31,058 nt of DNA from a virus. Both the position numbers and the translations under genes were made by a program. The stretch is taken from the IMG/VR virus record IMGVR_UViG_3300043570_002332, positions 1-31,058 of that record. One strand, written 5' to 3'. Of the stretch, positions 1 through 31,058 are shown one piece after another; position 1 is the first letter of the stretch, and each line of letters opens with the position of its first letter. The notes under the pieces were generated by a model. That model worked only from the letters and a program-made list of their open reading frames with translations. It searched no databases and was not told the origin of the DNA.

Positions 1-2
1 CT

Positions 3-359
3 TTTTGGAAAGGTATCAAGACCAAGAAACTATTGTTGGCGAATGTATCGTTCAGCGAAATTGATTGGTACGATGATATGTGCGATGTATACGATACACC
101 AAGCATTACCATTAAGAGAGGTTTGAAGAAGGCAAAGGTAAGTCACCAAGAGCATGGTTCAATACCAAAAGATTGGTCGGTTGATTTGTTTTGTGTATTC
201 GCAGACACCACAACCAATACACCAATACTTGAAGTCGTTAAGAGTGCGTTGGGTGGTTACTTTGATGCTGACCTTGAAAAGAAGTTTATCAAAGAACTTA
301 AACCATTGTTGCAGAAGAAGTCAAACTATGCGAGTGCTGAATTAAACTACGAACACTAA
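3..359 (+). CDS. Hypothetical protein, 5' end outside window
   Basis: The frame is open from the first bases of the window, so the N terminus is missing and the TTG at 33 is probably not the start. About 118 residues are visible. They begin FWKGIKTKK and include an acidic, aromatic stretch (EIDWYDDMCDVYD) and a Lys-rich C-terminal half. I recognise no domain. The stop at 357-359 lies one base before the next ATG, so the two genes are probably co-transcribed from a promoter to the left. Confidence 0.75.
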   Translation, partial: FWKGIKTKKLLLANVSFSEIDWYDDMCDVYDTPSITIKRGLKKAKVSHQEHGSIPKDWSVDLFCVFADTTTNTPILEVVKSALGGYFDADLEKKFIKELKPLLQKKSNYASAELNYEH

Positions 360-360
360 C

Positions 361-612
361 ATGGCAAGATTTATTTTAGATGTAGGGAATTTAGATGCCG
401 AAGGTATCAGCGAAGTATTAGATGTGATTGAGAAAGACCCCTTCCTTGCGAAGAGGGTCTGCTCAATCCGATGTATTGATGAGACGAATAGAAACCAATT
501 CTATTCATGGGATAAACCAACCAAACAACATCCCACTGGCACAACACCAATGATGAATGTGTTGAGTGAGGAGCAAATTAAGGAAGATAAAAGAATTCTT
601 TCAGAATATTAA
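361..612 (+). CDS. Hypothetical protein, 83 aa
   Basis: A short soluble protein (MARFILDVGNLDAEGISEVL...) with a beta-strand/helix opening and an acidic, Lys-rich C terminus. It starts one base after the preceding stop and has no promoter copy of its own, so it is the distal gene of a two-gene unit. Two cysteines sit at VCSIRC. No family recognised. Confidence 0.85.
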   Translation: MARFILDVGNLDAEGISEVLDVIEKDPFLAKRVCSIRCIDETNRNQFYSWDKPTKQHPTGTTPMMNVLSEEQIKEDKRILSEY

Positions 613-620
613 AAATAAAT

Positions 621-651
621 TTGTTTGTAAACTTTATTATACCGACCTTTG
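621..651 (+). promoter_or_regulatory. Module promoter copy 1
   Basis: TTGTAAACTTTATTAT, then -7 element GACCTTTG at 644-651. The ATG of the next gene follows after 23 bases. Confidence 0.85.
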
Positions 652-674
652 AAGTACATTAAACAAATAAGGAA

Positions 675-1052
675 ATGAAAGCGTACAAAATTAACGTAGC
701 CGACCGCAAGGTTGAAGCAATCGAAATCAACGATTGGAGAGACATCGCACCCTCAATTGGTGGAGAGTGTGAAAACTTTGAAGCACCAGTGACATTGGAG
801 AACGATGATACGTTCTACACCGATGAGGAAGGATTGTATCACACTTGTGAAGGTGGTTGGATGTTGGAGAACTTTGCACACCCAATCTTAGGGAACGCAC
901 TTGTGCAGGGAACAGATGATGAGGGTGGTAGCACCGAACCAAAATCTTCCATTGAGGAAATTGAGGCGATGATTACTTGGGTGAGCAAGGAAGATTGTGA
1001 GGCGTATCGCAGTTACGCCCTTAATACACCACCAAGAGTGTACGGATTCTAA
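675..1052 (+). CDS. DUF3846-like protein, 125 aa
   Basis: The N-terminal half (MKAYKINVADRKVEAIEIND, then IGGECENFEAP) and the later motif ILGNALVQGTDDEG resemble DUF3846-type phage and plasmid proteins, whose function is not known. The assignment rests on my recall of that pattern. The C-terminal third, ending PPRVYGF, is an acidic helix-rich stretch. It is a single gene between its own promoter and a hairpin terminator. The ATG follows ATAAGGAA, one of the few purine-rich leaders here. Confidence 0.6.
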   Translation: MKAYKINVADRKVEAIEINDWRDIAPSIGGECENFEAPVTLENDDTFYTDEEGLYHTCEGGWMLENFAHPILGNALVQGTDDEGGSTEPKSSIEEIEAMITWVSKEDCEAYRSYALNTPPRVYGF

Positions 1053-1061
1053 AAAGAGTAA

Positions 1062-1088
1062 GGGGGAGCAATCCCCCAAACTTTTTTA
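1062..1088 (+). terminator. Hairpin terminator
   Basis: GGGGGA (1062-1067) pairs with TCCCCC (1072-1077) around a GCAA loop. A T-run lies at 1082-1087. Confidence 0.75.
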
Positions 1089-1096
1089 TAAATAAA

Positions 1097-1128
1097 TTTG
1101 TTTGTAAACTTTTTTATACCGACCTTTG
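1097..1128 (+). promoter_or_regulatory. Module promoter copy 2, leaderless type
   Basis: TTGTAAACTTTTTTAT with -7 GACCTTTG at 1121-1128. Only AATT separates it from the ATG at 1133, so the transcript should start at or next to the start codon. Confidence 0.88.
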
Positions 1129-1132
1129 AATT

Positions 1133-1348
1133 ATGGAAATAACAAAATTAGAAATAACAAAAATAAAGTACGCAGAACAAATCAAAGATATTTTGGTTGA
1201 CCTTGCATTAGAAGATAAATTACCATTGGATATGACTACTTTGGATTCAAGTGTATTTGAAGAAGTTTTTTACCCATTGGTTAGAGCCTTATATGATGCA
1301 AAGGAAGATGCTACAATAATAAATAAATTAATTGAGAAAGTATTATGA
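1133..1348 (+). CDS. Hypothetical protein, 71 aa
   Basis: A predicted all-helical small protein, MEITKLEITKIKYAEQIKDIL..., with alternating acidic and basic residues. It is the first gene of a three-gene operon whose members overlap by ATGA: its TGA shares bases with the next ATG, which implies translational coupling. The predicted mRNA is leaderless. No family recognised. Confidence 0.85.
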   Translation: MEITKLEITKIKYAEQIKDILVDLALEDKLPLDMTTLDSSVFEEVFYPLVRALYDAKEDATIINKLIEKVL

Positions 1349-1596
1349 GCAAATTCTATCAAGCAGTTTTAGTTGAGGTTGAAGGCAATATCATTGACCA
1401 TGTGTATCCACACCTACACCATGCACCTAAACATGGTATGACTTTGGAAGAACGTATGCCAAATGATGCATTGTGTCCAGAGTGCGACCATGTAAAAAGA
1501 GAATGGTATCTTTACCCAAGAGAGAGTGTTATAGTTAAAGAGGGTGGTAAACCTTATGTTGAATGTTTAAATTGTGGTTATACTACACACCTATGA
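1345..1596 (+). CDS. Small zinc-ribbon protein, 83 aa
   Basis: Two CxxC knuckles, CPEC and CLNC, about 30 residues apart suggest a zinc ribbon. The N-terminal part holds a His cluster (HVYPHLHHAPKHG) that could add metal ligands. Its ATG overlaps the upstream stop and its TGA overlaps the downstream ATG. A nucleic-acid or protein-binding role is plausible from the fold alone. I cannot name a partner. Confidence 0.8.
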   Translation: MSKFYQAVLVEVEGNIIDHVYPHLHHAPKHGMTLEERMPNDALCPECDHVKREWYLYPRESVIVKEGGKPYVECLNCGYTTHL

Positions 1597-1760
1597 TAAA
1601 CATTTGGGTAGATAATAATACAGGGATCACTTACGAAGGTGATGAAGCAATGGTAAAGTTTTTGCGTTCCCAAGGTGATAAGACATACAATGATGCAAGT
1701 GATGAGTTTATTCTAAATGAAGCACACGCACAAAATTGGATAAAACTTTCTGAAAAATAA
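1593..1760 (+). CDS. Hypothetical protein, 55 aa
   Basis: I chose the start at 1593 because this ATG overlaps the preceding TGA, as at the previous junction. A longer in-frame start at 1563 would lie inside the upstream coding sequence. The product MINIWVDNNTGITYEGDEAMVKFL... is acidic, with a predicted strand pair and a C-terminal helix. It is the last gene of the three-gene operon. Function unknown. Confidence 0.75.
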   Translation: MINIWVDNNTGITYEGDEAMVKFLRSQGDKTYNDASDEFILNEAHAQNWIKLSEK

Positions 1761-1761
1761 A

Positions 1762-1793
1762 TTTGATTGTAAACTTTTTTATATTTATATTTG
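1762..1793 (+). promoter_or_regulatory. Module promoter copy 3
   Basis: TTGTAAACTTTTTTAT with -7 TATATTTG at 1786-1793, a full match to TAnnTTTG. The ATG follows after 19 bases. Confidence 0.85.
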
Positions 1794-1812
1794 TAACTTA
1801 ATAAATAAACAA

Positions 1813-2079
1813 ATGGGAAAATTCAAAAACAAAAAAACCTTATTGGTTGGTGAGGGTATCAATCAGCACACATTGTATGGCGACTTTATGGTTGCTGACA
1901 CAATCAATGACTTTGCCGATGTAAAGGTAAAGCAAACAAGTTTCTTAAAACACGAGCAACCGAATGGTGCTTGGAGTAACGAACACAAGACCTTGGAAAT
2001 TACCAAAGGTGATTGGAAAATGGGTAAGCAAGTTGAGTATAACCCATTCAGTCAGCAAGTATCAAGAGTTTGGGATTAA
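1813..2079 (+). CDS. Hypothetical protein, 88 aa
   Basis: A Lys-rich start (MGKFKNKKTLL) is followed by a predicted beta-rich body. It is a single-gene unit with its own promoter and a terminator 25 bases past the stop. No family recognised. Confidence 0.82.
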   Translation: MGKFKNKKTLLVGEGINQHTLYGDFMVADTINDFADVKVKQTSFLKHEQPNGAWSNEHKTLEITKGDWKMGKQVEYNPFSQQVSRVWD

Positions 2080-2104
2080 AAGTTTATTCTAATCTAAATG
2101 AAAG

Positions 2105-2133
2105 TGGGAAGCGAAAGTTTCCCATTTTTTTTT
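2105..2133 (+). terminator. Hairpin terminator
   Basis: TGGGAA (2105-2110) pairs with TTCCCA (2119-2124), followed by nine T. The next promoter begins about 10 bases later. Confidence 0.85.
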
Positions 2134-2142
2134 GTAAATAAA

Positions 2143-2174
2143 TTTGTTTGTAAACTTTTTTATATAGATATTTG
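2143..2174 (+). promoter_or_regulatory. Module promoter copy 4
   Basis: TTGTAAACTTTTTTAT with -7 GATATTTG at 2167-2174. The ATG follows after 25 bases. Confidence 0.85.
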
Positions 2175-2199
2175 CACCATACAATTAAACAAAACAAAA

Positions 2200-2595
2200 A
2201 TGGCAAATCCAGAAATTCATTCAAAAAGTTCAGTTAAGCGTTGGGGTGGTGTGATAGAAGATTACATCGCAATCCACGAACTGATTGATAGTCCAAAGGC
2301 GACTATGAATAACAATTCATCAAGAGCATTAACCCACAACACTTGGTTTGCTTATACAATCATTCCAAAGATATTTGGTTACAACATAACCAATTCAAGT
2401 GGTAAGAGTGTGGACACGATTGATATTGCTATGTTGCATATCGCAGAGGACTTTCGTATGAAGTTTGTGCCAACCCCACAAGATTATCTTAAACATATGC
2501 AAGTGCAACCTTGGTTTAATAATGGTGTTAAGGACATTGAAAATCCCGAAGCAACAAAGATAGCAGAAGAATTATTAGAAAGAATTAGAGAATAA
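2200..2595 (+). CDS. DUF6915-like protein, 131 aa
   Basis: The pattern H-x-K-S-S-V-K-R-W-G-G, E-D-Y-x-x-I-H-E, S-P-K-A, then I-F-G-x-x-I-T-N-S-S-G-K and H-I-A-E-D-F matches what I recall of DUF6915, a family of small phage and prophage proteins of unknown function. The family usually has RHRALRHH where this protein has SSRALTHN. I place the start at 2200, downstream of the promoter. The longer in-frame start at 2098 would translate through the terminator and promoter. The C terminus (EELLERIRE) is helical. Confidence 0.75.
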   Translation: MANPEIHSKSSVKRWGGVIEDYIAIHELIDSPKATMNNNSSRALTHNTWFAYTIIPKIFGYNITNSSGKSVDTIDIAMLHIAEDFRMKFVPTPQDYLKHMQVQPWFNNGVKDIENPEATKIAEELLERIRE

Positions 2596-2627
2596 TTTGG
2601 TTGTAAACTTTTTTACATATACATTTG
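2596..2627 (+). promoter_or_regulatory. Module promoter copy 5
   Basis: TTGTAAACTTTTTTAC with -7 TACATTTG at 2620-2627, starting at the preceding stop. The ATG follows after 18 bases. Confidence 0.85.
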
Positions 2628-2645
2628 CATTAAATAAATAGAGAA

Positions 2646-3299
2646 ATGAAAAACGAACAAGAAATTATCCAACTTTGGAAAGAACTACAAATCACCCACA
2701 TTAACTTTGAGTTTACTTGTGGTGGTGATAGTATGAATGACACAACCCTTAATATCCACAATGGCGAGGAAATTATTGAGAACGATGCGATTAGTACCTA
2801 CTTTGACCACGAGGTCTATAACGCAGTAGAGTTCTATGTAAATTCCGATGGACACTATCAAGGTGAGAGTGGGAATGTGCTGATTGAACTTGATGATAAT
2901 GAGGAAACCTTTAACTATATGAAGTCAGCACAAGCAGAGTATTGTGAGAGAATTACAAGCGAGGTTGAAGTGGAACTGACTGATGAGGAGATTGAGTTCG
3001 TTAAAGAGTTCGTTAGGGATATAAATGGTGGTGATAGTGAGGGTGCGAACCTTAACTACAAAAAGGACTTTATCATTAACCAAAAAAGGAAAGAACTGAT
3101 TGATAGTATTGGTGAAAAGGTTGCTGATATTTGTGGTGGTTTTGTACCCGAAATTGAGGGCAATGGTGAACTGAATGATTGGTATTCGTTTACCACAAAC
3201 GAAGATGATATTACCGATAGCGAGATTACTTTCAAAGGTAACAAACTTATCGTAATGGTATCAAATGAATACTACGATTATGTGGATAGCGAAATTTAA
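2646..3299 (+). CDS. DUF6878-like acidic protein, 217 aa
   Basis: A strongly acidic protein. An early segment, I-N-F-E-F-T-C-G-G-D-S, and a later V-N-S-D-G-H-Y-Q-G-E-S-G-N-V resemble the layout of DUF6878, which has a GDSG-like motif and then a strand with a conserved G. This is a weak, pattern-level match. The C-terminal ~100 residues are a separate predicted alpha/beta segment. No catalytic motif is visible. An acidic DNA-mimic or inhibitor role is possible, but nothing specific supports it. Confidence 0.55.
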   Translation: MKNEQEIIQLWKELQITHINFEFTCGGDSMNDTTLNIHNGEEIIENDAISTYFDHEVYNAVEFYVNSDGHYQGESGNVLIELDDNEETFNYMKSAQAEYCERITSEVEVELTDEEIEFVKEFVRDINGGDSEGANLNYKKDFIINQKRKELIDSIGEKVADICGGFVPEIEGNGELNDWYSFTTNEDDITDSEITFKGNKLIVMVSNEYYDYVDSEI

Positions 3300-3300
3300 T

Positions 3301-3332
3301 TTTGGTTGTAAACTTTTTTATACTTACCTTTG
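3301..3332 (+). promoter_or_regulatory. Module promoter copy 6
   Basis: TTGTAAACTTTTTTAT with -7 TACCTTTG at 3325-3332. The ATG follows after 19 bases. Confidence 0.87.
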
Positions 3333-3351
3333 AATTAAACAAATAGAAAAA

Positions 3352-4041
3352 ATGGAAATAGTAATTAACAATGTGCCAACTGAATATAACTTGGCTTGTC
3401 GTATGTTGAAAACCAAAGGTGGTGATTGCCCCTTTGATGAATTGCAGGATTTTTGGGAAGAGATTATCCCCTTAAAATTTAACGAGATAGCACAAATTCC
3501 TAACTTGGAACAAAGGCGAATTGCTTTATTGTTTCTTGGATTGGAGAGAATGATTGCTGATGTTAAACCGACATTGGTGAGCAGTAAAACAATTAGCAAA
3601 CAAACCACTTGGGTTATGGAGAGTGGTGAGTTAGTTGAACACAAGTTTGATGATACCTACGAACTTTACAAAGTGAATGGTGAGTATTTTAGCCAAGGGG
3701 TTGATTCTTGGAGAAAAATGAGTGATGCTTATTATGTGAAGTGCAAAGATACAAGCACCGATAGAGAGTATCTTATTTGGGTTGATATAAACAATGTATG
3801 GAATGTTGTAACTGAAAACAATAAGAACTTAAATCGTTGGGAGTTTAATATAAAAGATATTGATGCGATTGATTGTATTGCTTGGACTATTCAAACCGAC
3901 ATTCCAAAAGGTAGAATTGAAAAGATTGTAAGACAAGGTGATTGTATTATGATTAAACCGAAAGGTAAGTACGAAACACTTGGTAGAGAAAGACACCTAA
4001 CGAGTAAAGAGTATCTTGAATTGCTTGTAGCAGAAAGTTAA
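3352..4041 (+). CDS. Hypothetical protein, 229 aa
   Basis: The N-terminal ~75 residues are predicted helical (EQRRIALLFLGLERMI). They precede a beta-rich region with Y-Y-V-K-C-K-D-T-S-T-D-R-E-Y-L-I-W-V and a C-terminal I-V-R-Q-G-D-C-I-M-I-K-P-K-G strand pair. The look is of a conserved two-domain protein, but I cannot name the family. It stands as a single gene with its own promoter and no clear hairpin after it. Confidence 0.85.
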   Translation: MEIVINNVPTEYNLACRMLKTKGGDCPFDELQDFWEEIIPLKFNEIAQIPNLEQRRIALLFLGLERMIADVKPTLVSSKTISKQTTWVMESGELVEHKFDDTYELYKVNGEYFSQGVDSWRKMSDAYYVKCKDTSTDREYLIWVDINNVWNVVTENNKNLNRWEFNIKDIDAIDCIAWTIQTDIPKGRIEKIVRQGDCIMIKPKGKYETLGRERHLTSKEYLELLVAES

Positions 4042-4047
4042 AATAAA

Positions 4048-4079
4048 TTTGTTTGTAAACTTTTTTACCACGATATTTG
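4048..4079 (+). promoter_or_regulatory. Module promoter copy 7
   Basis: TTGTAAACTTTTTTAC with -7 GATATTTG at 4072-4079. The ATG follows after 22 bases. Confidence 0.86.
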
Positions 4080-4101
4080 CATTATCAAATAACAATTAGA
4101 T

Positions 4102-4395
4102 ATGAGTAATACTACAACACAAGCAAAGGAAGTGGTACAGAATGTAACCGACTACCTAAATTCATTCAGCAACAAGAACAAAGAGTTTATTACTGAAATG
4201 AATCGTGAACATCGCACCTTGCAACAAGGCTTTACCAAACTATGTATGGAATGGTTGGAGAATTGTGCAAGTGAGGAGTATCATTTTGACGGCAGAAACG
4301 AAGCAAGTCATAAGGTTGCCAGTGAAATGGTAGAAGGCTTTCGTGATGCCAAAGGTACAATGAGTAACCCGAGTGAGTGGTTGCCTTGCATATAA
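4102..4395 (+). CDS. Hypothetical helical protein, 97 aa
   Basis: Nearly all-helical by composition (TDYLNSFSNKNKEFITEMNREHRTLQQGFTK broken by few turns), ending in SEWLPCI. No signal peptide or membrane segment is visible. A hairpin terminator follows 28 bases after the stop. Function unknown. Confidence 0.83.
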   Translation: MSNTTTQAKEVVQNVTDYLNSFSNKNKEFITEMNREHRTLQQGFTKLCMEWLENCASEEYHFDGRNEASHKVASEMVEGFRDAKGTMSNPSEWLPCI

Positions 4396-4423
4396 GAGAT
4401 TGTTTTGTTCATGTATAGAGAAG

Positions 4424-4452
4424 GGATTGCAGAAATGCAGTCCTTTTTTTTT
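4424..4452 (+). terminator. Hairpin terminator
   Basis: GGATTGCA (4424-4431) pairs with TGCAGTCC (4436-4443) around a GAAA tetraloop, then nine T. Confidence 0.88.
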
Positions 4453-4476
4453 GTCTATGGATCAAAATAATTTAAA
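4451..4476 (+). repeat. Repeat upstream of promoter, copy A
   Basis: TTGTCTATGGATCAAAATAA followed by TTTAAA. A near-identical element lies at 5406-5432, in both cases between a terminator and a promoter. The core CTATGGATC reappears inverted near 13518-13526. Confidence 0.6.
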
Positions 4477-4491
4477 CATTTTAAAAATAAA

Positions 4492-4523
4492 TTTGGTTGT
4501 AAACTTTTTTATGCCGACCTTTG
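4492..4523 (+). promoter_or_regulatory. Module promoter copy 8
   Basis: TTGTAAACTTTTTTAT with -7 GACCTTTG at 4516-4523. The ATG follows after 25 bases. Confidence 0.87.
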
Positions 4524-4548
4524 AATTATCAAATAAACATAAATTATC

Positions 4549-5376
4549 ATGACAAAACAAAAAGAAAAAGTTATCAAAGGAACGGAGATTCCTTTCTTTA
4601 ACGTAATCGTACCTATGTCAAAAGACAATGGGCTTATTTATTGGGGTATCGGTGAGACAAGCGATATCAGTATCTTAAAACATCTTAATGAGGGTTGTAA
4701 CGGGGTTAATCGCAAAGTTACACAACCACATAAAGGTGAATTAGGTAGGGTAATCAAAGAGAACGGGTTTGCAGGTGGGATTGCAGTTTGTATTCTTGAC
4801 GGAGTTCTTTGGCGTGTTGACGGTAACCACAGAGCAGAGCAGTTAGCAGATAACAATTGCATTATCAGATTTTCATTCCGAACTGTTAGTAGTTTCAGTG
4901 AATTGATTAGAATTATGATTGGGTTTAATGATTCAGCAAAAAATTGGGGACTTAGCCAGTACATTAAAACCTACGAATCAACGGGTATTGAATCTTATGC
5001 TTTGCTAAGCCAACAAAAAACGGTTCATGGGCTTACAACCACAATCACCGCATCTCTAATCAGTAACACACCACTTAGCGAGGTTAAAAGACATCTTAGA
5101 TTAGGTACTTTTAAAATGGATAAAAAAGAAGCAGCGACTCAACGAGTATTATATGTGAGAAACTTTTTAGATAAGTTTGAGCAATCAGACCAAAGACCAG
5201 CGGAAGGGTTACTCTTACTATTAAGCACAATTGGTTTTAGTACTTTTAAAGCAGTCTATATTAAATTAGCGGAACGAGCTATTGTTTTAAGAAAAGAAGG
5301 GTTTATGCTTAGCCAAAAAACATCGGGTGCTAAAGAGTTTTATGAATTATTTAACGAGGCATATCAAACAATGTAA
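4549..5376 (+). CDS. ParB/Srx-fold-like protein, 275 aa
   Basis: Residues ~20-110 have the arrangement of the ParB/sulfiredoxin nuclease-like fold, with the signature W-R-V-D-G-N-H-R (88-95) matching the family's G-x-H-R box. The following I-G-F-N-D-S-A-K-N-W-G-L-S-Q-Y (124-138) resembles the N-x-x-x-K-x-W segment of ParB-like proteins in Bacteroidota phages and mobile elements. The C-terminal half is helical and may hold a DNA-binding domain. Likely activities are DNA binding, NTP-dependent clamp behaviour or nuclease activity; I cannot choose between them. It is a single gene with a strong terminator. Confidence 0.72.
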   Translation: MTKQKEKVIKGTEIPFFNVIVPMSKDNGLIYWGIGETSDISILKHLNEGCNGVNRKVTQPHKGELGRVIKENGFAGGIAVCILDGVLWRVDGNHRAEQLADNNCIIRFSFRTVSSFSELIRIMIGFNDSAKNWGLSQYIKTYESTGIESYALLSQQKTVHGLTTTITASLISNTPLSEVKRHLRLGTFKMDKKEAATQRVLYVRNFLDKFEQSDQRPAEGLLLLLSTIGFSTFKAVYIKLAERAIVLRKEGFMLSQKTSGAKEFYELFNEAYQTM

Positions 5377-5382
5377 AAGATA

Positions 5383-5407
5383 GGGAACGAAAGTTCCCTT
5401 TTTTTTT
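5383..5407 (+). terminator. Hairpin terminator
   Basis: GGGAAC (5383-5388) pairs with GTTCCC (5393-5398) around GAAA, then nine T. Confidence 0.9.
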
Positions 5408-5432
5408 GTCCATGGATCAAAAATAGTTTAAA
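5406..5432 (+). repeat. Repeat upstream of promoter, copy B
   Basis: TTGTCCATGGATCAAAAATA followed by GTTTAAA, nearly identical to 4451-4476 and in the same position between terminator and promoter. Confidence 0.6.
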
Positions 5433-5437
5433 ATAGA

Positions 5438-5469
5438 TTTGTTTGTAAACTTTTTTATGGCGAACTTTG
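5438..5469 (+). promoter_or_regulatory. Module promoter copy 9
   Basis: TTGTAAACTTTTTTAT with -7 GAACTTTG at 5462-5469. The ATG follows after 19 bases. Confidence 0.85.
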
Positions 5470-5488
5470 AAGTGTTAAATTAATCAAT

Positions 5489-5752
5489 ATGAAAGTATTA
5501 AGCAGAGACGAAATGATGACATGGCTCAAAGATAAAGGAGTTAAAGTTGTCGGCACCACCGAACAATTCTACAATGAGAGTGAAGGTAGAGGTATTTGGG
5601 TTAGTGGTGAGGATTCAGACCTATTCGATTACTATCGTGAAAGCTGGTACAATAGTCATGGTGTTAGTCCTAAACTGAATGAGCAGACCGAAAAACGCGG
5701 TTGGTACTATGAATGGTACGATACGGGAACGATGATGCTTTGGCCAAATTAA
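5489..5752 (+). CDS. Hypothetical protein, 87 aa
   Basis: Aromatic- and acid-rich (SDLFDYYRESWYNSHG, then GWYYEWYDTGTMMLWPN). The ending resembles a small Bacteroidota family with a ...Y-Y-x-x-x...W-x-D-x-G-T pattern whose function I do not know. It is a single gene with its own promoter. Confidence 0.82.
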   Translation: MKVLSRDEMMTWLKDKGVKVVGTTEQFYNESEGRGIWVSGEDSDLFDYYRESWYNSHGVSPKLNEQTEKRGWYYEWYDTGTMMLWPN

Positions 5753-5758
5753 AATAAA

Positions 5759-5790
5759 TTTGGTTGTAAACTTTATTATACCGACCTTTG
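5759..5790 (+). promoter_or_regulatory. Module promoter copy 10
   Basis: TTGTAAACTTTATTAT with -7 GACCTTTG at 5783-5790. The ATG follows after 20 bases. Confidence 0.86.
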
Positions 5791-5810
5791 AATTAACAAA
5801 ACAATCAGAC

Positions 5811-6050
5811 ATGAATATTGTAGATTTTTTACACGCAAAGCCAAAGGTAGCATACCTTTATGCTGACAACACCACGAAGACATGGGAGTTTCGTTGGACG
5901 GGAATTTTTGGGCAAGGTTACTATCAGTTGACTAAGAATGGTCGCAGACATCCTATGAGCAAATTTAAAGTTGCTAAGCAAATTTATTATGAGTACATGG
6001 ACGGACAATGTATATTAGTTCCAACTGAAAATAAAAATCTTGTAATTTAA
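5811..6050 (+). CDS. Hypothetical protein, 79 aa
   Basis: The ATG at 5811 sits 20 bases after the promoter, whereas the longer in-frame start at 5760 lies inside the promoter itself. The product is basic and beta-rich (KVAYLYADNTTKTWEFRWTG..., GYYQLTKNGRRHPMSKFKVAKQ), a size and composition compatible with a small nucleic-acid-binding protein. No family recognised. Confidence 0.8.
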   Translation: MNIVDFLHAKPKVAYLYADNTTKTWEFRWTGIFGQGYYQLTKNGRRHPMSKFKVAKQIYYEYMDGQCILVPTENKNLVI

Positions 6051-6082
6051 TTAGGTTGTAAACTTTTTTATAACGATATTTG
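6051..6082 (+). promoter_or_regulatory. Module promoter copy 11
   Basis: TTGTAAACTTTTTTAT with -7 GATATTTG at 6075-6082. The ATG follows after 26 bases. Confidence 0.86.
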
Positions 6083-6108
6083 TGCCATAATCAATTAAAC
6101 AAAATAAA

Positions 6109-6483
6109 ATGAACAATCCATTTTCAAGACCACAAGCGGGAGCTTACAAACCATACTTGGTTTCAGCCCTAACAATCATCGGAAGAACTACCGAGGCAAA
6201 TGAGTTCGCAAACGGCAATATGAAACTTGCCATAGTATCATCAATTACGGGTGGAGTAAAGTTATTCCCCGAGTTGAATGAGGTGTGCGCAAATGCTTTA
6301 AATGAATTAGAACCAAATGACACAATCCGCTATTACTTTTGGGGTTTGTCCAATGGTCAGTTCGCAGTTGCATCAAGCAATGGTGCGTATGTTTATGACC
6401 CGACCGACATCAAAGCGGTTGAGTACGTAAAAGAACAAGTTGAGTTGAGTGGCAATGAAGTCATCCAACCATACTTTAACTAA
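6109..6483 (+). CDS. Hypothetical protein, 124 aa
   Basis: A soluble alpha/beta protein, MNNPFSRPQAGAYKPYLVSAL..., with a Gly-rich turn (VSSITGGVKLF) and a strand-rich C-terminal half (RYYFWGLSNGQFAVASSNGAYV...). It has its own promoter and a terminator downstream. No family recognised. Confidence 0.85.
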   Translation: MNNPFSRPQAGAYKPYLVSALTIIGRTTEANEFANGNMKLAIVSSITGGVKLFPELNEVCANALNELEPNDTIRYYFWGLSNGQFAVASSNGAYVYDPTDIKAVEYVKEQVELSGNEVIQPYFN

Positions 6484-6529
6484 GGAGTTTTGATTACTCA
6501 TATATCTATTTGTTTTAATTAAAAAGAAT

Positions 6530-6556
6530 GGGGCCTTAGGGTCCTATTTTTTTTTT
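6530..6556 (+). terminator. Hairpin terminator
   Basis: GGGCC (6531-6535) pairs with GGTCC (6540-6544), including one G-U pair, around TTAG. Ten T follow. Confidence 0.75.
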
Positions 6557-6564
6557 AAAATAAA

Positions 6565-6596
6565 TTTGGTTGTAAACTTTTTTATGCCGACCTTTG
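6565..6596 (+). promoter_or_regulatory. Module promoter copy 12, leaderless type
   Basis: TTGTAAACTTTTTTAT with -7 GACCTTTG at 6589-6596, then AATT and the ATG at 6601. Confidence 0.88.
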
Positions 6597-6600
6597 AATT

Positions 6601-6828
6601 ATGGAAAACAAAACAAAATACGATGTAATCAGTCCCGATGGGTTTTCAATCCACCATAGCGACACCTACGCAACCAAAGAACAAGCAAAAAATGCTTTAA
6701 AGGAATGGGTTAAACGATACGAAAATCAAGGTTATTATTCATCTAATAAGGGGCGAATTTCTTTGAGCGAATTGGAAAATCATTGTGAAATAGTTGAGGT
6801 TGACGCATTTGGAATTGAAACCATTTAA
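6601..6828 (+). CDS. Conserved Bacteroidota-type small protein, 75 aa
   Basis: The pattern Y-D-V-I-S-P-D-G-F-S-I-H, a Lys-rich helix with EWVKRYENQGYYSS, then G-R-I-S-L-S-E-L and C-E-I-V-E-V is one I recall from small conserved proteins encoded across Bacteroidota chromosomes and phages. Their function is unknown. The predicted mRNA is leaderless. It heads a two-gene unit with an 11-base gap to the next gene. Confidence 0.82.
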   Translation: MENKTKYDVISPDGFSIHHSDTYATKEQAKNALKEWVKRYENQGYYSSNKGRISLSELENHCEIVEVDAFGIETI

Positions 6829-6839
6829 AATAGATTAAT

Positions 6840-7037
6840 ATGAAAAATTATCATGTTACAATTATGTCAGAAGACCCTAACGATGCTTATGGTATCGAAC
6901 AAGGGGACAACCACCAAAAGTATGGGTTGAGTGTTCAAGCAAGGGATAAAGACCATGCTGCTGATGTTGGTGTTGAGCAATTCAAAAACCAACATGGTAA
7001 CTTACCAATCTTTTGGGTAAAAGTTTTTGAATATTAA
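6840..7037 (+). CDS. Hypothetical protein, 65 aa
   Basis: A small beta-alpha-beta protein (MKNYHVTIMSEDPNDAYGIE..., KYGLSVQARDKDHAADVGVEQF, IFWVKVFEY). The strand, Ala/Asp helix and aromatic terminal strand suggest a compact single domain. It has no promoter of its own and follows the 75-aa gene closely, so the two probably form one operon. Confidence 0.82.
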   Translation: MKNYHVTIMSEDPNDAYGIEQGDNHQKYGLSVQARDKDHAADVGVEQFKNQHGNLPIFWVKVFEY

Positions 7038-7069
7038 TTAGGTTGTAAACTTTTTTATGCCGACCTTTG
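7038..7069 (+). promoter_or_regulatory. Module promoter copy 13, leaderless type
   Basis: TTGTAAACTTTTTTAT with -7 GACCTTTG at 7062-7069, then AATT and the ATG at 7074. Confidence 0.88.
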
Positions 7070-7073
7070 AATT

Positions 7074-7289
7074 ATGAAAAACGAAGTAGAACAATTAAAG
7101 CACCGACTTGCAATGATCGAGGATGACCTAAAAGTTATTAGAGCCTTTATCTATAAGCAAGGATTGGATGAAACATTCCAAAAGCCAACTGAAATGGCTG
7201 ACGAGTGTTGGACGCACCTAAACAATATGGAAATTGCTTGTGACCTATCAAGTGATGAATCCTTGACTTGGAAATTATTTTCAGAATAA
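7074..7289 (+). CDS. Hypothetical coiled-coil protein, 71 aa
   Basis: The first ~30 residues (MKNEVEQLKHRLAMIEDDLKVIR) form a clear heptad pattern. The rest is acidic with two Cys (DECW, IACDL). It is a single gene with a predicted leaderless mRNA. An oligomeric or adaptor role is possible from the coiled coil only. Confidence 0.82.
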   Translation: MKNEVEQLKHRLAMIEDDLKVIRAFIYKQGLDETFQKPTEMADECWTHLNNMEIACDLSSDESLTWKLFSE

Positions 7290-7290
7290 A

Positions 7291-7322
7291 TTAGGTTGTA
7301 AACTTTATTATATAGATATTTG
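7291..7322 (+). promoter_or_regulatory. Module promoter copy 14
   Basis: TTGTAAACTTTATTAT with -7 GATATTTG at 7315-7322. The ATG follows after 22 bases. Confidence 0.86.
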
Positions 7323-7344
7323 CAGTAACAAAATAAACAAGTAT

Positions 7345-7752
7345 ATGGCAACATTAGAACAAGCAGTAGCAAAACACCGCACAATCTTGGCAGAGTACAA
7401 TCCATTCGACTTTCATCAAGATGATGATTATCAATTTATGTGGGATGACTTTATCTACGAAGTACAAACAATGATGAATAAAATGCGTATAAAGAAATTC
7501 TTTGCGTATGGTTTATCATTGACTTGGAGAAGTGTTGCAGGGTACACTCAATTTGAAACTGATAACGCAAGAGTATTGGTTAGCAAGTTAACACCAAATA
7601 GCGACTTTTCAATGAAATTTTTAGCAACCGAGAACAAAGGTATAGTTGAAGTAATTATTTCGCACCACGATGCACCTACGGGAGAATCAATGTACCTTAT
7701 GAGTCAGTCAATGGAGAAAAAGAAAGGTATTAAACACACTTATTTTAATTAA
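7345..7752 (+). CDS. Hypothetical protein, 135 aa
   Basis: The N-terminal half is helical and aromatic-rich (DDDYQFMWDDFIYEVQTMMNK). The C-terminal half is beta-like and Lys-rich near the end (SMEKKKGIKHTYFN). No transmembrane or catalytic motif is seen. A 37-aa membrane protein starts one base after its stop, so the two are probably co-expressed. Confidence 0.83.
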   Translation: MATLEQAVAKHRTILAEYNPFDFHQDDDYQFMWDDFIYEVQTMMNKMRIKKFFAYGLSLTWRSVAGYTQFETDNARVLVSKLTPNSDFSMKFLATENKGIVEVIISHHDAPTGESMYLMSQSMEKKKGIKHTYFN

Positions 7753-7753
7753 A

Positions 7754-7867
7754 ATGAAAAATAGAGAAGACGTAATCCATTATGTTGTAGTTACCTTTGG
7801 GGTATTCGTTATATCCCTTTGGTTTGTAACAATGGTATTAAAATTTATTTGGTTTTGTTTTAATTAA
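7754..7867 (+). CDS. Single-span membrane miniprotein, 37 aa
   Basis: A short hydrophilic head, MKNREDVIHY, is followed by a ~25-residue hydrophobic aromatic helix (VVVTFGVFVISLWFV, then TMVLKFIWFCF). The stop is at 7865-7867. The start lies one base after the upstream stop and the next promoter begins immediately after. Comparable small phage membrane proteins act in superinfection exclusion, lysis or inhibition, but nothing here picks one. Confidence 0.65.
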   Translation: MKNREDVIHYVVVTFGVFVISLWFVTMVLKFIWFCFN

Positions 7868-7868
7868 A

Positions 7869-7900
7869 TTTGTTTGTAAACTTTATTATGGCGATATTTG
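7869..7900 (+). promoter_or_regulatory. Module promoter copy 15
   Basis: TTGTAAACTTTATTAT with -7 GATATTTG at 7893-7900. The ATG follows after 19 bases. Confidence 0.86.
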
Positions 7901-7919
7901 AATCATCAAAATAAATAAG

Positions 7920-8222
7920 ATGACAGCAATTAAAGACATTAAAACAAGTATAGGTTTAACAATCTATAAAGGTGACTACGAAGGAGCACAATGGTCAATC
8001 ACTGGGTTCCCGAAGTCTGAGGTAATCGGACACCAATTTGAATCAGCATATGATTTTCAAGATTGTATTAAACGCAATGTAAATTGTAGTGGTATTGACT
8101 TTGATAGCGAGTATTGTCAGTTCTTTGCATACGCCAAGACAAAGGCAAGGTTGGTTAGTTTTGGGAAGCAGATTGATAAGCACTTTGCGAAGGCGAAAGA
8201 ATTAAAAGAAAAGATGTATTAA
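7920..8222 (+). CDS. Hypothetical protein, 100 aa
   Basis: A beta-rich N terminus (SIGLTIYKGDYEGAQWSITGF) is followed by a Cys-containing middle (CIKRNVNCSGIDFDSEYC) and a Lys-rich C-terminal helix. It is the first gene of a two-gene unit; the next ATG lies two bases after its stop. No family recognised. Confidence 0.83.
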   Translation: MTAIKDIKTSIGLTIYKGDYEGAQWSITGFPKSEVIGHQFESAYDFQDCIKRNVNCSGIDFDSEYCQFFAYAKTKARLVSFGKQIDKHFAKAKELKEKMY

Positions 8223-8224
8223 AA

Positions 8225-8545
8225 ATGGAAAATTTTAGTCAGTTATGCGTTTGGGAAGGCACAGTTGTCGGAGCAGACCAAGTGGAAAACTTTGAAGGCT
8301 GGTTACAGTTAGAGTTCGGAGTACGAGGAAAATATATTGAAGAGGTATTGACCTTGCCAACGGAAGGTGAAGAAGGTACAGGTGGAAGGAACGATGTATT
8401 CTTTCGTGTACACGATGAAGACGTAATGAAGTTCGCAGTACCACGTTTGTTGGTTGGTATTAAATGGTGGGAAGATGTGTTGGGGAATGGCAATGGAGTA
8501 TTGTACCCCGAAAATATTTTAGAAAAATATGAAAAAACTTGGTAA
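8225..8545 (+). CDS. Hypothetical protein, 106 aa
   Basis: An acidic alpha/beta protein, MENFSQLCVWEGTVVGADQVENF..., with a Gly/Glu-rich loop (PTEGEEGTGGRNDV) and several Trp residues (LQLEFG, IKWWEDV). It is the second gene of the unit, with only two bases between stop and ATG. Function unknown. Confidence 0.83.
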   Translation: MENFSQLCVWEGTVVGADQVENFEGWLQLEFGVRGKYIEEVLTLPTEGEEGTGGRNDVFFRVHDEDVMKFAVPRLLVGIKWWEDVLGNGNGVLYPENILEKYEKTW

Positions 8546-8549
8546 TAAA

Positions 8550-8581
8550 TTTGTTTGTAAACTTTTTTATACCGATATTCG
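8550..8581 (+). promoter_or_regulatory. Module promoter copy 16, variant -7
   Basis: TTGTAAACTTTTTTAT with -7 GATATTCG at 8574-8581, the only copy with C inside the TTTG. It has the longest leader, 41 bases, which contains repeats of ATTAAACA. Confidence 0.8.
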
Positions 8582-8622
8582 CATTAACATTAAACAATTA
8601 AACAATTAAACAACAAATAACA

Positions 8623-8940
8623 ATGGCAAGCATCTTACAACGATTGACGGGTATTCCCGACCAAGAACAAGTAGAAGAAGAAAAAATTAAAACGCAGTTG
8701 GAAAGTATGAAAGACTTTGAACGAGTAATACATATCCTTTCATCTTGCGTTCACGAGGCACACATTGAAGTAGCAGATAATTGCTTTCAAGTGTTTAAGA
8801 ATAAGTGGAAAAACCTTTCCAATGAGGTTATGGATTACAATTACTTAATCTATCGTAAAGAAAGAGAGAGGTTGTATAACCACCTTGCAAGACTTGATAG
8901 TCTTATGGAAGAACGAAGTGGCGAGTTGTTGTTGACTTGA
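8623..8940 (+). CDS. Hypothetical helical protein, 105 aa
   Basis: Almost entirely alpha-helical by composition, with charged N- and C-terminal heptad-like segments (DQEQVEEEKIKTQLESM; RKERERLYNHLARLDSLMEE). A terminator follows. No family recognised; a coiled-coil oligomer is likely. Confidence 0.83.
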   Translation: MASILQRLTGIPDQEQVEEEKIKTQLESMKDFERVIHILSSCVHEAHIEVADNCFQVFKNKWKNLSNEVMDYNYLIYRKERERLYNHLARLDSLMEERSGELLLT

Positions 8941-8963
8941 CACTTGTTTAATTGTGAAGGAAA

Positions 8964-8988
8964 GGGTGGCAGAGATGTCGCCCTTTTT
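8964..8988 (+). terminator. Hairpin terminator
   Basis: GGGTGGCA (8964-8971) pairs with TGTCGCCC (8976-8983), with two G-U pairs, around a GAGA tetraloop. Five T follow. Confidence 0.82.
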
Positions 8989-9013
8989 GATTAACAAAGT
9001 TATTCACAATAAA

Positions 9014-9045
9014 TTTGGTTGTAAACTATTAAAGACATACCTTTG
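9014..9045 (+). promoter_or_regulatory. Module promoter copy 17, divergent spacer, leaderless type
   Basis: TTGTAAAC is kept but the usual T-run is replaced by TATTAAAGACA. The -7 TACCTTTG at 9038-9045 is a full consensus match with the same 16-base spacing. CACT and then the ATG at 9050 follow. Confidence 0.8.
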
Positions 9046-9049
9046 CACT

Positions 9050-9310
9050 ATGGAAAAGACGGAGAAAAATATGGAAAAACTTACGAAACAATTAGTAATG
9101 ATTGATAGTCGTGTTGGCGATATTAAAGGGGAGATTGCAACACTTGATTTCCAAATGGAGATAAGCAAGATTGATGCGAGGTTGTATCGTATGAAACGAA
9201 AGACCTTAATGTATGAATTATCATTGATTGATAAAAAGGTTGGGGATATTAATACTGACTATCAATTAAACGAAATGTTCAGAGAATTAGGAGTTACATT
9301 ATCAAAATAA
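9050..9310 (+). CDS. Hypothetical coiled-coil protein, 86 aa
   Basis: The start at 9050 lies four bases after the -7 element; the longer in-frame start at 8954 lies upstream of the promoter, overlapping the terminator. The protein is helical with an internal repeat (I-D-S-R-V-G-D-I-K and I-D-K-K-V-G-D-I-N), suggesting two similar helices in a hairpin or dimer. It is followed six bases later by a secreted-type gene. Function unknown. Confidence 0.78.
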   Translation: MEKTEKNMEKLTKQLVMIDSRVGDIKGEIATLDFQMEISKIDARLYRMKRKTLMYELSLIDKKVGDINTDYQLNEMFRELGVTLSK

Positions 9311-9316
9311 TAACAT

Positions 9317-9688
9317 ATGAAAAAGTTTATTTTAATTAGTTTGTTTTTAATTGAAGGGTTGAATGCTTTTAGCCAAATACCAAAACTAAAAATAATATTG
9401 TATCCAAACACCGATTTTGAATACGAACAAGCGGTAAAGTTAATGTCTGATACTACATTCAGCAACGACTTTTGTTTTGATATTATTCGCAAACATAAGG
9501 ATTCAGGATTTCCCGAACAATACGGAATAGTTAAAGTTGATTTCGTTTATTGTGAAAATGATGTTAGGGTTGCCAGTTGTCAAGGGAATACAATTCCTAA
9601 CAAGAAAGATTTAACTTTCTATGCGAATATGTCTTTGAACATTACCAACGATCCAAAATTATTAAAAACCACAAAAGTTTTATATTAA
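9317..9688 (+). CDS. Putative exported protein, 123 aa
   Basis: It begins with a Sec-type signal peptide, MKKFILISLFLIEGLNAFSQ, with probable cleavage after AFS. The mature ~104 residues are mixed alpha/beta with three Cys (DFCFD, VYCEN, ASCQG), which could form disulfides in the periplasm. It shares a unit with the coiled-coil gene upstream. An envelope-directed role is inferred only from the signal peptide. Confidence 0.78.
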   Translation: MKKFILISLFLIEGLNAFSQIPKLKIILYPNTDFEYEQAVKLMSDTTFSNDFCFDIIRKHKDSGFPEQYGIVKVDFVYCENDVRVASCQGNTIPNKKDLTFYANMSLNITNDPKLLKTTKVLY

Positions 9689-9691
9689 AAG

Positions 9692-9723
9692 TTTGTTTGT
9701 AAACTTTTTTATATGGATATTTG
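9692..9723 (+). promoter_or_regulatory. Module promoter copy 18
   Basis: TTGTAAACTTTTTTAT with -7 GATATTTG at 9716-9723. The ATG follows after 25 bases. Confidence 0.86.
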
Positions 9724-9748
9724 TACCATACAATTAGATAAAAACAAA

Positions 9749-10192
9749 ATGAAAAAATTAATCGCTATTGCCGTTATCGGCTTAATTTCAGCAAGTGTAT
9801 TCGGACAAGATGCACAAAATTGCGAGGTTGCTCGTCAAAAGTACCTTGAAGCCAATCCCGATGTTAAGAGGGATGGAAAAGACGCTTGGAAGCACTACAA
9901 CGAAAGTGGAAAGAATGAGGGGAGAAAGTGGTATCCTTGCACCGAAGAAGTAAAGGTTGTGGAAGCACCTAAACTACCCGAAAGTGTATTCCAAACGGAT
10001 ATGACCATTGTTAAAAACAAGAAAACGAATACATTGGTTATTACCTTTAAGGTATCAAGTGCGTTCAACAACGCTGATGTGGAATCAGTAAAGCAGTATG
10101 TTCAGTTCTTTTATTCTCGTGAAGGCTATATTGGTTGGACACCACAAGTTTCACACAATGGAGATATTTGGACATTCGTATTCAATAAGTAA
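9749..10192 (+). CDS. Exported protein with NPDV...HY...G..EGR motif, 147 aa
   Basis: The start at 9749 gives a clean Sec signal peptide (MKKLIAIAVIGLISASVFGQ, cleavage near VFG); the longer in-frame start at 9713 lies inside the promoter. Next comes Y-L-E-A-N-P-D-V, W-K-H-Y-N-E-S-G-K-N-E-G-R-K-W. That motif is known as a short module beside surface and polysaccharide-related proteins in many bacteria. The C-terminal ~80 residues are beta-rich. Likely periplasmic or surface-located. It is a single gene with a strong terminator. Confidence 0.78.
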   Translation: MKKLIAIAVIGLISASVFGQDAQNCEVARQKYLEANPDVKRDGKDAWKHYNESGKNEGRKWYPCTEEVKVVEAPKLPESVFQTDMTIVKNKKTNTLVITFKVSSAFNNADVESVKQYVQFFYSREGYIGWTPQVSHNGDIWTFVFNK

Positions 10193-10215
10193 TTTCATTC
10201 TAATCAATTTGAAAG

Positions 10216-10242
10216 TGGGGACAATAGTCCCCATTTTTTTTT
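10216..10242 (+). terminator. Hairpin terminator
   Basis: TGGGGAC (10216-10222) pairs perfectly with GTCCCCA (10227-10233) around AATA, then nine T. The sequence before it (ATTCTAATC...TGAAAGTGGG) is nearly the same as before the 2105 terminator. Confidence 0.9.
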
Positions 10243-10251
10243 GCAGATAAA

Positions 10252-10283
10252 TTTGTTTGTAAACTTTTTTATATAGATATTTG
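10252..10283 (+). promoter_or_regulatory. Module promoter copy 19
   Basis: TTGTAAACTTTTTTAT with -7 GATATTTG at 10276-10283. The ATG follows after 29 bases. Confidence 0.86.
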
Positions 10284-10289
10284 CATAGA

Positions 10290-10313
10290 TAAAAATAAAA
10301 ATAAAAATAAAAA
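10290..10313 (+). repeat. Hexanucleotide tandem repeat (TAAAAA)x4 in a leader
   Basis: Four perfect copies of TAAAAA run from the end of the promoter into the A of the ATG at 10313. The tract fills the whole leader, so changes in copy number would move the start codon relative to the transcription start. Confidence 0.75.
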
Positions 10314-10594
10314 TGAAAAACGTAGAAGGGGTAAAATTAAGAGCCGAATTCGTGAACGAATATGGCGAGCGTATGACAATGATTGTTGACGCAGACAATA
10401 AGACTTGGGTTCACCACACTGATTGTAACAAAGATTTTGAATTGTTGGAAACATTTGGACACACCTACATTTTAAATCATTCAGAAATTAGAATACTTAA
10501 TTCTTTTCTTGGAATGAAGGGTGCTTTAAAAGAACAAACTATCGAGGAACTTTTGAATCCGAGTTTAGAAGAACTTTTAACACCAAAGATTTAA
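10313..10594 (+). CDS. Hypothetical protein, 93 aa
   Basis: A beta-rich N-terminal half (GVKLRAEFVNEYGERMTMIVD) is followed by an Asp/His/Cys segment (WVHHTDCNKDFELL) and a C-terminal tail with a short repeat (EELLNPSLEELLTPKI). It sits alone behind an A-rich repeat leader. No family recognised. Confidence 0.82.
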   Translation: MKNVEGVKLRAEFVNEYGERMTMIVDADNKTWVHHTDCNKDFELLETFGHTYILNHSEIRILNSFLGMKGALKEQTIEELLNPSLEELLTPKI

Positions 10595-10613
10595 TTATCT
10601 AAAAAAATTATAA

Positions 10614-10641
10614 AAGGGGAAAATTAATTCCCCTTTTTTTT
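10614..10641 (+). terminator. Hairpin terminator
   Basis: AAGGGGAA (10614-10621) pairs with TTCCCCTT (10628-10635), followed by a T-run. Confidence 0.82.
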
Positions 10642-10651
10642 ATTAAATTAA

Positions 10652-10683
10652 TTTGTTTGTAAACTTTTTTATGCCGACCTTTG
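10652..10683 (+). promoter_or_regulatory. Module promoter copy 20, leaderless type
   Basis: TTGTAAACTTTTTTAT with -7 GACCTTTG at 10676-10683, then AATT and the ATG at 10688. Confidence 0.88.
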
Positions 10684-10687
10684 AATT

Positions 10688-10855
10688 ATGTTAAAGATAA
10701 TCATAGCACAATTTCCAAGCAAATGCCATTCAAGTAAGAAGCGTTTGAATAAAGGTGATACAATCATATATGATGTTGTAAGGAAGGTTGCATACCACCC
10801 AAGCCACGCACCGAAACAAAGTTATGCTGACGATGGCAGAGTTATTTCAAATTAA
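10688..10855 (+). CDS. Small basic protein, 55 aa
   Basis: A short open frame exactly behind a leaderless-type promoter: MLKIIIAQFPSKCHSSKKRL, then NKGDTIIYDVVRKVAYHPSHAPKQSY, ending at TAA 10853-10855. It is basic, with a His cluster and one Cys. Promoter placement and the 11-base gap to the DUF4314 gene argue that it is real. Function unknown. Confidence 0.7.
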   Translation: MLKIIIAQFPSKCHSSKKRLNKGDTIIYDVVRKVAYHPSHAPKQSYADDGRVISN

Positions 10856-10866
10856 TTAAAAAGTAT

Positions 10867-11055
10867 ATGGACAATAGACACTTAATCGGTAAAAGAATTA
10901 AATTAATCTCAATGGTTAATGAACAACACCCAGTGGAGAGTGGAACGGAAGGTATAATCACAAATGTTGGGTTTGATGTTATCAGCGTTCTATGGGACAA
11001 TGGTAGAAGGTTGGGGGTGATCATTGGTGAAGACAATTATCAAATTTTAGAATAA
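10867..11055 (+). CDS. DUF4314 family protein, 62 aa
   Basis: The pattern G-K-R-I-K-L-I-S-M, H-P-V-E-S-G-T-E-G-I-I, V-L-W-D-N-G-R-R-L-G-V-I, then D-N-Y-Q-I-L-E fits DUF4314 along almost its whole length. This is a small SH3-like beta-barrel family common in phages and mobile elements, with no assigned function. It is the second gene of a unit with the 55-aa basic protein. Confidence 0.85.
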   Translation: MDNRHLIGKRIKLISMVNEQHPVESGTEGIITNVGFDVISVLWDNGRRLGVIIGEDNYQILE

Positions 11056-11056
11056 A

Positions 11057-11088
11057 TTTGTTTGTAAACTTTTTTATAACGATATTTG
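11057..11088 (+). promoter_or_regulatory. Module promoter copy 21
   Basis: TTGTAAACTTTTTTAT with -7 GATATTTG at 11081-11088. The ATG follows after 23 bases. Confidence 0.86.
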
Positions 11089-11111
11089 AATTATAATTAA
11101 ACAAAATAGAA

Positions 11112-11327
11112 ATGAAAAGAGAAATTAAAATCGTTCCGTTAGTCCTATCAGTATTAGGATTCATTGCAGTAGGTTTATGTTGGGGTTCATTGAATGAACT
11201 TGCCAACACCACCGAATTGGTTATTGGCATCGTGTTGGGGTTTGTTGCGTTCAGTTTTATTCTTTTATTGTCAATCGGTTTTCCATTGACAAAGGAAGAT
11301 AGAGAACATACTGAAATCAGATTGTAA
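11112..11327 (+). CDS. Two-span membrane protein, 71 aa
   Basis: Two hydrophobic helices at about residues 7-26 and 35-57 (LVLSVLGFIAVGLCWG; LVIGIVLGFVAFSFILLLSI) are joined by a short polar loop. A basic N terminus (MKREIK) and a charged C tail (KEDREHTEIRL) predict both ends in the cytoplasm. The topology would suit an inner-membrane protein such as a holin-like or exclusion factor, but there is no family signature. A terminator follows. Confidence 0.8.
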   Translation: MKREIKIVPLVLSVLGFIAVGLCWGSLNELANTTELVIGIVLGFVAFSFILLLSIGFPLTKEDREHTEIRL

Positions 11328-11332
11328 AAGAA

Positions 11333-11366
11333 TGGGGAATGAAAGTTCCCCAAACTTTTTTTTGTT
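11333..11366 (+). terminator. Hairpin terminator fused to next promoter
   Basis: TGGGGAA (11333-11339) pairs with TTCCCCA (11346-11352). The T-run that follows runs directly into the next TTGTAAAC element. Confidence 0.8.
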
Positions 11367-11391
11367 GTAAACTTTTTTATTTGTATCTTTG
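11361..11391 (+). promoter_or_regulatory. Module promoter copy 22
   Basis: TTGTAAACTTTTTTAT with -7 TATCTTTG at 11384-11391, a full TAnnTTTG match. The ATG follows after 22 bases. Confidence 0.85.
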
Positions 11392-11413
11392 AATTAACAA
11401 AATAAATAAGAAT

Positions 11414-11704
11414 ATGGCAACAAAACAATTCAAAATCGGTGAGTACGCAGTTGGTGGAATTATCAAGGTAACCACAAACGGAAATTGCATCTCAATTCAA
11501 AGTGTTGATTATTACAGTAAAAAAGTAATCGGTAACTACGAATTTGATAGTGCATCCAACAATGCAGAGAGAGAGGTTGATAATCTATTAAATGAATTAA
11601 CAAGCAGTTACTATTCAGACCTGGTAATGAAGTGGATTAAAGAACACGCTAGGTTTAATGAAAAGGGTTGGAAGTTGTGGGATAATGTGAGGAAAATGGG
11701 TTAA
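11414..11704 (+). CDS. Hypothetical protein, 96 aa
   Basis: The N-terminal half is a beta sheet (FKIGEYAVGGIIKVTTNGNCISIQ...) and the C-terminal half is helical with Trp residues (VMKWIKEHARF, GWKLWDNV). It is a single gene between promoter and terminator. No family recognised. Confidence 0.83.
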   Translation: MATKQFKIGEYAVGGIIKVTTNGNCISIQSVDYYSKKVIGNYEFDSASNNAEREVDNLLNELTSSYYSDLVMKWIKEHARFNEKGWKLWDNVRKMG

Positions 11705-11714
11705 GGAATAAAGG

Positions 11715-11739
11715 GGGTTGCAGAAATGTAACCCTTTTT
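11715..11739 (+). terminator. Hairpin terminator
   Basis: GGGTTGCA (11715-11722) pairs with TGTAACCC (11727-11734) around GAAA, then five T. Confidence 0.85.
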
Positions 11740-11757
11740 CATTTTAATCAAAATAGA

Positions 11758-11789
11758 TTTGTTTGTAAACTTTTTTATATGTTAATTTG
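11758..11789 (+). promoter_or_regulatory. Module promoter copy 23, weak -7, near-leaderless
   Basis: TTGTAAACTTTTTTAT with a poor -7, TTAATTTG, at 11782-11789. The ATG at 11795 follows after 5 bases. The weaker -7 could mean lower expression of the membrane-directed product. Confidence 0.75.
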
Positions 11790-11794
11790 AATCA

Positions 11795-12346
11795 ATGAAA
11801 AAGATAATATTATTAATCGGGTTCGCGGTTGGCACATTGGTTGCAAACGCACAAATTTTGGTTGGGGTTAATACTAAATTAAATAACTATACTTTTGGGG
11901 TTGATGCAAATAATATTGGTTACTATGGTTCATTATCTTATAGTAAGATTGAACAGGGTAAGTTAGCACCTTTATTTAGATATGATATTGTTGATGCTGA
12001 TTTGCACCCAAACGCAAAGCATTATGATGCGGTAAGTTCATATAGTAATGAAGTTAATACCACAATAGCAATCGGCAAGGTATTAAACAATAATAATGAT
12101 TTTAGGGTTGGGGTTCACATTGGTATTAATTACAATCAAAAAGAATCTTACAATAACTATAATGATAAAGATTTGGGTTCATTCAGTATCTTATCTAATA
12201 GAGTTAATGATAATAGTTTGGTTGGTGGGGTTTATCTTAATTACCACATTGGTTGGGTTAAAATTGATGTTAGCACCAATAAACAAATTACCACAAGTTT
12301 AGGTTTGTTTATACCTTTGAAATACGAAAGAAATTGTTTAAGATAA
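11795..12346 (+). CDS. Putative outer-membrane beta-barrel protein, 183 aa
   Basis: A Sec signal peptide (MKKIILLIGFAVGTLVANAQ, cleavage after NAQ or ANA) precedes a mature domain of alternating polar and hydrophobic strands rich in Asn, Tyr and Gly. Examples are YGSLSYSKI, FRVGVHIGINYN, LVGGVYLNYHIGWVKIDV and ITTSLGLFIPL. That pattern fits a small (about 8-stranded) outer-membrane barrel. The last residues (YERNCLR) lack the usual terminal aromatic. A phage-made surface barrel could block adsorption by other phages; this is inference. No hairpin terminator is seen downstream. Confidence 0.72.
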   Translation: MKKIILLIGFAVGTLVANAQILVGVNTKLNNYTFGVDANNIGYYGSLSYSKIEQGKLAPLFRYDIVDADLHPNAKHYDAVSSYSNEVNTTIAIGKVLNNNNDFRVGVHIGINYNQKESYNNYNDKDLGSFSILSNRVNDNSLVGGVYLNYHIGWVKIDVSTNKQITTSLGLFIPLKYERNCLR

Positions 12347-12376
12347 AAAAAATATTTTCATATTAATTAAAATAAA

Positions 12377-12408
12377 TTTGGTTGTAAACTTTTTTATGTC
12401 GTACTTTG
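12377..12408 (+). promoter_or_regulatory. Module promoter copy 24
   Basis: TTGTAAACTTTTTTAT with -7 GTACTTTG at 12401-12408. The ATG follows after 30 bases. The 20 bases before it (TTAATTAAAATAAATTTG) recur before the 13560 promoter. Confidence 0.84.
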
Positions 12409-12438
12409 CATCAAGTTAAACAACTAAAAAATAAATAT

Positions 12439-13308
12439 ATGTTTTACATTAACAACAACGACAGCGTTAACGCTTTTATGCTTTTAGAAAAAGCAGGTTT
12501 AAATTGGTCAGCAAACAAAGAAGTATTGCAGACTGCAAGTGGTATCATTACAGATAGCGTTGCTATCGTTCGTGAGGATAACCAAAAAATCTTGGGGGTG
12601 CATAAAGCATCTTACGAAGTTTTCCAAAATCAGCAAATGGCTGAATTGTTATTTCAATTATCGCAGTCAGCAGATTTGCCAATTCACAATGCGGGTTTAT
12701 TGGGTGGTGGTTCAAAAGTATTCATTCAGTTAAAAACTGATGATTTGAATTTAGCCTATGGCGATATGGTAAAAGGATACCTTACCGCAGTTAATTCATT
12801 TGACGGTTCTACAAGCCTTGCATTCGGTCATTCAACCACTACAATCAGTTGCCAAAACACTTTCTTTGGTGCTTATCGTGGTTTGAGTTCAAAGATTAAA
12901 CATACTAAATCTATGGTAATCAAAATTGATGATTTGTTAAAGTCAGCAGAGCAAGTGAGAGCAGAGGAAAAGGCAAACTTTGAAACTATCAAAAAATTGT
13001 CAGAAGTGCCAATGTCAGACAAGTGGGTTGATGAAGTTTTAAAGGGGTTATTCGCAGTATCTTTGGCAGATGTTAAAGCAGATGCAGATACAATCAGCAC
13101 ACGAAACAAAAATAACATTATGCGTTTTCGTGATGCCTTGGCTCAAGAAACTACTTACAAAGGTAAAACAATGTGGGGTTTATTCAGTGGTGTAACGAAG
13201 TACACAACACATATGTTGGGTTCTGATAAAGATGATACCAAAATGTTTGGTTCAGTGGCTCAAAAGGAACGCAGATTGTTTGAGCAGTTTGCAGAGGTGG
13301 TTAAGTAA
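12439..13308 (+). CDS. DUF932 phage/plasmid-like protein, 289 aa
   Basis: The ordered motifs R-E-D-N-Q-K-I-L-G-V-H (45-55), E-V-F-Q-N-Q (60-65), H-N-A-G-L-L-G-G-G-S-K-V-F (83-95), N-S-F-D-G-S-T-S-L (119-127) and C-Q-N-T-F (138-142) define the DUF932 family. It is widespread in phages and plasmids and has no established activity. Length is typical for the family. The start at 12439 lies 30 bases past the promoter; the longer in-frame start at 12406 would begin inside the -7 element. The C-terminal third is helical. A strong terminator follows. Confidence 0.88.
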   Translation: MFYINNNDSVNAFMLLEKAGLNWSANKEVLQTASGIITDSVAIVREDNQKILGVHKASYEVFQNQQMAELLFQLSQSADLPIHNAGLLGGGSKVFIQLKTDDLNLAYGDMVKGYLTAVNSFDGSTSLAFGHSTTTISCQNTFFGAYRGLSSKIKHTKSMVIKIDDLLKSAEQVRAEEKANFETIKKLSEVPMSDKWVDEVLKGLFAVSLADVKADADTISTRNKNNIMRFRDALAQETTYKGKTMWGLFSGVTKYTTHMLGSDKDDTKMFGSVAQKERRLFEQFAEVVK

Positions 13309-13329
13309 TCGCCACAAACGAACGGAAAG

Positions 13330-13352
13330 GGGTGCTAAATGCACCCTTTTTT
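13330..13352 (+). terminator. Hairpin terminator
   Basis: GGGTGC (13330-13335) pairs with GCACCC (13341-13346), loop TAAAT, then six T. Confidence 0.87.
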
Positions 13353-13445
13353 GTTTTATAGGTATTTTATCAGTTAAACTATTAAAGTGGCTTAAAACGG
13401 CTTAAAATCAGTTTTGATTAATATAAAAAAATAATTGCAAATAAA

Positions 13446-13462
13446 TTTGTTTGTAAACTTTT
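13446..13462 (+). promoter_or_regulatory. Decayed copy of the module promoter
   Basis: TTTGTTTGTAAACTTTT is intact, but the expected -7 position carries no TTTG and no gene follows for 155 bases. It is probably a remnant of a lost gene unit, or a binding site without promoter function. Confidence 0.6.
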
Positions 13463-13559
13463 AATAACATATTTTATCAAATATAAGATAGGGGAATTTT
13501 TTTTTGGGGTGCTTTATAGATCCATAGAAAAAAAATATTTTGATATTAATTAAAATAAA

Positions 13560-13591
13560 TTTGTTTGTAAAGTTTTTTATGCCGTTCTTTG
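13560..13591 (+). promoter_or_regulatory. Module promoter copy 25, C-to-G variant
   Basis: TTGTAAAGTTTTTTAT with -7 GTTCTTTG at 13584-13591. This is the only copy with G in place of C after TAAA. The ATG follows after 26 bases. Confidence 0.8.
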
Positions 13592-13617
13592 CATTACAAA
13601 TTTAAACAATTAGTATT

Positions 13618-14166
13618 ATGAACAATCAACAAAACAGCGTTAAAGTCCTAACTGAAAAAGAGGCACAAATTATGAACACTATCAACGATGGTGGTAGTGC
13701 TACATTCGCTTACATTATTGCAGTAGTAAGCGAAAAACAATTAAAGCGTGGCAATCCCTTAGCCAATGATGAAATTACTAAATTGGTTAATTACAATTTT
13801 AGTTTAAATTGTGTTTACGAAAATGCCGTAAATAACAAGCGAATTAAAGAGGGCAATGAAGCCGATTTTGAAGCCAAACAAAATTGGCACGAAAAAGTTT
13901 ACGATAGCAATAATGGTTCAATCGTTCGCAATCGTAACAAGGTAGATGATAGATACCTTTCGGGCATCGTTAATAGTGCTGAAACTAAACAATACTATGT
14001 TAATGGTATTGAGGCTACAAGTGAGCAAATTGAAACTATTAAGCAGTTCAAACCAAAGGTAGCAAAAGCAGTTAATCAAGGCTTGGAAAACGATGTTATT
14101 TTTAGGACTATCAAAATTGAGGGCATCAAAGAAGTAAGGTCAAACAAACAAGTGCTTACCTTTTAG
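13618..14166 (+). CDS. Hypothetical protein, 182 aa
   Basis: A soluble, mostly helical protein. It contains Y-E-N-A-V-N-N-K-R, then F-E-A-K-Q-N-W-H-E-K-V-Y, followed by a beta segment (KQYYVNGIEATSEQ) and a C-terminal I-K-I-E-G-I-K-E strand. I recall similar proteins near DUF932 genes in Bacteroidota phages, but cannot name a family. It is the last gene of the left module and ends in a strong terminator. Confidence 0.84.
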   Translation: MNNQQNSVKVLTEKEAQIMNTINDGGSATFAYIIAVVSEKQLKRGNPLANDEITKLVNYNFSLNCVYENAVNNKRIKEGNEADFEAKQNWHEKVYDSNNGSIVRNRNKVDDRYLSGIVNSAETKQYYVNGIEATSEQIETIKQFKPKVAKAVNQGLENDVIFRTIKIEGIKEVRSNKQVLTF

Positions 14167-14191
14167 GTAAGTGCTTATTAAAGATAAGAGA

Positions 14192-14218
14192 GGGGTGCAA
14201 CAAAGCACCCCTTTTTTT
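14192..14218 (+). terminator. Hairpin terminator closing the left module
   Basis: GGGGTGC (14192-14198) pairs perfectly with GCACCCC (14205-14211), loop AACAAA, then seven T. Confidence 0.9.
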
Positions 14219-14320
14219 ATGCCTTATTTTGCCGCTATTCGCTTATCTATATACGGGTGGTATCTTTATATAGATTAAAACAAAAACCCCTTAAATCGCT
14301 TTAAAATGGCTAATAGACCC

Positions 14321-14350
14321 TGTGGATAACTTGGTCAGCAATGTGGATAA
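14321..14350 (-). promoter_or_regulatory. Two DnaA-box matches
   Basis: TGTGGATAA occurs at 14321-14329 and 14342-14350, exactly 21 bases apart. Both are perfect reverse complements of the consensus DnaA box TTATCCACA. TTGGTCAG follows each, at 14331-14338 and 14365-14372. Confidence 0.6.
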
Positions 14351-14386
14351 CTATATTAGGTTATTTGGTCAGTAAGTAGTATATGA

Positions 14387-14443
14387 CCCCCCCCCTCACC
14401 TTTACCCCCCCATATACCCCCCCACCCCGTGCCAAAAGGGGGG
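14387..14443. other. C-run array, potential G-quadruplex on minus strand
   Basis: Runs of C9 (14387-14395), C7 (14405-14411), C7 (14417-14423) and C4 (14425-14428) are separated by 9, 5 and 1 bases, so the minus strand fits a four-tract G-quadruplex. G6 follows on the plus strand at 14438-14443. Confidence 0.65.
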
Positions 14444-14462
14444 CTCAGATATCCGTATGAAC

Positions 14463-14510
14463 TTTTTCCAAAAAAAAATTTCCAGGTATTTTTTTTCCAA
14501 AATTTCGGAC
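14463..14510. repeat. Imperfect direct repeat, copy 1
   Basis: A pattern of T-run, A-run, TTTCC-GG, T-run, CC-AAA-TTTCGG. It recurs with scattered differences at 14586-14631. Confidence 0.55.
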
Positions 14511-14585
14511 CCCCTCTGCGAGCGGTACCCCCATTCTGGCGAAAGACCCATTTTCAAAACATGACCCCCTTTTTATTCTAAAACC

Positions 14586-14631
14586 GTTTTTCAAAAAAAT
14601 TTCTGGGGAATTTTTTATTCCGAAATATCGG
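14586..14631. repeat. Imperfect direct repeat, copy 2
   Basis: Same order of T-run, A-run, TTTCTGGGG, T-run and CCGAAATATCGG as copy 1 at 14463-14510. Confidence 0.55.
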
Positions 14632-14644
14632 CCTTTTAAACGAT

Positions 14645-14687
14645 ATCTTATTGCGACACACTGTCGCGATATTTGTCGCGATAAGAT
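14645..14687. repeat. Inverted repeat with TGTCGCGATA half-sites
   Basis: ATCTTATTGCGACA (14645-14658) and TGTCGCGATAAGAT (14674-14687) are inverted with one mismatch. A further direct copy of TGTCGCGATA lies in the loop (14662-14671). Three half-sites suggest a repressor operator or iteron. Confidence 0.65.
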
Positions 14688-14715
14688 GTTTACAGTTGTT
14701 AGTTTACTGTAAACA
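14687..14715. repeat. Perfect 9-base inverted repeat
   Basis: TGTTTACAG (14687-14695) and CTGTAAACA (14707-14715) are perfect reverse complements 11 bases apart, about 27 bases before the 14742 start. Probable operator. Confidence 0.65.
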
Positions 14716-14718
14716 GAC

Positions 14719-14726
14719 TATTTATA
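14719..14726 (+). promoter_or_regulatory. TATTTATA box, candidate late signal
   Basis: TATTTATA 15 bases before the ATG at 14742. The same octamer sits just before several other transcription units of the right half. Confidence 0.45.
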
Positions 14727-14741
14727 TGTAAATCAAAAACC

Positions 14742-15263
14742 ATGTTCAAGCACATCTCAGAGATCCTTTCAAAATTATCAGTCGGCCAGCGTCTGCTTGC
14801 GCTTATATTCCTATTGCTCTCCATCACCTTCATCTCTGTGGGGCCAAAGATTATCGACTCATTAACCCATGACACCGAAGAACTAAAGATTAAGGTGGAG
14901 AACCAACGTGCTGAAATTCAAACACTTACACAAAGAGTGACGCAGTTAAACAATCAACTCATCGATGGTCAGATGTCTTGCACCAATAAATTTGTTCAAA
15001 GGGAACAGGAAATTCTTATCATGATATCTTCACTGGAAGCTGAGGCCAAAAAGACCAACGGCAAGGTTACCATCCTGGAAGAGAGAAGAAATGAAAATCG
15101 TTTCGGTGGTGATGAGCAGCCTGATGGTGACCATAAGGTTTCCATGATGCGAATTGAAGAACCAGTTGTTCAGACAAAGACCATCATCAAGACCGATAAC
15201 ACCAATATGCTTAAGATGATATCAAAAGTTAAAAAGGACGTTAACGATCATATACCACAATAA
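14742..15263 (+). CDS. Membrane-anchored coiled-coil protein, 173 aa
   Basis: A short N terminus is followed by one transmembrane helix (about residues 18-36, LLALIFLLLSITFISVGPK). A long coiled coil comes next (about 44-75 and on, ELKIKVENQRAEIQTLTQRV...). The C-terminal part is polar, with a Val/Thr/Lys stretch (VVQTKTIIKTDNTN). The layout resembles an inner-membrane spanin or other anchor, but no lysis gene is adjacent, so function stays open. It is the first gene of the right module and ends in a bidirectional terminator. Confidence 0.82.
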   Translation: MFKHISEILSKLSVGQRLLALIFLLLSITFISVGPKIIDSLTHDTEELKIKVENQRAEIQTLTQRVTQLNNQLIDGQMSCTNKFVQREQEILIMISSLEAEAKKTNGKVTILEERRNENRFGGDEQPDGDHKVSMMRIEEPVVQTKTIIKTDNTNMLKMISKVKKDVNDHIPQ

Positions 15264-15265
15264 AA

Positions 15266-15297
15266 AACCCCCAGATCTCTCTGAGGGTTGTTATTTT
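15266..15297. terminator. Bidirectional terminator between convergent genes
   Basis: AACCCCCAG (15266-15274) pairs with CTGAGGGTT (15281-15289) with one mismatch. An A-run lies before it and T-rich sequence after, so it can serve both the 14742 gene and the minus operon ending at 15319. Confidence 0.8.
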
Positions 15298-15318
15298 TGC
15301 CTACTGATAACTTTCTTT

Positions 15319-15927
15319 TTATTTCGCTAAATTGTACGTGGGCAATGTATCCTTTGGTTCAATTCGTTTAACATTCTTTATTAAACTTGGGTTATATAAA
15401 ACCATCATTGTGTCACCATAACCAAAAGCGTTATCCACAATCTCGTAATCAACGCCCAAACCAACCAGAAACGTTCTCCATGCAACTGATTTGGGACCTT
15501 TAAGGTAATTGTGGTTTATTAATATGTTATTCACCAAATATAATGGTATGCCATCATTGTGTATTCTGTAATTAGCTAAATTAAGTATGGTCTGTGCCGT
15601 TTTTTTGGGGAAGCTTTGATTAAGGAATTGCATTAAAGTTTCGATATCCACCTTCTTATCGTTTATATCCATGCCCTTTTGCACCGAAACCAAATACATC
15701 TTTCTATTGCCCTTTGCATATTTTTTTGCAACGTCATAATATGTTGTCAGGTATAAACCAGAACCGTATTGTTGCCTGTCAGTTTTTTGTTGTATATCGT
15801 ATTTGATCTCATCCAAGTCGCCACCATGAAAGAAATTCATTAAACTGCTATCATTGGGTATCTCTATCATTTCTTCAGAAATGCCCATAATTGTTTTCAT
15901 TTTCGATATTTGTTCGTTCAATAACAT
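15319..15927 (-). CDS. Tagged putative ADP-ribosyltransferase-fold protein, 202 aa
   Basis: The first ~19 residues, MLLNEQISKMKTIMGISEE, are the tag shared with seven other proteins in the window and contain an I-S-E site. The body has F-F-H-G-G (32-36), then Y-G-S-G-L-Y-L-T-T-Y-Y-D-V-A-K-K-Y-A (54-71). This is the H-G...G-x-G-x-Y-L-T...A-x-x-Y-A arrangement typical of PARP/toxin-type ADP-ribosyltransferase NAD-binding cores. I cannot fix the third catalytic residue. It is the last gene of the five-gene minus operon, four bases after the Nudix gene. By analogy with T4 Alt, it may modify host proteins after injection; this is inference. Confidence 0.6.
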   Translation of the reverse strand: MLLNEQISKMKTIMGISEEMIEIPNDSSLMNFFHGGDLDEIKYDIQQKTDRQQYGSGLYLTTYYDVAKKYAKGNRKMYLVSVQKGMDINDKKVDIETLMQFLNQSFPKKTAQTILNLANYRIHNDGIPLYLVNNILINHNYLKGPKSVAWRTFLVGLGVDYEIVDNAFGYGDTMMVLYNPSLIKNVKRIEPKDTLPTYNLAK

Positions 15928-15931
15928 TGAA

Positions 15932-17023
15932 TTATAAACCTATGATGGATTTCATTCTCTCAATGGTTTCATTGAGCTGTTTATCCTCTTTTGCCTTCTT
16001 GTTGTAATCTTTGGCGATTCCTTTATTTGTATCAATGCATTCTTCTGGGGACATCTCATCCAGTTGTTCCAGTGTGAAGAATTTCTTTCCTGTATGTTCC
16101 TTCTTATCCAACTTGATATTCTCCGTGTCGAATTCATTTGTATAGAATACATTCAATTGAACGCCATCCAATTCATATGTCTTTAATTTCTTGAAGGATT
16201 TTAATTCAACTCCCGCTTCCTCTTTGATTTCCCTTTTCAATGCCGCCTCTGGTGATTCACCCTTTTCAATGTGTCCACCCAACATTCCGTATTTTCCAGC
16301 GTTTGTTGTTTCCTCTGGGCTTCTCTTGAATAACAATACCTTATTGTCGATCACAATGAACAACAATGCAATTCTTTTCTTTTCCTTTTCTTCAGCTTCA
16401 TTCATAATATCGTAAGACTCTTCCTTTGTCTTTCCCCAATTCTTTCCTTTTCCTGGTGTTCCGCAAGATGCTGGCGTTGGTCTGCATGAAGGGTACTTTG
16501 ATCTGGTTTCACCCTTTTGTCTTCCGCATGCTTTGCATTTCTTTTTGCCGTCAACCTTTCTGCATGTGTTGCAATCAACCCATCCTTTGCTTCCGCCACC
16601 GCCCCTTCTTGAGAACCATCCGTGGAGTCCGCTTTTCTTCTCCTTTGAGAAGTCCGTCTTTTTTGCCTCGTCCATTCCCTGGGACTGTTGTTCAATATGA
16701 TTGTTAATCCAATCTTGCAATTCGTGAACGTCTGGGGCGTATTCTTTTCCCTTTGGTCTGGTGATCGCATCGTGAGCTTTATATATTAAATCCTTAACAT
16801 CCTCAGGAGCATCATTGATATCAGATTCACTTAAACCTTTCCAAATCTTTCCCTGACGACATCTTACAATGGCACCAGATCTGTAAGCCGATGGCTTATC
16901 ATATTTCCTTCTCGCAATCTTAAGACAACGGTCGGCCTTCTTCTTTTTTCCTTCTTTGATTACCAAATCATCGTTGATAAAGACCATCACCTCAACAAGT
17001 CTATTCAAATCCATTTGCTCCAT
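15932..17023 (-). CDS. DUF5872-like / Nudix hydrolase fusion with C-terminal tag, 363 aa
   Basis: Residues ~28-62 (K-A-D-R-C-L-K-I-A-R-R-K-Y...S-A-Y-R-S-G-A-I-V-R-C-R) match a motif I recall from T4-like phage structural proteins. Residues ~132-187 (G-L-H-G-W-F-S-R-R-G, C-N-T-C, C-x-x-C-G-R, Y-P-S-C-R-P-T) resemble DUF5872. A complete Nudix box with G-x5-E-x7-R-E-I-x-E-E-A-G-V occupies 250-272, with all catalytic Glu present, so it should hydrolyse a nucleoside-diphosphate-linked substrate using Mg2+. The last 14 residues, LNETIERMKSIIGL, are the shared tag, here at the C terminus. It starts one base after the preceding stop. Confidence 0.8.
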   Translation of the reverse strand: MEQMDLNRLVEVMVFINDDLVIKEGKKKKADRCLKIARRKYDKPSAYRSGAIVRCRQGKIWKGLSESDINDAPEDVKDLIYKAHDAITRPKGKEYAPDVHELQDWINNHIEQQSQGMDEAKKTDFSKEKKSGLHGWFSRRGGGGSKGWVDCNTCRKVDGKKKCKACGRQKGETRSKYPSCRPTPASCGTPGKGKNWGKTKEESYDIMNEAEEKEKKRIALLFIVIDNKVLLFKRSPEETTNAGKYGMLGGHIEKGESPEAALKREIKEEAGVELKSFKKLKTYELDGVQLNVFYTNEFDTENIKLDKKEHTGKKFFTLEQLDEMSPEECIDTNKGIAKDYNKKAKEDKQLNETIERMKSIIGL

Positions 17024-17024
17024 G

Positions 17025-17480
17025 TTAATCGTTTTGGTTTCTTTCTTGCCAGTCGTTTGATATTTTATTATCAGTTATCGGACCACCCTTTGCCCATGTT
17101 CTGCATGTTCTTGCTGAGTGACATTTAAAATGGTGCATCCAGCAGTAACCCAATTTTCCATCCTCATCACTAATTTCACCTGGCATGCATTCTTCCATTC
17201 TTGGTGAGACATCAAATGCGACACAATTTCCGCACAATGATTTTTTTGCCGCCTCAACTGATGTATTCCAGTGATTGGCCAACTCATCCCAGTAACCCGC
17301 TGGTTCGTCAACATTAAGAGGACCATATTGAATATAGTCAGCTTTTATTGCCTTGTCCCTGTTTCTGGTGTTCAACTCAATATCCTTGGCCGCTCTCGGG
17401 CATTCCATTTCAGATTCAGAAAGCAATCTTCTGTTTAATCTTTCTATCAGCTGTTTTTTCTTTTTTAATTCGGTTCCCAT
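17025..17480 (-). CDS. Cys-rich phage protein, HiPIP-like, 151 aa
   Basis: Seven Cys (27, 83, 86, 98, 113, 120, 126) lie in a layout of C-P-R-A...G-P-L-N...C-G-N-C-V-A-F-D...E-C-M-P-G...G-Y-C-W-M-H-H-F-K-C-H-S-A-R-T-C-R-T-W. I recall this strongly conserved layout from T4-like marine phage proteins, some annotated as high-potential iron-sulfur-like. A metal cluster or structural zinc is therefore likely; the redox role is not shown. The N terminus is a Lys/Arg/Leu-rich helix without the shared tag. It lies between the GNAT and Nudix genes in the minus operon. Confidence 0.78.
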   Translation of the reverse strand: MGTELKKKKQLIERLNRRLLSESEMECPRAAKDIELNTRNRDKAIKADYIQYGPLNVDEPAGYWDELANHWNTSVEAAKKSLCGNCVAFDVSPRMEECMPGEISDEDGKLGYCWMHHFKCHSARTCRTWAKGGPITDNKISNDWQERNQND

Positions 17481-17499
17481 GTTATTTATAAGTTAATAA

Positions 17500-18351
17500 T
17501 TAATCTAGCCATTTGGCATTTAGTCCGATATACACATTAGGTTGTATAAATCCATCGGGGAATTGTATAAATGTCTGTGTGGTTCTATGCCAACCTTCAC
17601 CTAATTCATATTTACCATCTTTGGTTTTAAACAGAATAATTGGTTCTTTGGAAACCCCCTTACTCTGTAATAATTCTTTTTGTGTTCCGTGTCTTTCAGT
17701 ATCTTTGTCAACATCTTGTCTTACTTCACCCCCAATTCTACTTTCCAACTGTTTTTTTGTATTATCAGTAAAAATATCCATTGTTATAGGAAAATTTGTC
17801 TTAGTTTCCCATTTCATATTTTTAACCCACTCATCAATCCATTCTGTAATACCCTCATTTGTGCTTATATCATCTGATTGTGTAACCATTTTATAAACCC
17901 AATCCCTTATTACATATTCAGGAGTGTTTGGTAGTTTGTCTTTTAACCAATTAAGCATTCCTTGTCTTGTTTCTGTAACAATACCCATTACCTGCTTTAA
18001 TCTTCTTAAATGTTCGTTCAACCCTTTTGGATCTCTGTACATACCCTCTTTGTGTGAGAAATCTGCGTTTTTTCCCTTGTTCTCAACAAAACCAAATCCT
18101 TTGTAAAAAGCTTTCAACCTGGTAACGTTGCCACCGTAACTGCTTGATGGTGTAAGCGTTATCTTAAATCCGTTTTCATCGGCAACCTCAATAAGGTCTT
18201 CCATCAACTTTGTTCCAAGTCCCTTTCCTCTCATACTATAAGGTACCATGAATCCTGTAAGGTATACACGCTTGGTGTCACTCTTAACCGTTGGGTAAAG
18301 TTCGAACCTTACTTCTGGATGTCTGGCCTTTAATTGATCGAAAACGCTCAT
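17500..18351 (-). CDS. GNAT acetyltransferase - tag - ParB/Srx-like fusion, 283 aa
   Basis: Residues ~1-105 form a GNAT domain: the acetyl-CoA loop reads V-P-Y-S-M-R-G-K-G-L-G-T (36-47) and the domain ends with Y-K-G-F-G-F-V (83-89). Residues 111-127, LNEHLRRLKQVMGIVTE, are the shared tag placed internally. The C-terminal part has P-I-I-L-F-K-T-K-D-G-K-Y-E-L-G-E-G-W-H-R-T (237-257), matching the G-x-H-R box of ParB/sulfiredoxin-like domains. If a protease cuts at the tag, two enzymes result. The start follows the 18354 gene by two bases, so it belongs to the same operon. Confidence 0.75.
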   Translation of the reverse strand: MSVFDQLKARHPEVRFELYPTVKSDTKRVYLTGFMVPYSMRGKGLGTKLMEDLIEVADENGFKITLTPSSSYGGNVTRLKAFYKGFGFVENKGKNADFSHKEGMYRDPKGLNEHLRRLKQVMGIVTETRQGMLNWLKDKLPNTPEYVIRDWVYKMVTQSDDISTNEGITEWIDEWVKNMKWETKTNFPITMDIFTDNTKKQLESRIGGEVRQDVDKDTERHGTQKELLQSKGVSKEPIILFKTKDGKYELGEGWHRTTQTFIQFPDGFIQPNVYIGLNAKWLD

Positions 18352-18353
18352 AT

Positions 18354-18551
18354 CTATATAAATACTTCTAAATCTTGGTTTGTTTCCTCTGGTTTTACCA
18401 TATAATATGCTTTATGGACCATTTCATGGTGCGGAAGTTTGTGATTATGGATGCAAACCTTAAACTCATCAATTTTTTGTCTTAATTCTTCAATAAAGCC
18501 ATTGGCGTGGGCTTCGTGGTAGATTTCCTCTGTAATCTCTTCATTTGTCAT
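18354..18551 (-). CDS. Hypothetical protein, 65 aa
   Basis: A helical, acidic small protein with an early E-I-Y-H-E-A-H-A-N-G segment and many His (IHNHKLPHHEMVHKAYY). I recall similar small proteins from Bacteroidota phage genomes, without a known function. It heads the minus-strand operon. An AT-rich leader with TATATATA lies about 15-20 bases upstream. Confidence 0.75.
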   Translation of the reverse strand: MTNEEITEEIYHEAHANGFIEELRQKIDEFKVCIHNHKLPHHEMVHKAYYMVKPEETNQDLEVFI

Positions 18552-18593
18552 AATATAGGGCTTTTTCCTATATATATCACCAAAAACAACAAA

Positions 18594-18616
18594 AAATCCC
18601 GCTTTTGGCGGGATTT
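18594..18616 (-). terminator. Hairpin terminator (minus strand)
   Basis: AAATCCCGC (18594-18602) pairs perfectly with GCGGGATTT (18608-18616). On the minus strand it is followed by a T-rich tract. It closes the 18637-19482 gene. Confidence 0.88.
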
Positions 18617-18636
18617 ATGACCTTGTGAAGCTTATT

Positions 18637-19482
18637 TTATTTTGTTCTTAATAGTTCAATCAACTGTTCCTTTGTCAATGATTGCAAGAATTCGTCTGGA
18701 TCTTGTTTACCCATGTTCTTTTCACCGCATTCTGGACAGAACTTATGGTTTGATTTTAATTTGGTGTTGCATTTTGTGCATCTATCAACCAAATCCTTTG
18801 CTTGAACTGGTTGTTGGCTGTTTGGCATGATCTGCCATTCATTACTCCATGTGTAAAACCATTCAAAGTTTCCATAACTTGATTTTAATTCCTGATTACT
18901 ATTTGCACCTTGCTCAACTGAACCCGTCTCCACCTTTCTGCTGCTGTTGATGGCAGCGCTGATATTGTTGGATGATGGGGTTATGGTTCCTATCACATCA
19001 TTACAAAAATTGGTTGTAATTTTGGGTTCGTAATTTGTTGTGTAAGTGTAAACGGTTGTATCATTGGAACCAAAACCATTTCCAAAGCTATTAAATACAG
19101 ATCCGTAGATTATGCTTCTTGGTCTCGCTTTTGATTCCTTGTGGAATTTAACCGTTACCTTTCCGTTGTTCTGGATAGCTTCCTTGGTTTGATTATTATT
19201 GTTCACAACATAAGTTTCGTAAAGGAACTTTTTCTCATTGTCCAGAAACCTTTCAAGGAATACCCTTTGGCCTGGTTTCAAGATGATGCCCGAATCTGAA
19301 ATGGGTGAACCATTCATTTCGATCATTGCCATTATTTTTTCTTTTGTGGGATTGTAGAGTTCGATCTCGAACTCGGTTTGGTCTTTCATGTAGACCGACT
19401 TTCCGTCTTGACGGAGTCTTTGTTTGTTTACTGTGATGAACGCACTTGGCGCAGGTACAGTATGAATGTACGTGTATAACAT
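18637..19482 (-). CDS. Probable structural protein with C-terminal zinc ribbon, 281 aa
   Basis: The N-terminal ~120 residues are beta-rich: F-E-I-E-L-Y-N-P-T (37-45), then G-I-I-L-K-P-G-Q-R-V-F-L-E-R-F-L (64-79) and F-L-Y-E-T-Y-V-V. I recall this pattern from uncharacterised virion-type proteins of large phages and giant viruses. A Ser/Asn-rich linker follows. A zinc ribbon (C-T-K-C-N...C-P-E-C-G) lies near residues 235-254, and a helical C-terminal tail ends FLQSLTKEQLIELLRTK. It is a single transcription unit with its own terminator. No enzymatic motif seen. Confidence 0.75.
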   Translation of the reverse strand: MLYTYIHTVPAPSAFITVNKQRLRQDGKSVYMKDQTEFEIELYNPTKEKIMAMIEMNGSPISDSGIILKPGQRVFLERFLDNEKKFLYETYVVNNNNQTKEAIQNNGKVTVKFHKESKARPRSIIYGSVFNSFGNGFGSNDTTVYTYTTNYEPKITTNFCNDVIGTITPSSNNISAAINSSRKVETGSVEQGANSNQELKSSYGNFEWFYTWSNEWQIMPNSQQPVQAKDLVDRCTKCNTKLKSNHKFCPECGEKNMGKQDPDEFLQSLTKEQLIELLRTK

Positions 19483-19614
19483 TTTTCCTTATATTTTTTT
19501 TTGTATTTGGTGTCCATATCGTTGGCATCAATTCCAACTCAAACGCATCCAGTACGCATGGAACCCAATCACAAGGTCTTCAATAAATATAGGAAATTTT
19601 AAAAAAGTTTCAAG

Positions 19615-19622
19615 TATTTATG
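19615..19622 (+). promoter_or_regulatory. TATTTATG box (one mismatch to TATTTATA)
   Basis: It lies 16 bases before the ATG at 19639, in the same position as the octamer at other right-half units. Confidence 0.35.
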
Positions 19623-19638
19623 TTTATAATCGATTATT

Positions 19639-20127
19639 ATGGAAAAGAATATGTTGAATGAAATCGCCAAGATGCGCAAGATGATGGGTCTTAATGAAAA
19701 TTTAAATGAGTTTGTTGATTCTGTTAAAATAATTGATGACGGTTTTAGAGCTATGGAACCAATAATTAAAAGTTTGTCCGTTAAAGGCGTTAGCGTTAAC
19801 GATGTTTGGCAAGAAAGTCCAACAAAAGCAAGAGAATTTGTGGAAGCTTTTAATAAACTGGTAACTGATTTTGTTGAATCGAATCAACAGTATGTTGACC
19901 GAATGCCAACAGAACCAGAAGAAAAGAAAAAATATGCTATTAGTCAAATAGACCAGCGATTACACGGTTTTATGTTTAATCGTGGTTCTGGTTCTTTTGT
20001 TAGAGCTCATATGGATCCGTATAAGACTCAAGTGGTTACAGCCCTTGAAAAACTAACTAAGGAACTTGGTTTAACCTATAGTAATGATAGATTAAAAAAT
20101 TTTTTAAATAGACCTAAAGAAGATTAA
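19639..20127 (+). CDS. Tagged hypothetical protein, 162 aa
   Basis: Residues 1-20, MEKNMLNEIAKMRKMMGLNE, are the shared tag ending in the L-N-E site. The remaining ~140 residues are mostly helical, contain MPTEPEEKKKYAISQID near the middle and end RLKNFLNRPKED. I see no catalytic motif. The tag-coding DNA is identical over 39 bases to that of the next gene, which starts seven bases downstream. Candidate packaged internal protein. Confidence 0.8.
   Translation: MEKNMLNEIAKMRKMMGLNENLNEFVDSVKIIDDGFRAMEPIIKSLSVKGVSVNDVWQESPTKAREFVEAFNKLVTDFVESNQQYVDRMPTEPEEKKKYAISQIDQRLHGFMFNRGSGSFVRAHMDPYKTQVVTALEKLTKELGLTYSNDRLKNFLNRPKED
19660..19698 (+). repeat. 39-base identical repeat encoding the tag, copy 1
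   Basis: Identical base for base to 20156-20194. The surrounding sequences of the two genes are otherwise unrelated. Confidence 0.9.
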
Positions 20128-20134
20128 TTTTATT

Positions 20135-21172
20135 GTGGAAAAAAATATATTAAACGAAATCGCCAAGATGCGCAAGATGATGGGTCTTAATGAAGGTTTA
20201 AGCGATATCCTATATCATTTTACGTATATTCGTAATTTAGTTAATATATTAAAACAGAATGAATTTCACGCTTCAACAAATATCGGTTCCCCTTCTGATT
20301 TAAATACAAGTCGTGGCAAGTTTTTCTTTTTTTCAGCTACCAGAAGTAGAGGTGGTGAGGGTAAAGGTGCTGGATATGGCAGAAGCCCAGTTAAGATTGT
20401 ATTGGATGGTAAAAAATTAAATCAAAGATATAAAGGTTTCCCTGTTGATTATTGGCAATACTCCTCTAAAGAATCCGATTGGAGTGATAAGGCTGATTAT
20501 ATTAACGCTTTAAAGAGTAAGGAATTGGAAGACAGGATTGTCTTAGATAAACCCACAATACCTAACGCCAGCGATTACATTATTGAAATACATGTTTCCA
20601 TTGAAAGTGGTGGTAAAATGTACAAAGATGAATTAGACGAATTAATGAGTTACGTAAAGAAGAATAACATTCCAATTTATTTTTATACTGAACGTAGGTA
20701 TTTTTTTAATCAAATTAAAGATAAAGCTGTGGATCCTTATAAAGTATTATCATGGAATGAAGAAGAAAGATATGTACCTAAAGATAATAAGTTATATGGT
20801 GTTGATAGACTTTTATATTTATTAATGCATAATGATGAAAGTAATAGAAAAAAAATATTAGATTTTTTTAAATTTGATGAGAGTGAATTGGAGTATTTGG
20901 AAGCTGGTTATAAAAAAGAACTTTATAATTATTTGATGCCAAATGCTGCATATGATTACGAATATTATAGTGTTATGTCATCTGAACTTCATAATATGCG
21001 AACAAAAGCGGAGCCTAAATATAAATTTGTAATGGAGATGTTGGGTTATGATCTCAGGAAGTATAAAGTTAATAATTTAAAAGAATATATTAAAATTAAG
21101 ACCAGTGCTCAAAAGATTGAAAACGAAAGCAACAACGGTGAGATGGGTTATAATACAAATTTTGTTGGTTAA
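20135..21172 (+). CDS. Tagged putative ADP-ribosyltransferase-like effector, 345 aa
   Basis: It begins with GTG and MEKNILNEIAKMRKMMGLNE, the shared tag. The body opens L-Y-H-F-T-Y-I-R-N-L-V-N-I-L-K-Q-N-E-F (26-44), then F-F-F-S-A-T-R-S-R (64-72), G-Y-G (80-82) and E-L-E-D-R-I (130-135). This H...S/T...E-x-x-R order is typical of ART-like phage effectors that open with YHFT. The C-terminal ~180 residues are a Lys-rich helical region of unknown role. The match is at pattern level only. It forms a pair with the upstream tagged gene. Confidence 0.55.
   Translation: MEKNILNEIAKMRKMMGLNEGLSDILYHFTYIRNLVNILKQNEFHASTNIGSPSDLNTSRGKFFFFSATRSRGGEGKGAGYGRSPVKIVLDGKKLNQRYKGFPVDYWQYSSKESDWSDKADYINALKSKELEDRIVLDKPTIPNASDYIIEIHVSIESGGKMYKDELDELMSYVKKNNIPIYFYTERRYFFNQIKDKAVDPYKVLSWNEEERYVPKDNKLYGVDRLLYLLMHNDESNRKKILDFFKFDESELEYLEAGYKKELYNYLMPNAAYDYEYYSVMSSELHNMRTKAEPKYKFVMEMLGYDLRKYKVNNLKEYIKIKTSAQKIENESNNGEMGYNTNFVG
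20156..20194 (+). repeat. 39-base identical repeat encoding the tag, copy 2
   Basis: Identical to 19660-19698, in the same frame and at the same distance from the start codon. Confidence 0.9.
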
Positions 21173-21208
21173 TATTTCTTTTTACCAAAATAAGTTTATT
21201 TTTATTAA

Positions 21209-22051
21209 ATGAAAGTAGCTATTATATCACAATTTAGAGATGAAGCAAGATACCTAAAAGAGTGGATTGAATTCCATCTACTTGTTGGGGTTGATAAATT
21301 TTATTTAACTAATCACCTTAGCAAAGATAATTACCTTGAAGTTTTACAACCTTATGTTGATAAGGGTATTGTAAAAATCACAGACCTATTAATCGAAACC
21401 AATAACGGTGAAAACTCATATGATAATGAGGTTTCTTTGGTAACACATTCAATGGTTATTGCCAATAATCATATTAAAGGAGCTGATGCTGATTGGATCA
21501 TCCATTTAAATGCTGATGAGTTTTTATACCCACCAACTGATAACAATTTAAAAGATGTGTTGAGCAAATATGCATCAAACATTGGTCAAGTCGGGGTTAA
21601 CTGGAGATTAATGGGGAATTCAAACTACACCCTTGGTGAGGGGGAGTTAATCGTTGATAAATTAACAAAATCAAGTTTTAAAGATAACGGAACCCAATGG
21701 GATGAACAAAGACATACAAAATGTTTTATGAGGAAGGAAGCGTTTGTTCACTTGCCATCTGTGCACTGGGGTACAATTAAATCAAATTATTTACACACCG
21801 ATTCATTGGGTAACCCGTATAATATTACACCAGATAAATACTCCACAAAATTACAGGTGTTGAATAACATGGTTATTAACCATTACACATTCAGAGATTT
21901 AGCTTATACAGAAGAAAAGATAGCCATATATAAATTATGGGGCAGAACATACCCAGATGAGGCCGCTTACAAAAACAAGTATAATGATGAAGATAATTTT
22001 GAGATTCAAAGATTTCTCCCTCAATTAAAAGAGAGAATGGGAATCAAATAA
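21209..22051 (+). CDS. Glycosyltransferase, GT92/GT2-like, 280 aa
   Basis: The start M-K-V-A-I-I-S-Q-F-R-D-E-A-R-Y-L-K-E-W-I-E-F-H (1-23) is typical of the family, as is the acidic motif H-L-N-A-D-E-F-L (99-106), which stands in for the D-x-D metal site. The length suits a single GT-A domain. It should transfer a sugar from a nucleotide sugar; donor and acceptor cannot be read. It converges on a 2OG oxygenase gene two bases away, and such pairs often modify glycans or virion surfaces. There is no membrane segment. Confidence 0.8.
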   Translation: MKVAIISQFRDEARYLKEWIEFHLLVGVDKFYLTNHLSKDNYLEVLQPYVDKGIVKITDLLIETNNGENSYDNEVSLVTHSMVIANNHIKGADADWIIHLNADEFLYPPTDNNLKDVLSKYASNIGQVGVNWRLMGNSNYTLGEGELIVDKLTKSSFKDNGTQWDEQRHTKCFMRKEAFVHLPSVHWGTIKSNYLHTDSLGNPYNITPDKYSTKLQVLNNMVINHYTFRDLAYTEEKIAIYKLWGRTYPDEAAYKNKYNDEDNFEIQRFLPQLKERMGIK

Positions 22052-22053
22052 AT

Positions 22054-22692
22054 TTAGATTTGTTCGAAATAACCACCTATTGTGAAATTGGTGATTCCGT
22101 TTATTGATTGTTTTTCGTTATTAATAAATTTAGCTGGATCAACCAAACGGAAATCAACAGAAACACGTGTATCTTCGGTTGTATTAATTTTATTACCATG
22201 CATTAAGTTAGCACCGCTAAAAACTAATATCTCACCGTACTTAACTTCATATGATCTGTAATCCCCAAGATCCTCAATACTTTCACACCAAATTGTATTT
22301 GTGTCATAAGTATCTGTAAAGGGTAACCAAAAGTTAAGTTCGTCAACACCGTGGTTATAGGTTTTATCCTTATGCCATTCACCAACACCAAGATTATTAA
22401 CCAAGTGTGCACGGAATGTAGGGATTTTTTGGTAGATAATTGAATCGTAACCAAATTTTTCAGCAAGGTGCTTAACAAATTCAACATACAATGGTTGGAG
22501 TTTCTCCTCAAAGTTATTATAGTAGGCTTTGTGCCATGCGGTTGATTGATCCTTATCTCTTGATAATAAATCGTAGTTTTCAAGTTGGTGGATTTTTTCC
22601 AAACTATTAACCCCAAAGATTTCTTTTAGAACTTCTTTAAACGGATACTTTTCAGTATCATAGACAATTTTGTAAGGTGTATTAATGTACAT
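22054..22692 (-). CDS. 2OG-Fe(II) oxygenase, StrG/phytanoyl-like, 212 aa
   Basis: A double-stranded beta-helix signature is present: W-H-K-D (H107-x-D109), the distal H165 in N-L-M-H-G-N-K and R176 in D-T-R-V-S-V-D-F-R for 2-oxoglutarate binding. These are the iron and co-substrate ligands expected of Fe(II)/2OG dioxygenases. The segment L-N-F-W-L-P-F-T-D-T between them is also typical. The substrate is unknown; hydroxylation of a sugar, nucleotide or protein is possible. Convergent with the glycosyltransferase gene. Confidence 0.8.
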   Translation of the reverse strand: MYINTPYKIVYDTEKYPFKEVLKEIFGVNSLEKIHQLENYDLLSRDKDQSTAWHKAYYNNFEEKLQPLYVEFVKHLAEKFGYDSIIYQKIPTFRAHLVNNLGVGEWHKDKTYNHGVDELNFWLPFTDTYDTNTIWCESIEDLGDYRSYEVKYGEILVFSGANLMHGNKINTTEDTRVSVDFRLVDPAKFINNEKQSINGITNFTIGGYFEQI

Positions 22693-22711
22693 AAAATTTT
22701 TATAATCTAAA

Positions 22712-22719
22712 GATAAATA
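22712..22719 (-). promoter_or_regulatory. TATTTATC box (one mismatch to TATTTATA)
   Basis: On the minus strand, 19 bases before the oxygenase start at 22692. Confidence 0.35.
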
Positions 22720-22743
22720 TATTTAAAATAGGTAAAGAGCCTG

Positions 22744-23013
22744 TTATTTCTCTTTACTAAGCAATTCATCTACATATTTATCCCTTTGACTCATCAAAGA
22801 TTCATTTCTTTCAATAATCCTTTGTCTTTCATCATCAACCAGTTTCATAATCTGTTCATCCCTTTTATCAAGTTGATCTTTATAATCCGCAAGATTTGAC
22901 TTGTATGTATTATTCTGGTACCATAATATACCGACCAATAATATGATCGTAAATGATTGTTCCTTTAGTTTGCTAAAGAATGTGTCCGTGATGTTGCCTT
23001 GATTTTCCGACAT
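22744..23013 (-). CDS. Single-span membrane coiled-coil protein, holin-like, 89 aa
   Basis: One transmembrane helix (about 18-33, FTIILLVGILWYQNN) is preceded by a short amphipathic region and followed by a highly charged coiled coil (YKDQLDKRDEQIMKLVDDERQR...). The topology and size resemble BhlA/UviB-type holin-like proteins. The residues are not diagnostic, so another membrane role is possible. TATTTATA lies 10 bases before the start. Confidence 0.65.
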   Translation of the reverse strand: MSENQGNITDTFFSKLKEQSFTIILLVGILWYQNNTYKSNLADYKDQLDKRDEQIMKLVDDERQRIIERNESLMSQRDKYVDELLSKEK

Positions 23014-23023
23014 AATTTTTTTC

Positions 23024-23031
23024 TATAAATA
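23024..23031 (-). promoter_or_regulatory. TATTTATA box, candidate late signal
   Basis: Minus-strand TATTTATA 10 bases before the ATG at 23013. Confidence 0.45.
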
Positions 23032-23033
23032 GT

Positions 23034-23057
23034 CAAAAAAAAAGGGAGATTACTCCC
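23034..23057 (-). terminator. Hairpin terminator (minus strand)
   Basis: GGGAG (23044-23048) pairs with CTCCC (23053-23057), with ten A on the plus strand giving a U-run for the minus transcript. It closes the synthetase-like gene. Confidence 0.82.
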
Positions 23058-23868
23058 CCTTCATTAACTCATAAGCTCTTGCCAATCTGGTCATTCCGAT
23101 TCCCCCGCCAAATCTTGGGAAGAAATTAAATTCCAAAAACTTTTCAAGTTCAGCTTCCACACGGTCTTTGCCGAATAGTTCAAACAATTTGTTGGCGTAA
23201 CCACCATTTTCAATTGTGTAGAACATTTGTTTCATTTTGTCCACGTCACAACTTCTCTCTGCGGATCCGATTGTCTCTTGTCCATACATAATAACATCCA
23301 CCTTATTAAAGATTCCATCTTCATCATGTTTCATATTCCAGAATGGATTTGTTCTAACTGGGAAATGTTGAAGCGAAATGATGTTTCCTTTTTCCTTCCA
23401 CATTCTTGATTCGTGTTCGTCTTCCAAGATTGGAACCCCACCGTATTCTTCACATACATCTTCGTATTGCACCTCATGCATTGAATCGGCAAATCCAAGA
23501 TGTGCCAAAAGGTCACCTTCCAATTTGATCAGGTCTTCCATTGTTCCTTTTGATTCAAATTCAAACATCGGAAATATTAATTCGTGTCTACCTGGGATCG
23601 GATTCTTCTCTTCTCTGTACGATGTTGAGATGCAGAACACACCTTCCCATTCAGGGTTCATTAATAATTCATGTTCAAGCCACATTTGTCCCGTTTGAGG
23701 CAATGGCCAGATCTCTCCGCTGTACTCAAATGTTTTAACTGAGTGTGGGTTCTCACATGCAGCAAGGATTGATAATCTTGATTGTGTTGGTACTTCTTTA
23801 AATCCTCTTTGGACGAAGAAGCTTCTCATTTTTTGTACCAGCTCGTGGTAAGTTTCTGTGTTTTTCAT
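23050..23868 (-). CDS. Stand-alone class II aminoacyl-tRNA-synthetase-like catalytic core (Asp/Asn type), 272 aa
   Basis: Motif 2 is visible as S-Y-R-E-E...G-R-H-E-L-I-F-P-M-F-E-F-E (83-105) and motif 3 as F-G-G-G-I-G-M-T-R-L (253-262). Both fit the Asp/Asn/Lys-tRNA synthetase class. There is no anticodon-binding domain, as in archaeal AspRS-derived asparagine synthetase, so amide or aminoacyl transfer to a non-tRNA acceptor is a fair alternative. I chose the start at 23868 because the longer frame (from 23931) would translate through a terminator-like hairpin. No tRNA gene is seen in the window. Confidence 0.78.
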   Translation of the reverse strand: MKNTETYHELVQKMRSFFVQRGFKEVPTQSRLSILAACENPHSVKTFEYSGEIWPLPQTGQMWLEHELLMNPEWEGVFCISTSYREEKNPIPGRHELIFPMFEFESKGTMEDLIKLEGDLLAHLGFADSMHEVQYEDVCEEYGGVPILEDEHESRMWKEKGNIISLQHFPVRTNPFWNMKHDEDGIFNKVDVIMYGQETIGSAERSCDVDKMKQMFYTIENGGYANKLFELFGKDRVEAELEKFLEFNFFPRFGGGIGMTRLARAYELMKGE

Positions 23869-23892
23869 TTCTTTTTTTGTTTTTTTTAGGGC

Positions 23893-23920
23893 AAAAAAAA
23901 ACCTCTTCAAAAGGAAGAGG
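23893..23920 (-). terminator. Terminator-like hairpin in the 5' leader of the synthetase-like gene
   Basis: CCTCTTC (23902-23908) pairs with GAAGAGG (23914-23920). On the minus strand a nine-base U-run follows, then the start 24 bases later. It could be an attenuator. Confidence 0.65.
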
Positions 23921-23973
23921 CTTTCATTCACATGATTATATTATTTTTATTTTGTTTTTTTCGATGCATCTGG

Positions 23974-23981
23974 TATAAATA
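23974..23981 (-). promoter_or_regulatory. TATTTATA box, distal to the synthetase-like gene
   Basis: Minus-strand TATTTATA about 105 bases before the start at 23868 and upstream of the hairpin. Read on the plus strand it is TATAAATA, the form used by T4 late promoters, and could instead serve the 24024 gene. Confidence 0.35.
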
Positions 23982-24005
23982 TAGCAAGTTTATGGAAAGT
24001 GTAAA

Positions 24006-24013
24006 TATTTATA
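24006..24013 (+). promoter_or_regulatory. TATTTATA box, candidate late signal
   Basis: It lies 10 bases before the ATG at 24024. The bases between are A-rich. Confidence 0.45.
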
Positions 24014-24023
24014 ATAAAAAAAG

Positions 24024-25067
24024 ATGGCAAGAAGACCAATTGCGTTCAATAATTCAACAAAAACCGCTAATTCCATTAAAAAAAATAAGGTGGAAGTTGG
24101 TGTTGCGTCTGATAACTACGCAAGTAGTCCAGGTGGGCTAACTTGGTTTAATGGTGCGGACTCAACATCGCAATATGTTATTTATTCAGATACCTTTAGT
24201 CTTGGTATGACCACTCTTGCAAACGCCAAACCAGTTTGCTGGGCTAGTGGTGACCTAACGGATGTAAATGTTCTTAGAACAATTAACGGATTACCCACAA
24301 GATACAATCAGGCACCTTTTACAACCATCGCTTCAGCGTTGGAGTTTATTACAGCTAGTTCGATTTATAATATGGTTAGCGGTACGCTTGATAACATTGT
24401 TACCGATGGTTTGGTTTTTAATTTAGATGGTTCACAAAAAGGTTCATACCCAGGTTCTGGGTCAAGTTGGTATGATTTAGCTGGTGGGGTTACATCAACA
24501 TTAACTAATGGTGCAGTATATAGCGCCAGCGACAGTGGTATTATGTCTTCTGATGGTGTTAATGATTATGTTGATAGTGGTTATGATTTGAGTTGGAATA
24601 ACACTAATTCGGTTAGTGTTGATTTTTGGATGAGACCATCAACAATATCTGGTGGTAATTACGGTATTATAGGAAAAGAATACCCAAGTTGGGAGTGGGC
24701 GTTTTATCAAGATAATTCAAACTTAAACTTAGTTTACTGGAACACAGCTGGTGGTCATACAAATGATATGGATTTTGGTGTAAACGCTTTTCCAACAGCT
24801 AATATTTGGTATCATATTGTTTACACATGGAATGGATCTGTAAGTTCTTTCTACATTAACGGGACATTAGCTGGCTCCAAAACATCAGTAAACCCAACGA
24901 TAAACCAAAACAGGTCTAATAATGTTATGATTGGTGGTCATACATATGTTTGGGGTGATTATTACTGGAACGGTAAAATAGGTGCCGTTAGATTCTATAA
25001 TAAAGCGTTATCTGGTTCTGAAATTACACAAAACTTTAACGCATCAAAAACTAAATACGGGTTATAA
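24024..25067 (+). CDS. Fibre-like protein with LamG domain, 347 aa
   Basis: Residues ~1-115 form an N-terminal domain shared with the next gene and with the protein at 29868 (P-I-A-F-N-N-S-T, G-G-L-T-W-F-N, A-N-A-K-P-V-C-W-A-S). It probably attaches the protein to the virion. From ~128, D-G-L-V-F-N-L-D-G-S...S-Y-P-G-S-G-S-S-W-Y-D-L...D-G-V-N-D-Y-V marks a concanavalin/LamG lectin-like domain to the end. Glycan binding at the host surface is the likely job. It heads a run of plus-strand genes. Confidence 0.82.
   Translation: MARRPIAFNNSTKTANSIKKNKVEVGVASDNYASSPGGLTWFNGADSTSQYVIYSDTFSLGMTTLANAKPVCWASGDLTDVNVLRTINGLPTRYNQAPFTTIASALEFITASSIYNMVSGTLDNIVTDGLVFNLDGSQKGSYPGSGSSWYDLAGGVTSTLTNGAVYSASDSGIMSSDGVNDYVDSGYDLSWNNTNSVSVDFWMRPSTISGGNYGIIGKEYPSWEWAFYQDNSNLNLVYWNTAGGHTNDMDFGVNAFPTANIWYHIVYTWNGSVSSFYINGTLAGSKTSVNPTINQNRSNNVMIGGHTYVWGDYYWNGKIGAVRFYNKALSGSEITQNFNASKTKYGL
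24369..24400 (+). repeat. 32-base identical stretch in paired fibre genes, copy 1
   Basis: Identical to 25418-25449 and at the boundary between the shared N-terminal domain and the LamG domain. Confidence 0.85.
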
Positions 25068-25072
25068 ATATT

Positions 25073-26086
25073 ATGGCAAGAAGACCAATAGCGTTTAATA
25101 ACTCAACCAAGACCAACAACTCCATCAAGAAAAATAAGATAGAGATAGGTCTTGCGTCTGATAGTTACTCAAGTAACCCAGGTGGGTTAACTTGGTTTAA
25201 TGGAGCTGACTCCACCAATCAATATGTAATTTACTCTGACACATTTAGTTTGGGTATGACAACATTGGCTAACGCTAAACCAGTTTGCTGGGCAAGCGGT
25301 GATATGACTGATGCTAATGTGCTTAGGATGATAAATGGATTACCAACAAGGAATAACCAAGCACCTTTTACAACAATTGACTCAGCTCTTGCTTGGGTTG
25401 CTGCGAGTAGTGTTTTTAATATGGTTAGCGGTACGCTTGATAACATTGTGACCAATGGTTTGGTTTTGAATGTGGACGCTTCACAAAAAGGTTCTTACCC
25501 TGGTTCTGGGACAACTTGGTATGATTTAGCTGGTGCTAATGACGGGATACTAACCAATAGCCCAACATACAATTCTTCCAACGGTGGTTCCATTGTGTTT
25601 GATGGTGTTGATGATTATGTAGATATTGGTTATAAAATAGGTTTATTAAATAGCGATATCACACAAGAAGCTTGGGTTAATACGGATGTTATGATTAATT
25701 GGCATGGTATTATTTCAAATATGCCAAGTTGGGGCACGGGTTTTAGTTTACAAATAGGTCCCATACAAAACATTGCTGCAATGATTAGTGGTCAATATTT
25801 AACAACATCTTGGACACCATTAGTAGGTGTGTGGTATCACATAGTTGCAACTCATAGAAGTTCCGATAATTTAAATGTTTTATATGTAAATGGGGTGCAA
25901 GAAAATAGTGTAATAAGAGAAATATCGTATGTGGAAAATGCTGTTACAAGAATTGGTGTTTTTTATACTTATAATCAACTTCATTTTGACGGTAAAATAG
26001 GTGTTGTTAGAAGTTATAACCGAGCCCTCTCTGCATCAGAAGTCCTTCAAAACTTTGACGCACAAAAAACAAAATTCGGATTATAA
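25073..26086 (+). CDS. Fibre-like protein with LamG domain (paralogue), 337 aa
   Basis: A tandem copy of the preceding gene, starting five bases after its stop. The first ~130 residues are very similar, while the LamG part (from G-L-V-L-N-V-D-A-S...D-G-V-D-D-Y-V-D) has diverged, mainly in the middle strands that would form the ligand face. This points to duplication followed by divergence of binding specificity. Both end with a similar N-F-x-A-x-K-T-K-x-G-L tail. Confidence 0.82.
   Translation: MARRPIAFNNSTKTNNSIKKNKIEIGLASDSYSSNPGGLTWFNGADSTNQYVIYSDTFSLGMTTLANAKPVCWASGDMTDANVLRMINGLPTRNNQAPFTTIDSALAWVAASSVFNMVSGTLDNIVTNGLVLNVDASQKGSYPGSGTTWYDLAGANDGILTNSPTYNSSNGGSIVFDGVDDYVDIGYKIGLLNSDITQEAWVNTDVMINWHGIISNMPSWGTGFSLQIGPIQNIAAMISGQYLTTSWTPLVGVWYHIVATHRSSDNLNVLYVNGVQENSVIREISYVENAVTRIGVFYTYNQLHFDGKIGVVRSYNRALSASEVLQNFDAQKTKFGL
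25418..25449 (+). repeat. 32-base identical stretch in paired fibre genes, copy 2
   Basis: Identical to 24369-24400. It could support recombination that swaps LamG parts between the two genes. Confidence 0.85.
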
Positions 26087-26092
26087 AAAAAT

Positions 26093-26365
26093 ATGGAAAC
26101 ACAAGAATATACAAATAGACAATTCATGATATTTAATGTATCAGAATTAAATCAAATTAACTTCACAGAGGTTTTAGAAACATCATCAGAAACGGTTCGC
26201 AGATCAGTGGACGGCACAAAAACTTTTGTAAAATGGGAAGGTGACCAACCATTATTCATTTCAACATTAACAACCAAAGAAGGTCCTTATACTTATAGTG
26301 AAATCCTATCAATTTTGGCAACACCAGAATGGACTGATCCAAATCCACTAATGGGTGGGATATAA
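26093..26365 (+). CDS. Small conserved phage protein beside fibre genes, 90 aa
   Basis: The pattern F-M-I-F-N-V-S-E-L, V-L-E-T-S-x-E-T-V-R-R-S-V-D-G-T-K-T-F-V-K-W, then G-P-Y-T-Y-S-E-I-L-S-I-L-A-T-P-E-W-T is one I recall from small proteins next to fibre genes in marine phages. The function is unknown; a chaperone or structural accessory role is possible from position. It starts six bases after the fibre gene and ends before a weak hairpin. Confidence 0.78.
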   Translation: METQEYTNRQFMIFNVSELNQINFTEVLETSSETVRRSVDGTKTFVKWEGDQPLFISTLTTKEGPYTYSEILSILATPEWTDPNPLMGGI

Positions 26366-26397
26366 TAATCAACATAACTGAAAAAAAATAATTCAAT

Positions 26398-26422
26398 GAA
26401 AATGGGTTTTATCACCATTTTT
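26398..26422 (+). terminator. Weak AT-rich hairpin
   Basis: AAAAATGG (26398-26405) pairs with CCATTTTT (26415-26422). It could end transcription from the fibre genes in either direction. Confidence 0.5.
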
Positions 26423-26426
26423 GTGA

Positions 26427-26434
26427 TATTTATA
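26427..26434 (+). promoter_or_regulatory. TATTTATA box, candidate late signal
   Basis: It lies 8 bases before the ATG at 26443 and 20 before the ATG at 26455. Confidence 0.45.
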
Positions 26435-26454
26435 TAAATAATATGAGATTAAAT

Positions 26455-27213
26455 ATGAAAAAATTAATATTAAATGAAGAGATTTTACGTTTACGTAAAA
26501 TAATGGGTCTTAACGAAAACTTTGAAATGTCTTCAAAAGAAGAATTTAATTTTGAAAAGTCGGCCATTGAATCAGCAAGTGGTGAAGAAGTTGCTCAAAG
26601 AGAATTTGATGATTACGACAGACCATTATACTATAGTCTTAGTGACGATAACGTACATTACTTTATAGGTGATGGTGATAACGGTAAAACAATCTTTAAG
26701 TACAATGCTAAAACTGGGGAGAGATATCCAGTTGGTGATTTAAAGGATTATGATTCACCTATGAAAGCTAAAGATGAAATGGATAGCGAACTATTTGAAG
26801 GTGATCCAGAAGAAAAAATGGTCTCATTTGATGATTTATTGGCACAGGATACCGATGGTATGTCACCAGGGGATCAAGAAATGATCGATGCTCACGATGA
26901 GGAAGAGGCCAACAAATACGCTTCAAAAAATTACGATGACGTTGAGTCAGGTGCAATCGATGAAGATTGGGGTAGTTCTGATCAAGGATATATGAATAAA
27001 ATGATTCATTCTAATCTTAATGAACCAACAGAATTTAACTTCGGGATGTTTGATGATTTAAAAGCTGCGTCCGCTAAAGCCGTTGATCATTTTTGGGATG
27101 ATTGGGAAGAATATAATACCGATAGGGATGGTTTAGTAAGAAAAGCCATGACATATTATTTAAGAGGATATTTCCCAGATTGGTACGAAAATGTGTCAAA
27201 AATGTTCTCATAA
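26455..27213 (+). CDS. Tagged acidic protein, 252 aa
   Basis: It starts MKKLILNEEILRLRKIMGLNE, the shared tag with an L-N-E end. I chose 26455 over the ATG four codons upstream because the resulting N terminus matches the two following tagged proteins. The remainder is strongly acidic (EGDPEEKMVSFDDLLAQDTDG; DAHDEEEANKY; DEDWGSSDQ) with a helical, Trp-rich C terminus (FWDDWEEYNTDRDG). No domain recognised. The acidic character would suit DNA-compartment or scaffold-like packing. First of a three-gene tagged cluster. Confidence 0.75.
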   Translation: MKKLILNEEILRLRKIMGLNENFEMSSKEEFNFEKSAIESASGEEVAQREFDDYDRPLYYSLSDDNVHYFIGDGDNGKTIFKYNAKTGERYPVGDLKDYDSPMKAKDEMDSELFEGDPEEKMVSFDDLLAQDTDGMSPGDQEMIDAHDEEEANKYASKNYDDVESGAIDEDWGSSDQGYMNKMIHSNLNEPTEFNFGMFDDLKAASAKAVDHFWDDWEEYNTDRDGLVRKAMTYYLRGYFPDWYENVSKMFS

Positions 27214-27243
27214 ATGAAAAAGCAAATATTAAAAAAAAGTTAA

Positions 27244-28056
27244 ATGAAAAAATTAATACTAAAAGAAGAAATATCTAAGATGCGTTCCATGATGGGTTTA
27301 GAAGAAACTGAAATGGATATGTTTGACGATAAAGATATATTAGCACAACTTAAAAAATCAATGAAAACATACATTACTGGTAATAACGGACCAGTAGAGG
27401 TTAAGTTAATTGATAAACGTGAAGGTCATAATGGTGAAGAAAAAACTGTTACTATGGGCCAAGACGAAAGTGGTAATATTAACGTAATGGACATAGATGA
27501 AGCTATAAAAGATAAATTAATGGTTGGGATAGTTTGTACTATTTTAGCCACTGGATTAGTTTCTTGTACAAAAGATACTGGCGGTGTAGGTTACAATTTT
27601 GGGGCTCGTAGAACAACATATGATATCTCTAATCAGCAGAATACAAATAGTAAAATTAAAATATCATCAAATGATTCTGGTGAAAAAACATATGATGTTG
27701 ATTCAGCATCTGGTAATTTAGATAGATTTGCTACTAGCCAAGGTGGTAAATTTAAAAGAGCTATGTCTCCAACAGAAGCAAAGATAATGAACGCTGGAAT
27801 GGCTTATCAAAGCGAAAGAATGGCTAATACAAGTAAACGATTAACTCCTAAAAATCTAGTATATGATTTTGATGCTGAAGATGGAATTATATCAACAGAT
27901 CTTTATAGTACAGAAGTAGCTAATATGGATGATTGTAGAGAGCACCCATTATGGGTTTTAGGTCTTCAATATTTTAAAGATGATGGGGTTGATACAAACG
28001 CTCTTGTTAGAAAAGCTGATCAAGAAGTAGAAAGTGGTATTAAATATACTAAATAA
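27244..28056 (+). CDS. Tagged protein with internal hydrophobic/lipobox-like segment, 270 aa
   Basis: The N terminus MKKLILKEEISKMRSMMGLEE carries the tag with an L-E-E end. Residues ~92-108 are a hydrophobic stretch, LMVGIVCTILATGLVSC, ending in a lipobox-like L-V-S-C with Cys108. That is unusual this far from the N terminus. The C-terminal half is Asp/Ser/Asn-rich without a known motif. The tag DNA is identical over 35 bases to that of the next gene. The protein may be packaged and reach a host membrane after injection; this is inference. Confidence 0.78.
   Translation: MKKLILKEEISKMRSMMGLEETEMDMFDDKDILAQLKKSMKTYITGNNGPVEVKLIDKREGHNGEEKTVTMGQDESGNINVMDIDEAIKDKLMVGIVCTILATGLVSCTKDTGGVGYNFGARRTTYDISNQQNTNSKIKISSNDSGEKTYDVDSASGNLDRFATSQGGKFKRAMSPTEAKIMNAGMAYQSERMANTSKRLTPKNLVYDFDAEDGIISTDLYSTEVANMDDCREHPLWVLGLQYFKDDGVDTNALVRKADQEVESGIKYTK
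27265..27299 (+). repeat. 35-base identical repeat encoding the tag, copy 1
   Basis: Identical to 28088-28122 although the rest of the two genes differs. Confidence 0.9.
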
Positions 28057-28066
28057 ATTATTTTAA

Positions 28067-28987
28067 ATGAAAAAACCAATATTAACAGAAGAAATATCTA
28101 AGATGCGTTCCATGATGGGTTTGAATGAAGACCAACTGGATATGTTTACTGGTACAGATGATGAAGCACCCGCTGAGGATTCTAATATTGGTAAAAGGGT
28201 TATGGTATACTATAACCTTCATAAAAAAACATTCTCAATACAATATAAAGGTTTGGTAATAGCACATGCTGACTATGTTAAACTTAATAACGTTGAGTTT
28301 AGAGTTAGACAAGGTGGTATGGAAAAAGTTAGATCTGAGATGTCAAAGAATGTACATGCATTCGTTATTGGGGATTTGGTTGACTTTAAACCATACCAAT
28401 CAACTGACATACCATCAGCAAGTAGCTCAAAATCAATAACATATGATCCATACAAATATGATACGTTTGTTTATAGAGATACCGAAGAGCCTGTGACCAG
28501 CGCTCGTGAGGTTGAGATGATAAACCAACCTGGTGGAAAGATTTTTCAAATAAACGAAATTACCGCTTCGTTAAACGAAGAGGGTATTTCATACGACCCA
28601 TCAAAGATAGATGAGTTTATTGTTGAGGCAAAAAAAGATATTCAAATGGGTACAGCGTTGATCGAAAAATTTGGATCAGCGGTTGTTAATTCATCTCTAG
28701 TTAGCGTTTTTGAAAACTTGGAAAAAATGAAAGCCGCCCACCAAAAAATGGAAGCAAGTAGAAAATACCTTGAGAGTAAATTTAACAAGTTTTATGACAT
28801 CGTTGAGATGTATGAAGTTGGTGAATACCCAGATAATATTAGAACACTAGATGACTTAGCAAATCAACTTGATAACCACTCTATGACAGTGTATCAGTTA
28901 GCAGACGCTTTTGAGGAGCTTATTAGTATGACTGAAAAAATTAGTCAATATAATGAAGAATTATTTAAAACACAAACAATTAATTAA
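28067..28987 (+). CDS. Tagged conserved phage protein, 306 aa
   Basis: The tag is MKKPILTEEISKMRSMMGLNE. Residues ~41-105 follow the pattern V-M-V-Y-Y-N-L-H-K-K-T-F-S-I...H-A-D-Y-V-K-L...K-N-V-H-A-F-V-I-G-D-L, which I recall from conserved phage proteins of unknown function, often followed by Y-D-P-Y-K-Y-D-T-F-V as here. The C-terminal ~140 residues are a long helical, coiled-coil-like region (FENLEKMKAAHQKMEASRKY...). It starts ten bases after the preceding tagged gene. Confidence 0.78.
   Translation: MKKPILTEEISKMRSMMGLNEDQLDMFTGTDDEAPAEDSNIGKRVMVYYNLHKKTFSIQYKGLVIAHADYVKLNNVEFRVRQGGMEKVRSEMSKNVHAFVIGDLVDFKPYQSTDIPSASSSKSITYDPYKYDTFVYRDTEEPVTSAREVEMINQPGGKIFQINEITASLNEEGISYDPSKIDEFIVEAKKDIQMGTALIEKFGSAVVNSSLVSVFENLEKMKAAHQKMEASRKYLESKFNKFYDIVEMYEVGEYPDNIRTLDDLANQLDNHSMTVYQLADAFEELISMTEKISQYNEELFKTQTIN
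28088..28122 (+). repeat. 35-base identical repeat encoding the tag, copy 2
   Basis: Same 35 bases as at 27265-27299, at an equivalent position after the start codon. Confidence 0.9.
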
Positions 28988-28990
28988 ATC

Positions 28991-29845
28991 ATGGCAACAG
29001 CAAGACCTTTCGCATATAATCCTGGATCACCAATAGCTGGAACAGAACAGCTTGGTGATTTAGCAGTTGGATTTCCAGATTATGGTTTCACAAATGATCC
29101 ACAATTTTGGAACGGACCTGACGAAGAGTTGGGTTATACAATCGCATTACCAGTTTCAGGTAACACACAACCAACACCAATACCTGGTGTAACAGCTTCT
29201 GTTCGTTTTATCAGATCAGGTGCTTTAACAGAAGAATCTTTTCTTGGGTTGGTTAACACACAATTTGGTCAAAATTTTGATTCAGGCGGGGATGCAAAGA
29301 TTTGGTTAGATGGCCAAGGTTACTGGAGCAGCTGGTCTGGTTTTGGTAGTTCAGGATTCCAATGGATGACAATGACTAGTATCGGAAGTTCTTCAGCGGC
29401 TGGGGTGGGTCAAAACGGTATTACCGTTTCTATTACACAAAGCAACGGTGGTATGCAAACAGAGAATCCAGGTATGTACAGCGCTAGCACGTTCCCAGAA
29501 ACATATGGCGTACCAATCACTGGGGATCAGATCCGAAACACCACAACAGGTGTGTTTACAGCAACATTTAGTCAACCTGTTACCGATCCTTTGGTTGCGT
29601 TTGCTAGTGTTGGTAACCCAGGGTTACAGGTTCCAGTTCAAGTATCTGCACCGTTCACACCAATTTTTGGTGTGGATACAACTTATCAAAATGCATCAGG
29701 ACCAACACAATACACTCAATTTACTGGACAAGAAGGATTTAATATTATCCGTATAGATGGCACAGTAACTAGTGTAAGTTTTACTTATACTGTTACAGAA
29801 TACTATTGCACAGTTTGTTTTGGGTTTGTTGATCAAAATCCATAA
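28991..29845 (+). CDS. Fibre-like protein with shared N-terminal domain and beta-sandwich, 284 aa
   Basis: It opens R-P-F-A-Y-N-P-G-S-P-I-A-G-T (5-18), then F-W-N-G-P-D-E-E-L-G-Y. This is a longer version of the N-terminal domain in the other fibre-like proteins, and I recall it from Bacteroidota phage fibres. The C-terminal ~150 residues are a Thr/Ser/Gly-rich beta sandwich (V-F-T-A-T-F-S-Q-P-V-T-D-P-L-V-A-F-A) without LamG features. Probable alternative host-binding module. It starts three bases after the previous gene's stop. Confidence 0.76.
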   Translation: MATARPFAYNPGSPIAGTEQLGDLAVGFPDYGFTNDPQFWNGPDEELGYTIALPVSGNTQPTPIPGVTASVRFIRSGALTEESFLGLVNTQFGQNFDSGGDAKIWLDGQGYWSSWSGFGSSGFQWMTMTSIGSSSAAGVGQNGITVSITQSNGGMQTENPGMYSASTFPETYGVPITGDQIRNTTTGVFTATFSQPVTDPLVAFASVGNPGLQVPVQVSAPFTPIFGVDTTYQNASGPTQYTQFTGQEGFNIIRIDGTVTSVSFTYTVTEYYCTVCFGFVDQNP

Positions 29846-29867
29846 ATAGGTTTTAATTTTTTAAAAG

Positions 29868-31058
29868 ATGGCCAATAAAGTCGTAGCATATAATAGTGGA
29901 ACAGTAACAGCTTATGGTACCAAATATGGTAACCATGAAGTTGGTACGGTTGCTAATGACTATAGGGTGAATACTGGTGGTTTAACTTGGTATAACTCAC
30001 CCACACATAGCAATGATTATGTTATGATTTCCAACTCATATGAGCTTGGGTTTAGCACGCAAGGTAACGCAAAACCTTTATTTTGGGTGGCTAGCAGTGA
30101 TGCTGATTTTTTAGCGATAGTAAACAAATTAAACGACAGACGTGGTATGGCTTTGTTGAATACGGTTGCGGCTGCTGTAATCTGGGTTAACGCTAGTAAC
30201 AAATATTATTTGATTAATACACCAAATCTCGTAACTTCGGGACTTATTATGCAATTAGACGCTAATGAAACCGATAGTTACCCAGGTTCAGGAACAACGG
30301 TATTTAATTTACAAAGTGGTTCGTATAACCATACTTTAACGGGAGCTACATATACCGTGCTTGATGGAATTAAATGTTTTGATTGCACAACAGGAACTAA
30401 AAGAGTTGTCGTGGATGGAACTGGTCCTACCTTACCAACTTCGGGATACACATATATTACTTGGGCAAGAATCATTTCAAGTTCTGCTAATTGGAGATCT
30501 TTACTTAGAACCAACAATAGTGTTCCACTTTTAGTTGAAGTTGCAACTGATAATTTGGGTTACTATGATTCCGTATTCCGAGATTCGGGGTATGATGTTA
30601 CACCAGATGAAGATGTGTGGGTACAATATGCGGTAGTCGGAGATGATACATCAAGTATTTTTTATATTAACGGAACTCAGGTTGGAACGGTTGCTTATGG
30701 TGCGGGTGGAGATACTCATCTAGAATGGGGTAATAATGTCACCGCAGGACAACCATTTGGATACATAGCGAATTTATATTTTTATAATAGGAAATTAACG
30801 TTAGGAGAAATAACACAACAATACAATTATTTGGCCCCAAGATTTGTGGCACCTGTAACAAGTAACCTTAGGTTATATTATGACCCAAGTAATTTATCAA
30901 GTTACCCTGGAACAGGTACGACAATTAATGATTTATCAGGTAATGGTTTGAATGGTACAATGTCCAATATCACATATACATCACCATACTTTACATATAA
31001 TGGTTCTTCATCACAAATAGCAATTGCGGATAATGTATTATTAGAGCCTGGAAGTGGT
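29868..31058 (+). CDS. Fibre-like protein with at least two LamG domains, 3' end outside window
   Basis: Open from the ATG at 29868 to the window edge (397 codons without a stop). Residues ~1-115 match the N-terminal domain of the other fibres (G-G-L-T-W-Y-N, Q-G-N-A-K-P-L-F-W-V-A-S). A first LamG unit starts S-G-L-I-M-Q-L-D-A-N-E-T-D-S-Y-P-G-S-G. A second starts N-L-R-L-Y-Y-D-P-S-N-L-S-S-Y-P-G-T-G near residue 338 and runs off the end. It is longer than its relatives, so multivalent glycan binding is plausible. The gene is on the same strand as the four before it. Confidence 0.8.
   Translation, partial: MANKVVAYNSGTVTAYGTKYGNHEVGTVANDYRVNTGGLTWYNSPTHSNDYVMISNSYELGFSTQGNAKPLFWVASSDADFLAIVNKLNDRRGMALLNTVAAAVIWVNASNKYYLINTPNLVTSGLIMQLDANETDSYPGSGTTVFNLQSGSYNHTLTGATYTVLDGIKCFDCTTGTKRVVVDGTGPTLPTSGYTYITWARIISSSANWRSLLRTNNSVPLLVEVATDNLGYYDSVFRDSGYDVTPDEDVWVQYAVVGDDTSSIFYINGTQVGTVAYGAGGDTHLEWGNNVTAGQPFGYIANLYFYNRKLTLGEITQQYNYLAPRFVAPVTSNLRLYYDPSNLSSYPGTGTTINDLSGNGLNGTMSNITYTSPYFTYNGSSSQIAIADNVLLEPGSG

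Follow-up and report, generated by a model that had tools for sequence, protein, structure and literature searches.

A one-directional array of Bacteroidota-type promoters with a putative phage-private dialect in a large phage

Why should almost every small gene in one part of a phage genome start behind nearly the same promoter, and what might read it? The question is raised by the left module (617..14166, plus strand) of the IMG/VR record IMGVR_UViG_3300043570_002332, a stretch of 31,058 nucleotides that was analyzed as a whole and is called the window below. The module comprises 25 transcription units with 33 small genes, all on the plus strand, preceded by 25 same-strand promoters and joined by one element without a -7 (Table 1). 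When up to three mismatches were allowed, TTGTAAACTTTTTTAT gave 24 plus-strand matches at 625-13580, compared with 3.6 ± 2.0 expected on both strands; the 25th promoter, at 9019, carries TTGTAAACTATTAAAG and lies outside these matches. The exact 16-mer is present in 17 copies in the array and in none of 300 dinucleotide shuffles. Within positions 1-14300, the pattern TTNG-N20-NWNNTTTG occurs 24 times on the plus strand and once on the minus strand (shuffles: mean 1.5, maximum 7). A one-directional promoter array is thus near-certain from the sequence, and the 25 near-identical promoters claimed in a preliminary description of this DNA are borne out, as is their restriction to one module within the window, where no array promoter site was found in 13.6-31 kb. 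The "single-gene" label of that description fits the 20 monocistronic units, but not the five that head two or three genes. No paralogues were found among the promoter-led genes of the window phage. A similar placement is seen in a 156-kb relative (G136), in which 47 of the 52 listed promoter sites fall in the first 43.5 kb.

Table 1. Promoters and associated elements of the left module (promoter positions span -36 to +1).
Feature	Position	Strand	Sequence	Leader (nt)	Remark
Promoter 1	620..656	+	GACCTTTG	19	
Promoter 2	1097..1133	+	GACCTTTG	leaderless	heads 3 genes
Promoter 3	1762..1798	+	TATATTTG	15	
Promoter 4	2143..2179	+	GATATTTG	21	DUF6915 gene at 2200
Promoter 5	2596..2632	+	TACATTTG	14	
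Promoter 6	3301..3337	+	TACCTTTG	15	
Promoter 7	4048..4084	+	GATATTTG	18	
Promoter 8	4492..4528	+	GACCTTTG	21	ParB-like gene (4549-5376)
Promoter 9	5438..5474	+	GAACTTTG	15	
Promoter 10	5759..5795	+	GACCTTTG	16	
Promoter 11	6051..6087	+	GATATTTG	22	
Promoter 12	6565..6601	+	GACCTTTG	leaderless	2 genes
Promoter 13	7038..7074	+	GACCTTTG	leaderless	
Promoter 14	7291..7327	+	GATATTTG	18	
Promoter 15	7869..7905	+	GATATTTG	15	2 genes
Promoter 16	8550..8586	+	GATATTCG	37	
Promoter 17	9014..9050	+	TACCTTTG	leaderless	likewise leaderless in G002 and G004; 2 genes
Promoter 18	9692..9728	+	GATATTTG	21	
Promoter 19	10252..10288	+	GATATTTG	25	
Promoter 20	10652..10688	+	GACCTTTG	leaderless	2 genes
Promoter 21	11057..11093	+	GATATTTG	19	
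Promoter 22	11360..11396	+	TATCTTTG	18	-36..-33 without exact TTTG
Promoter 23	11758..11794	+	TTAATTTG	1	
Promoter 24	12377..12413	+	GTACTTTG	26	DUF932 gene
Promoter 25	13560..13596	+	GTTCTTTG	22	
Element without -7	13446..13500	+			-33 and box present
Intrinsic terminator	1062..1088	+			example directly 5' of a promoter
Further intrinsic terminators	2100, 4417, 5382, 10612, 11333, 11710				upstream of promoters

By sequence and comparison, the array promoters are of the sigma-ABfr type, that of the Bacteroidota primary sigma, and are predicted to be transcribed as such. Their form is a -33 TTTG, a 20-nt spacer, a -7 NAnnTTTG and an A at the predicted +1. In F. johnsoniae, transcription starts 4-5 nt past the TTTG (PMC6847099); this rule, applied here, yields +1 A in 22 of 25 promoters and thereby identifies the -33 with the TTTG of the upstream AATTTG (-36..-33), 20 nt before the -7. 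The TTG previously assigned as the -33 is therefore the wrong element. It maps to -31..-29, downstream of the true -33, and is replaced in relatives that keep the upstream TTTG. Its 16-base distance to the -7 octamer holds in all 25 promoters. The 20-nt spacing is shared family-wide: TTTG-N20-TANNTTTG was found upstream of open reading frames 142 times in 108 family loci, compared with 39 times for N19 and 3-13 times for other spacings, and a Bacteroidaceae genome holds 110 such sites versus 3 in the control. This common geometry supports the earlier assignment to Bacteroidota primary-sigma-type promoters. More specifically, the -33 tetramer, about 20 nt from the -7, reads TTTG in 21 promoters, TTAG in three and TTTT in one, and the -7 ends in TTTG at all sites except one (TTCG at 8555). 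Position -11 is A in 22/25. At -12, 19/25 promoters have G and the other 6 have T, so that most depart from the proposed -7 TAnnTTTG. The phage-wide G at -12 had been overlooked in the preliminary description.

The predicted start sites leave little room for leaders in part of the array. An ATG lies at +1 or +2 in six units, and exactly at the predicted +1 in five, so that 24% of the window-phage units are predicted to be leaderless or near-leaderless; in B. thetaiotaomicron, 5' UTRs shorter than 10 nt make up about 3.7% of the total (PMC7366714). Terminator-like sites are also in excess, with 33 against 6.7 ± 2.7 in shuffles (both strands). A recognizable terminator stands just 5' of about 8-9 of the 25 units, fewer than the "many" suggested earlier, and only in about a third of the units is it plausible that a terminator permits separate regulation. 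A general spacer hairpin, in which a terminator would overlap the promoter, was rejected (mean score 4.1 at the 142 sites versus 3.7 shuffled); such hairpins are present in a few promoters of G005, L123 and G138. Terminator-promoter cassettes between small early genes recall the PeSL cassettes of T4-type phages, reportedly the subject of Arbiol et al. 2010. PeSL cassettes place a stem-loop and an early promoter at each gene junction, and these junctions are shuffling points, whereas only part of the array units has a stem-loop.

The array promoters also carry a box, KTTGTAAAC, at -32..-24. Of 25 strict box sites, 24 lie in promoters, as does a looser site at 11365, and one lies outside. Unrelated promoters within the window phage are 0.93 identical over the box, while identity to the orthologous promoters of the relative G004 is 0.39, close to the 0.38 seen with non-orthologues. 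In the same orthologous comparison the -33 has an identity of 0.97 and the T-tract one of 0.85, and the genes of box-divergent phages are about 82% identical. The corresponding genes have an identity of 0.72 at 4-fold degenerate sites, so the box has changed faster than near-neutral sites. The -12 differs as well, with G in the window phage alone: it is G here and T in G002 in 13 of 16 orthologue pairs, most close relatives having TAnnTTTG at -7 with T at -12. The strict form GANNTTTG occurs 13 times in the window phage and not at all in five relatives, and G136 carries 31 copies of TANNTTTA, in which TTTA replaces TTTG. Box and -12 are two separate segments that changed in concert on different branches, with their neighbors unchanged. 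As independent lineages are few, the box switch may represent one or two events.

Such uniformity might be a by-product of promoter-gene cassettes copied or shuffled by recombination at repeats, with no dedicated reader of the box. Single promoter-gene units have indeed been inserted, lost or moved between relatives, one relative (L117) has a single G000-type box promoter among its own-type ones, and promoter groups share longer haplotypes (CCGACCTTTGAATTA), which indicates that some copying does occur. Broken gene junctions coincide with promoter junctions in 8 of 9 cases, but this bias is not significant (8/23 promoter junctions broken versus 1/7 others, p = 0.39). Positions -15..-13, 10 nt away, have an identity of 0.40 and were not homogenized as the box was, which argues against simple copying, as does the concerted change of box and -12 beside stable neighbors. 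We consider this explanation unlikely.

The host sigma might instead suffice to read strong early promoters, as in phage T4, whose early promoters the host holoenzyme transcribes as soon as infection begins, with box, T-tract and -12 tuning strength and uniformity reflecting selection for the strongest host fit. The array geometry equals that of a host promoter, and the T-tract alone needs no phage factor: all close relatives retain it, and F. johnsoniae promoters commonly have AT-rich motifs centered at -18 and -28 (PMC6847099). The earlier claim of spacer conservation beyond the consensus is supported. The array resembles the T4 early promoters in its many near-identical, near-consensus and presumably strong promoters before short units (25 promoters for 33 genes) and in a consensus that extends beyond the sigma elements (PMC2988021), but it fits another host sigma, and its extra element was rewritten in concert between relatives. 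Against reading by the host sigma alone, the box differs wholly between phages of such similar genes, G at -12 deviates from the host consensus, and a search of 84,980 genomes of bacteria and archaea for the box promoter gave essentially nothing, with two stray single matches. We assign this reading a minority share of our confidence.

The same searches bear on a host switch, whereby each phage would simply fit the promoters preferred by the sigma of a different Bacteroidota host. A modest GANNTTTG excess in a few host genomes (27 versus 6 in both G040 and G103) agrees with this, and suggests that host polymerase may tolerate G at -12. However, G at -12 as a general host preference was not supported (1785 GANNTTTG sites versus 1678 in the control, 118 genomes), and TANNTTTA as a general Bacteroidota form showed no enrichment (765 versus 1096 control). 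With the two single box-promoter matches, this makes a host switch very unlikely, although the true host may be unsampled. In IMG/VR the box promoter was found in this phage clade only. Among 50,697 annotated phages, no near-identity match to window positions 1-16000 was found, and a promoter-length query returned weak, low-complexity-like matches only.

The box could also be the operator or stoperator of one phage repressor, serving immunity or early shut-off, its divergence following repressor specificity. Like the stoperators of Cluster A mycobacteriophages (PMC6550527), the boxes number about 25-30, are short and asymmetric, all point the same way, and agree within a phage but differ from phage to phage. 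Box-only elements exist as well. The "decayed copy" described earlier at 13446..13500 does lack a -7; three siblings occur in G002 with a common TTTTTTATAAAATAAAAGGG-like sequence downstream, and the element may represent a second class. Stoperators, however, are repressor-bound sites scattered over the genome and not tied to promoters, whereas nearly every box here is locked at -32..-24 in fixed phase to the -7. A scan of the genes for selected families revealed no integrase, repressor or lysogeny gene. The ParB-like gene was rejected as box reader, since it varies independently of the box: G000 and G002 carry different genes at this locus, yet the same box. A repressor site thus appears distinctly improbable.

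The reading we favor, with confidence about evenly divided for and against it, is an early-gene array written in a phage-private promoter dialect and kept by a putative phage-borne RNA polymerase specificity factor. The earlier suggestion of a phage factor gains comparative support from the concerted, faster-than-synonymous change of the box; its reader is putative. In this large Bacteroidota phage, almost all small accessory genes would have a start site of their own, and a common phage-borne factor, acting with host core RNA polymerase, would keep the box and -7 dialect uniform. This factor would most likely be either an RpoD-like sigma encoded by the phage or an activator that associates with sigma, and a shift in its specificity would lead to rewriting of the whole array. 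Early in infection, the array would act as a single, jointly switched regulon, and single-gene units would allow genes to be gained and lost one by one. A bolder version, in which 25-50 early promoters per phage share a private dialect (box plus altered -12/-5) that is read by an RpoD-like sigma or its partner and rewritten in concert, is more tentative; it would be the sigma-based equivalent of the split in polymerase-promoter specificity between T7 and T3.

Candidate readers are found in the larger relatives, which encode an RpoD-like sigma and no RNA polymerase among the families searched. Sigma70_r4 matches were present in 8 of the 15 records searched (7 above cut-off), and RNA_pol_Rpb1_2 (beta') had no match in these 15. 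Host RpoD and the phage sigmas compared share 30-52% identity, and several of the latter have changed residues in regions 2.4 and 4.2. The sigma gene of G136 stands first in the array and is preceded by a canonical TTTG promoter, and the array after it is mostly TTTA. No sigma gene was found in the window, the overlapping record or G002-G004/G135, all of which are fragments (30-73 kb), nor was a capsid or polymerase gene recognized in the window. Possession of a sigma need not go with a box, since G138 and G005 encode one and their spacers are not uniform; furthermore, the usual sigma contacts flank the box, so that its recognition by a sigma would be unusual. The box has a parallel in the T4 MotA box of middle promoters, likewise a phage-specific element, whose center lies around -28 to -30 and thus 5' of a host-type -10/-7, but the array keeps its -33 TTTG, which is not replaced. 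The larger relatives, with RpoD-like sigmas and no beta' match, resemble Group 2 jumbo phages, which have an RpoD-like sigma and no RNA polymerase and include Bacteroidetes phages (PMC7824862).

Compared with the sigma-ABfr/RpoD promoters of Bacteroidota, the array shares the -33 TTTG, the NAnnTTTG, the AT-rich spacer of about 20 nt and a predicted start about 5 nt past the TTTG, and differs in its private 9-nt box, its G at -12 and its share of leaderless units. On the plain reading too, the -33 assignment is corrected and a high share of predicted leaderless genes is documented. If the favored reading is true, the array would be a natural record in which the cis code of a whole regulon changed all at once and outpaced synonymous change, and the phage RpoD homologues would already provide candidate readers. 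It would add to the few orthogonal promoter-sigma pairs available in Bacteroidota, and would show large phages holding single-gene early units under one switch.

The left module of the window carries 25 plus-strand promoters at 620-13596 and one element without a -7, and no promoter copies were found at 14-31 kb. The exact 16-mer TTGTAAACTTTTTTAT occurs 17 times in the array region and 0 times in 300 dinucleotide shuffles of that region. The TTG at -31..-29 lies 16 bases from the -7 octamer in 25/25 promoters, which confirms the constant spacing and near-identical copies of the preliminary description. Both the array and the assigned promoter type are almost certainly real. The promoters lead 33 genes, and their description as single-gene promoters holds for 20 units but not for five units with two or three genes. 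No paralogy was found among the compared promoter-led genes.

The window is the complete IMG/VR virus record of 31,058 bases. A further record, G001, matches it at 99.995% identity over 10182-31057 and reaches ~9 kb farther right. The left module also occurs in three relatives. G002 (67.7 kb) and G003 (69.7 kb) share 98.7% identity with one another and ~85% with the window, and G004, of 36.6 kb, extends 19 kb beyond the window's left end. A class II aminoacyl-tRNA-synthetase-like protein at 23050-23931 (PF00152; PHROG of unknown function) has at least 595 relatives in IMG/VR and marks a large phage family. Because it ties most of the window's relatives to several hundred viral contigs, some of 240-465 kb, the window very probably represents only part of a large phage. 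Bacteroidota hosts are suggested by the promoter type.

The TTG at -31..-29 had previously been taken as the -33 element, an assignment we revise. In F. johnsoniae, the -7 spans T-12 to G-5 and transcription starts 4-5 nt downstream (PMC6847099). This rule predicts +1 as A at 22/25 promoters and places the TTTG of AATAAATTTG, one repeat further 5', at -36..-33; the upstream TTTG is therefore the -33. Independent support comes from the spacing of TTTG-Nk-TANNTTTG in front of ORFs at 108 loci of the family, some overlapping or from close relatives, where k = 20 is the most frequent value (142 distinct sites, against 39 for k = 19 and 3-13 elsewhere), from the strong enrichment of the N20 form in one Bacteroidaceae genome (110 vs 3 control), and from G004, where the upstream TTTG is retained and the other TTG replaced. 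The ATG coincides with the predicted +1 in five window genes and lies at +2 in one (24%); the zero leader is kept at gene 9050 in G002 and G004 and at gene 1133 in G004. In B. thetaiotaomicron, ~3.7% of 5' UTRs are <10 nt (PMC7366714), and 13% of F. johnsoniae leaders are <=10 nt (PMC6847099).

The proposed -7 of TAnnTTTG does not hold for most of the array, since 19/25 window promoters have G at -12; G002 has T there in 13/16 orthologue pairs. Counted by a single strict definition, the window phage (G000) has 13 GANNTTTG sites and the phage records G002, G004, G135, L117 and G138 have 0; these records hold 21, 29, 31, 12 and 42 TANNTTTG sites, respectively. In the related record G136, of which 156 kb was read, TANNTTTA sites number 31 and TANNTTTG sites 17. 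GANNTTTG showed no enrichment (1785 vs 1678 control) across 118 genomes sampled from the same phylum as a Bacteroidaceae genome, nor did TANNTTTA in 31 genomes (765 vs 1096), a comparison in which TANNTTTG was enriched (924 vs 658). Because a few of the genomes compared show some GANNTTTG excess, G-12 may be tolerated by the host polymerase. In a bacterial genome (G040, locus L362), unrelated genes are preceded by a dispersed repeat with TTTGGATGGATAAGCAAAGTTTTGTAGTTTTG, the cellular equivalent of a promoter that has spread.

Orthologous promoters were matched through their genes, by reciprocal best hits. For the 10 pairs of the window phage and G004, whose proteins average 82% identity, the -33 is 0.97 identical, the T-tract of the spacer 0.85 and the -7 0.76. 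In the box (-32..-24) the value drops to 0.39, the level of non-orthologous pairs (0.38). Unrelated promoters within the window phage have box identity of 0.93, and at the 4-fold degenerate sites of the paired genes the two phages show 0.72 identity. The box has therefore evolved faster than near-neutral sites and has remained uniform within each lineage. G002 shares the window's box (0.92) at equal synonymous distance (0.73). Positions -15..-13, close to the box, are only 0.40 identical within the window phage, so homogenisation is limited to the box and functional elements and does not reflect a copied tract. The boxes are of GTCAGTAAM and CACAAGAAC type in G004 and its sister L114, and mostly CACACTAAM in L117. 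A lone promoter at L117 8129 carries the window's GTTGTAAAC box and looks like an imported cassette with the donor's promoter retained. Across 84,980 prokaryote genomes the box promoter has two stray hits, and among 2.9 million viral contigs it occurs in this phage clade only. Comparison of these few lineages shows that box and -7 dialect are lineage-private and altered in concert.

The supposedly decayed copy does have a -33 and box and lacks a -7. G002 has three such elements, with a common downstream TTTTTTATAAAATAAAAGGG-like stretch. The window's element may belong to a second class of box element and not be a decayed copy. Single promoter-gene units are inserted, lost or relocated between relatives; 8/9 broken junctions lie at promoters, a contrast with other junctions that is not significant (p = 0.39).

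Box elements with a -33 but no -7, and other features of the window and its relatives
Feature	Record	Position	Strand	Remark
Box element	window	13446-13500	+	formerly 'decayed' copy
Box element	G002 (array orientation)	12887	+	
Box element	G002 (array orientation)	13491	+	
Box element	G002 (array orientation)	14731	-	
ParB-like gene	window	4549-5376		locus hypervariable (24% identity, or other gene instead) among neighbours 80-98% identical
ParB-like gene	G004	24114-24926		
Locus of ParB-like gene	G002	3159-3797		
ATCCATRGA / YATGGATC motif	window	4456, 5409, 13515		recurs between array genes; likewise in G002, G004
C-rich intergenic stretch	window	14380-14430		CCCCCCCC...CCCCCCC; directly 3' of array module
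Lectin-domain (Laminin_G_3) proteins	window	24024-26086		tandem pair; ~80% DNA identity across 460 bp; partly resembles virion structural protein profiles

Jumbo phages with RpoD-like sigmas and without a polymerase have been described, Bacteroidetes phages among them (PMC7824862). Sigma70 region 4 matches occur in 8/15 family records (7 over the cut-off), and an RNA polymerase beta' match in 0/15. The compared phage sigmas align with a host RpoD over regions 1.2-4 at 30-52% identity; several have WIRK or WIRS in place of WWIRQ in region 2.4 and an altered recognition helix in region 4.2. The G136 array is headed by a canonical TACATTTG promoter at 286, and the second gene from this promoter encodes the sigma (783-1664). 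The array behind it is mostly TTTA, with 47/52 listed promoters within the first 43.5 kb, a layout that would suit an early sigma and, after it, a regulon specific to that sigma. No sigma gene was found in the fragments nearest the window, and G138 and G005 have sigmas but lack a uniform box.

TTTA-type promoters of G136 (L226 2591-12743) have a repeated spacer, GATAATTAAAATATTATC, that is an inverted repeat, and a second promoter class (GAAAAGTAAATATAATATTG, TTTG) occupies 33-43 kb. Certain spacers of distant relatives (L123 14863, L124 14174 and 16135, G005, G138 152821) form perfect inverted repeats whose arms differ, such as GTGGAATgaaaATTCCAC and GGGGTATAG...TATACCCC, with a T-rich -7 after them in some cases.

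For array layout, T4 early promoters and PeSLs are among the closest analogues. In its lineage-private sites, the system resembles T7/T3 polymerase-promoter divergence. The same likeness extends to MotA boxes (PMC2988021) and stoperators (PMC6550527). In the best-supported mechanism, to which we give about an even chance, the reader of the box/-7 dialect would be a sigma, or a sigma partner, encoded by the phage.
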